A DNA stretch of 64,000 nt from Lacibacter luteus. GTDB lineage: Bacteria > Bacteroidota > Bacteroidia > Chitinophagales > Chitinophagaceae. The stretch spans positions 1-64,000 of the forward strand of contig NZ_SDHW01000005.1 of the NCBI RefSeq assembly GCF_004118265.1, given 5' to 3'. The notes under the pieces are model-generated. The model was given only the letters and a program-made list of their open reading frames with translations, searched no databases and was not told the origin of the DNA. Shown here piece by piece: positions 1-64,000 of the stretch. A program made the position numbers and the translations under genes. The number at the start of each line of letters is the position of its first letter. Within the stretch, counting starts at the first letter, position 1.

Positions 1-88
1 TCACCTCTTCCCATACCGAACAGAGAAGTTAAGCCCCTTATGGCCGATGGTACTGCACTACAATGCGGGAGAGTAGGTAGCTGCCATA
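1..88 (+). rRNA. rrf: 5S ribosomal RNA, 3' part (5' end outside window)
   Basis: The first 88 bases match the conserved 3' three quarters of bacterial 5S rRNA, including the ACCGAACAGAGAAGTTAAG segment and the GGGAGAGTAGGTAGCTGCCA 3' end. The 5' end lies upstream of the window, so an rRNA operon (16S, 23S) probably precedes it on the same strand. A strong hairpin with a T-run follows directly, which fits the end of an rrn transcript. The exact 3' end is uncertain by a few bases. Confidence 0.95.
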
Positions 89-96
89 TTTATTAC

Positions 97-128
97 AAAC
101 CCCTTCAGTTTACTGAAGGGGTTTTTTT
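97..128 (+). terminator. Intrinsic terminator of the rRNA operon
   Basis: A perfect 12-bp stem (AAACCCCTTCAG, 97-108, with CTGAAGGGGTTT, 113-124), a TTTA loop and a continuing T-run follow the 5S rRNA by about ten bases. Confidence 0.9.
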
Positions 129-483
129 ATGCACCTAATCGACAACTGACAAGCACGTTGCCAACAGATTACTTGCACTTGAAACGATTGTGCTGTAGGG
201 TTAACTAAAGAATCTCCTTAAGTGCCATATACTTCAATTAATCAACCTTCCTCTTTGTATTTAATTTGAAATTTTGTGCTGTACTTTATTGAGGTGAGAA
301 CGCTGCGAATAGCTGTTAAAGACTTTCAAGTTATGCCAGGAATAAAAAGGGTATTGTTATAGCGGATGAAATAACGACGCTAGCTAATGAAGCCTATAAA
401 AAATCCCGGCAACGAAAAACGTCTACCGGGAAAAAAATTATAAAGCCTGAACATAGATCGCAAAGGCTAAAAAAGAATAGTCA
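129..483. other. Gene-free stretch between 5S rRNA and the DUF1573 pair
   Basis: About 355 bases without a convincing gene. It holds the minus-strand terminator at 398-431. One plus-strand frame stays open from 320 to 499 and reads like protein (it includes IADEITTLANEAYKKS), but it has no ATG start, follows an in-frame stop and runs through the terminator, so it is at best a decayed fragment. Confidence 0.5.
398..431 (-). terminator. Terminator of the DUF1573 operon
   Basis: TCCCGG (404-409) pairs with CCGGGA (426-431), and an inner ACG pairs with CGT around an A-rich loop. Read on the minus strand the hairpin is followed by six Ts (the A-run 398-403). It lies about 50 bases beyond the stop of the second DUF1573 gene. 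Confidence 0.6.
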
Positions 484-864
484 TTACTGTTGTACCTGAC
501 CTGTAATGGTTAAAACCTGCTCCTGATCTATACCTAAAAACTTAACTCTTACCTGCTTTGTAAAGTTACCAACAGTAGCAGCATTGTAGGTAGCTGTAAT
601 TGTTCCTGTTTTTCCAGGTTTGATCGGTTCTTTAGTATAATCAGATTTTGTACAACCACAACCAGGAGTTACTGTTTCAATAACGATATCTTCTTTACTT
701 GTATTTGTAAATGTAAATGTTGCTGTAACGGGATTGCCAACTTTTGGCTTGCCTAAATCAACTGTTTCGCTTGAAAATTTCAAAATGTCGGTTGGCTTTT
801 TAGCTTGAGATTTTACAGCCGTAAAAGCGAAGATTGCCACGAAAGCAATAATTAAATGTTTCAT
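484..864 (-). CDS. Secreted DUF1573 domain protein (126 aa)
   Basis: A small exported protein with an N-terminal signal peptide (about residues 1-20, ending in KSQA) followed by one DUF1573 domain, an immunoglobulin-like beta-sandwich fold common in Bacteroidota. Family hallmarks are visible: the TFTFTNTSKEDI strand, the PGCGCT motif (Cys69 and Cys71) and the closing ITGQV strand. The molecular role of DUF1573 proteins is not established; the conserved cysteine pair could bind metal or form a disulfide. It lies 19 bases downstream of a longer DUF1573 paralogue on the same strand, so the two are probably co-transcribed, with a hairpin at 398-431 closing the unit. The family call is secure, the function unknown. 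Confidence 0.85.
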   Translation of the reverse strand: MKHLIIAFVAIFAFTAVKSQAKKPTDILKFSSETVDLGKPKVGNPVTATFTFTNTSKEDIVIETVTPGCGCTKSDYTKEPIKPGKTGTITATYNAATVGNFTKQVRVKFLGIDQEQVLTITGQVQQ

Positions 865-883
865 GTATTGTTTCTTTATGGAG

Positions 884-1354
884 TTATTGTTTAAATACGT
901 TTAAAGCTTGGTTTGTTGGGGCCGATTGATCGGGAGTTTTCCAAACTATACCTTTTATCACCAAAACTTTAGTTTGACCACCATTGTAGTAAACAGTTAT
1001 TGTTTTTTCAAACTGTCCTTCTGCTGCAGCGTTGTAACCAACTTTGATCGTTGATTTAGTACCGGGAGCAACTGCAGTTTTATTCCATTCGGGAGTAGTA
1101 CAACCGCAGGAAGCCTGCACGTTATCGAGTTTTAATGAATCCTTACCAATGTTTTCAAAAGTAAAAACGTAGGTAACCGGTTTGCCTTGTGGTATTTTCC
1201 CAAAGTCGTGTGTTGTTTCGGGAAACTTAATTGCTTCTGTTGCAGGGGCAGGTGTTGTAGTACCCGTAGCATGGTTATGGTTATCGTGGTTTTGAGAAAA
1301 ACCTGCAACTGCAAACAAGGCCGCTGCACAAAAGATGGCTATATGTTTTTTCAT
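884..1354 (-). CDS. Secreted DUF1573 domain protein (156 aa)
   Basis: First gene of a two-gene DUF1573 unit. It has a signal peptide (about 1-20), a short linker rich in His, Asn and Thr (about 21-40), then one DUF1573 domain from about residue 42 to 140. The domain shows FPETTHDFGKIPQG at its start, the ASCGCT motif (Cys83 and Cys85) and a final VIKGIV strand. It resembles the downstream gene over the whole domain but is longer at both ends, so the pair probably arose by duplication. The His-rich linker is absent from the partner. Location is presumably periplasmic or surface; no reaction is known for the family. Confidence 0.85.
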   Translation of the reverse strand: MKKHIAIFCAAALFAVAGFSQNHDNHNHATGTTTPAPATEAIKFPETTHDFGKIPQGKPVTYVFTFENIGKDSLKLDNVQASCGCTTPEWNKTAVAPGTKSTIKVGYNAAAEGQFEKTITVYYNGGQTKVLVIKGIVWKTPDQSAPTNQALNVFKQ

Positions 1355-1544
1355 AAAAAATTATCTTACGTAAAAGTAAGTATTAGTAGAGACAGTTAAT
1401 AGTCTTTAAGGGTTGCCTTTCTTAAAATTTTATTAATGGTTGGAAATAAGGCTGATGGGGTGGTTTTTCACAGATGTCTGATTCTTATTCACCTATTGGG
1501 GCTTACGAGTGTTAATGTGGGGACAAAACTGTTATTTTTGCCGA

Positions 1545-3926
1545 ATGGAATCTACCACTAACGATAGCATTCAACTTCAGGAACTCTCTTTTGAGAATTT
1601 TAAACAAGAAGTATTGCAAGATTACCGCATGGCTTGTATAAGCCGTGAAGCCAGTTTGCTTGGGCGTAAAGAAGTACTTACGGGAAAAGCCAAGTTTGGC
1701 ATTTTTGGCGATGGTAAGGAAATACCACAGATAGCGATGGCTAAATTCTTTCGAAAGGGTGATTTTTATAGTGGTTACTATCGTGATCAAACTTTTGCAT
1801 TTGCTACAGGTGTTGCAACAATAAAAGAGTTCTTTGCTCAATTGTACGCTGATCCGGATATAGCAAATGATCCACATAGTGCAGGCAGGCAAATGAATTC
1901 GCATTTTGCTTCAGAATTTGTAGATAAAGATGGCAATGTGCTCGATCTGGTAAATAGAAAAAACCTTACATCGGGTATGGCACCAACTGCAGCGCAAATG
2001 CCACGTTCTGTAGGGTTGGCCTTAGCTTCAAAATTATTTCGGCAATCGGAAGTACTGCAAGAATATACAGACTTATCGCAAAACGGTAGTGAAGTTTGTT
2101 TTGCTACAATTGGTGATGCATCAACAAGTGAAGGTCATTTCTGGGAAACTATCAATGCTGCAGCTGTGCAGCAAATTCCATTAGCTGTTTTTGTTTGGGA
2201 TGATGGTTATGGAATTTCTGTTCCTAAAAAATATCAAACAACAAAAGGTTCTGTTTCAGAAGCGTTGAAAGGGTTTCAGAAAAAAGAAGGAACAAACGGG
2301 ATTGAAATTTATAAAGTAAAGGCCTGGGATTATGCCGGCATGTGTGAAGTGTTTGAAGCAGGTATTGAAAAGATCCGTCAAACACATACTCCGGCTTTGT
2401 TTCATGTAGAAGAGGTTACCCAGCCGCAAGGGCACTCAACTTCGGGTAGCCATGAGCGTTATAAAACAACTGAACGTTTACAGTGGGAACGTGAGTGGGA
2501 TTGCAACAAGAAAATGAAAGAATGGATCATTGAAAACAATCTATGGGATGAAAATGATCTGAATGAAGTTGAACGGGAAGTGAAGAATTTTGTTCGTAGT
2601 GAAAAGAATGCAGCATGGGCCGAATATGAGCAGCCGATTAAAGTTCAGGTGCAGGAAGTAATTGCTGCTTTGCGTGATGTTGCAACAATAGTGAATAAGG
2701 CTGATGAAATGGAAGAAGTGGTACAGGTGCTTGCAACCAACAGAGAGCCCAGCCGCAGAGATATTATGAGCACTTTGTTTAAAGGAATAACAATGAGCGG
2801 TCTGAAACAATCTGCCGCAAATACATTGTACACCCGTTTGCAAAGCGTGAACAAGGCACTTTATAATTCACATCTTTACAACGAAGGCGCCGGGAGTGCA
2901 ATGCTTGTTACAGAAGTAAAAGCTGAGTACAGTGAAGAGCCTGTAGTTTTAAATGGTTACGAGGTGCTTAATCGTTACTTCGATTATTTGTTTGAACAGA
3001 ATCCGAAAGTAGTTGCATTTGGGGAAGACTTAGGTTTTATCGGAGATGTGAACCAAGGCTTTGCTGGGCTGCAATTGAAATACGGTGAAAACAGAATTTT
3101 TGATACGGGTATTCGTGAGTTAACCATCATGGGACAAGGTATCGGTTTGGCAATGCGTGGATTAAAGCCAATTGCTGAAATTCAATACCTCGATTATCTT
3201 GTTTACGGCCTGCAACCATTAACAGACGATGTGGCTACGCTGCAGTTCCGTACTGCAGGCCGACAAAGTGCCCCACTTATTATTCGTTCGAGAGGCCATC
3301 GTTTAGAAGGTATCTGGCATAGCGGTTCTCCAATGGGAATGATCGTAAACAGCTTGCGGGGTATGTATGTTTGTGTGCCACGAAACATGGTGCAGGCTGC
3401 AGGCATGTACAATACTTTACTTGCAAGTAATGAACCGGGGTTGGTTATTGAATGTTTGAATGGTTACCGTTTAAAAGAAAAATTACCTGTCAATCTTTTA
3501 GATTTTACCGTTCCTATGGGAGTGCCTGAAGTAATCAGAGAAGGTACAGACATTACCATTGTTTCATATGGTTCTACGTTGCGCATTATTGCAGAAGCAG
3601 CACAAACGCTGGAAGCAATGAACATCAGTTGTGAAATTATTGATGTGCAAACGTTGTTGCCTTTTGATGTGAATCATGTAATTCTTGAATCGCTTAAGAA
3701 AACAAACCGCATTGTTTTTATTGATGAAGATGTACCCGGCGGGGCTGCGGGTTATATGTTCAATAAAGTAATGGAGGAACAAGGCGGTTATCGTTATCTC
3801 GATGTTGCGCCACGTACCATTACAGGAAAAGCACATCGACCTTCTTACGGCAGCGATGGTGATTACTTCAGCAAACCTAACGTTGAAGAGATCATGACTG
3901 TGTTGCAGGAAATGATGGCGGAATAA
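1545..3926 (+). CDS. Fused E1 alpha/beta subunit, thiamine-dependent 2-oxoacid dehydrogenase
   Basis: A 793-residue fusion of the E1 alpha and beta chains of a 2-oxoacid dehydrogenase complex, probably the branched-chain type, which decarboxylates 2-oxoacids with thiamine diphosphate and acylates the lipoyl E2. The alpha half spans about residues 20-400 and carries the TPP motif beginning GDASTSEGHFW (about 190) and ending VWDDGYGIS (about 217-225), where classical E1 alpha has NN. The beta half spans about 475-793, with VVAFGEDLGFIGD, RELTIMGQGIGLAMRG and the transketolase C-terminal domain. The ATG at 1545 is preferred over an in-frame codon 36 bases upstream because homologous sequence starts after it. 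No E2 or E3 gene lies nearby. The substrate (branched-chain acids or pyruvate) cannot be fixed from sequence alone. Confidence 0.88.
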   Translation: MESTTNDSIQLQELSFENFKQEVLQDYRMACISREASLLGRKEVLTGKAKFGIFGDGKEIPQIAMAKFFRKGDFYSGYYRDQTFAFATGVATIKEFFAQLYADPDIANDPHSAGRQMNSHFASEFVDKDGNVLDLVNRKNLTSGMAPTAAQMPRSVGLALASKLFRQSEVLQEYTDLSQNGSEVCFATIGDASTSEGHFWETINAAAVQQIPLAVFVWDDGYGISVPKKYQTTKGSVSEALKGFQKKEGTNGIEIYKVKAWDYAGMCEVFEAGIEKIRQTHTPALFHVEEVTQPQGHSTSGSHERYKTTERLQWEREWDCNKKMKEWIIENNLWDENDLNEVEREVKNFVRSEKNAAWAEYEQPIKVQVQEVIAALRDVATIVNKADEMEEVVQVLATNREPSRRDIMSTLFKGITMSGLKQSAANTLYTRLQSVNKALYNSHLYNEGAGSAMLVTEVKAEYSEEPVVLNGYEVLNRYFDYLFEQNPKVVAFGEDLGFIGDVNQGFAGLQLKYGENRIFDTGIRELTIMGQGIGLAMRGLKPIAEIQYLDYLVYGLQPLTDDVATLQFRTAGRQSAPLIIRSRGHRLEGIWHSGSPMGMIVNSLRGMYVCVPRNMVQAAGMYNTLLASNEPGLVIECLNGYRLKEKLPVNLLDFTVPMGVPEVIREGTDITIVSYGSTLRIIAEAAQTLEAMNISCEIIDVQTLLPFDVNHVILESLKKTNRIVFIDEDVPGGAAGYMFNKVMEEQGGYRYLDVAPRTITGKAHRPSYGSDGDYFSKPNVEEIMTVLQEMMAE

Positions 3927-3932
3927 GGAAAG

Positions 3933-4032
3933 GTGAATGGTGAATTTGGATCCGTTGTTATTAAATTGTTTCACTTCATTAAACTCTTTAAGTATTTTAG
4001 TTTTCACCATTCACTATTGACTATTCACTACA
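3933..4032. repeat. Heptad-word inverted repeat spanning the gap before the TRIC gene
   Basis: The 106-base gap between two plus-strand genes carries GTGAATGGTGAA (3933-3944) and its exact reverse complement TTCACCATTCAC (4003-4014). The right arm continues as 7-bp words (CCATTCA, CTATTGA, CTATTCA from 4007) up to the next ATG. The 58-base loop and the lack of a T-run argue against an ordinary terminator. It belongs with the similar elements at 25577, 31100, 32204, 34282, 38069, 58593 and 60001. Confidence 0.75.
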
Positions 4033-4635
4033 ATGTCTTTCCTCTCTATCATTGACATACTCGGAACTTTTGCCTTCGCCGTATCCGGAGCGTTCTCTGC
4101 AATGGAGAAAAAACTCGATCCCTTTGGTGTCATCATTTTATCGTTTGTAACAGCCATTGGCGGTGGTACATTGCGTGATGTGTTGATTGGTGACACACCA
4201 GTGGCTTGGTTGCGCAATGGTACTACAACTCTGGTTATTATTGCAGCGGCCATTGTTACCATGTTGTTTGATAAATTTCTGAAAAGGTTTTCCATTACGT
4301 TATTTCTTTTTGATGCATTTGGTCTTGGGTTGTTTACACTTATTGGTGTAGAGAAAGGATTGCAACTGCAGTTTAGTCCGGGTATATGTGTGGCGTTGGG
4401 TACCATTACCGGATCGTTTGGCGGAGTAACCAGAGATGTATTACTTAACAATGTACCGTTGGTTTTCCGTAAAGAGATCTATGCATCTGTTTCTATTCTC
4501 GGCGGATTATTATATTTGTTATTGTTGCGTGTAGATATGCTCTCGCATCTTGCCACCATCATTTCTATTTTATTTATTGTGGCGTTTCGTATTGTTGTTG
4601 TTCGCTATAAGCTGGCCTTACCAAAATTTTATTAA
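4033..4635 (+). CDS. TRIC/UPF0126 family membrane channel protein
   Basis: A 200-residue polytopic membrane protein of the UPF0126 family, the bacterial relatives of trimeric intracellular cation (TRIC) channels. About seven hydrophobic helices are visible. The two glycine-rich family repeats are clear: AIGGGTLRDVLIGDTP (about 41-56) and GSFGGVTRDVLLNNVPLVF (about 127-145), which mark the inverted internal duplication of the fold. Length is normal for the family. Prokaryotic TRICs conduct monovalent cations in structural work; physiological roles are poorly defined, and some relatives have been linked to glycine uptake. The start codon lies directly after a heptad-word repeat, with no obvious ribosome binding site. 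Confidence 0.85.
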   Translation: MSFLSIIDILGTFAFAVSGAFSAMEKKLDPFGVIILSFVTAIGGGTLRDVLIGDTPVAWLRNGTTTLVIIAAAIVTMLFDKFLKRFSITLFLFDAFGLGLFTLIGVEKGLQLQFSPGICVALGTITGSFGGVTRDVLLNNVPLVFRKEIYASVSILGGLLYLLLLRVDMLSHLATIISILFIVAFRIVVVRYKLALPKFY

Positions 4636-4719
4636 GCATTTGCAAGAAATATAGAATCACATGTTTGTGTAAGCAGATCGTTTACATTCCTTTCTTAACT
4701 TCATTCAAAATTCGAAAAG

Positions 4720-5520
4720 ATGAAACTGAGTTTATACCAGGTGGATGCATTTACATCAACATTGTTTAAAGGTAACCCTGCCGCAGTTGTTCCATTGGAA
4801 AAATGGATCGATGATGAATTGATGCAGAAACTTGCCATGGAAAATAATCTTGCTGAAACAGTATTCTTTGTGCCTTCGCAAAAAGAAGGAACCGATTATG
4901 ATATCCGTTGGTTTACGCCGGAGATTGAGATCAATTTATGCGGTCATGCTACATTGGCAAGTGCATTTGTTTTATATACTCAGTTAAATTATTCAAAACC
5001 GTCGATCACTTTTAGTTCAAAGAGTGGGCTGTTGAAAGTAGAAAAGAACGGATCAAACTATGAAATGGATTTTCCTTCGTGGAAACCTGAACGCATCAGT
5101 GATTATCCCGATGGCATGGCAGAAATACTGGGTGTAAAGGAAATACTTGGCGCCTACAGATACCGTGACTTATTAATTGAAGTAGCAACAGAAGAAGAAC
5201 TGGTAAATGCAAAACCTGATTTTACTGCCTTGAAGAAAACAGGGGAGATGGTGATCCTTACTGCAAAAGGAGATACAGTTGATTTTGTCTCCCGTTTTTT
5301 TGCACCATCTGCAGGTATTGATGAAGATCCGGTAACAGGTTCGGCTCATTCACAACTGATTCCTTTCTGGAGTGAAAAACTGGATAAAAAGAAAATGAAT
5401 GCAAAACAATTAAGCAGGCGTGGCGGTGATCTTATTTGCGAACAGAAAAGCGCCGAACGTGTAATGATGGGCGGTGAATGTGTATTTTATATGAAAGGTG
5501 AATTTGACATAGACAATTAG
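4720..5520 (+). CDS. PhzF family isomerase-like protein
   Basis: A 266-residue protein of the PhzF (phenazine biosynthesis-like) family, with a duplicated diaminopimelate-epimerase-type fold. Seen motifs: the opening YQVDAFTSTLFKGNPAAVV, the NNLAETVFF segment with Glu46 at the family catalytic position, RWFTPEIEINLCGHATLASA, and the second-half DEDPVTGSAHSQL. Outside true phenazine clusters, family members have unknown substrates; no phenazine genes are present here, so phenazine synthesis should not be inferred. Its TAG stop overlaps the stop of the convergent LytTR regulator by four bases (5517-5520), leaving no room for a terminator between them. Confidence 0.9.
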   Translation: MKLSLYQVDAFTSTLFKGNPAAVVPLEKWIDDELMQKLAMENNLAETVFFVPSQKEGTDYDIRWFTPEIEINLCGHATLASAFVLYTQLNYSKPSITFSSKSGLLKVEKNGSNYEMDFPSWKPERISDYPDGMAEILGVKEILGAYRYRDLLIEVATEEELVNAKPDFTALKKTGEMVILTAKGDTVDFVSRFFAPSAGIDEDPVTGSAHSQLIPFWSEKLDKKKMNAKQLSRRGGDLICEQKSAERVMMGGECVFYMKGEFDIDN

Positions 5521-6281
5521 AATTTATAATACTCTTTCATTTTTTCGATCAACAGATCTTTTTTTCTCCTGGACACTTCCAACTCGTGTCCATTGGATAG
5601 AATAACTGATCCTCCTTCACCACGAAAATATTCTTTTACATGTTTCAGGTTCACAAGAACTGATTTATGAATACGTACAAAACCTGCGTCCTCTAATAAT
5701 TTTTCATATTCATGCATTGGTTTTGATGTGCACACCATTTTGCTGTTTGAAAAATACAGGTTGGTATAATTGCCCGACGATTCAGCATACAAAATTTCAT
5801 CAAGTTCAATTACCTGGAAACCTTTCAGCGAGGGTATGCAAAGCCTCATCTTTTGTGGCGATTGTTTTTGGGTAAGATTATGAAGAAACGTTTCAATGTT
5901 TTTGTTGCCGGAGTTCTTTTCAATTCTTCGTTTAGCTCTTTCAACCGCATCGATCAGTAAATTATCTTCTACCGGTTTTAATAAATAATCAATGGCGCTG
6001 AAATGGAATGCCTCCACCATATACTGGTTATGTGCTGTAACAAAGATCACTTCAAAATTTTCGCCCTTTAATTCGTTGAGTAATTCAAAGCCACTTTTAA
6101 CAGGCATTGCAATATCAAGGAAAATAAGATCTGGGTTCAAAGCTCTTATGTGTTCAATGGCCTCGTTGGCATCGGTGAAACTTCCACTGACAATAACGTC
6201 GGGGCAATTGATCTGCAATAATTTTTGCATTGAGCTTAAGCCACGTGGCTCATCGTCAATTAAAACTGCTTTCAGGTCCAT
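5517..6281 (-). CDS. LytTR family response regulator
   Basis: A 254-residue two-component response regulator. The receiver domain (about 1-115) shows the acidic pair Asp9-Asp10, the phosphoacceptor Asp56 in LIFLDIAMP, Thr82 and Lys102 in YLLKPVED. A LytTR DNA-binding domain follows from about 148 to 250, with ILYAESSGNYTNLYF and VRIHKSVLVNLKHV. LytTR proteins bind tandem imperfect repeats near promoters and usually activate transcription. Its start overlaps the end of the sensor kinase gene by ten bases (6272-6281), so the two are translationally coupled and form one system. Targets are unknown; the PhzF/TRIC genes point toward it and are not an obvious regulon. Confidence 0.92.
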   Translation of the reverse strand: MDLKAVLIDDEPRGLSSMQKLLQINCPDVIVSGSFTDANEAIEHIRALNPDLIFLDIAMPVKSGFELLNELKGENFEVIFVTAHNQYMVEAFHFSAIDYLLKPVEDNLLIDAVERAKRRIEKNSGNKNIETFLHNLTQKQSPQKMRLCIPSLKGFQVIELDEILYAESSGNYTNLYFSNSKMVCTSKPMHEYEKLLEDAGFVRIHKSVLVNLKHVKEYFRGEGGSVILSNGHELEVSRRKKDLLIEKMKEYYKF

Positions 6282-9200
6282 AGGTGTTCATTTGTTTTTA
6301 TAGGTAAACGAAGCGTTACAATTGTTCCTGTTTCGTTTGCCTGTGATAAAGTTAATTTGTCCTGTATTTGAATAGCACTGTGCAGATTGTATTTTTCATT
6401 TAGTAATGCAATGCGTTGTTTAATATTATCAATTCCTACAGACGGTTCATGTGCAATGTCTTTTTTCCTTTTCAATGATTCTTCAATTCCAATTCCATCA
6501 TCTTCAACAATACAGATCAATTGGTTCCCCTCCTGTTTAAAGCTTATGTGGATGTTCATGTCCCCTTTTTGTGCAGAGCCATGCCAGATCGCATTTTCAA
6601 TAAACGGCTGTATAAGCATTGGAGGAACCATGATGTCGTTTGTATTCAGGTCTTTTGCTACATCTATCTTATAAGTAAATTGATTGTTTCTGATGCTCTC
6701 CATTTCAATATACCTTTCTAAATAATCTACAGTATCAGCTAAACTCACAAATTGTTTCGATGAATGATTTAAAGTGATGCGGATAAGCCTTGCAAACTTG
6801 CTTAAATAGAGAGAGGCTTGTTCGTTTTCATTATTTAAAATCATTTCACGGATACTGTTGAGGCAATTAAAAATGAAGTGCGGATTCATTTGTGCATGCA
6901 ATGCCTTCATTTCAGTTTGCGTAAGTTGCTTATCGATATTTGCCTGCCTGTTTATTTGATTTACTCTTCTACGATACATCATCACAATCAATAAAATGAC
7001 AGCAGCGAAAGCTGGAAGTAAAAAATAGAGTGATCTCCAGAATGGAGGTTTGATCTGCAGCTGAATGGTTTGAGTTTGTGCAGGCCAGCGATTGTTGACA
7101 GAATACATTTTCATTTCTATGCGATGAGTTCCCGGAGGTAATTTGCTTAATACAACAACGTTTTTTGTATTTAACTCATACCAGGTCTCATTTTTTTCAC
7201 CCAGTAATCGATAAGCAAAACGGTTTTCTTCTGGGTCGGTGAAATTGATGGCATTTAAAGTAAGCTCCACATTATTCTTTGAATAGGGAAGTATGATCTT
7301 GTTGTTTTGTGATTGATCGTTTCCCATTACTTCCACTGAAAAATTGGGAATTACTTTTTCTGAAAACCTTGCATCAGGCACAAACGAGATCAGGTATTTA
7401 CCTGCACCAAAATAAAAACGATTTCGCTGTGCATCATAAAAGCTTCCATTTCTTGGCGAAGTAACAACTGCAGAAGGCAACCCGTCGGAATAATTGAATT
7501 GCTTAATGGAATGATCTTTTATATTAAAAGCAGAAATGCCATTTGCCATACCCAGCCAGATGTGATCGTTAATAATATCTGAACTGGTAACAGAATGCCC
7601 ATCGATCATACTGTTCTCTGCAACCCGCAAATACATTTTGTTTTCGTTACAGTTGTATTGAATAATTTCATTGTCATAAGAAGCTAGCCATAAATTATTA
7701 TCATCATCACAATCGAGCAACCGCATGTAATTGGTGACTGTTTTAATAACTGTGGGATAAGGTATCAGTGTATCAATGATATTTTTTTTCCGGTTCCAGC
7801 GGCAAAGACCGTCGCCTGCAATCCATACATTCCTGCTTTTATCTTCCTCCATGCTAAAACAAAAAGTAATCTTCAGTAATGCACTGTTTGAGTAATCGTA
7901 AAATCTGTTCTCCGAATGTTTGTATAATAGAAGACTATTCAGCTTGCCGAACGATAACCACAGATCACCTTCGGAATCTTTTAAAAAGCTTCTTGTTTTG
8001 GTGTTGTAAAACCATTCAGGTTGACCGGGTATTTTTAATAGGCCATGTGTATAATTATTTTTGTTGAACCAAAGAATACCTTTTGCAGTTCCCAACCATA
8101 GCGTGTCTTTATTGAATTGGAAAATAAAGTTCAGGCTATTACTTCCGCTTCCATGACTTGAGAGATCAACAATGCGTTCTATTTTTTTGTTTTCACCATT
8201 TAATACCACTAGTCCACCTTCGTTTCTTAAACCTGCGAATATTTTATCCTGCGAAATAAAAACACTTTGAATGCCGGTGTTTACAATAGTTGGAAGTTGT
8301 TGAGAAAGATCCTCATCATCAAAAAATGTGTTCCTGATATTTTGCTTGTAAAGCCCGTCATTTGTACCGATCCATAAACGGCCGTCTTTATCAGCGAAAA
8401 CCGAGGTGCAATACTTACTTGCAAAATATTTAAGCCCATCGCAATTCCAGTTTTTATTCTTTACTGAAGAATGAAGCAGGTAGAATCCACCAACTTTACT
8501 TGTAAGAGCGGCAATACTGTCATTAATAAAAATGAGTTTGCTGTACCAATCAAGATCAGGAATTATATGCTTTGGTATTGGGTATGATGCATAATGCCCT
8601 GATATAAGATTATATATTTCAAGCGCATCTTTTGTTGAAGCCGGAGTAATCAACTGATCGTTTCCACCATAAAAAGAAATTCGTTCCTCGTCAATTTTAA
8701 AATTCACCAACCGCTTAAGATCAGGTTGATTCCTGAACGAATGAGCTTCAATTTTTTTTGTCTTGTAATTATAGAACGAGCCGGCTAAATTGTTTTCCTG
8801 GAATATCCTTCCATCACTCAACTGCGCCAGCCAATTACCAAACCATAATTCTTTGGTACCAGCATCCTGCGGAGAAAAATGATCGTACTTCGAAATGAGT
8901 TTACCTTGGTCATTAAAAATGTACAAACCTGTTTTTGTTGATAGAACGTAATTGCCGTTACGATCTCTTACTGTTTGCCATACCTGGTTCGACCAGAAAA
9001 AGATATTGGAATCGGCCGGTACAGTAAATGAACTTAGTTTTCTTGTAAGTGTATTGTATGAAAAAGCACCTACTGCTGTAGAGCCGAGTATTTCATAGTT
9101 TTGTCTTGCCAGGTTTAGAATATCGTTTTCCGGTAATCGAAAATTCTCCGAGCTTTTAAAAAAATTACTGAATGACCTTCCGTCGAAACGGTTAAGTCCT

Positions 9201-9376
9201 TTTTTTGTACTTATCCAGATATAGCCTGATGAATCCTGCACAATGCCTGTCACACTATTATGAGATAACCCATCAAGTTTTGTATAACGGGTAAAATCTT
9301 TTTCCTCATAAGGTTGACAAAAACTGTTGAGTACAGCAATGACAGAAAGAAATGAAATGATCAGCCTTTGCATCAT
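6272..9376 (-). CDS. Reg-propeller sensor histidine kinase, LytS-type
   Basis: A 1034-residue membrane sensor kinase. After a signal peptide (about 1-20) comes a long periplasmic region (about 25-690) of two-component-regulator propeller repeats, first seen as LDGLSHNSVTGIVQDSSGYIW and recurring with GxxxIWxGT-like words. A Y_Y_Y domain follows (about 700-775), then one transmembrane helix (about 780-803), a His_kinase (PF06580) region with His833 in MNPHFIFN, and a HATPase domain with the N-box IENAIWHG and a DDGIGI glycine box. It lacks the fused AraC and receiver parts of the hybrid kinases used for polysaccharide sensing in Bacteroides; its output is the overlapping LytTR regulator. The ligand cannot be read from sequence. 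Confidence 0.92.
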   Translation of the reverse strand: MMQRLIISFLSVIAVLNSFCQPYEEKDFTRYTKLDGLSHNSVTGIVQDSSGYIWISTKKGLNRFDGRSFSNFFKSSENFRLPENDILNLARQNYEILGSTAVGAFSYNTLTRKLSSFTVPADSNIFFWSNQVWQTVRDRNGNYVLSTKTGLYIFNDQGKLISKYDHFSPQDAGTKELWFGNWLAQLSDGRIFQENNLAGSFYNYKTKKIEAHSFRNQPDLKRLVNFKIDEERISFYGGNDQLITPASTKDALEIYNLISGHYASYPIPKHIIPDLDWYSKLIFINDSIAALTSKVGGFYLLHSSVKNKNWNCDGLKYFASKYCTSVFADKDGRLWIGTNDGLYKQNIRNTFFDDEDLSQQLPTIVNTGIQSVFISQDKIFAGLRNEGGLVVLNGENKKIERIVDLSSHGSGSNSLNFIFQFNKDTLWLGTAKGILWFNKNNYTHGLLKIPGQPEWFYNTKTRSFLKDSEGDLWLSFGKLNSLLLYKHSENRFYDYSNSALLKITFCFSMEEDKSRNVWIAGDGLCRWNRKKNIIDTLIPYPTVIKTVTNYMRLLDCDDDNNLWLASYDNEIIQYNCNENKMYLRVAENSMIDGHSVTSSDIINDHIWLGMANGISAFNIKDHSIKQFNYSDGLPSAVVTSPRNGSFYDAQRNRFYFGAGKYLISFVPDARFSEKVIPNFSVEVMGNDQSQNNKIILPYSKNNVELTLNAINFTDPEENRFAYRLLGEKNETWYELNTKNVVVLSKLPPGTHRIEMKMYSVNNRWPAQTQTIQLQIKPPFWRSLYFLLPAFAAVILLIVMMYRRRVNQINRQANIDKQLTQTEMKALHAQMNPHFIFNCLNSIREMILNNENEQASLYLSKFARLIRITLNHSSKQFVSLADTVDYLERYIEMESIRNNQFTYKIDVAKDLNTNDIMVPPMLIQPFIENAIWHGSAQKGDMNIHISFKQEGNQLICIVEDDGIGIEESLKRKKDIAHEPSVGIDNIKQRIALLNEKYNLHSAIQIQDKLTLSQANETGTIVTLRLPIKTNEHLWT

Positions 9377-9605
9377 GTCCTTAAAGTTAATTCGTTGTTT
9401 TAAGAATTTTATACTGCCATTTACCCTTTTTGAAATTGGCCGCCTTTTATAATGCAGGATCAGCCGTTCAAAGCCACTTCACCCCCATTCACGGTTTAAA
9501 AGCACTGAAATCTTTCTAAAGCAGGGTTTCCGATAATGAAAACAATCCTGCCGAACATGAGCTGCTGCTCATTTCGCCTTTTATGATTTCTAATTTGAGC
9601 GGATA

Positions 9606-10055
9606 ATGAAAATATCCTGGACAAGTTTAAAAATATCAATTGCAGGTGCAAGGTTGAGCCATCTGGTGCAAAAAGATAGGATATGGGATCATGGAAGTAT
9701 GGCAGAGCAGGCACGCATCATTTTTCACCTGGTGCATAAGGCAAAAGCAGGTGGAAATATGGAATCATTACAAAAACAATGTTCTTTTTCTTGTTTTAAA
9801 AAAATAGAGGCAGAGATAGCAATGGGAGAATCAGGCAAGTCAACAATTATAACCCCTATCATAAGAGAACTCGCCATAATAGATGTGCAGCCCGGTAAGA
9901 ATAATAAACCCGATATGTTCTGGTCATTGATCAGGTATCATATAAAGGAAACGATGAATGGAATTGACACAATTGATAGGAGTAAGGAGTTCATTGCAAA
10001 ATGGTGTTTTATCAGGCAAGGCGATTGGTGGATGCTGGACGAAATAAAACGATGA
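9606..10055 (+). CDS. Hypothetical protein (149 aa), unrecognised
   Basis: I do not recognise this reading frame. It begins at the first ATG after an in-frame stop, has no signal peptide or membrane segment, and is mixed in composition with several tryptophans near the C-terminus (KWCFIRQGDWWMLDEIKR). It ends 29 bases before the start of the first giant T9SS cargo gene. No ribosome binding site or promoter is evident. The 229 bases before it (9377-9605) show no gene. It could be a small cytoplasmic protein or a chance frame; composition does not clearly exclude either. Confidence 0.4.
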   Translation: MKISWTSLKISIAGARLSHLVQKDRIWDHGSMAEQARIIFHLVHKAKAGGNMESLQKQCSFSCFKKIEAEIAMGESGKSTIITPIIRELAIIDVQPGKNNKPDMFWSLIRYHIKETMNGIDTIDRSKEFIAKWCFIRQGDWWMLDEIKR

Positions 10056-10084
10056 CGAATTTTTTATATAACAAAACCTACATT

Positions 10085-13000
10085 ATGAAACTGAGATATT
10101 TACTCGTTGCAGTACTTACTTTTTTTTGCTTAACAATAAACGCACAACCCGGTGCCTTAGATAAAGCATTTGGGAGTTTTGGTATTAGTGTTTCTACAGA
10201 ACGATCAATTTTTGAACGCATCTTTCCATTGTCAGGGGGGAAGTTTCTTGTTACAGAAGGTGAGTTGGCAGTGCGTACTTATCCAAACGGGGCTACAGAG
10301 TCTTACACGTACAGCATTTTCAGAAGATATAATGCAGATGGCACGGCTGACCTTACATATGGGTACAACGGGGCAAGAAGGTTTTTTACAAGTGATGAAT
10401 ACCATCAGTGGTTTACATCTTTTGCAGTATTAAGTGATGGACGAATTGTTGCTACCGAAAGCGCACAGGTTCTTGGTGGTAATCCTGTTTCTTTAAACAG
10501 GATTTGGATAATTAGTGCAGATGGTGCAACAGCCGGTATCCTTGCAGAGCTGTCTGTCTTAGGATATTTCGCCGTTAGACTGAATGATATAACTGTTGAT
10601 AAAAACAATCGAGTTGTTGTTACAGGCTATGTAAGAGGAACAATGTCTACAGATAAAAACCGAACATACATCGCCAGGCTGAATAGTGATGGAAGCTTTG
10701 ATGAAACCTTTTTCAATGGAGGATTTAGAATATTGGTTGAAAATTCAAGTTATAATTATGAAGGAAGAAAGGTTGTAACTGATGCTAATAACAACATTAT
10801 TTTATGGGAAGATGGGTATTATGCATATGTACAGCAAGATGGGTCTACTATTGAAGCAGAAGGCTCTTACATTTCCAAGTTCAAAGAAAACGGATCAAGG
10901 GAAACAAGTTTTCCTTATGTAAAAACGAATGCTGTTGTACGGTCATTGCTTACTGATGGAAATTCTGAGATCATCTATTTAAATAATAGTGTTATCAAAC
11001 GTCTCAATACAGATGGCAGCTTAGATTTAGACTTTTCACCAGAAATGTCAGCAAGGAAATTAGTTATACAGCCCGACAATAAAATTATTGCTATTGGCGG
11101 TAACTCAGTGTTTCAATTGGCCCGCTTTGGAACAAATGGAACTCCGGATCCATCATTTGGTACTAATGGCTATGTAACTACAGATTTGAACCTTACTGCA
11201 CTTGCTGTTGATGCTATCTATCGTAACAGACGAATATATTTATCAGGATATGTGATTAACGGATTTGGTTATGGAACAATTGCAGCTTATGATGGCAGCG
11301 ATGTGCGTATGACATGCCCATCGCCTCAAAATCCTTACAATGTTGATGCAGGAAAATGTTACGCAACAGTAAATGGTATCAACGCCATCATGTCTACAAG
11401 TACGTTATATGCAAATGTTCAGCACAAATTAGAATATAATGGTTCAGTAGTAGAAGGTGAGGGCGGTGTAGCAGGAAAACAATTTCAAAAGGGAACAACA
11501 AAAGTTACTTATACCTATACAGACATCACTACACAAACCTGTTCTTTCAACATCACAGTTGAAGATAAGGATCCGCCAGTAGCAAGATGTAAAAATGTTA
11601 CCGTGCAATTGGATGCGTCAGGAAACGGTACACTTACAGCAGCCCAGGTTGATAACGGTTCTACAGATGGGTGCGGTATTCAATCAAGAGTGTTAAGTAA
11701 AACAAGTTTCAGTTGCAGTGATCCGGCAATCAATACTGTAACATTAACTGTAACGGATATTCATGGCAATACTGCAAGCTGCACAGCCACTGTTACAGTT
11801 GAAGATAAAGTGCCACCTGTTGCAAAATGCAAGAACATCACTGTTTATCTTGATGCAACCGGAAATGTGAGCATTACTTCTGCGCAGGTTGATGATGGTT
11901 CTACTGATGCATGTGGAATTAAAAGTCTTGTGTTGAGTAAAACATCTTTTGATTGCAGCAACAAAGGCAATAACCAGGTTACACTTACCGTAACGGATAA
12001 TAATAACAATGTTTCTACCTGCAATGCTAATGTGTTGGTAGTAGATAATCTGCCGCCAATTATTACAGCTGTTGTGCCAACACCACAAGCTATCTGGCCA
12101 TCTGACCGTAAAATGAAACCTGTAACTGTAAGCACCACTTCAACTGATAATTGTCCGGGTACTACATGCAAGATCACTGCTGTTGCTATTAAGCAAGGTG
12201 AGTTTGCAGGAGACAATATTGGTCCAGATTGGGAGATCACAGGAAATAATACAGTGAACCTCCGTGCAGAAATTCCTAAGCGTGGAGTTAAACGAATCTA
12301 TACCATCACGGTTACCTGTACAGATGCTGCAGGTAATGAAAGCTCTGCTAATACTGATGTTATTGTTTCACACAACATCATTACACCTGCAAGTGGTGCA
12401 TCAGTAAAAATTGGTACAACAGTGAGTTTAACAGGAGAGTTCTGGGATGTTCCCGGTAAAACACATACAGCTAAATGGTTAATTGATGATAAAACCATCG
12501 GTGGTATTGTTACAGAACCATCCGGAATAAATAATGGAGCAGTAGCTGGTTCTTATAAATTCACTGCTGCCGGTGTTTATAAACTACGCATGAATGTAAC
12601 GGATCAATATGGAGTAACCGGTTACAGCAACACCAATGAAAATCTTGATGCCATCCTGGTTGTGTATGATCCAAACGGTGGTTATACGTATGGCGGAGGC
12701 AAGTTTACATCTCCACAAGGAGCTTTAATAAAAACGCCATCTGCAACAGGCGAAGCTACTTATGGTTTTACTGTGAATTATAAAAATGGGGCATTGCCAA
12801 AAGGTGAAACACAGTTTGATTTTAAAGTAGGTGATTTTGAATTCAACGCATTGAACTTTGATTACCTCGCTATTTCAAATGCCAAAGCACAGTTCAAGGG
12901 CACCGGTAAAATCATCGGTGGACAAAGTGGAATAGGTTTTATCATGACAGTGATAGATGGTGCATTGGATGGGACCGGTGTTGACAAAATAAGAATGAAA

Positions 13001-13438
13001 GTATTTAACCGGAATACGGGCCAGGTTTATTACGATAATCAACCCGGTGCAAGTGATGCTGCATCTCCAACACAGCCTGTTGGTGCAAATAGTATTGTTG
13101 TTATCAGCGGCTCTAATGGCAGTATCATAACAGCGAAATCAGGAAGTGATGAACTAGAAAACGAGCGGTTATCTATAAAACTTGTTGATGAGTTAACCGC
13201 TTCTGTTTATCCCAACCCTGCAAGCAGTTATTTTAATGTTCTTGTAAATAGTAATGATGTCAATGAACGAATTATACTGCAGGTATATGATCTGAATGGC
13301 CGGTTGGTGGAAGTAAAGAATAATGTTTCAAATGAATCGATCATTCGCTTGGGTGATCTGTACAAAGCCGGGGTGTATTATGTAAAAGTGATACAGGGCA
13401 AACAGCATAAAGAATTAAAATTGGTAAAACTTAATTGA
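10085..13438 (+). CDS. T9SS cargo: delta-60 repeats, HYR-like domains, type A sorting domain
   Basis: A 1117-residue exported protein. The start at 10085 is chosen because a good signal peptide begins there (MKLRYLLVAVLTFF, cleaved near INAQ). Residues about 22-400 hold delta-60-type beta-propeller repeats, seen as LDKAFGSFGI, FDETFFNGGF and PDPSFGTNGYVTTD. About 405-760 are HYR-like immunoglobulin domains with CTATVTVEDKVPPVAKC linkers. Next comes a conserved block containing DPNGGYTYGGGKF and GTGVDKIRMKVFN, shared with the next gene. The end (about 1030-1117) is a T9SS type A sorting domain starting VYPNPASS and closing with a Lys-rich strand. Expected to cross the outer membrane by T9SS and be attached or released. 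No enzymatic motif is seen; an adhesive or structural role is inference. Confidence 0.88.
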   Translation: MKLRYLLVAVLTFFCLTINAQPGALDKAFGSFGISVSTERSIFERIFPLSGGKFLVTEGELAVRTYPNGATESYTYSIFRRYNADGTADLTYGYNGARRFFTSDEYHQWFTSFAVLSDGRIVATESAQVLGGNPVSLNRIWIISADGATAGILAELSVLGYFAVRLNDITVDKNNRVVVTGYVRGTMSTDKNRTYIARLNSDGSFDETFFNGGFRILVENSSYNYEGRKVVTDANNNIILWEDGYYAYVQQDGSTIEAEGSYISKFKENGSRETSFPYVKTNAVVRSLLTDGNSEIIYLNNSVIKRLNTDGSLDLDFSPEMSARKLVIQPDNKIIAIGGNSVFQLARFGTNGTPDPSFGTNGYVTTDLNLTALAVDAIYRNRRIYLSGYVINGFGYGTIAAYDGSDVRMTCPSPQNPYNVDAGKCYATVNGINAIMSTSTLYANVQHKLEYNGSVVEGEGGVAGKQFQKGTTKVTYTYTDITTQTCSFNITVEDKDPPVARCKNVTVQLDASGNGTLTAAQVDNGSTDGCGIQSRVLSKTSFSCSDPAINTVTLTVTDIHGNTASCTATVTVEDKVPPVAKCKNITVYLDATGNVSITSAQVDDGSTDACGIKSLVLSKTSFDCSNKGNNQVTLTVTDNNNNVSTCNANVLVVDNLPPIITAVVPTPQAIWPSDRKMKPVTVSTTSTDNCPGTTCKITAVAIKQGEFAGDNIGPDWEITGNNTVNLRAEIPKRGVKRIYTITVTCTDAAGNESSANTDVIVSHNIITPASGASVKIGTTVSLTGEFWDVPGKTHTAKWLIDDKTIGGIVTEPSGINNGAVAGSYKFTAAGVYKLRMNVTDQYGVTGYSNTNENLDAILVVYDPNGGYTYGGGKFTSPQGALIKTPSATGEATYGFTVNYKNGALPKGETQFDFKVGDFEFNALNFDYLAISNAKAQFKGTGKIIGGQSGIGFIMTVIDGALDGTGVDKIRMKVFNRNTGQVYYDNQPGASDAASPTQPVGANSIVVISGSNGSIITAKSGSDELENERLSIKLVDELTASVYPNPASSYFNVLVNSNDVNERIILQVYDLNGRLVEVKNNVSNESIIRLGDLYKAGVYYVKVIQGKQHKELKLVKLN

Positions 13439-13475
13439 ATATTCAAAGCCATTGTTCATTCTATAAACTGTTATT

Positions 13476-16400
13476 ATGAGAAAGATCCTATTGTCAATTT
13501 CTATCGTATTGATTTCTGTTTTTTCTTATTCGCAGGTGCAGGAAACATGGGTATTCTCCCATATTGGAGAATTAAGAGACCAGGCAGTAGATGCGAATGG
13601 AAATACCTACTTGGTGAGCAGTGTCTATTCGCAGGCTTTTGACGCTTTTGGTACTTTAACAATAAAGCATAATAAAGATGGTGCTGAGGTGTGGAGGTTC
13701 TTTAACCCAACGCTTAAAGTTGCTTCCGCAATGACTTTGGATGCTTCCGGCAATGTTTATATTGCTGGTATAACATCTACTTCTGGTTCAAACCCCTCTT
13801 TTTTTGGATCAAACAGACGTTTTTGTGTTGCTAAGCTGAATTCCAATGGTGTTCTACAGTGGAACAATATATATTCAGATGGTGAAAATGATGTTCCTCA
13901 ACATGGATATCCACGATCAATAGTTGTTGATGGTAATGGAAATCCATATGTTACAGGTACTCTTTATTACCTTACTGATCCTGTTGATTCTTCCACTTAT
14001 GATTACGCTACAATAAAGTATGATGGCGCAACCGGTAATCGTCTTTGGTTAAAACGTTACAATGGATCCACACCAGGTAGTGGCTTTGATGAAGCAAAAG
14101 CAATGGTCATTGATGCTTTTGGATATGTTTATGTAACTGGTACGAGCCAGTTAAATGGCTATATGGATATAGCTACAGTAAAGTATGATCCTGCAGGTAA
14201 TGAAATATGGGTGCAACGTTACAGTAATCCGAATCCTGCATATAAAAATGATTTTGCTGTTATCGGAGGCGTGAAATTAGATCCTGCAGGAAATGTTATT
14301 GTAATTGGAAGCAGTAAGGAGGGTGGTGATGTGCAAGGATCGGGTGGTGAAGGGAAAGGCCTTTTAATTAAATATACTTTCTCCGGATTCCAATTATGGG
14401 TTATTGAGGAAGTAATAAATTTTTTCTCACCGGGACCGGTCATAACTGATAATGGAAACAATATTATAGTGTGTATTAATGGATATACCAAAAAGTTTAA
14501 CGCTTCAGGTAGCTTGTTATGGACCCATCCTGAGGATTTTGGCGATTTAGCTGTTGATGCTTCTAACAATATATATGGTGTAAGCAGATGCGGCAGACAA
14601 GATCTTTGCTTTGATCGTTACGGTCTTACAACGATGAGGATTAATAGCGGCGGGACACTTGCATGGGAAAAAACCTATACCATTTTACCAAACGGAGTTG
14701 ATCGCATTGGGTTAGATGGGGATAATAATGTTTATTCATCTATCGACAGAAGTTTAGCGAGTGATGATTATTATACAATTCGTTATTCTCAATGCGAAAT
14801 TCAATGTCCATCAAATATTACTGTTAATGCTGCTACAGGCACATGTGGGGCAGTGGTAACATACCCGGCAGCTACAACATCAGGTGATTGCGGTAGTACA
14901 ATTACATATAGTCATGCACCAGGTTCAACATTCCCTGTTGGTACAACAACAGTAACAGTTACATCAACAGAAACCGGGGCAACTTGTACGTTTGATATAA
15001 CAGTGGTAGATAATCAAAACCCTGTTATTAATTATTGCCCTCCATCCAAATCAGTGGATATGAGTGCAGGAGTATGTTATGCAACTTCCGATGCTGTAAA
15101 TGCAGGAACTGCAACAGCAACTGATAATTGCAGCGCAACTGTAGAAGGCACACGGAGTGATGGCAAACTGTTAACTGATAATTATCCTGCAGGTAATACA
15201 ACCATTACCTGGAAAGCAACTGATCCGGCTGGCAACTTTGTTACATGCTCTCAAACAATAACAGTGGTAGATAATCAACCTCCTGTTATCTCAAGTAAAA
15301 CATCCAGCACTTATGTGTTATCGCCACCCAATCATAGCATGCGTGATGTGACGATCAACTATACTGCAACTGATAATTGTGCAATTACAACTACCGTAAC
15401 TGTAGGAAGTAATGAACCGGTGAATGGAGTAGGTGATGGCGATACAGATCCGGATTATATTGTATTGAATAATGTTGCGGGTTCAGGAGGCCAGTATGTT
15501 TCTCAGTTGCAATTAAGAGCAGAAAGATCAGCGGCTGGCTCCGGAAGAGTTTATACGGTTACAATAACAGCGACCGATCCTTCAGGTAATACCGATATTG
15601 AAACAATTGAAATACATGTTGCACATGATATTAAAAAACCACACAGCGGACAGGCATTTAAAGTAGGTTCAACAGTTAGCTTCCTTGGTGAATTCTGGGA
15701 TAAACCAGGTAACAGGCATACGGCCAAATGGATCATTGATGAATCTACAGTGGCAAAGGCTACAGTAACTGAACCGGCAGGAAATAAAAATGGAACCGTT
15801 ACGGGCAGTTATAAATTCACGACACCGGGTGTGTATAAATTGAGGATGGAAGTAACGGATCAAAACGGGGTTACACATTATGCAACAACTGCCGGCGACC
15901 TTGAAGCCATTGTTGTGATCTATGATCCGAATGGTGGTTATACTTATGGTGGCGGTTATTTTAATTCACCTGCAGGTGCATTGCAATCAAATCCAACCGC
16001 AATTGGTAAAGCCAGCTATGGTTTTGCAATGAACTATTTCAAAAACTCAACGTATCCAAAAGGTGAAACGCAGTTTGAGTTCAAAGTAGGTTCATTTGAA
16101 TTCAATGCGCTGAATTTTGAATACCTCGCTATCAATAATTCAACGGCGCAATTCAAAGGCACTGGTAAAATAACCGGTGGACAAAGTGGCGTTGCATTTA
16201 CAATGACCATTGTTGACGGACAACTAGACGGAACAGGTGTAGATAAAATTAGAATGAAGATCTATAACAAAAACAATGGTGCTGTTTACTACGATAATCA
16301 ACCAGGAGCAAGTGACGCAGCATTGCCAACGCAAGCAGTAGGCGCAAACAGTGTAATTGTAATTGGAGGTGGAATTAAACAATCTTCTTACACAAATAGT

Positions 16401-16697
16401 GAGATGCCTGTTGTAAGCTTAGAAACGAATCTATTAACGACCAAACTTGAAGTGGGTGCGTTCCCTAATCCTCATAATGGAACGTTCAGCTTAAGTGTTC
16501 AGTCGCCAACGGCTGGAAAAATGACCATTGAATATTTTACAATGACTGGTGCAAGAATTCACATCATTGAGCAACAGGTAAAAGCTCATGAACAATTTGT
16601 TGTTCCGAATACCGGTCTCAAATTCAATGGTACGGTCTTTTATAAGGTAAGTATTAATGGTGCAATTAAAACAGGAAAGATCATTGGAATAAATTAA
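13476..16697 (+). CDS. T9SS cargo: SBBP repeats, HYR domains, type A sorting domain
   Basis: A 1073-residue exported protein 37 bases after its relative. Signal peptide about 1-20 (ending SYSQ). Residues about 20-440 contain SBBP-type propeller repeats such as LDASGNVYIAGITS, VDGNGNPYVTGT and IDAFGYVYVTGTSQ. Two HYR domains follow, beginning CPSNITVNAATGTCGAVVTY, and then a third Ig-like domain. The block from about 718 to 970 (DPNGGYTYGGGYF, GTGVDKIRMKIYN, YYDNQPGASDAA) is closely similar to that of the preceding protein, while the propellers differ in type. The last about 75 residues are a T9SS type A sorting domain (GAFPNPHNGTFSL). The pair thus looks like a duplication with exchange of the N-terminal part. 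Function is unknown beyond secretion. Confidence 0.88.
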   Translation: MRKILLSISIVLISVFSYSQVQETWVFSHIGELRDQAVDANGNTYLVSSVYSQAFDAFGTLTIKHNKDGAEVWRFFNPTLKVASAMTLDASGNVYIAGITSTSGSNPSFFGSNRRFCVAKLNSNGVLQWNNIYSDGENDVPQHGYPRSIVVDGNGNPYVTGTLYYLTDPVDSSTYDYATIKYDGATGNRLWLKRYNGSTPGSGFDEAKAMVIDAFGYVYVTGTSQLNGYMDIATVKYDPAGNEIWVQRYSNPNPAYKNDFAVIGGVKLDPAGNVIVIGSSKEGGDVQGSGGEGKGLLIKYTFSGFQLWVIEEVINFFSPGPVITDNGNNIIVCINGYTKKFNASGSLLWTHPEDFGDLAVDASNNIYGVSRCGRQDLCFDRYGLTTMRINSGGTLAWEKTYTILPNGVDRIGLDGDNNVYSSIDRSLASDDYYTIRYSQCEIQCPSNITVNAATGTCGAVVTYPAATTSGDCGSTITYSHAPGSTFPVGTTTVTVTSTETGATCTFDITVVDNQNPVINYCPPSKSVDMSAGVCYATSDAVNAGTATATDNCSATVEGTRSDGKLLTDNYPAGNTTITWKATDPAGNFVTCSQTITVVDNQPPVISSKTSSTYVLSPPNHSMRDVTINYTATDNCAITTTVTVGSNEPVNGVGDGDTDPDYIVLNNVAGSGGQYVSQLQLRAERSAAGSGRVYTVTITATDPSGNTDIETIEIHVAHDIKKPHSGQAFKVGSTVSFLGEFWDKPGNRHTAKWIIDESTVAKATVTEPAGNKNGTVTGSYKFTTPGVYKLRMEVTDQNGVTHYATTAGDLEAIVVIYDPNGGYTYGGGYFNSPAGALQSNPTAIGKASYGFAMNYFKNSTYPKGETQFEFKVGSFEFNALNFEYLAINNSTAQFKGTGKITGGQSGVAFTMTIVDGQLDGTGVDKIRMKIYNKNNGAVYYDNQPGASDAALPTQAVGANSVIVIGGGIKQSSYTNSEMPVVSLETNLLTTKLEVGAFPNPHNGTFSLSVQSPTAGKMTIEYFTMTGARIHIIEQQVKAHEQFVVPNTGLKFNGTVFYKVSINGAIKTGKIIGIN

Positions 16698-16791
16698 ATG
16701 CATATGATTTGTAAAACCACCAGACAGCATTGAAACCAGCCTCAAAGGTAACAAGGGTTCTTTGAGAGTTGCTGCTATGATAATCATCCAA

Positions 16792-16827
16792 AAAGAGGCC
16801 GTATCGTTATTTCGATACGGCTTCTTT
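16792..16827. terminator. Bidirectional terminator between convergent genes
   Basis: A 15-bp stem (16792-16806 with 16813-16827, one G-T pair) around a TTATTT loop, A-rich before and ending in CTTCTTT. It serves the plus-strand cargo gene and the minus-strand DCC gene, whose stop codon overlaps the stem by two bases. Confidence 0.8.
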
Positions 16828-17233
16828 AATCAACAAATTTTGAGCGTTGTTCTGCTGTTGGCAACATACAGCTTTCCTGTTTGCCAAACCATTTGTAACG
16901 ATTTCTCCCGATCCATTTATAAACAAAATCCCTGATGAATGTGGGGATGATAATGAGTGCATATAATAATTTCCAGCCTCCATCTAAATGCCTGCTCACT
17001 TTCAATGCAGCCGTTGATTCACGATAGGCTATTCCATCTTCAATAAAAATAACAGAAGTAATGATTGAAGGATCAATACCAAATTTTGGTAACAGTTGCT
17101 GAGCCGTTTCGCCTTGCAGCGAACCAAACTTCAGCTTTCCTTTACTGTCTCTTTTCAGTGCAAACTTTATCCAGAAATTACAGAAGTTACAAACGCCATC
17201 AAATAAAACCAGCCTGTTTACTTGCTCCTGCAT
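16826..17233 (-). CDS. DCC family thiol-disulfide oxidoreductase-like protein (DUF393)
   Basis: A 135-residue protein of the DUF393/DCC family, named for a conserved N-terminal motif seen here as LVLFDGVCNFCNFW with Cys15 and Cys18 in a thioredoxin-like CxxC arrangement. The middle carries the family segments KFGSLQGETAQ and STAALKVSRHL, and the C-terminus has a hydrophobic stretch (LLYALIIIPTFIRDFVY) and a KWFGKQESCMLP tail with another cysteine. A redox role is predicted for the family but not proven. It stands alone, converging on the T9SS cargo gene and divergent from the TPR kinase. Confidence 0.88.
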   Translation of the reverse strand: MQEQVNRLVLFDGVCNFCNFWIKFALKRDSKGKLKFGSLQGETAQQLLPKFGIDPSIITSVIFIEDGIAYRESTAALKVSRHLDGGWKLLYALIIIPTFIRDFVYKWIGRNRYKWFGKQESCMLPTAEQRSKFVD

Positions 17234-17319
17234 ACTACAAAGTTACAAAAACAAGGTACCCAAAGCAGTACTATAAACTGCCAATGCAATGTTTTAACTT
17301 TCGGAATAAATAATCGTTT

Positions 17320-19539
17320 ATGCTCCTCCGCAACCCGGGCTTGTATCTGCTGATGTTGTTATTGCTTTTGCAGGCAGATGAATTGTATGCCCAGAAAAAT
17401 GCGACGAGAGATACTATTTCTGTTTACTCCTTAATTGCACTTGCTGATGAACTGGCTGCGGTTGGACGCATCGATTCAGCTTTAAAAATAAATGCCAAAG
17501 CCATTGAACAAAGTCGCAGGCTAAAGTTTGAACGTGGTGAAGGGTATGCGTTATTAAAAGCTGCCGAGTTGTTGTTCAAACAATCAGAAACCAAAGAAGT
17601 GAACAGGTACGATTCTTTGGCGCTGCAGATTGCATTGCAGTTACAGGACGGGCCTTTGCTGGCTGCTACCTATCATCAGTTGGGGTTGCATGCCAGTTAT
17701 TTTTCAAAGCATAAAGAGGCTGTTGCGTTTTATGAAAAGTCGTTAAAGGCGGCGTATGAAGTGGAGCAATCATCTAACACCGCATCCGTATATAACAGTC
17801 TTGGGCAGGCGTATATGGAGTTAGGTGATTTTGAAAACCAAATGCAGTGGCAAACAAAATCGCTGGCCTTGTATGAGAAGTTGGGAGACGATGATGGTAT
17901 TGCACAAGTGCTGAATAATATTGCAGGGCTTTATTATGAATTAGGTAAGAAACAGGAAGCGATTGCGTTTGCCAAACGTGCTGTAAAGATTCGGGAACGG
18001 CTTGGCGATTATACTGAACTGTCAACAACTTATAATAATCTTTCACAGATTTACCTCTTTGCAGATTCTTTTCAACAGGCACAACACTTTGGTGAGTTAG
18101 GTTTGAAGTATGCCGGGTTAAGTGGTTCAAAAAATAAACTGGCACATGCTTACACCAGCATGGTGTTGTTAATGAATCGTCAACGGAAAAATAATGAAGC
18201 ATTGGATTATGAAAAGAAAGCCATTGCCATTCTTGAACAAACCGGCGACGATATCATGCTTTCACGTAGGTATATTTCTGCCGCCATTCTTTCCAGTACA
18301 AAAGAAGTGAACGATAGTGCAGGCTCCGTCATGTTTTACACCAAAGCCATTACGCTTTCAACAAAGATTAATTCAAGGGGTAACATTCGTGATGCTTATT
18401 ATTTCCGTTCGGCTTTTTACAACAATCACAAGGATTATGCAAATGCATTGAACGATTATAAAAAACATATTCTTTACAGGGATAGTCTTGTCTCAATGGA
18501 AACAAACAGTAAAATAGCTGACATTGAAACAAAATACGAAACGGAAAAGAAAGACATTGAAATAGAGCGGTTGAAAACAGAACAACGTATCCGTCAGTTG
18601 GAAATAGAAAAACAAAAAGCATTGATCGCTGGAAATCTTTCACTGGCAAAGCAAAAAGAAAGTGAGATCAGTTTACTGATGCAGCAACAGGAGTTACAGG
18701 ATCTGCGGTTAAAAGAAAAAGATAAGGAGATCGAGAAACAAATACTGCTGGCAAAAAATAACCAGCAACAATTGAAGCTTGCTCAACAGGAGAAGCAGTT
18801 ACAGGATAAACAGATACAGGCACAAAAGCAATTGCGTAATCTTTTAATAGCAGGTGCTTTGTTATTGTTAGTGCTTGCCGTGGTTTTATTCAATCGTTTC
18901 GAGATCAAAAAGAAACTGGAAGAACAGGTGCATTTACAGGAAATGCGTAATTCTATTTCCCGAAATCTTCATGATGATATTGGCGCTTCATTAAGTAACA
19001 TTAATATATTAACAGAGCTTGCAAAGCGAAACGTTGACGATCCTGCCAAAGCAAAAGAATATTTAGGCAAAGCGGCCGATGATATACAGCATGTAAGTGA
19101 AAGCCTGAGTGATATTGTCTGGAACATCAATCCACGTTACGACGAATTGAATAATCTTTTTGTGCGCATGAAACGTTATGCAGCCGATATGATGGATGGA
19201 AAGAACATCAGTTATGAAATGAACTTTCCTGCCGATGCAGCAGAAGTGAAACTGGAAATGGATCAACGCCGTGATCTCTATCTTATCTTTAAAGAAGCTG
19301 TCAACAACCTGGTAAAGTATTCAAAAGCCACAAATGCAAAAGTGGAAGTGCTCATCAGTCAACATCATATGCATGTGCTGGTGAAGGATGATGGTTGTGG
19401 TTTTGATATGAATGAATTAAAAGAGGGGAATGGCTTGCGTAACATGCAACAAAGATCTGCTCTGCTTGGAGCTGTATTAAAAATTGAATCAGAGCCGGGT
19501 AAAGGCACATCCGTTGTTTTGGATATGCCTTTAGTGTAG
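17320..19539 (+). CDS. TPR-containing sensor histidine kinase (HisKA_3 type)
   Basis: A 739-residue sensor kinase typical of Bacteroidota. A signal peptide or anchor (about 1-24) leads into tetratricopeptide repeats (about 30-400; for example YNSLGQAYMELGDFENQ and LNNIAGLYYELGKKQEA). A long Gln/Lys/Glu-rich coiled coil (about 400-505) precedes one transmembrane helix (about 507-527). The cytoplasmic kinase has a HisKA_3 dimerisation site, SRNLHDDIGASLSN with His551, and a HATPase_c domain with KEAVNNLVKYSKA and DDGCGF. The response regulator begins 49 bases downstream, so they form one system of the NarL/LuxR kind. The input signal, presumably sensed by the periplasmic TPRs, is unknown. Confidence 0.92.
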   Translation: MLLRNPGLYLLMLLLLLQADELYAQKNATRDTISVYSLIALADELAAVGRIDSALKINAKAIEQSRRLKFERGEGYALLKAAELLFKQSETKEVNRYDSLALQIALQLQDGPLLAATYHQLGLHASYFSKHKEAVAFYEKSLKAAYEVEQSSNTASVYNSLGQAYMELGDFENQMQWQTKSLALYEKLGDDDGIAQVLNNIAGLYYELGKKQEAIAFAKRAVKIRERLGDYTELSTTYNNLSQIYLFADSFQQAQHFGELGLKYAGLSGSKNKLAHAYTSMVLLMNRQRKNNEALDYEKKAIAILEQTGDDIMLSRRYISAAILSSTKEVNDSAGSVMFYTKAITLSTKINSRGNIRDAYYFRSAFYNNHKDYANALNDYKKHILYRDSLVSMETNSKIADIETKYETEKKDIEIERLKTEQRIRQLEIEKQKALIAGNLSLAKQKESEISLLMQQQELQDLRLKEKDKEIEKQILLAKNNQQQLKLAQQEKQLQDKQIQAQKQLRNLLIAGALLLLVLAVVLFNRFEIKKKLEEQVHLQEMRNSISRNLHDDIGASLSNINILTELAKRNVDDPAKAKEYLGKAADDIQHVSESLSDIVWNINPRYDELNNLFVRMKRYAADMMDGKNISYEMNFPADAAEVKLEMDQRRDLYLIFKEAVNNLVKYSKATNAKVEVLISQHHMHVLVKDDGCGFDMNELKEGNGLRNMQQRSALLGAVLKIESEPGKGTSVVLDMPLV

Positions 19540-19588
19540 TACCCAAATGAGTAGTTGTTGTTTTGCTTGTTCATCTATAATTTGCATT

Positions 19589-20233
19589 ATGGCTTATAGT
19601 CTGTTGATATTTGAGGATAACGCCCGTTTACGTCAATCGCTTGAAATGCTGTTGAATGATGAAGTGAATTTTACAGTGGTTGGTGCATTTCCCGATTGCA
19701 TGCATGCTGCTGAAGAAGTGGAGAACAGCGGTGCCGACCTTGTGGTCATGGATATTGATATGCCGGGCATGAGTGGGATTGATGGTGTGAAACACATTAA
19801 GCAACAATTTCCACATGTTAAAGTGGTGATGCATACAGTGTTTGATGATGATAACCGGATATTTGATTCGATCTGCGCCGGTGCTGATGGTTATTTGTTG
19901 AAGAACACTTCACCGGTTCAACTTATTCAATCATTATCGGAAGTGATGCTGGGCGGTGCGCCCATGAGTCCATTCGTAGCACAAAAAGTATTTCAACATT
20001 TTCGCAAGCAAAATCTTCCTTCAGGTGATCCGTTTAATTTAAGCGACCGGGAAAAAGAAATACTGGAAATGCTGGTACAGGGCAATTCGTATAAAATGAT
20101 CGCAGCAAAAAGTAACATTGTGGTTGATACGGTAAAAAAACACCTGCGTAATATCTATAGCAAACTGCATGTGAGCTGCGGTACAGAAGCTGTTGCTAAA
20201 GCTTTGCAACATAAGATCGTAAAGATCGATTAG
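19589..20233 (+). CDS. NarL/LuxR family response regulator
   Basis: A 214-residue response regulator paired with the TPR kinase. The ATG at 19589 is favoured over an in-frame ATG 42 bases upstream because the receiver beta-1 strand (AYSLLIFEDN) starts directly after it. Receiver domain about 1-120 with Glu9-Asp10, phosphoacceptor Asp55 in VVMDIDMPGMSG, and Lys in GYLLKNTSP. A LuxR helix-turn-helix follows (about 145-210): LSDREKEILEMLVQG and DTVKKHLRNIYSKLHV. It is expected to bind DNA as a dimer when phosphorylated. The three secreted-protein genes downstream on the same strand are natural candidate targets, which is inference from position. Confidence 0.92.
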   Translation: MAYSLLIFEDNARLRQSLEMLLNDEVNFTVVGAFPDCMHAAEEVENSGADLVVMDIDMPGMSGIDGVKHIKQQFPHVKVVMHTVFDDDNRIFDSICAGADGYLLKNTSPVQLIQSLSEVMLGGAPMSPFVAQKVFQHFRKQNLPSGDPFNLSDREKEILEMLVQGNSYKMIAAKSNIVVDTVKKHLRNIYSKLHVSCGTEAVAKALQHKIVKID

Positions 20234-20305
20234 TATAACTCCTTACACAAAAGGGTAATTGATTTCCCCCTGATCATTTTTCAACTTTACAGCAAATTGT
20301 AAACA

Positions 20306-21580
20306 ATGAAAACCGGATCAACTGCAGTATCTATTTTATCGTTCTTGTTTCTGCTCTTATTTGCTGCAACTTCTGCTACAAGCCAAACGCTTGGCGATCG
20401 TGTTAAACGGAAAGTAAACGACCGTGTCAACCGAAAAGTGGATGAAGCTATCGACAAAGGCCTTGATAAAACAGAAGAAGGAATTAAAAAAGGCACCACA
20501 AAGAAAGACGAGAAAACAAGCGATAAAAAAAGTTCATCTGCAAAAGGCGATACAACCACACCGGCGGGCAGCAAAGCATTTTCTGATTTTGTACCTGGTG
20601 GTAAAGTGTTGTTTGAAGATAAGTTTGAGAAGGATGCAGAGGGCGATTTTCCTGCAAAGTGGAATACCAACGGCAGTGGTCGTATTTCAACCATTGATGG
20701 AAAAGATGGGAAGTGGCTGGAAGTAGCGCATGGTTCTGTTGTGCATCCTGTTCTCAACAAACCATTACCGGAAAACTGCACCATTGAGTTCGATCTTTTT
20801 TTAATGAAGCAAGGCGAACGTAATACGCCGTTCATTCAATTTGGATTTACTCCGGTAAAGAATATTCTGAAAGAAGATCTGTTTTACCGTGATAAATTTT
20901 ACACCACCATCTGGCATTACAGCGATGCGAATGAGAAACTGATCGAATATGGATTTAAAGATCCTACCGGAACAAAGAATGATTTCCCAATACTGTCCTA
21001 CACTAATAAAATTCTGCATGTAAGTATTGCGGTGAACAAAGCAAGAGTGCGTGTGTATCTCGATAAAACAAAGATCATTGATCTGCCAACGGCTTTAACA
21101 GCTGATCTCCGTAATACATTTTATATCTGCAACGGAACAGTGATACCTGCTTCTGAAATTGGTTTGTTTGTGAGCAACCTGCGTATTGCATCGGGTGATG
21201 TGGACGCAAGAAGTTTATTGGTAAAAGATCTGCTTGAAAAAGGCAAAGCATCTACCAATGAAATTCTGTTTGATGTAAACAAAGACATTATTAAAAAAGA
21301 ATCATTCGTCATCATCAACCAAATTGGTGAAGCATTGAAAGCAAACCCAACATTGAAAATTAAAATTGTTGGTCATACCGATGCTGATGGTAAACCTGCT
21401 GATAATCTTTCTTTGTCAAAACGCAGGGCAGAAGCTGTCAGCAGTTATCTCATCAACAATTTTGGTATTGATGAAGATCGTATATCAACAGAAGGAAAAG
21501 GAGCAACAGTGCCTGTGGCTGCCAACACAACGCCTGAAGGAAAAGCAAAGAACCGGAGAGTTGAATTTATTAAACAGTAA
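20306..21580 (+). CDS. OmpA family protein with LamG-like middle domain
   Basis: A 424-residue exported protein. Signal peptide about 1-27. Residues about 28-75 form a highly charged amphipathic stretch (DRVKRKVNDRVNRKVDEA), then a Lys/Ser/Thr linker. About 95-295 resembles a concanavalin/LamG-like jelly-roll domain (VLFEDKFEKDAEGDFPAKW, CTIEFDLFL). The C-terminal about 110 residues are an OmpA-like peptidoglycan-binding domain, with ILFDVNKDIIKKES, VGHTDADG, LSLSKRRAEAVSSYL and the closing NRRVEFI. It probably tethers a sugar-binding module to the cell wall. It starts 72 bases after the regulator gene and is followed 11 bases later by the lectin/papain-like gene. Confidence 0.85.
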   Translation: MKTGSTAVSILSFLFLLLFAATSATSQTLGDRVKRKVNDRVNRKVDEAIDKGLDKTEEGIKKGTTKKDEKTSDKKSSSAKGDTTTPAGSKAFSDFVPGGKVLFEDKFEKDAEGDFPAKWNTNGSGRISTIDGKDGKWLEVAHGSVVHPVLNKPLPENCTIEFDLFLMKQGERNTPFIQFGFTPVKNILKEDLFYRDKFYTTIWHYSDANEKLIEYGFKDPTGTKNDFPILSYTNKILHVSIAVNKARVRVYLDKTKIIDLPTALTADLRNTFYICNGTVIPASEIGLFVSNLRIASGDVDARSLLVKDLLEKGKASTNEILFDVNKDIIKKESFVIINQIGEALKANPTLKIKIVGHTDADGKPADNLSLSKRRAEAVSSYLINNFGIDEDRISTEGKGATVPVAANTTPEGKAKNRRVEFIKQ

Positions 21581-21591
21581 AATCAACTGCA

Positions 21592-23463
21592 ATGATGAAG
21601 TGTATCTCTTGTTTACTTGTAATTGTTTGCTCAACATTTTCAGTAAAAGCACAAAAAGCAGATGCTGAAGCAGAGCGCATGCTCAATGCGTTGAAGCAAA
21701 GTGGTATGGTAAAACAGGAAGGTAATCATATCACATTTAAAGTAAAGAAAGCAAGCGATACGCCGCAAATAAAGATGATGTACGGCGCTTTCTTTGCCAG
21801 TGATAAGTGGACGATCGGCTTTGATGTGGATGGAAAATATTTTGACAGCAAGAAACCGGTTAAGCCCAATCCATCAGAACTGTTTACAAAAACGCCGAAG
21901 AAAGAGGAACCTGTTTATGTAGCACAACAACCAACAGCTACATTCAACGGAAGACTTGCAACCGCTGATGAGATCTTCATCCTGAACGGTGCATTTCTTA
22001 TTCGTTCGGCAAGAGATTATCGTTATCTCACCATTCGTGATGAAGTTCCTGCAAGTCATTCGCCTGTATTTTTAAATTCATACTTAGACAGGCCCAATCA
22101 GCAATGGTGGAAATTTATTCCTGCCGGCGATGGTTATTACAAAATACAGTCAGAAAGTGGATTGTTTCTCACCCACAATCTTGTGCCGGTAATGGAACCT
22201 GCTGATGGTAGTGATAAGCAACTGTGGAAGTTGTTTGATACGCCTGATGGTTTTTATAACATTCAAAATAAAACCAACGTTTATCTTCATTTGCATGAAC
22301 GGCGCAATAAAGAAAATGCAGTTGTTGCTTTCAACAGGGAAAATAATACTGTTGAACAAAAATGGCATTTATTGAAGTGGACAAATGATGGGAGACGTAT
22401 CACACGGTTTGTTCCGGAAACACATGCTTTTCGTTTCATCAATGGGTTTAGAGGTGAAGATATTATTCGCTGGGGTGGTTTGTGTGGCGGAATGGTTTAT
22501 ACAGCGATGGATTATTTCAGAAATAATATTCCTATTCCATTGCAAACCTATATGCCGGCAAACAGAACGCCGTTGCAATCTTATATTTATCAACGACAGG
22601 AACATGCTATCTGGGATGTAAACAGCAGTTGGAGCGATCTGGAAGTTTCATACAATACAAGGGGTGGTGAATTATTTCGCTGGGGAATTGAGAATACAGG
22701 AAGCGGAAGATTAAAAGAATTCAGAGATGCAATTGATGCAGGAAATTTTAAACCATTAGGATTGTTTGCTGGTGGCGTTCGTGGAAAAGATAATGCAGAT
22801 GGAGGAAGACATGTTGTGTTGGGAATCGGGTATGCTGTTGGTCGTTACAGAACTGATATCAACGGTCATGCAGAAGACGTAAAGTTTTTTGTTTACAACC
22901 CAAACAGCGGTAATGTACTTCGTACGCTGGTGCCCGATCGATTGGGACAATGTTTTTTTGAAGTGGAAACAGGTTATGCATGGCGCACTTATTTTGTAAA
23001 CAACAGGTATGATGGAAGCCATGCACCACCAAGAGATGTTCCGAATTTTCCCGAAGGCGAAGCAGAAGGTTCTGTACGGCATTTGTATGCGACATTTGAA
23101 ACCGGTGGCGATGACTTGCGTGGTGGCAATGATAATGTAAGCATCACTATTGCCTATGCCGATGGAAGTTCGCAGGTATTCAGCAATGTAAACAATAGTG
23201 CCCGTTGGGTAGATCATACAAGCCAGACTGTTCATCTTGAGTTGAACAGAGCTGTAAGAAAGCAAGACATCAGAAATTTTATGATCACTGTAAGCTTTGG
23301 AAGTGATTCTTCAAGTGATGATTGGAATTTAGATCGGTTTACAGTATCAAGTGGACATGGCGGTGTTTGGTACGCATGGGCTGATCCTCCTTCAGGCTCA
23401 CAATATGTATATCGTTTTCAAGGAGATCAAAGAACGATCAGACATGTGGTATGGACACGTTAA
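21592..23463 (+). CDS. Secreted protein: ricin-like beta-trefoil plus papain-like domain
   Basis: A 623-residue exported protein (signal peptide about 1-20). Residues about 125-265 look like a ricin-type beta-trefoil lectin with three W-containing repeats: QQWWKF (about 170), KQLWKLF (about 209) and EQKWHLL (about 255). The next region has a pattern like papain-fold cysteine peptidases: Cys298 in GGLCGGM, His407 in GGRHVVLGIGY and Asn436 in VYNPNSG, in the usual Cys-His-Asn order. The last about 130 residues contain GGDDLRGGNDN and DDWNLDRFTV, suggesting a calcium-binding-like beta-sandwich (PLAT-like, weak). No T9SS sorting domain is seen. Peptidase or amidase activity is inference. It lies in an apparent operon with the OmpA-like gene. 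Confidence 0.75.
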   Translation: MMKCISCLLVIVCSTFSVKAQKADAEAERMLNALKQSGMVKQEGNHITFKVKKASDTPQIKMMYGAFFASDKWTIGFDVDGKYFDSKKPVKPNPSELFTKTPKKEEPVYVAQQPTATFNGRLATADEIFILNGAFLIRSARDYRYLTIRDEVPASHSPVFLNSYLDRPNQQWWKFIPAGDGYYKIQSESGLFLTHNLVPVMEPADGSDKQLWKLFDTPDGFYNIQNKTNVYLHLHERRNKENAVVAFNRENNTVEQKWHLLKWTNDGRRITRFVPETHAFRFINGFRGEDIIRWGGLCGGMVYTAMDYFRNNIPIPLQTYMPANRTPLQSYIYQRQEHAIWDVNSSWSDLEVSYNTRGGELFRWGIENTGSGRLKEFRDAIDAGNFKPLGLFAGGVRGKDNADGGRHVVLGIGYAVGRYRTDINGHAEDVKFFVYNPNSGNVLRTLVPDRLGQCFFEVETGYAWRTYFVNNRYDGSHAPPRDVPNFPEGEAEGSVRHLYATFETGGDDLRGGNDNVSITIAYADGSSQVFSNVNNSARWVDHTSQTVHLELNRAVRKQDIRNFMITVSFGSDSSSDDWNLDRFTVSSGHGGVWYAWADPPSGSQYVYRFQGDQRTIRHVVWTR

Positions 23464-23494
23464 TAAACTATAACTTGTATTAATCAACCAATAA

Positions 23495-24739
23495 ATGAAA
23501 CAAATCCTTTTCTTTTTTTTGATTTTATGTGCAGTAACTACACATGCACAACCGCCACTCCGTGATACAACATTTGGCAGCGGGCCACATGCTGCTTATT
23601 TACGTTCGGTTGTTCGGGCCGATGTATTGGAAGGTCGTACAATACCCGAAACAATTACTCCTACCGGTCAAAAGATCTGTTTCGATAAACTGATGAAAGT
23701 AAAATCAGTAACGGGAAGAGGTTCAGGTGTTACCTGTGTATATCTCGACACAAGAACAGGCATCATTGGTTATACTCCACTTAAACCCGGTATTGATGCA
23801 GCATGCGATATTAAACAGGAAGACCCAAACTTTGTCTTTAGTGTGATCGGGTTAAAAGGAAATGTGTACAATTATCGTAACAACAAAAAGAAAAATGTAA
23901 TTGAGCATTGGGTGCAAACATCAAACAGTGCAACCTATCAATATGAGTTTATCAGCACAGGTGGAAATGCGCCTTTGCGTAAAAAAGCTGAACGAAGAGA
24001 TTATTGCGACGGAAAAATAAAAGCACAGTTGTATAAAGTGGATGGTAAACCAACAGAGTGGTACCTGTTTGGCAAACAATTGCCAAATGAAGTATTGATG
24101 CAACCGAAAAAGTTCCTCGGCAGTATGGCTGTTGGTTACCAGTATTCTGATAAAGGTTTGTTCATCATTATGCAAATGGTTGGCACAGGTATAGATTCAA
24201 AAATACTTTCGCTGGAAGAAGTGAATGTATGTTTCGATCCATCACCGTTTAAAATATTTGAAGACGAACAGGAACAGAAGATGCGTCAAAACATTCAGCG
24301 TCAACGGGAGAAAATTGCAAGAGAAGAAGGAAAGTCCGAACAGTACCCAAGTTGTCAAAGCAAAAAAGCAAGCTGGCTGAATTATCAAAAGCAAGCATTA
24401 ACAAGACAGGAAGAAAATATGCAACAGGCAAGAACGGGCAATGCCATGCAGGATGTTCGTACACAACAGGCACAGACTGATTTGATGAGTTATGATGATG
24501 CTATTCAAATACTCATTGCTGAAACAGAATTGAAACTTTGTCGTGCAGAACAACGCATGTCGCAACAACCTTCGGAAGCCAATCAGAAAAAAATAACCTG
24601 TTTACAACAATCGCTGGCACAGCAAAAGCAAGTGCAGCAGCGTATGCAAACCATCAACACACAATACCGCAACGAGCCGGGTAAACAGTATGGTGAAAAA
24701 GCAAAAGCGATGATGGGAGCAATGCGACCTTGTAACTAA
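23495..24739 (+). CDS. Secreted protein of unknown function (414 aa)
   Basis: I do not recognise a family. A signal peptide (about 1-18, ending THAQ) is followed by a region of mixed strands (about 20-250) with several cysteines (GQKICFDKL, GVTCVYLD, DAACDIKQ, RRDYCDGK). The C-terminal third (about 255-414) is rich in Gln, Glu, Lys and Arg and probably helical or coiled coil (QKMRQNIQRQREKIAREE), with further cysteines. It begins 31 bases after the lectin/papain-like gene on the same strand and is followed by a strong terminator, so it is likely the last gene of the OmpA-led unit. Confidence 0.7.
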   Translation: MKQILFFFLILCAVTTHAQPPLRDTTFGSGPHAAYLRSVVRADVLEGRTIPETITPTGQKICFDKLMKVKSVTGRGSGVTCVYLDTRTGIIGYTPLKPGIDAACDIKQEDPNFVFSVIGLKGNVYNYRNNKKKNVIEHWVQTSNSATYQYEFISTGGNAPLRKKAERRDYCDGKIKAQLYKVDGKPTEWYLFGKQLPNEVLMQPKKFLGSMAVGYQYSDKGLFIIMQMVGTGIDSKILSLEEVNVCFDPSPFKIFEDEQEQKMRQNIQRQREKIAREEGKSEQYPSCQSKKASWLNYQKQALTRQEENMQQARTGNAMQDVRTQQAQTDLMSYDDAIQILIAETELKLCRAEQRMSQQPSEANQKKITCLQQSLAQQKQVQQRMQTINTQYRNEPGKQYGEKAKAMMGAMRPCN

Positions 24740-24802
24740 CGTAAACAAAAACTGCTAAGTAATGATATGTGCTATCTGGTTTTGTGATGAATGACGGGCA
24801 AT

Positions 24803-24831
24803 AAGAAAGGCTGCAACCTGCAGCCTTTCTT
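24803..24831. terminator. Bidirectional terminator
   Basis: A perfect 13-bp stem AAGAAAGGCTGCA (24803-24815) with TGCAGCCTTTCTT (24819-24831), three-base loop, flanked by A-rich and T-rich sequence. It separates the convergent secreted-protein gene and yebC. Confidence 0.9.
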
Positions 24832-24846
24832 TATTTCGTACTTGTC

Positions 24847-25569
24847 TTATCCCATATTATGAAACACCTTCTGCACATCATCATCCTGTTCTAAACGTTC
24901 AATTAATTTACTGATGTCTTCTGCCTGTGCATCTGTAACAGGAACAGTTGTGGTGGGGATCCATTCCAGTTCTGCACTCAACGGAGTAATGCCTTTATCT
25001 TCCAGTGCTTTTTGCATGTTGCCAAAATCTGCAAATGCACAACGCACAACTAAAATCTCTTCGCCATTTTCACCGGTACTTTCACCTAACTCTTCCAAAC
25101 CAAAATCGATCAATTCCAGTTCCATGTCTTCTGCATTCAATCCTTCGGGCTTTAATTTAAACACACCCATTTTTTTAAACTGGAACGATACGGCGCCACT
25201 ATTACCCAATGAACCACCGCCTTTATTAAAATGACTCTTCACATTCGCTACTGTACGCACATGGTTATCGGTAGCCGTTTCAACCAGTAATGCAACTCCA
25301 TGCGGCGCATAACCTTCGTATAAAATTTCATCATAGTTTACAAGCTCTTTACCTTGCGCCCGTTTAATAGCTGCTTCTACACGGTCTTTCGGCATACCCA
25401 CACTACGGGCATTCTGAAAACAACGACGGAGAGCCGCATTTGTTCCGGGATCAGGCCCGCCGGCTTTCACAGCAATAATAATTTCTTTACCAATACGGGT
25501 AAACTGTTTGGCCATGCGATCCCAGCGGGCAAACATGGTACTCTTTCTTACTTCAAAAATCCGTCCCAT
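24847..25569 (-). CDS. yebC: YebC/PmpR family regulatory protein
   Basis: A 240-residue YebC/PmpR (TACO1-like) family protein. The family start is recognisable although divergent: [30 protein letters not shown], shown here as separate parts [10 protein letters not shown] and [12 protein letters not shown], then [31 protein letters not shown] and [14 protein letters not shown]. Length matches the family. Members act as transcription regulators in some bacteria and more recently as factors that help ribosomes stalled at difficult peptides; which applies here is unknown. The divergent N-terminus is common in Bacteroidota versions. A heptad-word repeat sits 7 bases upstream of the start codon. 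Confidence 0.92.
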
Positions 25570-25576
25570 TATAAAA

Positions 25577-25612
25577 GTTTATGGTTTGTAGTTTTTTGTT
25601 TTTGGTTACTAG
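25577..25612. repeat. Heptad-word array upstream of yebC
   Basis: Five consecutive 7-bp words starting with GTT: GTTTATG (25577), GTTTGTA, GTTTTTT, GTTTTTG and GTTACTA (ends 25611). The words are close to those of the left arm at 58593 (GTTTATG, GTTTGTG, GTTTTTG). No matching opposite arm is evident nearby. It lies just before the yebC ATG on the minus strand. Confidence 0.65.
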
Positions 25613-25709
25613 CTCCAACACTTCATTCGTCTGCATTGGCGTCGCACAATTGTACAGTTGAAATGCTATTCGTCAAATTATGTGTTGGTACAACAGTCCA
25701 ATTGCAAAT

Positions 25710-25760
25710 CGAAGCTTGGCCTCCTTCTCCTTTAGGAGAGTGAACGAGGGAGAGGCTTCG
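25710..25760. repeat. GC-richer palindromic element
   Basis: CGAAGC (25710-25715) faces GCTTCG (25755-25760), with inner CCTC/GAGG and CTCC-TTTA-GGAG pairs. Its composition (CTCCTTCTCCTTTAGGAGAG) contrasts with the AT-rich surroundings and resembles CTCC/GGAG palindromes that I recall as dispersed intergenic repeats in Bacteroidota genomes. Single copy in this window. Confidence 0.5.
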
Positions 25761-25793
25761 GGTCGCAAATTTAATGGAATGGTCGTAAACAAA

Positions 25794-25823
25794 AAACCGT
25801 TCCGCATACTGGCGGAACGGTTT
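25794..25823 (-). terminator. Terminator of the amino acid permease gene
   Basis: A perfect 12-bp stem AAACCGTTCCGC (25794-25805) with GCGGAACGGTTT (25812-25823). On the minus strand it is followed by a T-run (the A-run 25791-25796) and lies about 20 bases past the permease stop. Confidence 0.85.
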
Positions 25824-25843
25824 GTATAAAAAGAATCGGTTGG

Positions 25844-27373
25844 TTAATGTCTTTCGAAATCGGAAGCATGTGGAAGAATTTCCGAGGGGTTCCTGAGTTT
25901 ACTGTTTTTACGGCTGTAAAGGAAGTAAACAACAAGGCCGATCGCCATCCATGCAAAAGCAACTTTCAATGTTTGTGCATCAAGGCCAATGATCATTGCC
26001 GTACAAATAACCACACCCAATGTTGATACAACAGGGTAGATTGGTGTTTTAAACGGACGTTGAATGTTCGGCTCTTTCACACGCAGAATCCAAACACCTG
26101 CACTCACCAATACAAAGGCGAAGAGTGTACCGAACGAAGTAAGATCGCCGGCAACATGGCCCGGTACAAAAGCAGCAAATGCACCAACAAACACAAACAG
26201 GATCCAGTTTGCTTTGTACGGTGTTTTAAATTTCGGATGCAGTTCGCCAAATGCTTTCGGTATCAAACCATCATTACTCATGGTATAGAAAATACGGCTT
26301 TGGCCCATCAACATCACAAGAATTACAGAAGAGAAACCGGCAAGGATGGCAACAGTAACAGCAGTTGCTAACCATCCGTAACCCGTCATGTATTGCGATA
26401 TAGCATAAGCAACAGAAGCTTCACGACCTTTTTCAGGATCAACAAAATCTTTCCAATTGGCAACACCGGTTAATACATGTCCGAAGAGGATGTAAAGAAT
26501 GGTACACACAACCAGCGAACCAAGAATACCGATCGGCATATCACGCTTCGGATTTTTTGCTTCCTGTGCAGCAGTACTTACCGCATCAAAACCAATAAAG
26601 GCGAAGAACACAATGGCAGCACCACCAAGTACACCACCTAAGCCGTGTTTGTTCCATCCACTGTAATCGGCAATTACTTTACCTGCGTTATCTACAACAG
26701 GGGCTGTTCCTTCAGGAATCAGGTAAGGTTCATGATTTGCAGGGTTAATAAACTGCCAGCCCAATGCAATAAACAATAATACAATACCTACTTTAATAAA
26801 CACGATCACCATATTTACAATGGCGCTCTCCTGTGTTCCTTTAATCAATAATAAAGTGAGTAATAATAAAATAATCAAAGCCGGAGCATTCATAATACCG
26901 GAATGATGTACACCTGCAGAATCGGTAAAGCTTTCAAAAGGAGAGTGGCTCCATTCGTAGGGAATAGCTCCTCCAAACAGCTTGTTTAAATATTCGCTCC
27001 ATGCAATAGATACAGTGGCTGCACCCAATGCATATTCCATAATTAAAGCCCAACCAATAATCCATGCAACCAGTTCGCCCATAGTTGTATAACTGTAAGC
27101 ATAGGCACTACCGGCAATAGGGATCATGGCAGCAAATTCTGCATAACACAAACCGGCAAAAGCGCAGCCCACAGCTGCAACAATAAATGATAATGTAACG
27201 CCCGGACCAGCAGCTTGTCCGGCAGCAGCAGCTGTTCTAACAAAAAGACCGGCACCGATAATTGCCCCGATACCTAAGGCCACCAGATTGCCTGCACCCA
27301 GCGTTCGCTTTAAGCCTTTTCCTTCGGCCTGTGCAAGCATTTGGTCAAGAGATTTCTTTGCAAATAAACTCAT
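25844..27373 (-). CDS. APC family cationic-type amino acid permease
   Basis: A 509-residue amino acid permease of the APC superfamily, closest in pattern to the CAT/YfnA group. About 12-14 hydrophobic helices. The first helix contains the substrate-binding GIGAIIGAGLFVRT turn, followed by GPGVTLSFIVAAVGCAFAGLCYAEFAAMIP (given here as GPGVTLSF and LCYAEFAAMIP), and the FFAFIGFDAVSTAAQEAKNP motif in helix 6-7. It imports amino acids with a proton or by exchange; specificity is not readable. It is transcribed away from the DAACS symporter gene across a 150-base divergent region, and ends at its own terminator. Confidence 0.92.
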   Translation of the reverse strand: MSLFAKKSLDQMLAQAEGKGLKRTLGAGNLVALGIGAIIGAGLFVRTAAAAGQAAGPGVTLSFIVAAVGCAFAGLCYAEFAAMIPIAGSAYAYSYTTMGELVAWIIGWALIMEYALGAATVSIAWSEYLNKLFGGAIPYEWSHSPFESFTDSAGVHHSGIMNAPALIILLLLTLLLIKGTQESAIVNMVIVFIKVGIVLLFIALGWQFINPANHEPYLIPEGTAPVVDNAGKVIADYSGWNKHGLGGVLGGAAIVFFAFIGFDAVSTAAQEAKNPKRDMPIGILGSLVVCTILYILFGHVLTGVANWKDFVDPEKGREASVAYAISQYMTGYGWLATAVTVAILAGFSSVILVMLMGQSRIFYTMSNDGLIPKAFGELHPKFKTPYKANWILFVFVGAFAAFVPGHVAGDLTSFGTLFAFVLVSAGVWILRVKEPNIQRPFKTPIYPVVSTLGVVICTAMIIGLDAQTLKVAFAWMAIGLVVYFLYSRKNSKLRNPSEILPHASDFERH

Positions 27374-27523
27374 ACTAGATTGGTTATAGATTTACGATTT
27401 ACGAACAGTAATAAGCTGGAAAAATAGAGATTTATTGCAAATAACCATCAAAAGATTTATTAACGGTTTGGGCAGATGCTGTGCAACCCGAATACCGTAT
27501 ATTGCGGCACATAAATAAAAAGC

Positions 27524-28807
27524 ATGGGTAAGGGAAACCGTTTAACGATTTATATTATTGCCGCAATGATTCTTGGTATAGCGGTAGGGTATGTCGTTCA
27601 CATTACTGCATCGGCTGAAACCATCGGGAGTTTTTCGAAGAACATTAAACTGCTCAGCAGCATTTTCATTCGTCTTGTACAGATGATCATTGCTCCGCTG
27701 GTTTTTTCTACACTTGTAGTAGGTATTGCAAAACTGGGCGATCTGAAAGCGGTTGGCCGTGTAGGCGGTAAAGCATTGTTGTGGTTTATTTCTGCTTCAC
27801 TTATTTCTTTATTGCTTGGTTTGATGTTGGTAAACCTGTTTAAACCGGGTACACATATTAATTTATCGCAGGCAGATACGGAAGGCGTAAAAGACCTGAT
27901 GACAAAAACATCTACTTTCTCTTTACAGAATTTTGTGGAGCATATTATTCCAAAGAGTTTGTTTGAAGCAATGGCTACAAACGAAATTCTGCAGATCGTT
28001 ATCTTCTCAATTTTCTTTGGTGTGGCAGCAGCTGCCATCGGCGATTATGCAAAACCATTGGTGAAAGCACTCGATGTTGTATCGCACATCATTCTTAAAA
28101 TGGTGAACTATGTAATGAATTTTGCACCAATAGGTGTATTTGGAGCATTGGCAGCAGTAGTGGCAGCAAAGGGTTTGGGCATTTTTCAGTTTTATCTTGT
28201 TTACTTCTTATACTTCCTCATTGGTATTGCAGTATTGTGGATTATTTTGATTGGTGTGGGCTTTGTAATTCTCGGGCCACATCGTATGAAAGTGTTGCTG
28301 CGTCGAATCGGAGGCCCGTTGTTAATTGCTTTCAGCACCACCAGCAGCGAAGCAGTATTTCCAAAACTTACAGAAGAGCTGGAACGTTTTGGATGCAAGG
28401 ATAAAATTGTGTCGTTTGTATTGCCGCTTGGTTATTCATTCAACCTCGATGGCAGTATGATGTATATGACCTTTGCAAGTTTAGCTATTGCACAGGCTTA
28501 TGGCATTCATCTCGATCTGGGTACACAGTTAACCATGTTAATTGTATTAATGCTTACCAGTAAGGGAATTGCAGGTGTGCCACGTGCTTCATTGGTTGTT
28601 GTATTGGCAACCTGTGCCATGTTTAATATTCCACCGGAAGGTGTGGCTTTGATTCTGCCGATCGATCATTTCTGCGATATGTTCCGCAGTGCTACCAATG
28701 TGGTTGGTAATGCATTGGCAACATCGGTAGTAAGTAAATGGGAAGGAGAGTTGAGTGATGGGCATGGTCATCATGTGCATCACGAACATCATAATCATAC
28801 AGCATAG
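27524..28807 (+). CDS. Dicarboxylate/amino acid:cation symporter (DAACS) with His-rich tail
   Basis: A 427-residue member of the DAACS (GltP/DctA) family, which imports glutamate, aspartate or C4-dicarboxylates with sodium or protons. Family marks: FIRLVQMIIAPLVFSTLV, the hairpin-1 serine motif AFSTTSSEAVFPK, YSFNLDGSMMYM (the NMDGT position) and SKGIAGVPRAS. Eight helices and two re-entrant loops fit the length. The C-terminus is unusual: about 14 residues with eight histidines (DGHGHHVHHEHHNHTA), a possible metal-binding or pH-sensitive tail. It heads a plus-strand series with DedA, MFS and GT9 genes, 38 bases before the next. Confidence 0.9.
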   Translation: MGKGNRLTIYIIAAMILGIAVGYVVHITASAETIGSFSKNIKLLSSIFIRLVQMIIAPLVFSTLVVGIAKLGDLKAVGRVGGKALLWFISASLISLLLGLMLVNLFKPGTHINLSQADTEGVKDLMTKTSTFSLQNFVEHIIPKSLFEAMATNEILQIVIFSIFFGVAAAAIGDYAKPLVKALDVVSHIILKMVNYVMNFAPIGVFGALAAVVAAKGLGIFQFYLVYFLYFLIGIAVLWIILIGVGFVILGPHRMKVLLRRIGGPLLIAFSTTSSEAVFPKLTEELERFGCKDKIVSFVLPLGYSFNLDGSMMYMTFASLAIAQAYGIHLDLGTQLTMLIVLMLTSKGIAGVPRASLVVVLATCAMFNIPPEGVALILPIDHFCDMFRSATNVVGNALATSVVSKWEGELSDGHGHHVHHEHHNHTA

Positions 28808-28845
28808 TTTTAAATAAATAAGACCAAAGGAAAAGGGAACCTAAA

Positions 28846-29808
28846 ATGAAGAAAAGACTGATCGGGATTGTAGTGATGTTTGTTGTGTTTGCAGGCATCA
28901 ATAAGCTTTATGCACAAAAGCAGGTGAATGTGCGTGTGCTGAATCAATACGAAGCAACGGCAGAAAAGTTTACAGTCGATGCTGTAGAATACACTACAGC
29001 AAAAGATGGCAGTGTAACTCTCACACTAAATGCAACAGATTCGGTTACGTTTGCCGGAACTGATTATGATACAAAGAAAATTGCTGTAACAGCGATTACA
29101 GATGGTACTACAATTGAGCTGCACAAACAGTTTACCTGGAAAGATCTGCTCAACCCTAATTTTTATATTACCTACGGAGGGTTGTGGTTACTGCTCTTTA
29201 TCATTTTTGCAGAAACAGGATTGTTGTTTGGTTTCTTTTTACCGGGCGATAGTTTATTGTTTGTAGCAGGCATTTATAGTAGTAATCTGGCGAATGAATT
29301 TTTGAAATTATTTAAACTGGACGGCCTGCATAACGAATGGTTTGAGTTATTGATATTGTGCAGTCTTATTTCTGCTGCAGGTATATTGGGTAACCTGGTT
29401 GGTTACTGGACGGGTAGAAAGATCGGTCCGGCTATGTACAACTGGAACGATAACCTGTTGTTCAAAAAACGTTACCTGCACGAAGCACATGATTTTTATG
29501 AGAAGCATGGCGGTGGTGCAATCGTGTTTGCACGTTTCCTTCCATTCATCCGCACATTTGCACCCATTATTGCAGGTATTGTTGAAATGGACCGTAAGAA
29601 ATTTGCGTTCTTTAATGTTGTTGGTTGCATTGCCTGGGTAGTGAGTATGATCTTTGCCGGACACTTTTTACAGATATGGGTAAAAAATCAGTTTGGTATT
29701 GAACTGAAAGATAAACTGGAGTTGATCGTTATCATCATTATTGCCGTTACAACTGCTCCGGTGTTCTGGAAATTCCTTTTCGGAAAGAAAAAAGAAAAAC
29801 CTGAATAA
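28846..29808 (+). CDS. DedA family membrane protein with N-terminal extracytoplasmic domain
   Basis: A 320-residue protein. The C-terminal about 210 residues are a DedA/VTT (SNARE-associated) domain: ETGLLFGFFLPGDSLLFVAG, GNLVGYWTGRKIG and the arginine motif FARFLPFIRTFAPIIAG. DedA proteins are needed for membrane homeostasis, and several act as flippases for undecaprenyl phosphate or phospholipid. Here the domain is preceded by a signal sequence (about 1-23, ending LYAQ) and about 80 residues of beta-rich sequence (VNVRVLNQYEATAEKF, DGSVTLTL) that ordinary DedA proteins lack; it would sit in the periplasm. The role of the extra domain is unknown. Confidence 0.88.
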   Translation: MKKRLIGIVVMFVVFAGINKLYAQKQVNVRVLNQYEATAEKFTVDAVEYTTAKDGSVTLTLNATDSVTFAGTDYDTKKIAVTAITDGTTIELHKQFTWKDLLNPNFYITYGGLWLLLFIIFAETGLLFGFFLPGDSLLFVAGIYSSNLANEFLKLFKLDGLHNEWFELLILCSLISAAGILGNLVGYWTGRKIGPAMYNWNDNLLFKKRYLHEAHDFYEKHGGGAIVFARFLPFIRTFAPIIAGIVEMDRKKFAFFNVVGCIAWVVSMIFAGHFLQIWVKNQFGIELKDKLELIVIIIIAVTTAPVFWKFLFGKKKEKPE

Positions 29809-29835
29809 AGTATTCACGATTGCCAGCCCTTACAT

Positions 29836-31095
29836 ATGACCAACCAAAAAGAACATTCCATTTTTTCGCTTGCTGTAATTGTAGCAGCGTTGGGTTATTT
29901 TGTTGATATCTACGATCTGCTGTTGTTTACGATTGTGCGTGAACCAAGTATTCTCGATCTTGGTATACAAAAAACAGATACAGGTTCTATTATAGCCGCC
30001 AGTACAAAAATTATCAACTGGCAAATGGTTGGGTTATTGATCGGTGGAATTCTTTGGGGAACACTTGGCGATAAAAAAGGGCGACTGAGCGTTTTATTTG
30101 GTTCAATTTTATTATACAGTGTAGCAAACTTTATTACTGGTTTTGTGCAAACAGTAGATCATTACGCTTATGCCCGGTTTGTTGCAGGTATTGGTTTAGC
30201 CGGAGAGCTTGGTGCAGGTATAACGTTGGTGAGTGAATTGCTGCCTAAGAATAAAAGAGGTGTTGGAACTTCTTTAGTTGCGGGCATAGGTTTATTTGGT
30301 GCAGTGTTCGCTTATTTTACTTTTAAGTTTACAGACGATTGGCGACTTTGCTATAAAATAGGCGGGGGCCTTGGTATTTGTTTATTATTGCTTCGTATAA
30401 GTGTTGCAGAAAGCGGCATGTTTAACCAGGTAAAACAAAGCAAAGTAAGTCGTGGAAATATTTTCATGTTCTTTACGAATACAACACGATTTCGTAAATA
30501 CATACTTGCCATTTTAATTGGGTTACCTACATGGTATGTTATAGGTGTTCTTGTTAATTTAAGTAATCAGTTTGCAAAGAAATTTTACGGCGATACACAT
30601 ATCGAAAGCGGCCGGGCAATCATGTTTGCTTATGCCGCTATTGCCATTGGCGATATTTTAATCGGGTTGATCAGTCAGTATTTTAAGAGCCGTAAAAAAG
30701 CATTGTACCTCTTTTATGGTTTTACAATTGTCGGGCTTATTCTGTTTTTCTCTCCGCTCAACAACAGCGATACAGCAATGTATATTATTTGTGCATGGCT
30801 TGGTTTCAGTACCGGCTTCTGGGCAATATTTGTAACCATGGGTGCAGAACAGTTTGGTACTAATTTGCGGGCAACAGCTGCTACCACAATTCCCAATATG
30901 GTGCGTGGGTTTTTATTACCCATCAATCTATTGTTTTTAGATTTATTTCAAAAAAGCTGGGGCTGGGGTTTAACCAAGGCAGGTATTGTAACAGGAGTAG
31001 TGGTGATGGTTATTACGCTTATTGCTGCCTACTTTACCGAAGAAACTTTTCATAAAGATTTGAATTATGTAGAAGGCGAGGAGATGCTGCCGTAG
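29836..31095 (+). CDS. Major facilitator superfamily transporter
   Basis: A 419-residue MFS transporter with about 12 hydrophobic helices. The loop 2-3 motif is present as GDKKGRLSVLFGS, and helix 4 carries RFVAGIGLAGELGAGITLVSE, which resembles the metabolite:H+ symporter/sugar porter groups. The mid-loop and C-terminal half (GFSTGFWAIFVTMGAEQFGTN) are normal. The substrate is unknown; organic acid uptake is possible by resemblance. It starts 27 bases after the DedA gene. The 77 bases to the next gene are filled by a heptad-word repeat. Confidence 0.88.
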   Translation: MTNQKEHSIFSLAVIVAALGYFVDIYDLLLFTIVREPSILDLGIQKTDTGSIIAASTKIINWQMVGLLIGGILWGTLGDKKGRLSVLFGSILLYSVANFITGFVQTVDHYAYARFVAGIGLAGELGAGITLVSELLPKNKRGVGTSLVAGIGLFGAVFAYFTFKFTDDWRLCYKIGGGLGICLLLLRISVAESGMFNQVKQSKVSRGNIFMFFTNTTRFRKYILAILIGLPTWYVIGVLVNLSNQFAKKFYGDTHIESGRAIMFAYAAIAIGDILIGLISQYFKSRKKALYLFYGFTIVGLILFFSPLNNSDTAMYIICAWLGFSTGFWAIFVTMGAEQFGTNLRATAATTIPNMVRGFLLPINLLFLDLFQKSWGWGLTKAGIVTGVVVMVITLIAAYFTEETFHKDLNYVEGEEMLP

Positions 31096-31099
31096 AAAA

Positions 31100-31165
31100 G
31101 TTAATCGTTTATAGTTGATAGTTCATAGTACAATTCTATGAACCATGATCCATTAACCATGAACC
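31100..31165. repeat. Heptad-word inverted repeat between MFS and GT9 genes
   Basis: The left arm is four words starting GTT (GTTAATC at 31100, GTTTATA, GTTGATA, GTTCATA ending 31127); the right arm is CTATGAA (31136) followed by CCATGAT, CCATTAA, CCATGAA (ends 31163). The core GTTCATAG (31121-31128) pairs perfectly with CTATGAAC (31136-31143), and 22 of 29 positions pair over the full arms. It fills almost the whole gap from stop to next start. Confidence 0.8.
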
Positions 31166-31172
31166 CAATTGA

Positions 31173-32168
31173 ATGAAATTTCTAATCATCCGCTTCAGTT
31201 CCATCGGCGATATTGTGTTAACCACACCGGTTGTGCGTTGTTTAAAACAGCAGGGAATTGGGGCTGAAGTACATTTTCTTACCAAGTTCAGTTTTCAGAA
31301 AGTAGTTGCATCTAATCCCTACATCGATAAGTTCTATTATCTCAACAACGATTGGGATTTGCTGATGCACGAGTTGAAAGAAGAGAACTACGATTACATT
31401 ATTGATCTGCACAACAATATCCGCACCTTAAAGATTAAGCGTGAGCTGAAAGTGAAATCATTTTCATTCAACAAACTCAATGTGCAGAAATGGTTGCTTA
31501 CCAATCTTAAGATCAACCGTATGCCTGCTGTGCATATAGTAGATCGTAATCTTGATACAGTAAGATCGTTTGCTGTAAAGAACGATGGAAAAGGACTCGA
31601 CTATTTTATTCCCGAAGATGAAGAGATCAAACAAAGCGATCTGCCACATTCGCACTACTTAGGTTATGTAGGGTTGGTAATTGGTGCAGCACATGCTACC
31701 AAACGCTTACCGACTGAGCAGTTGAAAAAGCTTTGTGCGTTATTGCATCATCCAATCATTTTACTTGGCGGTCCGGAAGACAAAGCAACAGGCGATGAAA
31801 TTGCTGCGATTGATCCTGTAAAGATCTACAATGCATGTGGCAAATTCTCCATTAACGAAAGTGCAGATCTTGTTCGTAAAGCAAAACTCATCATTAGCCA
31901 CGATACAGGCTTAATGCATATTGCAGCAGCCTTGCACAAACCCATCATCAGTGTTTGGGGCAATACAGTTCCCGTATTTGGTATGACACCGTATTATGGA
32001 AACAAGCAGGTACGCAATGTAATGTTCGAAGTAAATGATCTTGGTTGCAGGCCATGTTCTAAAATCGGTCACGATCAATGCCCGAAAAAACATTTTAAAT
32101 GTATGATGCTGCAGAATGTAGAAGCAATAGCAGCAACAGCACAGACTTGGGCAAAAGAATTACGGTAA
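31173..32168 (+). CDS. Glycosyltransferase family 9 (heptosyltransferase-like)
   Basis: A 331-residue GT9 family protein, the family of ADP-heptose:LPS heptosyltransferases that build the inner core of lipopolysaccharide from ADP-heptose at the cytoplasmic face of the inner membrane. Seen: the N-terminal FSSIGDIVLTTPVVRCLKQQ, the central acceptor region, and the C-terminal nucleotide-sugar site SHDTGLMHIAAALHKPIISVWG followed by a cysteine-rich CRPCSKIGHDQCPKKHFKC tail. Presence of hldD in the same window (54938) agrees with heptose use. Which heptose is added cannot be told. Confidence 0.9.
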   Translation: MKFLIIRFSSIGDIVLTTPVVRCLKQQGIGAEVHFLTKFSFQKVVASNPYIDKFYYLNNDWDLLMHELKEENYDYIIDLHNNIRTLKIKRELKVKSFSFNKLNVQKWLLTNLKINRMPAVHIVDRNLDTVRSFAVKNDGKGLDYFIPEDEEIKQSDLPHSHYLGYVGLVIGAAHATKRLPTEQLKKLCALLHHPIILLGGPEDKATGDEIAAIDPVKIYNACGKFSINESADLVRKAKLIISHDTGLMHIAAALHKPIISVWGNTVPVFGMTPYYGNKQVRNVMFEVNDLGCRPCSKIGHDQCPKKHFKCMMLQNVEAIAATAQTWAKELR

Positions 32169-32171
32169 TAA

Positions 32172-32201
32172 AAAACGGTTTCACATTTGTGAAACCGTTT
32201 T
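32172..32201. terminator. Bidirectional terminator
   Basis: A perfect 14-bp stem AAAACGGTTTCACA (32172-32185) with TGTGAAACCGTTTT (32188-32201) and a two-base TT tip, between the convergent GT9 and mdh genes. Confidence 0.9.
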
Positions 32202-32203
32202 CA

Positions 32204-32239
32204 TTTTCAAATTATCTGATATTTCAAATATTCAAATTA
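32204..32239. repeat. Octamer-word array abutting the mdh stop codon
   Basis: Words TTTTCAAA (32204), TTATCTGA (32212), TATTTCAAA (32220) and TATTCAAA (32229), ending in the TTA that is the mdh stop codon on the minus strand. The same vocabulary (TTTTCAAA, TTAGCTAA, TTCTCAAA) recurs in the accB-accC gap at 38136-38169. Confidence 0.6.
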
Positions 32240-33166
32240 GAGTGTCTTCAGCACATCGTTCATGCTGCGTACTGCTGCTGCACTTTTATCGAAGGCAGCT
32301 TGTTCATCTGCATTCAATTCAAAGTCTACGATTTTTTCCCAACCGTTACGACCAATAGTAACAGGAACACCTAAACAAATATCTTTTTGTCCATATTCGC
32401 CATCTAACGCTACGCAACAGGTAAAGAGTTTCTTTTCATCACGCAGAATACTTTCTACCAATGCAGCTCCGGATGCACCCGGTGCATACCATGCAGATGT
32501 ACCAATTAAAGCAGTAAGTGTAGCGCCGCCTACCATTGTATCTTTTACGATCTTCTCTTGCTGTTCTGCAGATAAGAATTTCGTTACAGGAACGCTGTTC
32601 CATGTAGCCAAACGGATCAAAGGAATCATGGTTGTATCGCCGTGGCCACCAACTACCACTGCATTCAAATCTGCAGGTGAGCAATTCAGGTGCTGGCTCA
32701 GTTGATATTTAAAGCGGCTGCTGTCGAGTGTACCACCCATACCAATGATGCGGTTCTTTGGCAAGCCGGTAGAAGTTAATGCCAGGTAAGTCATCGTATC
32801 CATCGGGTTACTGATGATGATGATGATGGCATCAGGTGAATATTTTAAAATGTTTTCGCAAACACTTTTTACAATACCTGCGTTTACACCAATGAGTTCT
32901 TCACGGGTCATACCGGGTTTGCGGGGTAAGCCCGATGTAATTACCACTACATCACTGTCGGCTGTTTTGCTGTAATCATTTGTGCTGCCAACAATTTTGG
33001 TATCGAAACCGAGGAGAGCAGCAGTCTGCATCATATCCTGGGCCTTACCTTCGGCAATCCCTTCTTTAATATCAAGTAGCACTAATTCAGAACACAGTTC
33101 TTTACGGGCAATATTATCAGCACAGGTAGCTCCTACGGCACCGGCACCTACAACAGTAACTTTCAT
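32237..33166 (-). CDS. mdh: Malate dehydrogenase
   Basis: A 309-residue NAD-dependent malate dehydrogenase of the LDH-like type, interconverting malate and oxaloacetate in the TCA cycle. Seen: the Rossmann start VTVVGAGAVGATCADNIA, the substrate loop SGLPRKPGMTREEL with Arg residues for the dicarboxylate, SNPMDTMTYLA, MGGTLDSSRFKY and the catalytic His motif VVGGHGDTTMIPL. The ATG at 33166 is preferred to an in-frame TTG six bases upstream. A good promoter lies at 33203-33234. It converges on the GT9 gene across a strong terminator. Confidence 0.95.
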   Translation of the reverse strand: MKVTVVGAGAVGATCADNIARKELCSELVLLDIKEGIAEGKAQDMMQTAALLGFDTKIVGSTNDYSKTADSDVVVITSGLPRKPGMTREELIGVNAGIVKSVCENILKYSPDAIIIIISNPMDTMTYLALTSTGLPKNRIIGMGGTLDSSRFKYQLSQHLNCSPADLNAVVVGGHGDTTMIPLIRLATWNSVPVTKFLSAEQQEKIVKDTMVGGATLTALIGTSAWYAPGASGAALVESILRDEKKLFTCCVALDGEYGQKDICLGVPVTIGRNGWEKIVDFELNADEQAAFDKSAAAVRSMNDVLKTL

Positions 33167-33202
33167 GGACAAACGTATTTTTTAAGTGAAAAATTTGTGC
33201 CG

Positions 33203-33234
33203 CAAAGGTATTGGAGGAAAGCTGAAAAGTCAAA
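33203..33234 (-). promoter_or_regulatory. Promoter of mdh (Bacteroidota type)
   Basis: On the minus strand TTTG (33234-33231), a 20-base spacer and TACCTTTG (33210-33203) match the Bacteroidota sigma-ABfr consensus TTTG-N19-21-TAnnTTTG. The mdh ATG is about 37 bases downstream. Confidence 0.75.
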
Positions 33235-33276
33235 AGAAGGAATTACTATCTTTAGTCATAACTAAACAAATACTGC

Positions 33277-33798
33277 ATGATACTCGTCATTCTTTATGTT
33301 ATCCTCGGCCTTGTTGCCCTTGTATTGCTGGCTGCAGCTGTAATGCCCGGTAAATACCTTGTAGAAAAATCAACGATCATTAGCAGACCTTCGGCAGAAG
33401 TGTATAACAAAGTAGCCGATCTGCATTACTATCGTGACTGGAACCCCTGGGCTAAAATGGAGCCCGATGCACAAACCAGTATTACCGGCGATCCGAAGCA
33501 TGTTGGTCACAAATACTACTGGAATGGAAAGAAAATAGGAGAGGGAAGTTTAACGGTTCGCTCGGCTGTACCAAGCAAGGCCATCAATTTCGATCTTGTA
33601 TTTCTGAAGCCTTTTAAATCGGAAGCAATTGATGCATGGGATTTAACCGAAGTTGATGGCGGCACAAAGGTAGTGTGGCGCAACAGCGGTGGCTTTCCTT
33701 TTCCAATAGGCCGGCTGATGGGCCCATCCATTACCAAACAACTCAACAAGCAGTTTGAAGAAGGGTTGCAGAATCTGAAAGAAATGTGTGAGAAATGA
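33277..33798 (+). CDS. SRPBCC family (START-like) lipid/ligand-binding protein
   Basis: A 173-residue protein with an N-terminal hydrophobic helix (about 1-25) that probably anchors it in the membrane, followed by a SRPBCC/polyketide-cyclase-like domain. Family features: VEKSTIISRPSAEVYNKVADLHYYRDWNPW at its start (seen as VEKSTIISRPSAEVY and YRDWNPWAKM), GTKVVWRNSGG and a C-terminal amphipathic helix QLNKQFEEGLQNLKEM. This fold binds hydrophobic ligands; the ligand is unknown. It stands alone, ending in a terminator. Confidence 0.85.
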   Translation: MILVILYVILGLVALVLLAAAVMPGKYLVEKSTIISRPSAEVYNKVADLHYYRDWNPWAKMEPDAQTSITGDPKHVGHKYYWNGKKIGEGSLTVRSAVPSKAINFDLVFLKPFKSEAIDAWDLTEVDGGTKVVWRNSGGFPFPIGRLMGPSITKQLNKQFEEGLQNLKEMCEK

Positions 33799-33819
33799 TC
33801 TTAGCAATAGTTTATAAAC

Positions 33820-33847
33820 AAAAGCCAGTCTGCCGACTGGCTTTTTT
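33820..33847 (+). terminator. Terminator of the SRPBCC gene
   Basis: AAAAGCCAGTC (33820-33830) pairs with GACTGGCTTTT (33835-33845) around TGCC, followed by more Ts, 21 bases after the stop. Confidence 0.9.
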
Positions 33848-33887
33848 CATTCCTTTAACAGAAATAGGTAAAATAAATTTTGGGTAT

Positions 33888-33921
33888 TACGAGAAAGTCG
33901 TAGATTTACGAAAATTTCGTA
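33888..33921. promoter_or_regulatory. Tandem BlaI-type operators upstream of blaI-like gene
   Basis: Two dyads with the same form TACGA-N5-TCGTA lie at 33888-33902 (spacer GAAAG) and 33907-33921 (spacer AAATT), centres 19 bases apart, the second ending three bases before the ATG. BlaI/MecI repressors are known to bind paired dyads and repress their own operon, so these are probable self-regulatory sites. A TAAATTTTG sequence at 33874-33882 just upstream could be the -7 element. Confidence 0.8.
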
Positions 33922-33924
33922 GAG

Positions 33925-34284
33925 ATGTTAGAAAAGCTCACACACCAGGAAGAAGAAGCAATGCAGGCAGTATGGCGTAAAGGCGAAGGGAATATCAAAT
34001 CCTTTCTTGAATTTCTGGATGAAGAAATTCCTTACACTACTCTTGCATCAACCATAAAAAACCTGGAAAAGAAAGGTTATCTCGAAAGCAGGTTGTTTGG
34101 GAATGCTTATCTCTATAAGCCGGCAATTACAGAAGAGGAATACAAGAAGAAATTTATGAGTGGCTTTGTTAAGGAGTACTTCGAAAACTCGTACAAAGAG
34201 TTGGTGAACTTTTTTGTAGAGCAGAAAAAGCTCTCACCAAAAGAGTTAAAAGAAATTGTAGAAATGATCGAAGGGAGGAAGTAA
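33925..34284 (+). CDS. BlaI/MecI/CopY family transcriptional repressor
   Basis: A 119-residue winged-helix repressor of the BlaI/MecI/CopY (penicillinase repressor) family. Seen: LTHQEEEAMQAVWRKGEGN at the start, the recognition region IPYTTLASTIKNLEKKGYLES and the C-terminal dimerisation helices ending SPKELKEIVEMIE. It would repress itself and the downstream M56 gene by binding the two TACGA-N5-TCGTA dyads directly before its start, and be inactivated by proteolysis triggered by the M56 partner, as in BlaI-BlaR1. No beta-lactamase is nearby, so the controlled function is probably different. Confidence 0.92.
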   Translation: MLEKLTHQEEEAMQAVWRKGEGNIKSFLEFLDEEIPYTTLASTIKNLEKKGYLESRLFGNAYLYKPAITEEEYKKKFMSGFVKEYFENSYKELVNFFVEQKKLSPKELKEIVEMIEGRK

Positions 34285-34378
34285 TGAATAAAGGATAATG
34301 AATAATTAAAAATGCATGATGCCTTATTTAGCGGAACTATTTTAAAATTATCAATTACCAAATTTTCAATTAGCAACT
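34282..34378. repeat. Heptad-word arrays filling the blaI-M56 gap
   Basis: Beginning with the blaI stop codon: TAATGAA (34282), TAAAGGA, TAATGAA, TAATTAA (ends 34309). The right side has ATTATCA (34347), ATTACCA, AATTTTC, AATTAGC (ends 34374), four bases before the next ATG. The two sides are only weakly complementary. Confidence 0.6.
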
Positions 34379-36160
34379 ATGCCTGTAATAATTGAATACC
34401 TGCTGAAAGTTTCGATTGCGCTTGCACTGGTGTATGTATTTTATCAACTGGTGTTGCGCAGGCTTACTTTTTATAACTGGAACAGGTGGTACCTGGTTGG
34501 TTATGCAGCATTAAGCTTTTTTATTCCGTTTATGAACATTACGGACTTTCTGTTCAAACACGAACTGGAAGAAGTACAGTTTGTGCGGATGGTGCCTGTT
34601 TATAATTTAAACATTACAGCAACCAATGCAGGTTTTGAATGGAACAGCTGGAACATTGCCATTGTTCTTTTTATTGCCGGAATGATGTTGATGGGTATGC
34701 GTATGCTGCTGCAGCTTTACAGCTTGCGTAAAATGAAAGCAAAGGCCAGGCTGCTGAACGAGGGTGCTATTAAACTGTTTCATGTGGAAGAGAATATTAT
34801 GCCTTTCTCTTTTAGTAACGGCATTTACATCAACAGCAAACTGCATACAGAAGCAGAACTGCAGGAAATCATCCGCCACGAATTTGTGCATGTAAAACAA
34901 AAGCACAGCATCGATATTTTGTTTGCCGAATTTTTGTGCATGGTTTTATGGTTTCATCCTGCTGCATGGTTTATCCGTAAAGCCATCCGTCAAAATCTTG
35001 AATTTATTGCCGATGAAAAAGTATTGCAGGAAGGTGTTGATAAAAAACAATATCAATACCTGTTACTGAAAGTAGTGGGCAATAATCATTACAGCATTGC
35101 ATCCAACTTTAATTTCTCATCACTTAAAAACCGAATCATCATGATGAATCAAATCAAATCTGCACGAGTGCAGGCAATCCGTTTCTTATTTGTACTGCCG
35201 CTGGTAGCTGTATTGTTACTTGCGTTTAGAGAAGTAAAACAAAAAGAGCAGCGTAAAGAAGAATTTAAACAGCAGCTGTTGATTAACGACACGGTGCCGG
35301 CCAGTGAAATTGCAAGTGTAAATGTTAACAAGAACAACAATGAAAAAACAGTTACCATTGTTTTGAAAAACGGAACTAAAGAAACCTATAACCTCAACAA
35401 CCCTGATGAAAAAGAAGCGTTTGAAAAAAAATATGGTAAGCTGGATAAAGTAGTGCCACCGCCACCGCCTCCACCGGTACCCGGAAAAGTAGTTACAGTA
35501 AAACCTGCGCATGAAGATGTAAAGCTTAATACTAAAGGTTATTTTGTAACCATTGCCGATAACATGGGCGAATGTGTTGTGATAGTAAAGGATAAGAACA
35601 AGAAAATTGTAGAAGCGTTAAAGCTTACAGATTGGAATGCCGCCGAAGATAAATACGAAGCAAAGTATGGTGAAATTGCACCACCTCCGCCACCATCGCC
35701 TCTTGCACCAGTAACAGTAGTTGGTTATCCATCGCCTGTTTCTGCACCTGCTGCAGTAACAGCAGAAGGTAAAGTTGCAACAGTTACTGTTGCCGAAACA
35801 ACATCGCCTGTAAAAGAAGTAACAGTTACAGGATATAAAACTGCAGCTGTAACAACTACGGCTGTAGCAACGGTTAATACAACAGCGGCTGCTGATCCCG
35901 GAGTAGTTACGGTTGTAGGCTATGGTACATCAACCAACAAGCCCGCAACCATAAAATTGAGAGGTAAAATCAGTACCGATAACGTATTGTATATTTTAGA
36001 TGGTAAAGAAGTTACTGCAGAAGAAGTAAACCAAATGGAACCTAACAACATTCAAAGCATTTCAGTTTTAAAAGATGAGAGTGCTGTAAAGCTGTATGGC
36101 GAAAAAGGAAAGAATGGCGTTATCATCATTACAACAAAAACAAAGAAAGTAGCTGACTAA
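34379..36160 (+). CDS. M56 (BlaR1-like) membrane metallopeptidase with TonB-plug-like tail
   Basis: A 593-residue protein. The N-terminal half is an M56 peptidase: helices at about 5-25, 38-55, 92-112, the zinc motif HEFVH (His167, Glu168, His171), the third ligand in LEFIADEKV (Glu208), and a fourth helix near 265-280. This is the BlaR1 core that triggers loss of BlaI. In place of a penicillin-binding sensor the C-terminal half has poly-proline runs (about 360-370 and 440-447), repeats of TVVGY/TVTGY and a final segment YILDGKEVTAEEV, IQSISVLKDESAVKLYGEKG and NGVIIITTK that matches the plug region of SusC/TonB-dependent receptors. The neighbour is the BlaI-like repressor. The signal sensed is unknown. 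Confidence 0.9.
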   Translation: MPVIIEYLLKVSIALALVYVFYQLVLRRLTFYNWNRWYLVGYAALSFFIPFMNITDFLFKHELEEVQFVRMVPVYNLNITATNAGFEWNSWNIAIVLFIAGMMLMGMRMLLQLYSLRKMKAKARLLNEGAIKLFHVEENIMPFSFSNGIYINSKLHTEAELQEIIRHEFVHVKQKHSIDILFAEFLCMVLWFHPAAWFIRKAIRQNLEFIADEKVLQEGVDKKQYQYLLLKVVGNNHYSIASNFNFSSLKNRIIMMNQIKSARVQAIRFLFVLPLVAVLLLAFREVKQKEQRKEEFKQQLLINDTVPASEIASVNVNKNNNEKTVTIVLKNGTKETYNLNNPDEKEAFEKKYGKLDKVVPPPPPPPVPGKVVTVKPAHEDVKLNTKGYFVTIADNMGECVVIVKDKNKKIVEALKLTDWNAAEDKYEAKYGEIAPPPPPSPLAPVTVVGYPSPVSAPAAVTAEGKVATVTVAETTSPVKEVTVTGYKTAAVTTTAVATVNTTAAADPGVVTVVGYGTSTNKPATIKLRGKISTDNVLYILDGKEVTAEEVNQMEPNNIQSISVLKDESAVKLYGEKGKNGVIIITTKTKKVAD

Positions 36161-36199
36161 GAAATATTGCCACCTGAAAATCATTAAACCTTATTCATT

Positions 36200-36230
36200 G
36201 CGAAACAAGAAATTGTTTCGCTTTTTATTT
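36200..36230. terminator. Terminator between convergent genes
   Basis: A 9-bp stem GCGAAACAA (36200-36208) with TTGTTTCGC (36213-36221), GAAA tetraloop, then TTTTTATTTT. It ends the M56 gene and overlaps the end of the minus-strand thioredoxin-like gene. Confidence 0.88.
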
Positions 36231-36728
36231 TGTAGCCAGTTCTATCAGTTTTGCTGTTGGTACGCCGCCATCAAAATAGTGAATCAATTCTCCGTTCTTA
36301 TTATAGATCGTAATCAGCGGCAGATAATGATTGCGGTAGTATTTAGGAAAGAAATACAATACATCTCTTCCCATAATGATGTTCTTGTAGGTTGATATCT
36401 GGTAATCGATGTAAAACTGTTTCATCATTTCAAAAGGGTAGGTGGTAGCCATAACAATCTGTACCGATTTAAGCTTCTGAATATTTTCAATCAACTCTTT
36501 CGTTTGGTTTTTACAATGGTCGCAATCGGGACTAAAGCTCATCAAAACAGTTGTTTTCTTTTTGCTGAGCTGTTCGGTATAAAAACTGGTTGAGCTGTCG
36601 GTTAGTAACAATTTAAAATCGGGTAGGCGCAGGTTTTGTAGATGAGCAGGAATTGTATCGGCTTTCGTTTGTGCCTGAATGTTGAATGCGGCTAAAAAAA
36701 GTACAACTGTAAATAAGATATTCCTCAT
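36225..36728 (-). CDS. Secreted thioredoxin-fold (TlpA/AhpC-like) protein
   Basis: A 167-residue exported protein with signal peptide (about 1-20, ending IQAQ) and a thioredoxin-like domain. The redox motif is visible as SFSPDCDHCKNQ with Cys69 and Cys72; cis-proline region YLPLITIYNKNGEL and the closing helix TAKLIEL fit the TlpA/redoxin family. It probably reduces or exchanges disulfides in the periplasm. It is a single gene, divergent from efp and convergent with the M56 gene. Specific partner unknown. Confidence 0.88.
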   Translation of the reverse strand: MRNILFTVVLFLAAFNIQAQTKADTIPAHLQNLRLPDFKLLLTDSSTSFYTEQLSKKKTTVLMSFSPDCDHCKNQTKELIENIQKLKSVQIVMATTYPFEMMKQFYIDYQISTYKNIIMGRDVLYFFPKYYRNHYLPLITIYNKNGELIHYFDGGVPTAKLIELATK

Positions 36729-36773
36729 GCCTGCAATTTAGCAAAAACCGGTGGAAAGGTATTTTGCTGCAAG

Positions 36774-36805
36774 TTTGCTGAGAAAGGCTGTTAGCTTTAT
36801 ATTTG
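36774..36805 (+). promoter_or_regulatory. Promoter of efp (Bacteroidota type)
   Basis: TTTG (36774-36777), a 20-base spacer and TATATTTG (36798-36805) match the Bacteroidota TTTG-N19-21-TAnnTTTG consensus, about 30 bases before the efp ATG. Confidence 0.8.
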
Positions 36806-36835
36806 CAGCCTTAAATTACTATTCAAAGCGTTATT

Positions 36836-37402
36836 ATGGCAACTACATCAGACATCAGTCGTGGTATGATCATCAAGCAGGACGGCAGCTTGTATAAAAT
36901 TGTGGAGTTTGGCGAAAACAAAACAGCCCGTGCAGCCGCAAAAGTTTGGGCTAAATTGAAAGGTGTTGATAATAACCGTTCTATTGAGGTTACCTGGAAC
37001 AGTGGTGAAACCATTCATCCTGTTCGTGTAGAGCGTCACGATTTCCAGTTTTTGTATAAAGACGATACCGGTTATAATTTCATGAATAACGAAAGCTTTG
37101 AGCAAATCGCTGTTCAGGAATCGGTAATTGATGCGCCCCAGTTTTTGAAAGAAGGCGATGCCGTAAGTGCTCTCATCAACACCGAAACTGAAATGCCGAT
37201 GAGTATTGAGCTGCCCGATAAAATTGTAGTAAAAGTTACTTACAGCGAACCTGGTGTTAAAGGCGATACTGCAACACGTACGCTGAAACCTGCAACTGTT
37301 GAAACAGGTGCAACTGTAATGGTTCCCTTGTTTGTAAACGAAGGCGAAATGATCCGCATCAACACCAAAACAGGTGACTATGTTGAGCGTGTAAAAGAAT
37401 AA
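36836..37402 (+). CDS. efp: Elongation factor P with arginine at the tip (Arg32)
   Basis: A 188-residue EF-P of three beta-barrel domains, which enters the ribosomal E-site region and rescues stalling at consecutive prolines. Seen: SRGMIIKQDGSLYKIVEF (domain I), FMNNESFEQIAV (domain II) and GVKGDTATRTLKPATVETG plus IRINTKTGDYVERVK (domain III). The loop that is lysyl-modified in E. coli (Lys34) reads NKTARAAAKV here, placing Arg32 at the tip, as in the EarP-type EF-P of Pseudomonas (NKSGRNAAVV). No earP gene is visible in the window. The gene lies upstream of accB-accC, a common arrangement, but is closed by its own terminator. Confidence 0.95.
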   Translation: MATTSDISRGMIIKQDGSLYKIVEFGENKTARAAAKVWAKLKGVDNNRSIEVTWNSGETIHPVRVERHDFQFLYKDDTGYNFMNNESFEQIAVQESVIDAPQFLKEGDAVSALINTETEMPMSIELPDKIVVKVTYSEPGVKGDTATRTLKPATVETGATVMVPLFVNEGEMIRINTKTGDYVERVKE

Positions 37403-37418
37403 TCTGTTAGATGATATT

Positions 37419-37452
37419 AAAAAAGGCGATTTTTTAAAAATCGCCTTTTTTT
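37419..37452 (+). terminator. Terminator of efp
   Basis: A 17-bp A/T-ended stem with GGCGA (37425-37429) pairing TCGCC (37441-37445) and a T-run after it, 17 bases beyond the efp stop. Confidence 0.88.
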
Positions 37453-37518
37453 GTACTTTTTTCGCTCGTTTTTGGGCAAAACTGAGCTGTTTTACCTCGT
37501 TTTTTATCAAAAAAGAAC

Positions 37519-37546
37519 TTTGTGGGAATTTATTCCCTTATCTTAG
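37519..37546 (+). promoter_or_regulatory. accB promoter region with internal palindrome
   Basis: TTTG (37519-37522) and TATCTTAG (37539-37546) form a probable Bacteroidota promoter with a short 16-base spacer. Most of the spacer is a perfect dyad, GGGAATTTATTCCC (37524-37537), well placed for a repressor or activator. Confidence 0.5.
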
Positions 37547-37582
37547 CCGCCCAATATTAATCAACTTTTAAACCTCACGATC

Positions 37583-38071
37583 ATGGATTTTAAACAAATT
37601 CAGGAACTCATTAAACTGGTTAACAAATCCAACCTCAGTGAACTCACCATCGAAGAAAAAGACTTTAAGGTTACTATAAAACAAAAGGACGAAATCATTC
37701 AGCAAACGCTTATTTCAGGTCAGTTTCAGGCAGCGCCTCAAACTCTTCCTGCAGCCCCGGCGCCTGCTGCTCTTCCTGCAGCTGCAGCACCAGCTGCTCC
37801 CAAGCCTGCCGGTGGAGAAGATACCAGTAAGTATGTAACCATTAAAAGTCCGATGATCGGTACGTTCTACCGCAAGCCTGCTCCCGATAAGCCTTTATTT
37901 GCCGAAGTTGGTACAGAAGTAACACCGGGCAAGGTTGTTTGCATTATCGAAGCCATGAAGTTGTTCAACGAAATTGAAAGCGAAGTAAAAGGAAAGATCG
38001 TAAAGGTGTTGGTAGAAGATCAATCGCCTGTTGAGTACGATCAACCTTTGTTCCTTGTAGACCCTAGTTAA
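37583..38071 (+). CDS. accB: Biotin carboxyl carrier protein of acetyl-CoA carboxylase
   Basis: A 162-residue BCCP, the biotin-bearing subunit of acetyl-CoA carboxylase, which starts fatty acid synthesis. An N-terminal AccB region (MDFKQIQELIKLVNKSNLSELTIEE, shown as MDFKQIQELIKLV and LSELTIEE) is followed by a Pro/Ala linker (about 50-78) and the biotinyl domain (about 82-162), with the biotin lysine Lys126 in the EAMKL motif and the thumb segment SPMIGTFYRKPAP. Biotin protein ligase modifies Lys126. accC follows after 103 bases. Confidence 0.95.
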   Translation: MDFKQIQELIKLVNKSNLSELTIEEKDFKVTIKQKDEIIQQTLISGQFQAAPQTLPAAPAPAALPAAAAPAAPKPAGGEDTSKYVTIKSPMIGTFYRKPAPDKPLFAEVGTEVTPGKVVCIIEAMKLFNEIESEVKGKIVKVLVEDQSPVEYDQPLFLVDPS

Positions 38072-38169
38072 TTTGTCAATCAATTCGAAAATTTGAAAAT
38101 GTAAAACTCATTTTCGATTTTCCTGTTGTATATCTTTTCAAATTAGCTAATTCTCAAATTTTCAAATTA
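38069..38169. repeat. Octamer-word inverted repeat between accB and accC
   Basis: Starts with the accB stop as TAATTTGTC (38069) and continues with GAAAATTTGAAAATG (38087-38101). The right arm, reading TTTTCAAA, TTAGCTAA, TTCTCAAA, TTTTCAAA, TTA, ends five bases before the accC ATG. The two arms are imperfectly complementary. No T-run of terminator type. Confidence 0.65.
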
Positions 38170-38174
38170 AACTC

Positions 38175-39512
38175 ATGTTTAAAAAGATATTAATTGCCAA
38201 TCGTGGCGAGATTGCGTTGCGTATTATACGAACCTGCCGTGAAATGGGAATCAAAACGGTTGCCGTTTATTCAACCGCCGATCGTGAAAGTCTTCATGTA
38301 AAATTTGCCGACGAAGCTGTTTGTATCGGTAAACCTGCCGGCGCAGAATCATATCTTAATGTTCCCAATATTATTGCAGCTGCAGAAATTACAAATGCTG
38401 ATGCTATTCATCCCGGTTATGGTTTTTTAGGAGAGAACGCAAAGTTTGCTGAGATCTGTGGACAGAACGGTATTAAGTTCATTGGACCAACACCCGATCA
38501 AATCCGCTCGATGGGCGATAAGGTTACAGCAAAAGAAACCATGATCAAAGCAGGTGTACCAGTGGTACCCGGTGGCGAAGGGTTATTGCCAAGTTTGGAG
38601 GCAGCAAAACGTATTGCCAAAGAAATCGGTTATCCCATCATCTTAAAAGCAACTGCCGGCGGTGGTGGTAAAGGCATGCGTGTTGTTTTTGCAGAGGAAG
38701 ATTTAGAACGCAACTACGATATGGCAAAGAATGAAGCTGCTGCTTCATTTAAGAACGATGGTATTTATATGGAGAAGTTTGTTGAAGAACCCCGCCATAT
38801 TGAAATACAGGTAGCAGGCGACCGTTACGGTACTGTTTGTCATTTAAGTGAGCGTGATTGTTCTATTCAACGCCGTCATCAGAAACTCGTGGAGGAATCA
38901 CCATCTCCTTTTATGACCCCTGAGCTGCGTAAAGCAATGGGCGATGCGGCGAAGAAAGCTGCTTCTGCTATTGGTTATGAAAGTGTAGGTACCATTGAGT
39001 TCCTGGTAGATAAGCATCGCAATTTCTACTTTATGGAAATGAATACACGTATCCAGGTAGAACATTGCGTAACAGAAGAAGTAACCAACTTCGATTTAAT
39101 TAAGGAACAGATATTAATTGCTGCAGGCGAAAAAATCAGTGGGTTAGATTATGAACCAACAATGCATGCAATTGAATGCCGTATTAATGCCGAAGATCCG
39201 TACAACGATTTTCGTCCAAGCCCCGGTAAGATCACAACTTTGCATACGCCTGGCGGTCATGGTATCCGTATCGATTCGCATGTATATGCCGGTTATATAA
39301 TTCCTCCTTACTACGATTCAATGATCGCTAAAATTATTGCAGTTGCCCGTACACGTGAGGAAGCCATCAACACTATGAGCCGTGCATTGAGCGAATACGT
39401 TATTGAAGGGGTAAAGACCACCATTCCTTTCCATCAACAACTCATGAAGGATGAAAACTTCCGTAAAGGAAACTTTACCACCAAGTTTTTAGAAACCTTT
39501 CAGATGAAATAA
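38175..39512 (+). CDS. accC: Acetyl-CoA carboxylase biotin carboxylase subunit
   Basis: A 445-residue biotin carboxylase that uses ATP and bicarbonate to carboxylate the biotin on AccB. Seen: [20 protein letters not shown] at the start, [12 protein letters not shown], the ATP-grasp glycine loop [42 protein letters not shown] and the catalytic [12 protein letters not shown], then the C-terminal domain INAEDP. Length is typical. It follows accB on the same strand and ends at a very strong terminator. Confidence 0.97.
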
Positions 39513-39521
39513 AATAGTTTG

Positions 39522-39565
39522 AATAAAAAGTAAAGGCCGGAGAAATCCGGCCTTTACTTTTTATT
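39522..39565. terminator. Bidirectional terminator after accC
   Basis: A perfect 20-bp stem (39522-39541 with 39546-39565; core GTAAAGGCCGGA) around a GAAA tetraloop, between the convergent accC and beta-helix genes. Confidence 0.92.
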
Positions 39566-39579
39566 TGTTTAGTTTGAAG

Positions 39580-41925
39580 TTATTGATGTAATAATTGCTG
39601 TTGAAATTTTTCGCCGGTTTCGGATATCATTTCAACAATGTAAATACTGTTGTTTTTTAGGTTGTTGATATTCCATGTAAACCTGTTGAAGCCAGTGTTG
39701 CTTTTGTACGTAGTGCTGTTAACCAATTTTCCTGCTACATCAATCAACCGCATCTTATACTCTGTACTGTTGCCTGTTTCCTGAAAAGCAATATTGATTT
39801 TGTTAGTAAACGGATTGGGGCCGGCTTTAACAGCAGAAGTAATACCACTAAAGTTTAGCAACACAATCTTAGAATAAACTGATGAACCGTTATGATAAAC
39901 AGTTTTTAAGCGGTAGTAATTATTGCCGGGCAATACATTCGACATCAGCTTATGATAGTTCTGTATTTCCTGCTGGCTATTGGCATTGTATTGCACAACA
40001 GCTGCATTCGAAAAATGAACACCATCGGTTGAGTATTCAATTTCAAAAGAACTGATAGCTGTATTTGAAGATACTTCCCAGGTTAATTCTGATGCAGTAT
40101 TTCTTTTTTTGCCGCTAAAGAGTAGTATTTCATCATCAAGCAACATGGCTGTGTTAAGCATAGGACCAAATTCACTTGTGTTGTTGCTTACTGTTGCAGT
40201 AGCAGTTACAAAAGGAGAGATGCCCGAAGGAAGGCTTGCCATCGCAAAAGAAAAAGCAAATCCGTTTACATTGCTTGAAGCTACATTGCCATCTGTGTTA
40301 TAAGAAAGAGAAGTTGTAGTTCTTAAGTCCGATCCGCTTCCCTCTGTACCGCTGCCAATGTAGTATTCTGCTTCACCATAGTTGTAAAGTCTTCCTCCAT
40401 GTTGGTTCGTACCTCCATCAGTAAAGAAAAATTCCAGATAAGCTCCGGAAGCAACTTTTCCGTAAATGATAATAGTTGTAGGAGTTTTCTTTACAGAATC
40501 AATTACAGGGAAGTTTAAAAGATTGTTAGGACCACTGTCACTATCTCCGTTATCATTAACGGTTACAGATACAGAGCTTCCATAACCTAAATCAATTCCA
40601 AGCCCTGTGTTATCATAAATCAGGTTTTCTGAAATTTTGTTACCGGTTAAGTTACGGCTTCCACTCGTACTCAACGTTACTCCTGATCCGGTATTTCCGT
40701 AAATATGATTTTGGTAAATAACATGATTCAGATTGTCGTAAGTAGAAGCGCCGGCTACTGAAGTTCCTTGCTCATCTAAATAAACTCCTCCCAAAAAATT
40801 TGAAGCAGTGTTATTGTAGATCAGGTTATTAATTAATGTGTCGGCCCTCGAACTAAAACTAATTCTGCAGCCTCCCACAGGACTTGTTCCCCCCGTAATA
40901 ATAGCTCCAGTAATTGTATTATTGTTTACATAATTACTATCGGTATTATGCCCTTGATCGATGCCGAATTGCTCACAATTTTCTATCCAATTGTTATATA
41001 CACTCATGCGGTAGCAGTTCATAAGCGAAATGCCATCGCCTGCAGCACCGATAGAAGTAAATGTTGAAGTGCGCATGGTAGGGCTGATAACCTGGTTTTC
41101 GTAAACCTGCCAATATCTGAACGGGCGAACATCGGAAGTAACACCATTGGCATTGTTATTTACACCATTGAAAACAATACCATAAACACCACAGAAGGAC
41201 AGGAGATTGTTTCTAATGATGCCTGTATAATTATTTCCGCAAACCAGTATTCCTGAGCCTTTGGTTCTTCTTGCAGTTATGGAAGGATAAGTTCCTGTAG
41301 GTGAGCAGGAAATAAAGCAATCATAAATTTCAATATTAGCTGTTCTTACAGCAGCGACTTTTACAACAGATATATCTCCATGACTAATTGCTGCAGATTG
41401 TGAACTTACATCGTTATTCCCAAATCCGGAGATAGCAATATTTTTAATAATAACATTGGTTGCATTAATTGTTAAGCCATTTCCAAGATATCCGTTACCA
41501 TTAGATGGAAATGAAAATGCCGGACTAACATCGTTTGGCACAATATAAACATCTGGATAGGGAATGCTGTTTTGCACTACGGCTAACCTGCCTACTGTTT
41601 TTCCTGCAAGTGTAGCAGTATTTGTGTTTGGTTGCGTACTTCCATCAATTGTTACTGCTTCTGTTATTACAGGTAATGCTGTTTGTAAGCGAATTACAGC
41701 AAATCTTGCTCCTGTACTGCCTTCAAAATAATTGCTTATAATATCGAGAATTGCAAACTGAATAACATCGGTTCCGGCAGCTGCATTAGCATCAGTAATT
41801 GCCTGTCGCAAAGAGCCGGCACCGCTATCGCCGGTGTTGCTTACAACAAAAATTGCTGAGTATGCATTTGTTTCAACTCCAAATACAAATGCAATTATAC
41901 AAACGTATTTAAAAATAGTTTTCAT
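39580..41925 (-). CDS. T9SS cargo: right-handed beta-helix protein (copy A)
   Basis: A 781-residue exported protein. Signal peptide about 1-24. The start of the mature part, SNTGDSGAGSLRQAITDAN, is typical of secreted beta-helix proteins. Residues about 130-480 are Asn/Gly-rich with parallel beta-helix (PbH1) patterns such as NNTITGAIITGGTSP and NLIYNNTASNFLGGVYLDE. An Ig/FN3-like domain (about 600-690; LTWEVSSNTAISSFEIEYS) precedes the T9SS type A sorting domain (about 695-781; VKAGPNPFTNKINIAF). Beta-helix folds often bind or cleave polysaccharide, but no catalytic motif is recognisable. It is very similar to the gene at 45200 and lies 26 bases downstream of the zinc carboxypeptidase gene, probably in the same transcript. 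Confidence 0.88.
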   Translation of the reverse strand: MKTIFKYVCIIAFVFGVETNAYSAIFVVSNTGDSGAGSLRQAITDANAAAGTDVIQFAILDIISNYFEGSTGARFAVIRLQTALPVITEAVTIDGSTQPNTNTATLAGKTVGRLAVVQNSIPYPDVYIVPNDVSPAFSFPSNGNGYLGNGLTINATNVIIKNIAISGFGNNDVSSQSAAISHGDISVVKVAAVRTANIEIYDCFISCSPTGTYPSITARRTKGSGILVCGNNYTGIIRNNLLSFCGVYGIVFNGVNNNANGVTSDVRPFRYWQVYENQVISPTMRTSTFTSIGAAGDGISLMNCYRMSVYNNWIENCEQFGIDQGHNTDSNYVNNNTITGAIITGGTSPVGGCRISFSSRADTLINNLIYNNTASNFLGGVYLDEQGTSVAGASTYDNLNHVIYQNHIYGNTGSGVTLSTSGSRNLTGNKISENLIYDNTGLGIDLGYGSSVSVTVNDNGDSDSGPNNLLNFPVIDSVKKTPTTIIIYGKVASGAYLEFFFTDGGTNQHGGRLYNYGEAEYYIGSGTEGSGSDLRTTTSLSYNTDGNVASSNVNGFAFSFAMASLPSGISPFVTATATVSNNTSEFGPMLNTAMLLDDEILLFSGKKRNTASELTWEVSSNTAISSFEIEYSTDGVHFSNAAVVQYNANSQQEIQNYHKLMSNVLPGNNYYRLKTVYHNGSSVYSKIVLLNFSGITSAVKAGPNPFTNKINIAFQETGNSTEYKMRLIDVAGKLVNSTTYKSNTGFNRFTWNINNLKNNSIYIVEMISETGEKFQQQLLHQ

Positions 41926-41951
41926 AATGTAGGGTTATAAATATTCGTCGA

Positions 41952-44711
41952 CTATTGAATTACAATTCGCTCTTTATAAAGCGTTTCAGCTTTACTGTCG
42001 GTGATTTTCAGAATATAGAAACCTTGTGTTAGAGAGGCTGTTTTAATTTGATAATTAAAATTGCTTGCCTGTGATATTATCTTTTCAGAGCTAATAACCC
42101 GACCGCTTATATCGGTAAGTTGAATGATTAGCTGTTCATTTGTGTCTACACCAAAAAATTCTACTGTAACTTTTTCCTTAGCAGGATTTGGGTATAATCT
42201 GAACCCTCTTGTGTTGGCAAATTTTACAGAAACGGTATTACTGTATTGTACTTTTCCGTTTTTACTTATCGCTTTCACCCTGTAAACGTTTCTTCCGTAA
42301 AGCGGAGAAAGATCGTTATAACTAAAGTTGTATCCTGTGTTGTAGTTTCTCCCTGTTTCAGTAAAAACATTGCCATCGGCCGAGCGTTCAATTACAAAAT
42401 ATGCGTGATCTGTATCGGCAACTGCTTCCCAATTAATGATTGCAGTTTTACCTTCTGCCTTAGCAGAAATGCGAACAAAATTTACATCTAATGTTGAGGA
42501 TAAACTTCCTTTCAAAACAACTACATCATCAATACTGAATCCGTCGGATACAGTAGAGCTGTTTGATGAAAACAAAAAGCGAAAGCGAACATTTGATGAA
42601 CCAATATAGCTGCTGAGATCAACGATCTCTCTTCTCCATCCGTTAGAAAGCCCGGTGTAAGACGGAAGATCTCCAACACTAAACCTGTTTTCGTCAATTG
42701 TGTTAGAGCCGCAAACTGGTGCGTAGGCTCCTCCATTCAACGATACTTCTACACGCAAAAGGTCGTAACAGTTTTCTGAATTGCTTTTTAACCAAAAGCT
42801 CAGGAAAGCATCTGTACATCCTGTTAAATTAAGTGTTGTGTTACAGGTAGAATACCAGGTTCGGCTACTTGAATAGTTGCCACTTGGCGATTCTGACATT
42901 GATTTTGTTCCGTTAAATGCTGCGGTGGTACCAAATCCCCATGTGTTACTTGTTCCGGAAGCAGTCCATTTGGTAGCGTATGTACCTTCCATATCATCTG
43001 TGAATAACTCAGAGGGGTTGTAGATTTTTGTAACGGTATCGGTAAAAATCATACCATCAGATGTTACCTTCCACACAAACTTTAAAATCTGTTGGTTTGG
43101 TGTTGTACCTGCAAGCGTGTAAGAAATATTGCCTGTTGCTGTACCTCCGAAAGCTGAAACGGAACTTACGTTTACTGAGCTTCCAACCGAAGCAATATTT
43201 TGTAAAGGAATAATTTCAACTGTTGCAGGCATATCAACTAAACCACTTCTTGTAAGTCTGAATGTAAAGTTTCCAGTTAGCGAAGTGACTGACGGTGAAG
43301 TGTTGTCTTCTACTTCAAAAAACTGCCCACTTGTATTAGCTACTTGAAAATTGCTGAACATCATTTCTCTTGCAATAGGAATGATTTGCGAAGACGAAGG
43401 CCAAAAAGTACCACCCGAGAGTGCAGGTGAAACTTCGGGGCTGAATCCATATATCTTTTCATATCCAACTGCTCTGCTTCCGGCATCTCCGGAAAGCAGC
43501 CAGTCATCCGAATAGCCGTTTACATTATAACCAACAGTTGACATATCATCACCTACTTCGTAGCAATTATATTTTGTAAACAAGCCTCCTGCAGTGTTTA
43601 AAATAAGATTGTCTGTTGTGGTTGCGGTTGTTGATGCAGAGCCGGGTGGACGAACCCATAGTTGACCATATGCATGATAATTGAGTACAAGTTTAAACCT
43701 GCGGCCGTTGATGAAAGCCCGCATTGCCTGTGTTTCGTTTTCTGAAAATGCTGAAGGGCCTCTATAAGTATCGTTTTCAATGTTTGGAGAAGAGCCGGTG
43801 TTGTCTTCTGCAAATCCAACACTATAGTTACGGTTTAGATCAATACCTACATTTGTTTGTCCGCCAACATTGCGCCTGTTTTTCCTATGCATACCGCCGC
43901 CTGTAGGGTTGGTAACACAATTGTAGTTCCATCCATCTGGGTTTACACAAGGAACAAAAAACAGTTCTCTGTTATTGATGATATTTGATATTCGTGAGTC
44001 TGATGAATAATTCTGAAGAATATACTGCATAAAGAAGATGAGGTTATGCATACTCATTGCTTCTCTTGCGTGGTGTAAACCAGAGTACAATACTTCCGGC
44101 TCAGATTCATCTGTACCAGGTATGTCGCTTATTTTCACACACCATATTGTTCTTCCTTCAACTGTTGTTCCAATACTGAATTTGCTAACAAGAGTTGGGT
44201 AGTTGGTTGCCATATCGTCCAGCTTTGCTTCCATTTCGCTTAAGCTGTAATAGCCGCCTATCGATCCGCTTGTAAATGCATCCGGCGTTGTCCACGAAGA
44301 TGTGCTCCAGTTTGTTGTACACGTCTGAAAGGGAAGTTTTGCAGAAACAGCAGGTTGGGTTGATTTCGGGTCGCTGTATTTATAAAAATCAGCAGGGTTA
44401 TTTCTGCGTAAGAAATCAGATAATTCATCATCAACCAACACATCGTACTTTATACCCAACGTTTTTATTTTGGGTAAATCGGCTTTTAAAAACGAGTTGA
44501 TGAATGTTTTTGTCTGGTTGTCGTAAATGCCATGATCGAAATCGATTCCGGCTTTGTGTAAAAGTTCAAGTTGTGATCTGCTTTTTAAGTAGAGTTTCGC
44601 TTGGCTGTATACAATGCGGTTGTTTTGTGCATTGGAAGTGAAGCAAAATAATGTCAAAAAAGAAATAGATAACAAGAATGCTTTAAAAGTCTGCAGGTTT
44701 TTTTTTCTCAT
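41952..44711 (-). CDS. T9SS cargo: M14 family zinc carboxypeptidase
   Basis: A 919-residue exported peptidase. Signal peptide about 1-28. The M14 domain (about 150-450) has the zinc motif HAREAM (His214, Glu217), substrate residues in NPDGWNYN and GIDLNRNYSVGF (Arg294), the third zinc ligand His346 in LNYHAYGQ and the catalytic Glu426 in YGFSPEVSP, so it looks active. It should remove C-terminal residues from peptides outside the cell. Further beta-sandwich modules follow (about 590-750, a MAM/jelly-roll-like part with CTDAFLSFWLKS and VRFRFLFSSN), then an FN3-like part and a T9SS type A sorting domain (about 840-919; RLYPNPAKEKVTVEF). It lies between two beta-helix paralogues on the same strand. 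Confidence 0.92.
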   Translation of the reverse strand: MRKKNLQTFKAFLLSISFLTLFCFTSNAQNNRIVYSQAKLYLKSRSQLELLHKAGIDFDHGIYDNQTKTFINSFLKADLPKIKTLGIKYDVLVDDELSDFLRRNNPADFYKYSDPKSTQPAVSAKLPFQTCTTNWSTSSWTTPDAFTSGSIGGYYSLSEMEAKLDDMATNYPTLVSKFSIGTTVEGRTIWCVKISDIPGTDESEPEVLYSGLHHAREAMSMHNLIFFMQYILQNYSSDSRISNIINNRELFFVPCVNPDGWNYNCVTNPTGGGMHRKNRRNVGGQTNVGIDLNRNYSVGFAEDNTGSSPNIENDTYRGPSAFSENETQAMRAFINGRRFKLVLNYHAYGQLWVRPPGSASTTATTTDNLILNTAGGLFTKYNCYEVGDDMSTVGYNVNGYSDDWLLSGDAGSRAVGYEKIYGFSPEVSPALSGGTFWPSSSQIIPIAREMMFSNFQVANTSGQFFEVEDNTSPSVTSLTGNFTFRLTRSGLVDMPATVEIIPLQNIASVGSSVNVSSVSAFGGTATGNISYTLAGTTPNQQILKFVWKVTSDGMIFTDTVTKIYNPSELFTDDMEGTYATKWTASGTSNTWGFGTTAAFNGTKSMSESPSGNYSSSRTWYSTCNTTLNLTGCTDAFLSFWLKSNSENCYDLLRVEVSLNGGAYAPVCGSNTIDENRFSVGDLPSYTGLSNGWRREIVDLSSYIGSSNVRFRFLFSSNSSTVSDGFSIDDVVVLKGSLSSTLDVNFVRISAKAEGKTAIINWEAVADTDHAYFVIERSADGNVFTETGRNYNTGYNFSYNDLSPLYGRNVYRVKAISKNGKVQYSNTVSVKFANTRGFRLYPNPAKEKVTVEFFGVDTNEQLIIQLTDISGRVISSEKIISQASNFNYQIKTASLTQGFYILKITDSKAETLYKERIVIQ

Positions 44712-45199
44712 GTTTATTGGATAATAATTAATTCAGCCAAAAATTTATCCGGTGCTTTCCTGCTAGGTCAGACTTGTTAATATCGTCGGGGAGAACTAAC
44801 TGAAACCTGATATGTTGTAGAATGATTCAGGCTCATGGAGTTTAATACTCAGAGTTTTAAAAGAATAGTTCATAAGGGTGTTGGATTTAAAAAAATGATC
44901 ACTGCAAATGTCTGTAAAGAGGCATTATCAACGGTAAGAATAAACACTTATTTTTCTATGGAAATCCCCTTTAGCAAGTAAACGTATTTTAACTCGTTAT
45001 TATACTGAGGCGATTGCAGTAAATACGTATAAATTGATATGTATGGATGTGTTTGTTATGTTTTTTTGCCAGAATTCTTAATTATAATTAAACGAACTAG
45101 AAGAGCCTGATTTTTGTGTCTGCTTATTTATGGATGAGTGGCATTAAAAAAAGCAGGCCGGATTTTCCCGGCCTGCCATTAACGCTTGAATTTTCTTAA
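44712..45199. other. Gene-free stretch upstream of the M14 gene
   Basis: A 488-base AT-rich gap. It contains the terminator of the upstream beta-helix gene (45153-45176), a perfect 14-bp palindrome TTAATTATAATTAA (45078-45091), and an 8-bp inverted pair ACGTATTT (44982-44989) / AAATACGT (45021-45028). No reading frame looks coding. Promoter and control sequence for the M14 gene presumably lie here. Confidence 0.6.
45153..45176 (-). terminator. Terminator of beta-helix copy B
   Basis: A 9-bp GC-rich stem GCAGGCCGG (45153-45161) with CCGGCCTGC (45168-45176); on the minus strand it is followed by a T-run (A-run 45146-45152). Confidence 0.9.
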
Positions 45200-47548
45200 T
45201 TATTGGTGCATCAATTTTTGCTGAAATTTTTCACCAGTTTCTGAAACCATTTCAATAATGTACATACCATTATTATTTATTGGTGCAATATTCCAGGTAA
45301 TTACATTGTAGCCCATTGTACTGCTGTAGTTTGTTTTGCTGATGAGTTTACCTGAAAGATCAAGCAAGCGAACCTGATATTTGGTACGGCTGTTCGTTTC
45401 TCTAAACTCAATGTTGATTTTATTAGTAAATGGATTTGGACCTGCTTTAACAGCAGACGCAATTCCGGCAAAGTTGAATATAATTGTTTTGCTGTAAGAT
45501 GATTTACCATCAGTATAAACTGTTCTTAATCTGTAGTAGTTATTACCAGTCGATGCATTACATATAAGTTTAGAATACGATTGCATGTTTTGTGCGCTTG
45601 TATACGATACAACTCCTGCAAGAGAAAAATTAGCACCATCAGTTGATTGTTCAATTTCAAAAAAGCTGATAGTATTGTTAGAAGATACATCCCAGGTAAG
45701 TTCTGCAGCAGCATTTCTTTTTTTGCCATCGAAGTTAATTACTTCGTTATCGAGGATAAGTGAAGAGCCAACCATCAAACCTAACTCGCTGGTATTATTG
45801 CCAACCGTTGCAGTGGCTGTTACAAAAGGCGCAGCACCCGCAGGGATAGAAGCCATTGAAAAAGAAAAAGCAAATCCGTTTACATTGCCATTAGCAACAT
45901 TGCCGTCTACGTTGTACGATAAGCCGGTTGTGCTTCTGAGATCAGAGCCGCTTCCTTCCGTGCCTCTGCCTATGAAATATTTTGCTTCACCATAATTATA
46001 TAAACGTCCGCCTTGTTGGTTTGTTCCGCCATCGGTAAAGAAAAATTCCAATTTTGCACCTGCAGCTGCTTTACCGTAAATAATTATTGTAGTAGGAGTT
46101 TTCTTTACCGAATCAATTACAGGAAAGTTTTGCAGATCGTTGGGTTTATCTGCTCCTGCATCAACATCTCCATTATCGTTCACTGTAACTAATGTAGAAC
46201 CATTATAACCAAGGTCAATTCCAAGACCTGAGTTATTATAGATACTGTTTTCTGAAAAAGTAAAACCGTTAGCCTGGCCTGATCCGCTTGTGCTTATTGT
46301 AATGCCTGATCCTGTGTTGCTATAGATTGTATTTTTATAGATATAACAGTTTGCATTATTGTATGCGGTTGCACCTGCAACAGAAGTTGTTTGCTCATCA
46401 ACATACACGCCACCAAGAAAATTAGATGCAGTGTTGTTGTAAATAAGATTGTTGATTAATGTATCAGCTCTTGAGCTAAAGCTTATTCTGCAGCCACCAA
46501 CCGGGCTTGTTCCTCCTGTAATTGTAGTTCCGGTAACAGTATTGTTGTTAATGTAGTTGCTGTCTGTATTATGCCCTTCGTCAATGCCAAATTGTTCACA
46601 GTTTTCCACCCAGTTATTATATACATTCATACGGTAGCAATTCATCAACGAAATGCCATCGCCTGCTGCGCCAATAGAAGTAAATGTTGAAGTGCGCATT
46701 GTAGGGTTAATGACCTGGTTTTCGTATACCTGCCAGTTTTTGCTTGGTTGCACATTTCCTGTTACACCATTTGAGTTGTTATTTACACCATTAAATACAA
46801 TGCCATACACACCGGAATAAGAAACAAGATTATTTCTAATAATACCGGTATTGTTGTTTCCACAAACCAATATGCCGGCACCTTTTGTTCTTCTTGCTGT
46901 AATGGAAGGGTAGGTTCCTGTTGGTGAGCAAGAGATAAAACAGTTATAAATTTGCGCATTAACGGTTCTTGCTGCGGATACCTTGATGAACGAAATATCT
47001 GAATGACTGATTGCAGATGATTGAGAGCTTACATCGTTATTGCCAAAACCAGAAATAGCAATGTTTTTAATAATTACGTTTGTTGCGTTTACCGTAATGC
47101 CGTTGCCGGAATACCCATCGCCATTAGAAGGAAAAGTAAAAGCAGGAGAAACATCGCTAGGAACAATATAAACATCCGGATAAGGAATTGAACTTTGAAC
47201 AGAAGCTAAAACACCTACTGTTTTTCCTGTAAGTGTACCTGTATTTGAGTTAAGCTGTGTGCTGCCATCAATAGTTACAGCTTCTGTAATAACAGGCAAA
47301 GCTGTTTGTACACGGATTACAGCAAAACGAGATCCTGTAGAACCTTCGAAATAATTGCCAATTACATCAAGAATAAGAAACTGAATAACATCAGCTCCTG
47401 AAGTTGCGTTTGCATCTGTTATTGCCTGCCGGAGCGAACCTGCTCCACTATCGTTTGTGTTGGTTACGGTATAAGTTGCTGCGCTACTGCTTACGCTTGT
47501 GCAAATAAATAAAAACAACAGAGCAATGTTTCTGAATCTAGTTTTCAT
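45200..47548 (-). CDS. T9SS cargo: right-handed beta-helix protein (copy B)
   Basis: A 782-residue exported protein that aligns with the 39580 gene along its whole length with long identical stretches and few indels. Signal peptide about 1-23 (SSSAA), then TYTVTNTNDSGAGSLRQAI, a parallel beta-helix region (about 130-480; NNNTVTGTTITGGTSP, NLIYNNTASNFLGGVYVDE), an FN3-like part and a T9SS type A sorting domain (VKAGPNPFTNKINIEF). Its function is unknown; carbohydrate binding or cleavage is the usual guess for the fold. It is separated from the M14 gene by a terminator and 488 bases, so it is transcribed separately. Confidence 0.88.
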   Translation of the reverse strand: MKTRFRNIALLFLFICTSVSSSAATYTVTNTNDSGAGSLRQAITDANATSGADVIQFLILDVIGNYFEGSTGSRFAVIRVQTALPVITEAVTIDGSTQLNSNTGTLTGKTVGVLASVQSSIPYPDVYIVPSDVSPAFTFPSNGDGYSGNGITVNATNVIIKNIAISGFGNNDVSSQSSAISHSDISFIKVSAARTVNAQIYNCFISCSPTGTYPSITARRTKGAGILVCGNNNTGIIRNNLVSYSGVYGIVFNGVNNNSNGVTGNVQPSKNWQVYENQVINPTMRTSTFTSIGAAGDGISLMNCYRMNVYNNWVENCEQFGIDEGHNTDSNYINNNTVTGTTITGGTSPVGGCRISFSSRADTLINNLIYNNTASNFLGGVYVDEQTTSVAGATAYNNANCYIYKNTIYSNTGSGITISTSGSGQANGFTFSENSIYNNSGLGIDLGYNGSTLVTVNDNGDVDAGADKPNDLQNFPVIDSVKKTPTTIIIYGKAAAGAKLEFFFTDGGTNQQGGRLYNYGEAKYFIGRGTEGSGSDLRSTTGLSYNVDGNVANGNVNGFAFSFSMASIPAGAAPFVTATATVGNNTSELGLMVGSSLILDNEVINFDGKKRNAAAELTWDVSSNNTISFFEIEQSTDGANFSLAGVVSYTSAQNMQSYSKLICNASTGNNYYRLRTVYTDGKSSYSKTIIFNFAGIASAVKAGPNPFTNKINIEFRETNSRTKYQVRLLDLSGKLISKTNYSSTMGYNVITWNIAPINNNGMYIIEMVSETGEKFQQKLMHQ

Positions 47549-47857
47549 AACGGGCTACGTTTTCGGATTCTCTTACTTTTTTTGGTACGTTTAAACTGGT
47601 TGCTTAAATATTGCTGTTACTATAATCTTTAAGCTTCCGGTTTTATTGCTGAAAAGGCCTTTTGGGTAACGGAATTCATCTGTTGGGTACTGCAATAAAA
47701 CATTACAAAGGTCTACAACCTTACTAATAATGAAACTAGGAGTATCCCCTTAAAACATGTAGTATAACTTGCAGTCAACTGTAGTAACGAAGAGGCGTAT
47801 ACCATAAAAAAAAGCCCCGCAAACGGTTGCGGAGCTTTTTTTAGTTGATGTTTATTT
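47549..47857. other. Gene-free stretch between beta-helix copy B and GSIII gene
   Basis: A 309-base gap holding the GSIII terminator at 47806-47842. The remaining 250 bases must contain the promoter of the beta-helix gene; I see no clear TAnnTTTG element and no coding frame. Confidence 0.5.
47806..47842 (-). terminator. Terminator of the GSIII gene
   Basis: AAAGC(C)CCGCAA pairs with TTGCGG(A)GCTTT around an ACGG loop, with A-run before and T-run after, 16 bases past the stop on the minus strand. Confidence 0.88.
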
Positions 47858-50047
47858 TTAACGGAGGAATAATAGTTCTCTGTATTTAGGCAAATACCAG
47901 CTGGCATCATCAACCAGCAGCTCAAGTTTGTCAACGTGGTAACGGATCTCATCAAAGAATTTTCCCTTTACATCATCGCAATAAGCAATGGCCTTTTCTC
48001 TTGTATCGGCAATGGCATTTGCTTTTTTACGGGCTTCAATCATTTGTTCAACAAGGTCGCTTCCTTTATTAATATGCAGGGAAATTTTTTCGAGGATCTG
48101 CAACTGGTTCTCGTAGCCTTCTTTGCCAATACCTATATCTTTCAATCCTTTAATGTTATTGATAAGCACATTTTGGTATTTTATTGCCGCTGGTAAAACA
48201 TGACTGGTGCAAAGTTCGCCCATTACACGTCCTTCAATCTGTACCTGCTTGATGTATTTCTCCAACTCAATTTCATGGCGGGCTTCCAGTTCGGCATGTG
48301 TGTATACACCGGTGTTTTCAAAAAGCTCTTTGGCTTTTTTTGTAACCATTGCATCTAAAGCATAGGGAGTAGTTTTTACATTTGGTAATCCACGCTTCTC
48401 AGCTTCTTTTGCCCATGCTTCGCTGTAACCATCACCTTCAAACAACACTTTCTTGCTTTCGCTAACATAGCGTTGCAATACATGCATAATGGCAATTTCT
48501 TTTTTCTCGCCTTTTTCAATCAATGCATCAACTTCTTCTTTAAAAGTTGTGAGTGTTTGCGCCATAATGGTGTTAAGCACCGTCATTGCATTGGAACAGT
48601 TTGCACTTGAACCTACAGCACGGAATTCAAATTTGTTTCCAGTAAATGCAAAAGGTGAAGTACGGTTACGATCCGTATTATCCAGCATCAGCTCCGGAAT
48701 ACTTTTGTGCAGATCAAGTTTCAGAATCGCTTCGTCCTGTTCATCAAATTTTGTAGTAACACGTTTTTCAACTGCATCTAATACCTCTGTTAAATACTTA
48801 CCAACAAAAACAGAAATAATAGCAGGCGGTGCTTCATTCGCTCCCAAACGATGATCGTTACCTGCACCTGCAATAGAAGCACGCAGAATATCGGAGTACT
48901 GATCTACCGCACGAATTACATTGGTAAAGAAGGTAAGGAACATTAAATTTGTCTTTGGTGTTTTACCAGGCGCCAGTAAGTTTACACCAGTATCAGTACT
49001 CAAACTCCAGTTATTGTGCTTACCGCTCCCGTTAACACCTGCAAATGGTTTTTCGTGTAACAACACACGGAGTTTGTGACGGCGTGCAACACGATCCATC
49101 ACATCCATCAATAACGAATTATGATCAATAGCAACAGCCACTTCTTCAAAAATAGGAGCACACTCAAATTGTCCGGGTGCTACTTCGTTATGGCGTGTGC
49201 GTAAAGGAATACCCAGTTTATACGATTCGTTTTCAAAGTCACGCATAAATGCATAAATGCGTTCAGGTATCGAACCAAAATAATGGTCTTCTAACTGCTG
49301 ACCTTTTGCTGATGAATGACCAAACACTGTGCGTCCGCTCAGCACCAGATCGGGACGTGCATTATACAATGCTTCATCAACAACAAAGTATTCCTGTTCC
49401 CATCCAAGTGTGGGCGTAACCTTCGAAACGTTTTTATCGAAGTAATGACAAACATCCAATGCAGCTTTGTTTACTGCTTCCAATGCTTTCAATACCGGTC
49501 CTTTATAATCGAGTAACTCGCCGGTATACGAAACGAATACTGTAGGTATACAAAGTGTTTTACCTTCTCCTATTTCCATAATAAAAGCAGGAGAGGAGGG
49601 ATCCCATGCTGTGTAACCACGTGCTTCAAACGTTGCACGGATACCACCGCTGGGAAAAGATGATGCATCGGGTTCCTGTTGAATTAATGCACCTCCGTCA
49701 AACTCTTCAATGGCAGTACCATCGCCTTTTAATGTAAAGAAGGAATCGTGTTTTTCTGCTGTTGTACCGGTTAATGGTTGAAACCAATGTGTGTAGTGTG
49801 TTACGCCTTTGCTTTCGGCCCATTGGCGAATGCCTGCAGCAATCTGATTTGCATTTACACGGTCGATCTTTTTATTTCCTTTTATAGAAGCGAAAAGACT
49901 TTTGTATGCTTCATCGCTCAGATATTCACGGGCTGTTTTTAGCGTAAAAACATTCTGGCAAAAAATAGCAGTGATCTTGCTTGGAGAACTTACTTCTGTA
50001 TTTTTTTGCTTCGAAAAATTTTTAATGGCCTGGTAGCGTAACGACAT
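47858..50047 (-). CDS. glnN: Glutamine synthetase type III
   Basis: A 729-residue GSIII, the large hexamer/dodecamer-forming glutamine synthetase common in Bacteroidota, making glutamine from glutamate, ammonia and ATP. Seen: the N-terminal extension, GWEQEYFVVDEALY, RHNEVAPGQFECAPIFEE, GVNGSGKHNNWSLSTDTG, the GSIII signature NDHRLGANEAPPAIISVFVG and DRNRTSPFAFTGNKFEFR. Length is usual for GSIII. The gene lies downstream of a GSII gene on the same strand but with a terminator between them. Confidence 0.95.
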   Translation of the reverse strand: MSLRYQAIKNFSKQKNTEVSSPSKITAIFCQNVFTLKTAREYLSDEAYKSLFASIKGNKKIDRVNANQIAAGIRQWAESKGVTHYTHWFQPLTGTTAEKHDSFFTLKGDGTAIEEFDGGALIQQEPDASSFPSGGIRATFEARGYTAWDPSSPAFIMEIGEGKTLCIPTVFVSYTGELLDYKGPVLKALEAVNKAALDVCHYFDKNVSKVTPTLGWEQEYFVVDEALYNARPDLVLSGRTVFGHSSAKGQQLEDHYFGSIPERIYAFMRDFENESYKLGIPLRTRHNEVAPGQFECAPIFEEVAVAIDHNSLLMDVMDRVARRHKLRVLLHEKPFAGVNGSGKHNNWSLSTDTGVNLLAPGKTPKTNLMFLTFFTNVIRAVDQYSDILRASIAGAGNDHRLGANEAPPAIISVFVGKYLTEVLDAVEKRVTTKFDEQDEAILKLDLHKSIPELMLDNTDRNRTSPFAFTGNKFEFRAVGSSANCSNAMTVLNTIMAQTLTTFKEEVDALIEKGEKKEIAIMHVLQRYVSESKKVLFEGDGYSEAWAKEAEKRGLPNVKTTPYALDAMVTKKAKELFENTGVYTHAELEARHEIELEKYIKQVQIEGRVMGELCTSHVLPAAIKYQNVLINNIKGLKDIGIGKEGYENQLQILEKISLHINKGSDLVEQMIEARKKANAIADTREKAIAYCDDVKGKFFDEIRYHVDKLELLVDDASWYLPKYRELLFLR

Positions 50048-50156
50048 AAAATAAATTTGAAAAGTGATTTAACGATGGCAAGTTTTGTTTGCTTAATTAC
50101 GGTTTGCTTACCGTTGTGCGAATTTCTGTTTTCTTAATGAAAATAATAGATAAAAA

Positions 50157-50184
50157 AAATCCCCCCGTTGTTGCGGGAGGATTT
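50157..50184 (-). terminator. Terminator of the GSII gene
   Basis: AAATCC(C)CCCG (50157-50167) pairs with CGGG(A)GGATTT (50174-50184); on the minus strand it is followed by a T-run (A-run 50152-50159). It is 20 bases past the GSII stop. Confidence 0.85.
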
Positions 50185-50203
50185 ATCTGATATTGCAGTT
50201 GGA

Positions 50204-51217
50204 TTAGGCTTGTACGCTCTTAACTGTTTTAATAATGCGTGCAGCAACTTTGTAAGGATCTGCAGCAGAATTTGGACGACGATCTTCCAGGTAACCCTTC
50301 CAGCCCCATTTAGGAACTACAACAGGGATACGGATAGAAGCTCCACGGTCTGATACACCGTAGCTGAAATCGTGGATGCTTGCAGTTTCGTGCTTACCTG
50401 TTAAACGCAGGTGGTTATCTGCACCATACACTTCAATATGTTCTTTAACTACAGGACGGAAAGCTTCACAAACCTTATCGAAGATTTCTTTGCTGCCTGC
50501 AGTACGTAATAATGTATTAGAGAAGTTAGCGTGCATACCGCTACCGTTCCAGTCTAATGCGCCGAGAGGTTTACAATGCCAGTTGATAGATACACCATAT
50601 TTCTCACCGATTCTTTCGAGGATGTAACGACCTAACCAGATTTGATCGCCTGCTTCTTTAGCACCTTTTGCAAACACCTGGAACTCCCATTGGCCTGCTG
50701 CTACTTCTGCATTGATACCTTCTACATTTAAGCCTGCTTCTAAGCAAACATCTAAATGTTCTTCAATGATATCACGACCGTAAGCGTTGTTAGCGCCTAC
50801 TGAACAATAGTAAGGGCCTTGAGGCGCAGGGTAACCACCTGAAGGGAAACCAAGAGGTTTGTTTGTTTCAGGATTCCAGAGGAAGTATTCCTGTTCGAAA
50901 CCAAACCAGAAATCGTTATCATCATCTTCAATTGTTGCACGACCGTTTGATTCATGCGGAGTACCATCAGCATTCAAAACTTCACACATAACGAGGTAAC
51001 CGTTTTTACGTTGAGGATCTGTAATGATGTATACCGGTTTCAACAAACAGTCTGAAGAACCGCCTGGTGCTTGCTCTGTAGAAGAACCATCGAAACTCCA
51101 CATAGGACAATCTTCTAATTTGCCACTAAAGTCTTTTTCAATTTTTGTTTTGCTGCGAAGGCTTTGTGTTGGTTTGTAACCATCAAGCCAGATGTACTCA
51201 AGTTTAGACGCTGACAT
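50204..51217 (-). CDS. glnII: Glutamine synthetase type II (eukaryote-like)
   Basis: A 337-residue glutamine synthetase of the short GSII (eukaryotic) type. The start at 51217 (MSASKLEYIWLDG) is favoured over an in-frame ATG 33 bases upstream because family members begin at this point. Seen: WSFDGSSTEQAPGGSSD, the metal-binding FGFEQEYFLW, EVAAGQWEFQVF, WNGSGMHANFSNT and GVSDRGASIRIPVVV. It shares the reaction of the adjacent GSIII but is a different structural class, a decamer in known cases, without adenylylation control. The two are probably used under different nitrogen supply, which is inference. Confidence 0.95.
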   Translation of the reverse strand: MSASKLEYIWLDGYKPTQSLRSKTKIEKDFSGKLEDCPMWSFDGSSTEQAPGGSSDCLLKPVYIITDPQRKNGYLVMCEVLNADGTPHESNGRATIEDDDNDFWFGFEQEYFLWNPETNKPLGFPSGGYPAPQGPYYCSVGANNAYGRDIIEEHLDVCLEAGLNVEGINAEVAAGQWEFQVFAKGAKEAGDQIWLGRYILERIGEKYGVSINWHCKPLGALDWNGSGMHANFSNTLLRTAGSKEIFDKVCEAFRPVVKEHIEVYGADNHLRLTGKHETASIHDFSYGVSDRGASIRIPVVVPKWGWKGYLEDRRPNSAADPYKVAARIIKTVKSVQA

Positions 51218-51363
51218 GTTTAACCGCTTTGATTTAGTTTGAAAAAACAATGAATATTGCTAATTGCGCTGCTAATTTACGATTGAAAATGATTTTAATC
51301 TAAAAAAAATTATGCAATTCTCAAGTAAAACGTTTGTTAGTGTGGAAAAGTGAAATATGTATT

Positions 51364-52617
51364 TTATTCTAATTTGTTTTTTCTCCAATCAATAGTTGTA
51401 ATAATTGGTACAAGAATAAATGGAAAGAAGATAGCCCTGTAGCGTACAATGCCTCCTAACTGCGGTACTATATAACCGGTTAATAAAAGTAATACCATCG
51501 ATACAAGAAACAGAAACATTACAACAGAATGTTTATACGGATTTGAATTGTACCGGAAGAACCAAACAGATACCAATAACCAGATAAATAATATTTCTAT
51601 TGCACATATGATATATAAAGGCGATTGAAATTCGGTAATGTAAGGCCGAACAAGTGCATGGTTTAATGCTTGTGGTGCATTTTGCATAAAACTTGAAAAT
51701 GTTGCATGCAGTTTCCGTTGTGGTAAAAACGAGTTGCCTCCAAGCTTTATAAATTCTTTATTACGTAAAGCAATTGAAACGGGCAGATCGAGTTTAGGAT
51801 GAACATATTTTGCAGAGAAGAAAACTGTAGTGCCAATAATTGTAACGAGGGCAAAGCTGATCCACTTTTGTTTTGTAAAAAACTTTTCAGCTGCCCACCA
51901 TGCAACAAGCCCTGGTACACATGCTAACACAACGTGATTTCGTACCGGGAAGATTGCAAGTAACAGCAAGAGAATGATCGCAATATTGCGTAAGCCCATT
52001 TTTTTGTTCTTTAAGCCGAAGTACATTACAAAAACGATCAGCGATAAAAAAGTAAACACTAGTCCGTCTTTATGTATACCACTCGACCAAAACAAAAATG
52101 AAGGAAATAGAAATGTGCTGCAGGTGATCAATAGTTTTTTGCCGGGGAAAACATCATTCATTACCCGTATAAAAGCAATAGGGCCGAAGAACGTAACAAA
52201 AGAATAGAAAATTACATTTACATAATACCTTGAGCCTGTAAATACATTAAATAACGAAACGATCTTTACCATGTAGGTATGTTTCAGATCGTTCCAGTAA
52301 GAGTTTACGCTTGAAAACAAATGACGGTACTCACGGTCGTAAGGGTTGTCGAAAATGCTTAATAAATAACGAACCGGGTTTTGAAATAAAATTTTGGTAT
52401 CCTGCTTCGCATCAAAAAAGAACTTCCAACTGTCGGCCGATCGTTCGTAATTAGGTATTGTTGTAAAAAAGTAACCATATGCAACACCTGCGGCTACTTT
52501 TAAAAGAAACAGGCCAATAATCCATTGGTTGGATAATCCACTTTCTCGTATAAATTTAATACGGGTAACAAGCCAGCTAAACAGTACCAGGTAAATGGCA
52601 AAAAGGAAGTATGTCAT
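51364..52617 (-). CDS. Polytopic membrane protein, unknown function
   Basis: A 417-residue membrane protein with about ten hydrophobic segments and a single larger soluble loop (about 55-115, containing NYERSADSWKFFFDAKQ). The pattern recalls O-antigen polymerase/EpsG-like and GT-C type glycosyltransferase membrane proteins: an acidic extracytoplasmic loop after two helices, SSGIHKDGLVFTFLSL and the arginine in FPVRNHVVLACVPG. I cannot name a family with certainty. It is divergent from purL with only 86 bases between start codons and does not share a transcript with the GS genes by any clear sign. Confidence 0.75.
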   Translation of the reverse strand: MTYFLFAIYLVLFSWLVTRIKFIRESGLSNQWIIGLFLLKVAAGVAYGYFFTTIPNYERSADSWKFFFDAKQDTKILFQNPVRYLLSIFDNPYDREYRHLFSSVNSYWNDLKHTYMVKIVSLFNVFTGSRYYVNVIFYSFVTFFGPIAFIRVMNDVFPGKKLLITCSTFLFPSFLFWSSGIHKDGLVFTFLSLIVFVMYFGLKNKKMGLRNIAIILLLLLAIFPVRNHVVLACVPGLVAWWAAEKFFTKQKWISFALVTIIGTTVFFSAKYVHPKLDLPVSIALRNKEFIKLGGNSFLPQRKLHATFSSFMQNAPQALNHALVRPYITEFQSPLYIICAIEILFIWLLVSVWFFRYNSNPYKHSVVMFLFLVSMVLLLLTGYIVPQLGGIVRYRAIFFPFILVPIITTIDWRKNKLE

Positions 52618-52654
52618 GCGTTAGAGTGGCAAATTAAAATATTTCTTTTCACAG

Positions 52655-52687
52655 TTTCAAACCATTGCCGCTGCATTTGTACTTTTG
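52655..52687 (+). promoter_or_regulatory. Probable promoter of purL
   Basis: TTTC (52655-52658), a 21-base spacer and TACTTTTG (52680-52687) approximate the Bacteroidota TTTG-N19-21-TAnnTTTG consensus; the ATG is 17 bases downstream, giving a short leader and supporting the 52704 start. Confidence 0.6.
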
Positions 52688-52703
52688 CGCTTTCTTACAC
52701 ATC

Positions 52704-54938
52704 ATGGAAGTAACAGTTAAAACCGCACAGCAACTTCGTTTAACCGAAGAAGAATTTGAACTTATCAAACAAAAACTTGGCCGCACGCCCAACTTTAATG
52801 AACTCTGCGCCTTTAGTGGTATGTGGAGCGAGCATTGCAGTTATAAGAACTCGATCAAGTGGCTAAAAACATTACCCCGTGAAGGCGGACGTATGTTAGT
52901 TAAAGCAGGCGAAGAGAATGCCGGCTTAATGGATATTGGCGATAATCTTGGTGTTGTATTTAAAATTGAAAGTCATAACCACCCATCGGCTATTGAGCCA
53001 TTTCAAGGTGCTGCAACAGGTGTAGGTGGTATTCATCGTGATATTTTTACCATGGGTGCACGCCCCATTGCTGCACTCAACTCGCTCCGCTTTGGTAATT
53101 TAAAAGAAGCCAAAACACAGCATTTGTTGGGTGGAGTGGTGCATGGTATCGGTCATTACGGCAACTGTTTTGGTGTACCAACAGTTGGTGGTGAAATTTA
53201 TTTTGAAAACTGTTATCATACCAACCCATTGGTAAATGCCATGAGTGTGGGTATTGTAAAAGCAGGTGAAACCGTTTCGGCAACGGCTGAAGGTTTAGGC
53301 AACCCTGTTTTCTTTGTTGGTAGTGCAACGGGTAAAGATGGTATTGGTGGTGCAAGCTTTGCAAGTGCCGATATTACAGCTGAGAGTGCGGAAGAATTAC
53401 CTGCAGTACAGGTAGGTGACCCTTTTCAGGAAAAGAAATTACTGGAAGCTTGTCTGGAAGTTATTCAAACAGGTGCAGTTGTTGGTATGCAGGATATGGG
53501 TGCAGCCGGTATTATTTGTTCTACGGCAGAAATGAGTGCAAAAGGTGGAGTAGGTATGCGTATCGATCTGGATAAAGTACCAACCCGCCAGCAGAATATG
53601 AAAACATGGGAACTGTTACTGAGCGAAAGCCAGGAACGTATGCTCATGGTGGTTGAAAAAGGCAAAGAGCAATTGGTATTAGATGTGTTTGAAAAGTGGG
53701 ATCTGCCTTGTTCTGAAATTGGTGAAGTAACCGACGATGGTCTTCTTCGTTTCTATATGAATGGTGAACTGGATGCTGAACTGCCTGCACACGATTTAGT
53801 GTTGGGTGGTGGTGCTCCGCAATATACAAGAGAGTACAGCGAGCCTGCTTACTTCGAAAAGATCAAAGCATTTGATGCAAGCAGCATTGAAGTACCTGCT
53901 GATCTTAAAGCGACTGCTGAGCAATTGATACAAATACCCAACATTGCAAGCAAACGCACCGTGTATCATCAGTACGATAGTATGGTGGGTACAGGTAACT
54001 CAAGCACCAATGCTCCAACCGATGCTGCAGTAGTACACGTTAAAGGCACAACAAAAGGCATTGCAGTAACAACCGATTGTAACAGTAAATATGTATTTGC
54101 TGATCCGTATAAAGGCGCAATGATCGCTGTTAGTGAAGCTGCACGTAACATTGTGTGCAGTGGCGGTTTGCCATTAGGCGTAACCAACTGTTTAAACTTT
54201 GGTAATCCTTACGATCCACAAGTGTATTATCAGTTCGTACATGCTATTAAAGGCATGGGCGAAGCTTGTGTAAAATTCGATACACCGGTAACAGGTGGTA
54301 ACGTAAGTTTTTATAATCAAAGTCCGGATGGTGCAGTTTACCCAACACCAACAATTGGTATGGTTGGCTTGCTCGAAAACATCAACGATAAAATGACGCT
54401 TGATTTAAAAGCTGAAGGCGATGTGCTTTTCCTTGTGGGTAAAGCAACCGACAGCATCAGCTCAAGCGAATACCTGCATAAAATTCATGGTGTAGAATTC
54501 AGCCCGGTCCCGCATTTTGAACTGGATGAAGAATTTGCACTGCAGCAAAAAATAGCTGAACTCATCAGTAAAAAGATTATTGCATCTGCACACGATATCA
54601 GCGAAGGTGGTTTGTATGTTGCTTTAACGGAAGCAGGCTTTAACCGTAACCTTGGTTTTGATGTTACTGCAGGCGATGCAACCATCCGTAAAGATGCGTA
54701 TTGGTTTGGCGAAGGACAAAGCCGTGTTGTGGTAAGTGTGAAGCCCGAACAGGTAGCAGCATTGCGTAATGCATTAGGCGACTTCCCATATGCAGAACTT
54801 GGATTTGTAACTGCAGGAGCGATTGTTGTTGATGCTGCAGATTGGGGTAGCATTGCAGAATGGAAAGAGAAATACGATACTGCTATTGAAGCTTTATTGG
54901 CAGGTCATGAAAGTGAACATGCAATGAGTGCATTGTAA
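52704..54938 (+). CDS. purL: Phosphoribosylformylglycinamidine synthase subunit PurL
   Basis: A 744-residue small-type PurL, the synthetase subunit that converts FGAR, ATP and glutamine-derived ammonia to FGAM in purine synthesis. The ATG at 52704 (MEVTVKTAQQL) is chosen over one 39 bases upstream since the upstream one overlaps the promoter. Seen: FNELCAFSGMWSEHCSYKNS, GDNLGVVFKIESHNHPSA, GIGHYGNCFGVPTVGGEI, GMQDMGAAGIICSTAEMSAK and AHDISEGGLYVALTE. Partners PurQ and PurS would be encoded elsewhere. Its stop overlaps the hldD start in TAATG. Confidence 0.95.
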   Translation: MEVTVKTAQQLRLTEEEFELIKQKLGRTPNFNELCAFSGMWSEHCSYKNSIKWLKTLPREGGRMLVKAGEENAGLMDIGDNLGVVFKIESHNHPSAIEPFQGAATGVGGIHRDIFTMGARPIAALNSLRFGNLKEAKTQHLLGGVVHGIGHYGNCFGVPTVGGEIYFENCYHTNPLVNAMSVGIVKAGETVSATAEGLGNPVFFVGSATGKDGIGGASFASADITAESAEELPAVQVGDPFQEKKLLEACLEVIQTGAVVGMQDMGAAGIICSTAEMSAKGGVGMRIDLDKVPTRQQNMKTWELLLSESQERMLMVVEKGKEQLVLDVFEKWDLPCSEIGEVTDDGLLRFYMNGELDAELPAHDLVLGGGAPQYTREYSEPAYFEKIKAFDASSIEVPADLKATAEQLIQIPNIASKRTVYHQYDSMVGTGNSSTNAPTDAAVVHVKGTTKGIAVTTDCNSKYVFADPYKGAMIAVSEAARNIVCSGGLPLGVTNCLNFGNPYDPQVYYQFVHAIKGMGEACVKFDTPVTGGNVSFYNQSPDGAVYPTPTIGMVGLLENINDKMTLDLKAEGDVLFLVGKATDSISSSEYLHKIHGVEFSPVPHFELDEEFALQQKIAELISKKIIASAHDISEGGLYVALTEAGFNRNLGFDVTAGDATIRKDAYWFGEGQSRVVVSVKPEQVAALRNALGDFPYAELGFVTAGAIVVDAADWGSIAEWKEKYDTAIEALLAGHESEHAMSAL

Positions 54939-55918
54939 TGGATAACGGTTCAACGATAATTGTTACAGGTGCTGCCGGTTTCATTGGCAGTTGCATGGTG
55001 AGTTATCTTAATCAGCTTGGGTATGTCAATCTTATTTTGGTTGATGAATTTAACCGTTCAGATAAAGAGTCCAACTTAACAGGCAAACAATTTGTCCGTA
55101 AAGTTGAACGTGAAGAATTGTTTACGTGGTTGTATAATGAAAAGCCGGAAATCGATTTTGTTATTCACCTGGGGGCACGAACAGATACCACCGAGTTTAA
55201 TTATGCTGTTCATCAACATCTCAACGTTGAGTATTCGCAACACATCTGGAATTATTGCACAGTAAACAATGTTCCGTTGATCTATGCATCGTCTGCTGCC
55301 ACGTATGGCGATGGAGAATTGGGTTATGATGATGCACATGAACTGTGTCATCAGTTAAAACCATTAAACCCTTACGGTGTTTCTAAAAATGAATTTGATA
55401 AATGGGCTTTGCACCAGGAAGCGCATCCGCCTTTTTGGGCAGGGTTGAAATTCTTTAATGTGTACGGTCCGAACGAATACCACAAGGCACGTATGGCCAG
55501 TGTTATTTTTCATGCCTTCAATCAAATAAAGCAAAACGGAGAAATGAAACTCTTCCGTTCGCACAAAGAAGGATTTAAAGATGGTGAACAACTGCGTGAT
55601 TTTGTGTATGTAAAAGATGTGGTGCAGGTAATTGCATGGCTAATGCAACAACAACCTGCATCGGCTATTTACAATCTTGGTACAGGTAAGGCAAGAAGTT
55701 TTCACGACCTGGTGGCAGCAACATTTCATGCACAGGATCTTGCTACAAACATCCAGTTTATTGATATGCCTGAAGACATAAGGGATAAATATCAATACTT
55801 CACCGAAGCAAACATGAACAAGCTGCGTACTGTCGGTTACGAACAACCGTTCTTTTCATTGGAAGAGGGAGTAACCGATTACGTTAAAAATTATCTTGTT
55901 CCTCATCGTTATTATTAA
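54938..55918 (+). CDS. hldD: ADP-L-glycero-D-manno-heptose 6-epimerase
   Basis: A 326-residue extended short-chain dehydrogenase/epimerase that makes ADP-L-glycero-D-manno-heptose, the donor for LPS inner-core heptose. Seen: IIVTGAAGFIGSCMVSYLN (NADP-binding), HLGARTDTTE (typical of HldD), the YxxxK active-site stretch NPYGVSKNEFD, FNVYGPNEYHKARMASV and DMPEDIRDKYQYFTEA. The gene overlaps purL by one base (TAATG), implying translational coupling, although the two pathways are unrelated. A GT9 heptosyltransferase-like gene lies at 31173. Confidence 0.92.
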   Translation: MDNGSTIIVTGAAGFIGSCMVSYLNQLGYVNLILVDEFNRSDKESNLTGKQFVRKVEREELFTWLYNEKPEIDFVIHLGARTDTTEFNYAVHQHLNVEYSQHIWNYCTVNNVPLIYASSAATYGDGELGYDDAHELCHQLKPLNPYGVSKNEFDKWALHQEAHPPFWAGLKFFNVYGPNEYHKARMASVIFHAFNQIKQNGEMKLFRSHKEGFKDGEQLRDFVYVKDVVQVIAWLMQQQPASAIYNLGTGKARSFHDLVAATFHAQDLATNIQFIDMPEDIRDKYQYFTEANMNKLRTVGYEQPFFSLEEGVTDYVKNYLVPHRYY

Positions 55919-55943
55919 TTAATTTTATAGCTGTAACGAAAGC

Positions 55944-55971
55944 ATGCCACAGTGAAAATTCGCTGTGGCAT
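55944..55971 (+). terminator. Terminator of the purL-hldD unit
   Basis: ATGCCACAGTGAA (55944-55956) pairs with TTCGCTGTGGCAT (55959-55971), one G-T pair, followed by TTTATTTAT; 25 bases past the hldD stop. Confidence 0.85.
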
Positions 55972-55993
55972 TTTATTTATCAAATACATCGTC

Positions 55994-56788
55994 ATGAATA
56001 AGAAGATTGCCATTATTGGAGGAGGAAACCTGGGTGTTGCTATTGCAGAAGGATTGATCAAGAGCGGATTTTGTTTACCCAGTCATATCATTATTACAAA
56101 GCGGAACATCAAAACCCTCAGCGATATTGAGAGCAAAGGTGTATTGGTGTCGAGTGATAATAATGAAGCTGTACGTTATTCCGATCTGGTGATCCTGGCG
56201 GTAAAACCTTTCCAGATAAAAGATGTGCTGTTGGGAATGAAGGAAGAACTGAATGCACAACGTCATGTATTGGTGAGTGTAATTACAGGTATTACTATTA
56301 AAGATATGCAGGAGTGGGTAGGGGCCGATATGCCCGTTATCCGTGCCATGCCCAACACAGCTATTGCCATACAGGAAAGCATGACCTGTATCAGCTCCAT
56401 CAATACAGTTCAGGAGCAACTCGATTATGTACATGATCTTTTTTCGCAACTTGGCCGTGTAGCCATGATCGATGAAAAGCTGATGGATGCTGCAACCGTG
56501 CTCGGTGCCTGTGGTATTGCTTATGCTTTGCGTTATATCCGTGCCAGCATACAGGGTGGTATTGAAATCGGGTTCGATGCAAAAACTGCCACACTCATTG
56601 CTGCACAAACGGTGAATGGTGCTGCTGAACTGTTGATACAAAAAGGATCACATCCCGAAGCTGAGATCGATAAAGTAACCACACCCCGTGGCTGTACCAT
56701 TGCCGGGCTTAACGAAATGGAACATATGGGCTTCAGTTCTTCGTTAATTAAAGGAATTAAAACGAGTTACGAGAGCATCGGGAAATAG
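55994..56788 (+). CDS. proC: Pyrroline-5-carboxylate reductase
   Basis: A 264-residue ProC, reducing pyrroline-5-carboxylate to proline with NAD(P)H. The start at 55994 (MNKKIAIIGGGNLGVAIAEG) is favoured because a possible upstream ATG would place translation through the preceding terminator. Seen: the Rossmann GGGNLG turn, VILAVKPFQI, RAMPNTAIAIQESMT, GACGIAYALRYI and the C-terminal signature HPEAEIDKVTTPRGCTIAGL. Length is standard. It is a single gene between the hldD terminator and the pyrG promoter. Confidence 0.95.
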   Translation: MNKKIAIIGGGNLGVAIAEGLIKSGFCLPSHIIITKRNIKTLSDIESKGVLVSSDNNEAVRYSDLVILAVKPFQIKDVLLGMKEELNAQRHVLVSVITGITIKDMQEWVGADMPVIRAMPNTAIAIQESMTCISSINTVQEQLDYVHDLFSQLGRVAMIDEKLMDAATVLGACGIAYALRYIRASIQGGIEIGFDAKTATLIAAQTVNGAAELLIQKGSHPEAEIDKVTTPRGCTIAGLNEMEHMGFSSSLIKGIKTSYESIGK

Positions 56789-56859
56789 TTCCAAATTCTT
56801 CTTTCCTTGTTTTTTCCACAGGCACCTGAACTGATTTTTTTCAATCGAAAAAATCATCG

Positions 56860-56867
56860 TAGGTTTG
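56860..56867 (+). promoter_or_regulatory. -7 element of probable pyrG promoter
   Basis: TAGGTTTG matches TAnnTTTG; a T-run (56835-56840) lies about 20 bases upstream where TTTG would be expected, so the -33 element is weak. The pyrG ATG is 66 bases downstream. Confidence 0.45.
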
Positions 56868-56930
56868 CATGACCTCCACTATTTATTTCCATTTTACATT
56901 ACGGCAGGTCTGCAAACTCGAAAAATTTAA

Positions 56931-58583
<1,653 letters not shown>

Positions 58584-58592
58584 AGAGTTTCT

Positions 58593-58692
58593 AGTTTATG
58601 GTTTGTGGTTTTTGGTTGCTTAAAATTTGAACCTGCTGATAAGATTCAACAGGTTGCTCTAACAAGAAACCAAAAACCACAAACCATAAACT
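58593..58692. repeat. Perfect 25-bp inverted repeat of heptad words
   Basis: Arms 58593-58617 and 58668-58692 are exact reverse complements; the left reads in GTT-led 7-bp words (GTTTATG, GTTTGTG, GTTTTTG). The 50-base loop carries a second hairpin, AACCTGCTGA (58630-58639) with TCAACAGGTT (58646-58655), one mismatch. It fills the gap between convergent pyrG and DUF4407 genes. It could end transcription from both sides, but there is no T-run after the arms. Confidence 0.85.
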
Positions 58693-58696
58693 GAAT

Positions 58697-59893
58697 TTAA
58701 TTTTCCGGTTTGCCAATCATCTGCTGTTTGATCTTTTCCCAGAAGCCCTGCACATTTTCATCATTTCGTTTCCAGTCTTTACCCCAATGATTAAGCTTAT
58801 TCTTTTGCTCGTCTTTCTGCATACGGAAAAATTCTTCCATGGTTTCGGTATCCTGCTGCATAGATAGTTTGTTGTAGAGCCGTTTCATTTCACGTTCGTA
58901 ATCCACGCTTTCTTCGGCCATTTGTTTTTCCAGTGCTTCACGTTGTTTTACTTTTTCGTCGTACACGCCAACGGGCAATAATGTTTTTGCAATCACCGGC
59001 ATCAGCTCGATCAACATCAGGATAATTAAAATAAGATAATATCGAAACTGCAATGCGCTGTTATCCTTCAAGAGGTTATTCATTGCTTCAATGCGTGTAA
59101 GAAAGCCGGTGTTCAGGTAAGCAAGAAAATCTGTTTCCTGTTTCTTGATAGCTTCTTCCATTGTTTTCAACTCTTCATCAATCGCCTCAATACGGGGCTG
59201 CTGCTGTGTTTGCAATGTTTTGTAATCATCATCCAGCTTTTGATATTCGTTTCGTTTGGCAATAGCAATATCCTGTATGCCTACTTTACCACTACCGCCG
59301 CTGCCATCTGTTTCTGCAATAAACTTTTCTCTCGCATTATTTACTTCGGCATATTTTGTTGAGAGGGCTTTTTGCAAAGTTGCTTTTTCTTTCAGCAATT
59401 CATCTTTCCTGTTTTTGTATAGAAGATCCAGTTCTGTTCGCTTGGTAAGTTTTCGTTTTTCATTATCCAGCGATACCTGCATTTTGATCTCTTTATCGAA
59501 CATATACAGAATGGCTGGTTGTGCCATAAACGTACCAATGGTGAGGGCCAGCAGACCACGAAAAAGTAGCGGGGGGAACTTGCGTTTATTAAACTGGTTG
59601 ATGCCTTTGATCAGTGCACGGTCAATACTCAGGATCACAAAACCCATAAAAATGCCACTGCCAACATAGAGAAATACATTGTCGATAACGGTCGAGAAGA
59701 AATAGGTCCAGGCGAGTGTGGCAAAAATCCAGGTGGCTAAAACGCTCATTCCCACAATGCGGTAGCGGTTCCTGTCAACCACACAATCTTTGATCAGTTC
59801 TTTTTCTGCTGTCGCCAGCCACCAAAACAACTCATCGGTTTGGGTAGGGGCATACGTTTCCCGTTCGTACATGGGAGTAATCGGTTGGCTCAT
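58697..59893 (-). CDS. DUF4407 membrane protein with long coiled coil
   Basis: A 398-residue DUF4407 family protein. Four hydrophobic helices: about 48-68, 72-90, 108-130 (LLALTIGTFMAQPAILYMF) and 280-305 (YYLILIILMLIELMPVI). Between the third and fourth lies about 150 residues of charged, likely coiled-coil sequence (LLKEKATLQKALSTKYAEV, QDIAIAKRNEYQKLDDDY); a charged helical tail follows to the C-terminus. The conserved N-terminal LFWWLATAEKELI and FVILSIDRALIKGI match the family. Its function is unknown. It is divergent from yidC and convergent with pyrG, so transcribed alone. Confidence 0.85.
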   Translation of the reverse strand: MSQPITPMYERETYAPTQTDELFWWLATAEKELIKDCVVDRNRYRIVGMSVLATWIFATLAWTYFFSTVIDNVFLYVGSGIFMGFVILSIDRALIKGINQFNKRKFPPLLFRGLLALTIGTFMAQPAILYMFDKEIKMQVSLDNEKRKLTKRTELDLLYKNRKDELLKEKATLQKALSTKYAEVNNAREKFIAETDGSGGSGKVGIQDIAIAKRNEYQKLDDDYKTLQTQQQPRIEAIDEELKTMEEAIKKQETDFLAYLNTGFLTRIEAMNNLLKDNSALQFRYYLILIILMLIELMPVIAKTLLPVGVYDEKVKQREALEKQMAEESVDYEREMKRLYNKLSMQQDTETMEEFFRMQKDEQKNKLNHWGKDWKRNDENVQGFWEKIKQQMIGKPEN

Positions 59894-60000
59894 ACTAATG
59901 ATTTAAATTGTTAAGCTTGGTTAAAGCAGGAACAGCGAAGTGGTTAAAGTTGCAGATAAAACGAGCAGTAAAATTAGTTATTGTAAAAGAAAAGCAAAAA

Positions 60001-60160
60001 CCAAGTTACAAGGATCAAAATCCAATGTTCAAGGTACAAGAACCAAAAGTCAGGATGATCTTCATTGATTGAAACTCTCTGGATTTTGGAGCCTGGACAT
60101 TGGATTTTATATCTTGAGCCTTGAATCTTGTGCCTTCTTTTCGTACCTCGTACTTCAAGC
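60001..60160. repeat. Largest heptad-word element, between DUF4407 and yidC
   Basis: Within the 305-base divergent gap the left arm reads in CAA-containing 7-bp words (CCAAGTT at 60001, ACAAGGA, TCAAAAT, CCAATGT, TCAAGGT, ACAAGAA, CCAAAAG) and the right arm (60078-60160) in TTG-containing words (TCTGGAT, TTTGGAG, CCTGGAC, ATTGGAT, later CTTGAGC, CTTGAAT, CTTGTGC). The arms are imperfectly complementary. A TACCTTTG at 60169-60176 just after the right arm may be the yidC -7 element. The rest of the gap is plain AT-rich sequence. Confidence 0.75.
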
Positions 60161-60198
60161 CAAATACCTACCTTTGCCGCTCCAAAATAATTACTCAA

Positions 60199-62055
60199 AT
60201 GAATTTTGACCGGAATACGATTATTGGCTTTGTAGCGATGATGGTTTTGTTGTTTGGTTACATCTTTTTTACCCAACGTCAGCAAGGTGCATTAGAGGCA
60301 GAAAAACAGCATATTGCAGATTCTACTGCTAAGGTGGAAGCAGTTAAACGCAAAGCTGCAGAAGAAAAACAAAAAGCGTTGGCTGCTCAACAGCAGGCCG
60401 ATACATCAAATAAAGCTCCCATTGCAGCAGATGAATTTCAAACAGGAGCCGCAGAGCAGATTACTGTAGTTGAAAACGAGGTGATGAAGGTAAATTTCAC
60501 CAGCAAAGGTGGTTACCCTAAATCGATCGAATTAAAAAAATACAAGCGTTTCGATGGTAAACAAGTTGTACTTGGCGGCGATAAGCACCAGTTGGTTTAC
60601 CAGGTGAATGCAGGTGCCAATAAATCGGCCAAAACAAGCGATCTGCAGTTTGCCGCAGGAGCTGTTACTACTTCGGCTGATGGACAGGCGATCACTTTCA
60701 GTGTTGTGAATGCTGCGGGTCAATCAATAGAACATGCTTACAAAATCAAGAATAACAGTTACCTCATCGATTGGACTGTGCAACTTAAAGGAGCTGATAA
60801 ATTATTAACGCAGGGAATACTCAACCTTAACTGGGATATTACTGCCAACCAGCAGGAAAAAGATCTGAAATACGAAAAAGGCCAGAGTAATATTGGTTTT
60901 GTTGAAGACGGTGGTTATGATTTTGAAGCAGCAGGAACAGGCGACAGCAAAAAGTTTGGTGAGAAAACAAAATGGATCGGCGTTAAACAACAGTTCTTTA
61001 ATACATCGCTTATTGCGGTAAATAATTTTGCTTCTGCTGAAACTAACTGGACCGTTCCTGAATCGAAAGATGATTCATTACACAAAGTAATGGATGTGCA
61101 ATCAACACTTCGCTTTAATCTGGCAGGTGTATCGGCTGCAACTATTCCCATGCAGTTGTATTATGGTCCTAACGATTACCATATTTTGAAAGCATTTGAT
61201 AACAAACTCGAAAGTCACGTACAGTTGGGTTATGGCATTTTTGCGTTTGTAAAATACATCAACCGTTTTGTGGTAATGCCTGTGTTCGATTTCTTTAATA
61301 AGAATATCGGCAGCATGGGTATTGTTATTCTGTTGCTTACCTTCTTTATCCGTTTAATCATTTCTCCGCTTACGTACACCAGCTATTTAAGTGGTGCAAA
61401 AATGAAAGTGCTGCGCCCCGAAATTGATGAGCTTAAAAAGAAATACGGCAGCGATCAGCAGGCAATGAGCATGGAGCAGATGAAACTTTTCCGCCAGGCG
61501 GGTGTAAACCCATTAGGCGGTTGTATTCCTGCAGTGTTGCAGATTCCCATCTTCTTTGCCTTGTATAGTTTCTTTAACTCCAATATTGCATTGCGTGGCG
61601 AAAACTTCTTGTGGGCAAAAGATCTGTCGGCATACGATACAATTGCAAATCTGCCGTTCAATATTCCATTCTACGGCGATCACGTGAGTTTGTTTACCAT
61701 TACGGCAACTATAACCAGCTTGTTGATCTCTGTTTACAACCAGTCGATGACACCAACACAGGACAATCCGGTAATGAAGTACATGATCTACTTCTTCCCG
61801 ATCATGCTGTTGTTCATCTTCAACAGCTTACCATCGGCATTAACATGGTATTACACTGTATCGAATGTGGTTACACTTGGTTTGCAGTTGATCATTCAGA
61901 AGTTTATCATTAACGAAGATAAATTGCATGCAAAACTGCAGGAGAATAAAAAGAAGCCGGTTTCGAAATCGAAATGGCAGGAGCGTTTAGAACAAATGCA
62001 GGCAAGTAACCAGAAACTGCAGGATATGCAGAAGAAAGGACAAAACAAAAAATAG
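60199..62055 (+). CDS. yidC: Membrane protein insertase YidC
   Basis: A 618-residue YidC/Oxa1 insertase of the Gram-negative type, inserting proteins into the inner membrane with or without SecYEG. The start at 60199 (MNFDRNTIIGFVAMMVLLFG) is chosen because it begins the first membrane helix; a more upstream in-frame codon lies inside the repeat. Residues about 30-355 form the large periplasmic beta-sandwich domain. The conserved core follows: IRLIISPLTYTSYLSGAKMK with the groove arginine, LRPEIDELKKKYG, FRQAGVNPLGGCIPAVLQIP and the last helices. The C-terminus is Lys-rich as usual. Confidence 0.95.
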   Translation: MNFDRNTIIGFVAMMVLLFGYIFFTQRQQGALEAEKQHIADSTAKVEAVKRKAAEEKQKALAAQQQADTSNKAPIAADEFQTGAAEQITVVENEVMKVNFTSKGGYPKSIELKKYKRFDGKQVVLGGDKHQLVYQVNAGANKSAKTSDLQFAAGAVTTSADGQAITFSVVNAAGQSIEHAYKIKNNSYLIDWTVQLKGADKLLTQGILNLNWDITANQQEKDLKYEKGQSNIGFVEDGGYDFEAAGTGDSKKFGEKTKWIGVKQQFFNTSLIAVNNFASAETNWTVPESKDDSLHKVMDVQSTLRFNLAGVSAATIPMQLYYGPNDYHILKAFDNKLESHVQLGYGIFAFVKYINRFVVMPVFDFFNKNIGSMGIVILLLTFFIRLIISPLTYTSYLSGAKMKVLRPEIDELKKKYGSDQQAMSMEQMKLFRQAGVNPLGGCIPAVLQIPIFFALYSFFNSNIALRGENFLWAKDLSAYDTIANLPFNIPFYGDHVSLFTITATITSLLISVYNQSMTPTQDNPVMKYMIYFFPIMLLFIFNSLPSALTWYYTVSNVVTLGLQLIIQKFIINEDKLHAKLQENKKKPVSKSKWQERLEQMQASNQKLQDMQKKGQNKK

Positions 62056-62072
62056 TCTTAACAAAGTTTAAC

Positions 62073-62099
62073 AAAGCCCCGGATAATCTCCGGGGCTTT
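62073..62099 (+). terminator. Terminator of yidC
   Basis: AAAGCCCCGGA (62073-62083) pairs with TCCGGGGCTTT (62089-62099), followed by Ts, 17 bases past the stop. Confidence 0.92.
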
Positions 62100-62166
62100 T
62101 TCTTGTTTGCAAATGCAACTTGGCTCACTATTTTTATATCTTTAACCGTATAGAATTGAATTCACT

Positions 62167-62832
62167 ATGAAGCAAATGATTAAAGCCGGATTTCTGTTTT
62201 TGTTTGCGGGGTTTGTACAGGCTGCAACAGCACAGCAAACCTACAGCGAAGGAATGGTAACGTATAACGTAGTTGTAAATACCGGCAACAACGAACCGAA
62301 AGCTGCCGATTTGTTAGATGGGGCTACTCAAAAAATCTGGTTTAAAGGGGTTAACACACGTACCGAGCTTTCCAGCATTTTGGGTAAAACAGTAACACTG
62401 CACGATTCAAAAACTGGAGCTGCGGTGGTAATGAACGAGTATGGTGAGCAGAAGATTCTGATACGCATGACAAAAGAGGATTACGACGACCGTAACAACA
62501 AATATGCAGGTGTGCAGTTTGAGCTAATGCCCGAAACAAAAAAGATTATGGGCTACAATTGTAAACTGGCGATCGCCAAGTTGAAAGATGGTACAACCTT
62601 TCGTGTATATTACACAACCGAACTTGCATTCCAGAATAAAGACTATGGCGCACAGTTTAAAAACCTGCCGGGCTTTCCGTTAGAATATGAATCGGAGTTC
62701 CAAAAAATGAAAGTAACCTACATTGCCGATAAAGTAACGTTCGATCCTGTTCCGTCTGTAATGTTTGATGTGCCGAAAACAGGGTATAGAGAAATGACTT
62801 ACGAAGAAATTAAAAAAATAAGAAAGAATTAA
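62167..62832 (+). CDS. Secreted DUF4412/GLPGLI-like protein
   Basis: A 221-residue exported protein, signal peptide about 1-22 (ATAQ). The mature part is beta-rich: SEGMVTYNVVV, KIWFKGVNTRTELSS, KTVTLHDSKTG, KKIMGYNCKLAIAKLKDG, FRVYYTTEL and LPGFPLEYE. This arrangement, with a strand, the MGYxCKKA-like turn and an LPGxPLEY element, resembles the related DUF4412 and GLPGLI families of Bacteroidota. No function is known for them. It stands alone between two terminators. Confidence 0.75.
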   Translation: MKQMIKAGFLFLFAGFVQAATAQQTYSEGMVTYNVVVNTGNNEPKAADLLDGATQKIWFKGVNTRTELSSILGKTVTLHDSKTGAAVVMNEYGEQKILIRMTKEDYDDRNNKYAGVQFELMPETKKIMGYNCKLAIAKLKDGTTFRVYYTTELAFQNKDYGAQFKNLPGFPLEYESEFQKMKVTYIADKVTFDPVPSVMFDVPKTGYREMTYEEIKKIRKN

Positions 62833-62850
62833 AAAGATAAGTGCAAAAGA

Positions 62851-62875
62851 AAGCCCCGATATTATCGGGGCTTTT
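62851..62875. terminator. Terminator between convergent genes
   Basis: AAGCCCCGAT (62851-62860) pairs with ATCGGGGCTT (62864-62873), ATT loop, A-rich before and T-rich after; it serves the genes ending at 62832 (plus) and 62879 (minus). Confidence 0.9.
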
Positions 62876-62878
62876 AAT

Positions 62879-63220
62879 TTATTTGATCTCTTTCTGCGGA
62901 GTTTTAAACTTGTTGAAGACAGCCTTTTTCTTCACCGGTAAAACATACAGGTTATTACCTTTTTGAAAGGTAACCGTGTTGCCACTTAAAACCAGCTTAT
63001 TGTTGTTTGTTGATGAAAAGCTGAATCCACTCTTAAAACGGAAACCGTTTTGTAACGTTAATGGACTGCTTTTAAGGTTAAGCGATGTTTCGTTCTTCTT
63101 TTTACCGCCACCACCAGAAAAGAAAGAGGCAGATGAAGCTGTAAAGAAAAGGGCAAAACAGCTTACAAACATTAAACTTTTCCGAAGAAAGTTTTGGCTA
63201 TATGTTGTTTTGGCTGTCAT
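62879..63220 (-). CDS. Small secreted protein of unknown function (113 aa)
   Basis: I do not recognise a family. It has a positively charged N-terminus and hydrophobic stretch (about 14-32, FVSCFALFFTASSASFF) that looks like a signal peptide, a GGGGKKK run after it, and a Ser/Asn/Lys-rich beta-strand-like remainder (LVLSGNTVTFQKGNNLYVL). The hydrophobic segment contains a cysteine, so a lipoprotein cannot be excluded, though there is no good lipobox. It converges on the DUF4412-like gene and is divergent from the TPR gene. Its strong strand match with a terminator position supports it being real. Confidence 0.6.
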   Translation of the reverse strand: MTAKTTYSQNFLRKSLMFVSCFALFFTASSASFFSGGGGKKKNETSLNLKSSPLTLQNGFRFKSGFSFSSTNNNKLVLSGNTVTFQKGNNLYVLPVKKKAVFNKFKTPQKEIK

Positions 63221-63373
63221 TTGATTGCAAATTTAACGATGAATAATGGGATTCTGTTATCCGTCTATCATTTTTTTATAATTATATTAACGCATGTTGA
63301 TAACTAAATGTTACATGCCTATTGTAAATTTTCTGAAATACGGGGTAAATTACAGTAACCCACCCGCAACTAC

Positions 63374-64000
63374 ATGAAACAAAACCCCTCAAGAAACGAC
63401 AAAGAAGAAATCAGAGAATTACTTCGTTTGTACGAAAACCTCAAGAACGGCCGTTCGCATTCCTTCCTTGAAGAGGAGAATTTTGAAAAGCTGGTTGATT
63501 ATTTTGACGATAAGGAAGACCTTACACAAGCATTGGAGGCGGCTGAATTAGGGATTGAGATTTACCCCTACTCATCTTTATTATTGGTAAAAAAGGCAGA
63601 TCTGTTGCTGGCAACCCGTCAGTACAAGGCGGCTTTGGAAGTGCTGGAACAGGCCGAGCTGCTTGATAGTAACGATATTAACCTGTACATACTTCGTACC
63701 GATGCTTACCTGGCATTAGATCAACAGGAAAAAGCAGTTGAGTTATTGGAAGAAGCATTGCAGTTATTTACAGGGGAAGAACGTTTGGAGCTCCTTTTTG
63801 AGTTATCTGATGTATATGACGATTATGAAGAATTTGAAAAAGTGTTCGACTGTTTAAAATTGATTTTGGAAGAGGATCCTGCTAACGAAGAAGCGTTGTA
63901 TAAAATCTGCTTCTGGACCGATTTTACAGGAAGAAATGAAGAGTCGATCAAACTTCATTTAAATATCATCAACGAAAATCCTTACAGTGAACTTGCCTGG
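63374..64000 (+). CDS. Tetratricopeptide repeat protein, 5' part (runs off window)
   Basis: An open frame from the ATG at 63374 that continues past the window edge (209 codons seen). It begins MKQNPSRNDKEEIRELLRLY, has no signal peptide and is rich in Glu and Leu. TPR-like helical pairs are visible: ALEAAELGIEIYPYSSLLLV, ADLLLATRQYKAALEVLEQA, LYILRTDAYLALDQQEKAVE and IKLHLNIINENPYSELAW. It is acidic and probably cytoplasmic. TPR proteins serve as binding scaffolds; no partner can be inferred. Confidence 0.85.
   Translation, partial: MKQNPSRNDKEEIRELLRLYENLKNGRSHSFLEEENFEKLVDYFDDKEDLTQALEAAELGIEIYPYSSLLLVKKADLLLATRQYKAALEVLEQAELLDSNDINLYILRTDAYLALDQQEKAVELLEEALQLFTGEERLELLFELSDVYDDYEEFEKVFDCLKLILEEDPANEEALYKICFWTDFTGRNEESIKLHLNIINENPYSELAW

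Follow-up and report, generated by a model that had tools for sequence, protein, structure and literature searches.

Degenerate 7- and 8-nucleotide word arms in gene spacers of Lacibacter luteus and other Bacteroidota

Word arrays in eight gaps of the window

Eight gaps between genes were analysed in the window, the whole 64,000-nt stretch of Lacibacter luteus DNA (contig NZ_SDHW01000005.1, positions 1 to 64,000); their features are given in Table 1, and the genes flanking the gap at 38069 were accB (biotinyl domain protein) and accC (biotin carboxylase) by Pfam. The best period-7/8 score of each gap was compared with those of 2000 dinucleotide-preserving shuffles of the same gap. A sequence-only reading had proposed that all eight gaps share a design of short words of fixed length; six gaps scored above their shuffles, but those at 32204 and 60001 did not. 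No significant word array was found in the gap at 32204 (score 6.0, fraction 0.129 of 2000 shuffles), which was chiefly a plain GGTTTCAC..GTGAAACC hairpin. The gap at 60001 was not above shuffles at 7/8 (lag-7 score 6.5, P 0.113, 2000 shuffles) and showed a lag-21 signal (TRF period 21, score 60). These two weak examples aside, the observation was real, and the proposal is partly confirmed.

Two facing arms, claimed for most of the gaps, were present at 3933, 31100, 38069 and 58593, but at 25577 a facing word arm was not found; the lone arm there matched an arm in L061:7255 at 89% across 36 nt. The right arm at 34282 was a mixture of 7 and 8, read by TRF as period 15, and orthologs of it were found. 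At 58593, the arm-arm alignment score was 24, the predicted fold was a long near-perfect stem (z -12.6), and orthologous gaps had different vocabularies. Searches of Rfam at gathering score gave no match in the element gaps, the only match being 5S rRNA at window positions 1-89.

Table 1. Word arms and related features in the eight gaps, with fractions of 2000 shuffles reaching the best score of the gap
Gap	Feature	Position	Strand	Score and period	Shuffle fraction	Relation to genes
3933	Left G-type arm, words GTGAATR	3928..3945	+	period-7 segment score 8.7		immediately 3' of the E1-dehydrogenase stop codon (gene 1509-3926, by Pfam)
3933	Right C-type arm TTCACCATTCACTATTGACTATTCACTA	4003..4030	+	14.1; TRF period 7	0/2000	stops 2 nt short of the Gly_transporter-family gene ATG
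25577	Lone G-type arm GTTTATGGTTTGTAGTTTTTTG...	25577..25607	+	12.5	0.0005	adjoins YebC-family gene
31100	G-type arm, words GTTNATR	31100..31132	+	14.5	0	4 nt past MFS gene stop
31100	C-type arm, words YATNAAC	31138..31165	+	11.8		7 nt ahead of glycosyltransferase-9 gene ATG
32204	Plain hairpin and loose TTCAAAT-rich stretch	32169..32236	+	7/8 score 6.0	0.129
34282	G-type arm TAATGAATAAAGGATAATGAATAATTAA	34282..34327	+	10.0 for 34288-34327; TRF period 7 from 34282	0.0075	starts at stop codon of Penicillinase_R-family gene
34282	C-type arm AATTATCAATTACCAAATTTTCAATTAGC	34345..34376	+	TRF period 15, score 50		2 nt before M56-family ATG
38069	8-mer G-type arm AATTTGAA	38082..38106	+	period-8 score 10.1		accB-accC gap
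38069	8-mer C-type arm TTCAAATT	38141..38168	+	period-8 score 10.8	0.0025	6 nt before accC ATG
58593	G-type arm GTTTATG GTTTGTG GTTTTTG GTT	58586..58617	+	15.8	0	3' of CTP synthase gene, convergent gap
58593	C-type arm, exact complement of left arm over ~24 bp	58661..58691	+	14.8
60001	CAANNNN-type words by eye; only 21-nt (3 x 7) period clear	59995..60046	+	lag-21 score 12.6; TRF period 21
60001	Facing stretch GGATTTTGGAGCCTGGACATTGGATTTT; fold predicts pairing with 59995-60046	60080..60108	+	lag-21 score 8.0

Abundance, facing order and pairing of the arms

An 864-kb sample of the Lacibacter luteus genome (432 gaps) contained 47 period-7 runs (0.7 in shuffles) and 9 period-8 runs (0.6 in shuffles), bearing out the periodicity that had been expected genome-wide; other periods (4-6 and 9-13) gave 0-3 runs each. 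When this genome and six congeners were taken together (439 gaps), 39 period-7 segments were found versus 0.95 in shuffles. The period-7/8 excess recurred in named Bacteroidota and in G134, a genome of another family, in line with the earlier suggestion that such arrays are widespread in Bacteroidota. No such runs were found in 150 kb of E. coli K-12. Within coding DNA, strong lag-7 runs numbered 8 versus 0 at lags 4, 5, 8, 10, 11 and 13. Helical phasing, one of the causes put forward earlier, was a misfit because the turn of B-DNA is about 10.5 bp while periods 10 and 11 were rare (3 and 0 segments).

Word identity was nearly flat with distance (0.79, 0.74, 0.76 and 0.73 at lags 7, 14, 21 and 28; 71 arms), and simple slippage that copies the neighbouring word is therefore disfavoured. 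The earlier judgement that the words are too variable for slippage stood in that respect, but non-local copying was still the best fit. A slight fall in word similarity, from 0.75 to 0.68, was seen in the 16 longest arms. Variation clustered in word columns, with 240 invariant columns versus 220 (sd 5) in 61 arms and 115 versus 97 (sd 3) in a 26-arm set; the null retained the lag-7 match, and a looser null gave a larger gap. Such clustering could reflect non-local homogenisation or an external reader of words. Most elements had their own vocabulary as claimed, but there was some recurrence, the 46 arms falling into 23 clusters versus 29-36 in six random-word runs.

In a layout newly seen here, the left arm consisted of G-type words and the right arm of C-type words: of 35 neighbouring arm pairs, 26 were G-then-C and 1 was C-then-G. 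In 46 pairs not picked by G or C, left arms contained 0.075 C and 0.216 G, and right arms 0.230 C and 0.071 G. Also new was the abutment of G-arms on the stop codon and of C-arms on the following start, and the span from the stop codon to near the next ATG, first noted at single gaps, proved to be the rule in co-directional gaps. Divergent gaps of 60-160 nt contained no arms, in the 864-kb sample and G134 among others, a further new observation. Outside that range, arms were found in 1/4 divergent gaps under 60 nt and in 5/54 (864-kb sample) and 7/17 (G134) long ones.

Words were common to both arms in 36 of 49 facing pairs and tended to pair, which is likewise new; same-vocabulary arms were 74% paired versus 48% when shuffled. 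Twelve of the 49 were composites of unrelated words that did not pair (0.19 versus 0.30 shuffled), yet still kept the facing order. Predicted end-to-end pairing averaged 13.3 versus 6.1 shuffled in element co-directional gaps (n=35, p 6e-4) and was not raised in other co-directional gaps (7.4 versus 6.8, n=177). The median z for overall structure was -1.85 in element gaps (n=32) versus -2.39 in other co-directional and convergent gaps (n=182). In co-directional gaps of 60-160 nt, TTTTT occurred in 1/20 element gaps versus 68/145 others, in agreement with the view that these are not plain terminators.

The accB-accC gap was enriched in arms across the phylum (18/43 versus 9/224 other co-directional gaps), again a new observation. 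Among accB-accC gaps of 55-160 nt, end-to-end pairing was 16.7 versus 8.5 shuffled in the 18 with word arms and 15.1 versus 9.3 in the 25 without. The accB-accC words were nearly C-free in some flavobacteria (L142, L100).

Change between species, a proposed copying origin and its alternatives

Fixed sites swapped words between species, including in frame within protein loops, which is also new here. Word length was kept while words were replaced, and the claim of fixed word length with changing content holds for a real family across gaps and species. Neither of the two outcomes that the sequence-only reading had named as refuting it came about: the excess is genome-wide, and word length persists between species. 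At the 31100 gap, one vocabulary was common to six species including Lacibacter luteus, G009 had another, and in G004, G005 and G008 the gap was only 12-23 nt, with elements absent. Three gaps had unlike sequence at one site despite 91-94% flank identity. Element gaps were less alike than others in the pairs G011-G012 and G000-G009 but not in G006-G020 and G002-G020. All 13 of 13 protein loops with in-frame arrays of species-specific words were open; the trpG loop was 66, 69 or 105 nt, every version open. Two loci in G134 shared a 36-nt arm at 100% and other arms were 94-97% identical over 30-34 nt, flank paralogy having been checked for one gene family only. In that family, which is a tandem one, a common right arm stood beside unrelated left arms. 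A multimeric sequence-reading protein, also suggested earlier, is not supported, given the differing vocabularies of neighbours, the words swapped at one site and the composites.

Our leading explanation, held tentatively, is slippage or fold-back copying in 7-8-nt steps, tolerated in promoter-free slots, with a stem kept at some sites. The elements would be short, fast-changing arrays and stem-loops written 7 (or 8) nt at a time. While DNA is replicated or repaired, a 3' end whose words contain G and T may slip by one word or copy itself by fold-back. Fold-back would set the C-type complement behind the G-type arm from which it was copied, and words and entire arms would then be reshuffled by exchange with arms elsewhere in the genome. 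Selection would decide only the sites of survival, which exclude divergent gaps of 60-160 nt and include little coding DNA. The period, the facing order, the abutment on ORF edges, the in-frame loop arrays, the near-identical arms at separate loci and, at some sites, wholesale arm replacement between related species were all demonstrated. That elements were self-consistent in words yet unlike one another counts for copying, as do the vocabulary common to the two arms of most facing pairs, the one-sided chirality and the unlike sequence at sites with similar flanks; fold-back may be the cause of the chirality. Against copying, no single event was caught, the closest pair being only ~90% identical in its flanks; ORF-edge pinning was tighter than mere tolerance needs, and faster turnover of element gaps was not general. 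Moreover, composites keep the facing order without pairing, and the fold-back step alone is thus insufficient. At some sites, best documented at accB-accC, selection seems to maintain the end-to-end stem regardless of its letters; this intercistronic stem probably joins the stop codon with the next start or sets the ratio of both products.

A selected RNA stem as the source of the whole design is possible but doubtful. An intercistronic or 3'-end stem-loop, its base joining the stop to the next start, would couple or balance translation or protect the upstream mRNA end, with the words as a by-product of stem renewal. The arms adjoin stop and start codons, end-to-end pairing is raised in element gaps and not in other co-directional gaps, accB-accC gaps pair with or without word arms, and T-runs are rare, all of which argue for it. 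However, the composites do not pair, element gaps are no more structured overall than other co-directional or convergent gaps, arrays occur in frame in proteins, and some orthologous sites are empty.

A small non-autonomous mobile element (cf. Rickettsia palindromic elements or RPEs, REP/REPIN, MITEs) with word arms as its ends, its copies inserting into protein loops and ORF edges, is unlikely. Among the same-genome matches listed, none was near-identical over the whole element (matches were arm-length, or arm pairs at ~70-80%), and the elements showed neither a core nor a terminal sequence in common. By eye, the centre of the 3933 gap was conserved while the arms differed between G000 and G009, and in G002 the arms flanked an ordinary terminator. 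These points outweigh the filled and near-empty orthologous sites, the in-frame copies, the arms common to several loci and the outermost position of arms in the spacer, which an insertion would fit; when a target-site duplication was sought, the near-empty sites proved too diverged to align.

It is very unlikely that the arms are tandem sites for a protein that binds single-stranded nucleic acid and covers 7-8 nt, either Rho, with putative utilisation sites on both strands via C-containing, G-poor arms, or a cold-shock-domain protein. Cyanobacteria are not known to have Rho. PMC4692102 reports this layout from Nostoc, a cyanobacterium, and a search for a paper on Rho spacing found none. The C-type arm is poor in G, element gaps are mostly free of T-runs, and one cold-shock protein per heptamer is discussed in PMC4679880; but the flavobacterial accB-accC words are nearly C-free, the C arm is predicted to be paired in most facing elements, and arrays lie in translated coding loops.

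A word-writing process, in which broken or stalled DNA 3' ends grow by 7 or 8 nt at a time and two such ends are then joined head to head, is a long shot. G/T-rich words would be added by a templated or self-templating, telomerase-like polymerase, every element being a scar left by repair and having a vocabulary of its own. Such a process would explain the chirality, the fixed step, the facing unrelated arms and the in-frame scars in loops; if true, end repair would be recorded in a large part of the gene spacers of Bacteroidota. Plain heptanucleotide microsatellites, produced by polymerase slippage with no fold-back, exchange or function, were already disfavoured and are scarcely credible given the facing order of 26 to 1, the ORF-edge abutment, the nearly flat word similarity, the column-clustered variation and the matched opposite arms, even though near-perfect runs exist (GGGCAAT x11 in L040:3683) and Mrazek's work of 2007, as cited in PMC4679880 and PMC4692102, reportedly found that among the longer simple repeats of many bacteria heptamers are the most frequent, a connection with polymerase contact length having been proposed.

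Heptamer repeats, hitherto reported piecemeal from unrelated phyla, can now be joined in one testable design: degenerate 7/8-nt words, a G-arm past the stop, a C-arm ahead of the start and a free vocabulary. It suggests that copying in steps of 7-8 nt is general, and accB-accC offers a concrete phylum-wide site for testing selection on gene-spacer stems. For annotation, C-arms can be read as spurious N-terminal extensions (L041:1083, L208:497), and in-frame arrays yield protein loops that are unalignable between species.

Comparison with known repeat systems

CRISPR repeats are ~23-50 nt long with unique spacers, and a CRISPR array was rejected, as the sequence-only reading had held, by the contiguous 7/8-nt units. 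Like intrinsic terminators, the elements include stem-loops 3' of genes; unlike them, they had no TTTTT in 19/20 co-directional element gaps (60-160 nt), their arms and loops were long, and the composites did not pair. End-to-end pairing above shuffles, expected of a selected stem, was present on average in the 35 co-directional element gaps and absent from the 12 composites. RPE, REP/REPIN and MITEs are short palindromic intergenic elements with a sequence consensus, RPEs occurring also in frame in genes. The elements here are likewise short, palindromic and between genes but have only their design in common, and multiple full-length copies with a consensus were not found among the matches listed. 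Long simple sequence repeats with an excess of heptamers, reported by Mrazek et al. 2007, and cyanobacterial STRR heptamers have the same 7-nt unit and intergenic preference but are perfect or near-perfect, whereas the words here are degenerate and arranged as facing arms. An exact 7-nt unit was in excess, as were 8-nt units; near-identical units with neighbours most alike were not seen in 71 arms, though the GGGCAAT run shows that there are exceptions.

In MacGregor 2015 (PMC4679880), TAACTGA direct repeats are described in marine Beggiatoaceae, Cyanobacteria and five Bacteroidetes, mostly just 5' of start codons and with other heptamers in the same intergenic regions. Heptamers near start codons and some Bacteroidetes hosts are common to both systems; the TAACTGA system, however, is a single invariant word in direct repeats, with one indirect repeat reported in the main genome (PMC4679880). 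TAACTGA doublets numbered 0 in the 3.24 Mb scanned.

The nearest known system is that of the convergent heptamers of Xanthomonas and Nostoc. In Rehm et al. 2015 (PMC4692102), these are GGGAATC / (GGGANTN)n in Xanthomonas and GGGGA(C/T)T in Nostoc, intergenic, with fixed variable positions and at least two units (mostly four), most of them occupying corresponding gene gaps in two species, where they vary in length and sequence. Xanthomonas has 70-75 convergent pairs per genome, under-represented between divergent genes, and that text assigns no function to the heptamers (PMC4692102). The claim of no named family holds in a narrow sense, but the layout with other words has been published for these two genera (PMC4692102). 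GGGANTN / GGGGAYT doublets numbered 0 in 1.65 Mb of same-genus and 0.24 Mb of G134 sequence, and 3 GGGANTN doublets were found in 1.35 Mb of named loci. The inward G-type strand, the position near ORF edges and the depletion from divergent gaps, here at 60-160 nt, are shared with the system as described in that text. In contrast to its one G-quadruplex-capable vocabulary per genome, there were here many A/T-rich vocabularies per genome, units of both 7 and 8 nt, mixed-vocabulary arms and swaps at one site.

Seven- and eight-base periods in intergenic spacers

The scan looked in spacers between called genes for runs of self-matching at a set lag, with dinucleotide-preserving shuffles as the control. 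Genes were called with a simple longest-ORF script, and some gap edges are therefore wrong; the score threshold was arbitrary and differed between scans (8.5-10), and orthologous gaps were not independent of one another. The genus set comprised the window and 40 stretches (seven genomes together; 439 spacers, 67,854 bases). Runs numbered 39, 11 and 23 at lags 7, 8 and 14 (shuffles 0.95, 0.95 and 0.55), and only 0 or 1 at each of lags 3-6 and 9-13. Lags 19, 21 and 24 yielded 6, 6 and 7 runs (shuffles 0.55, 0.35 and 0.35); 21 and 24 are multiples of 7 and 8, and 19 is a multiple of neither. An 864-kb sample of the Lacibacter luteus genome (432 spacers) gave 47 runs at lag 7 vs 0.7 and 9 at lag 8 vs 0.6, the genome-wide excess whose absence was to refute the sequence-only reading; 44 spacers in this sample carried elements, or about 51 per Mb. 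That reading had also listed eight gaps in the window as sharing one design. At lag 7 or 8, six scored above shuffles of themselves; the gaps at 32204 (P 0.129) and 60001 (P 0.113) showed no excess at these lags, and in the latter a 21-nt period alone was clear.

Named Bacteroidota loci were grouped by hand from record titles. At lags 7 and 8, 17 Chitinophagales-like loci had 10 and 10 runs and six Sphingobacteriaceae-like loci had 7 and 4 (shuffles 0.3-0.5 for both groups), while 57 further loci had 25 and 9 (shuffles about 2). The Chitinophagales-like loci showed small extras at lag 9 (4 vs 0.4) and lag 11 (3 vs 0.3). Lags 7 and 8 gave 22 and 12 runs (shuffles 0.5 and 0.4) in G134, which belongs to a different family of the class; no run was found in 84 spacers from 150 kb of E. 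coli K-12. The shuffle comparisons (genus set, 864-kb sample, listed gaps) rule out chance as the source of the runs, and plain base composition is ruled out because dinucleotides were kept. Other periods were not the equals of 7 and 8, being low up to 13 in the genus set and the L. luteus sample, though not zero everywhere.

Arm order, ORF edges and pairing

When adjacent arms separated by under 110 nt were tallied, a G-type arm preceded a C-type arm in 12/17 pairs in the genus and 14/18 in named loci, and the reverse order occurred in 0/17 and 1/18; four genus pairs and two from named loci were C-C, and one in each set was tied. Six of seven pairs in G134 ran G-type then C-type, with one tied. 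Among 46 pairs unselected by composition, left arms had C at 0.075 and G at 0.216, and right arms C at 0.230 and G at 0.071. Distances from arms to gene edges were taken in co-directional spacers of 60-200 nt (genus and G134): the upstream stop was no more than 8 nt away from 31/38 G-type arms, and the called start no more than 8 nt away from 30/41 C-type arms (5.7 and 5.4 expected from random placing), confirming the abutment claimed earlier. The claimed scarcity of T-runs held as well (1/20 element spacers vs 68/145 others).

Elements were present in 26/169 co-directional, 6/45 convergent and 0/51 divergent spacers of 60-160 nt in the genus; the corresponding counts were 20/165, 3/45 and 0/34 in L. 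luteus alone (an overlapping set) and 14/47, 2/9 and 0/9 in G134. Named loci gave 26/270, 5/56 and 0/72 for spacers of 55-160 nt. At other lengths, divergent spacers carried elements in one of four cases under 60 nt and, when long, in 5/54 (L. luteus) and 7/17 (G134). A role as a three-frame stop insulator was ruled out by eye, several vocabularies being stop-free on the reading strand.

The facing arms had been described as partly complementary, which applied to most. The 49 facing G-C pairs of the wider set were classed by alignment score, and 36 shared a vocabulary and paired (0.74 of the arm vs 0.48 shuffled). Twelve were composites of unrelated words, whose pairing was below that of shuffled arms (0.19 vs 0.30) and whose facing order was nonetheless kept; one was intermediate. 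The two arms were more alike than at least 95% of other-locus arms in 17 of the 49 pairs. Arms from separate loci of G134 were alike over 30-36 nt at 94-100%, and in a tandem gene family there, whose members begin alike (MIKNYFKIAWRNL...), a common right arm accompanied differing left arms.

The accB-accC spacer was chosen because an element lies there in the window, and is no random gene pair; the comparison species were not so chosen. The accC set held 80 loci, of which 76 were used (L068, L072, L075 and L133 were left out, as the match did not begin at the gene start or accB was not found); the best-matching loci were from Niastella, Terrimonas, Segetibacter, Chitinophaga and Bacteroidetes bins. 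Word arms occurred in 18 of the 43 accB-accC spacers of at least 55 nt, compared with 9/224 other co-directional spacers (55-160 nt) at the same loci (Fisher p 2.8e-10). The words differed among the 18, whose genera (e.g., Niastella, Mucilaginibacter, Flavobacterium and Rufibacter; from record titles) we take to represent four classes. Predicted end-to-end pairing was 16.7 vs 8.5 shuffled in these 18 spacers and 15.1 vs 9.3 in the 25 without arms. The accB-accC stem seems to be kept by selection, and the main rival explanation takes selection for a stem to be what primarily causes the elements. Overall folding of element spacers was not above that of other co-directional and convergent spacers, and this result, with the composites, rules out the hairpin as a universal feature: pairing is common among elements but is no common denominator.

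Words, turnover and coding DNA

Arms were mostly 2-6 words long. Across 71 arms (excluding one near-perfect array that had inflated far-lag values in an earlier tally), the register was kept, with identity of 0.79 at lag 7 vs 0.31 and 0.30 at lags 6 and 8. Similarity was nearly flat over distance, at 0.79, 0.74, 0.76 and 0.73 for lags 7, 14, 21 and 28; 16 arms of at least 35 nt gave 0.75, 0.71, 0.71 and 0.68. When 37 arms were picked at lag 14, lag 21 was if anything above lag 7 (0.75 vs 0.72, p 0.03). Variation was concentrated in certain word columns: 240 columns were invariant vs 220 (sd 5) in 61 arms, and 115 vs 97 (sd 3) in 26 arms from named loci, against a null that scattered changes and kept the lag-7 match (1 and 3 arms were dropped, too few random copies passing). 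A looser null, which was too loose, gave 243 vs 196 and 123 vs 92, the stricter one leaving a smaller, still clear excess. The nearly flat similarity and column-clustered variation disfavour simple slippage between neighbours. A limited universal vocabulary was rejected, the excess of clustering being no more than weak (23 clusters vs 29-36 with random words).

All four bases were found at position 4 of GTTNATR, in arms chosen by similarity to that word. Three successive GTTNATR words occurred in 28/198 genomes of the class, and the reversed-pattern control also in about 24 (counted by eye); within lineages there were 22 hits vs 0 in L. luteus and 107 vs 0 in G134, and GTTNATR is special within lineages only. 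GTGAATR x3 was found in 8/198 genomes (control 0). A likeness of GTTNATR to integron attC is unlikely, its words and arm order not being those of the attC consensus.

Vocabularies were assigned by eye in the ortholog lists. The gap at 58593, between convergent genes, holds a near-perfect GTTTATG/GTTTGTG/GTTTTTG hairpin in L. luteus; its orthologs in relatives have GATTTCG-type arms (G009), AAAAGTC-type arms (G010), ATTTACG-type arms flanking an ordinary terminator (G002), or a terminator and no clear arms (G006). At the gap at 31100, compared in genomes other than G001 and G007 (unreadable there), GTTNATR was retained in six species including L. luteus and replaced by other words in G009; the orthologs in G004, G005 and G008 were 12-23 nt long, and those in G010 and G012 had no word array. 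The closest pair compared was G011-G012, in which flanks averaged 90.4% identity over 39 spacers. Sequences unlike each other were found in three co-directional spacers, two of them flanked at 94% identity and the third at 91%, one of the three being element-free in G012; the accB-accC spacer was 97% alike. Element spacers were less alike than others in this pair (6 at 0.43-0.97; 13 of 19 other co-directional or convergent spacers at 0.75 or above) and in L. luteus-G009 (5 at 0.42-0.68 vs 10 at 0.50-0.93). They were not less alike in G006-G020 (3 at 0.75-0.88 vs 8 at 0.46-0.82) or G002-G020 (3 at 0.67-0.78 vs 7 at 0.47-0.85), and high turnover is therefore a feature of some sites and not of every one.

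Such arrays are rare inside coding DNA, where eight lag-7 runs scored at least 13 in 1.42 Mb, with none at lags 4, 5, 8, 10, 11 and 13. At a score of at least 10, lag 7 gave 20 runs and lag 8 gave 9 (29 together) vs 5-6 at lags 4, 5, 10, 11 and 13, and runs of modest score are mostly near background. In one gene with a weak Radical_SAM match, the word set of a single loop, judged by eye, differed among most species; each of the 13 loops read, that of L. luteus included, stays open. The trpG loop was 105 nt in G001, G003 and G008; elsewhere among the genomes read it measured 66 or 69 nt (L236, unreadable, was excluded). By eye, each 105-nt loop had word arms that face each other, and the frame was always kept. 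Seven is no multiple of 3 and the frame shifts with each word, indicating that the periodicity is imposed on nucleic acid, not protein.

Coordinates of individual features (L, DNA stretches examined; G000, L. luteus; G001, G004, G011 and G012, relatives)
Location	Genome	Feature
Window 1-89 (+)	G000	Partial 5S rRNA at window edge; sole Rfam match at gathering score
Window 33887-33923	G000	TRF period-19 repeat
L062:10086-10766	G000	Gene with word-array loop
L062:10767 and 16416; L264:13487; L269:7102	G000	CCTTCGACCCGATAGCTATCGGGTTCG, a dispersed palindrome distinct from the word arms; loci up to 94% alike over 34 nt
L284:15192; L291:3818; L293:14299	G134	Dispersed spacer repeat of ~250 nt, 83-88% identical; by eye unrelated to word arms
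L041:1083; L208:497		C-type arms in frame upstream of likely true start, giving N-termini such as MNHEPSSINYEL
L041:2124	G011	Terminator whose stem letters differ in the G012 ortholog (by eye); G012 stem similar to that at window 32169 (by eye)
L238, trpE-trpG gap	G004 (small genome)	Hairpin of CGTTTAT/CGTCTTT words; other species have GTTNATR words, plain hairpin, or little
L204 (G001:C44:254700-256000), about 458-711	G001	One-armed GTTCATR array, itself tandem ~5x at ~53 bp spacing
L040:3683-3765	G011	GGGCAAT x11 in a row, young-looking heptamer run

Origin of the elements and known repeats

What the elements have in common is a 7-8-nt step, arms in facing order and abutment on ORF edges; their words, their pairing and even their presence are variable. 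The best-fitting explanation is a self-referential copying process. Words would be alike within an element as copies of that element, and swapped arms would have been copied in whole units. The G-type strand coming first is inferred to be a mark left by fold-back, or by end extension, starting from that strand. Short divergent spacers, which bear promoters, and most coding DNA would then lose their arrays through selection. Stricter checks somewhat weakened the evidence from word columns and the claim of turnover; neither is decisive for ranking the copying process against its rivals, and the ranking stands. The multimeric binding protein suggested by the sequence-only reading is not supported as a reader of the words, one reader protein per vocabulary being implausible when words vary among elements.

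Titles and abstract openings of the open-access papers searched revealed no account of elements in Bacteroidota with facing arms and multiple vocabularies, and a soybean paper was the only match to literal vocabulary strings. Perfect repeats were surveyed by Mrazek and Huang (PMC4060949), and the accessible text of MacGregor (2015, PMC4679880) describes TAACTGA repeats ahead of start codons, five Bacteroidetes included. According to the accessible text of Rehm et al. (2015, PMC4692102), degenerate (GGGANTN)n arrays lie at 70-75 convergent pairs per Xanthomonas genome, with the G-strand lying on the coding strand when downstream and on the opposite one when upstream; they are fewer between divergent genes and are placed similarly in Nostoc. 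The accessible portions of these three papers do not describe genomes with many vocabularies each, composite pairs, replacement of a vocabulary at individual sites, or the accB-accC case. The Xanthomonas and Nostoc heptamers, as presented there, have the same layout as the elements described here and different words (PMC4692102).
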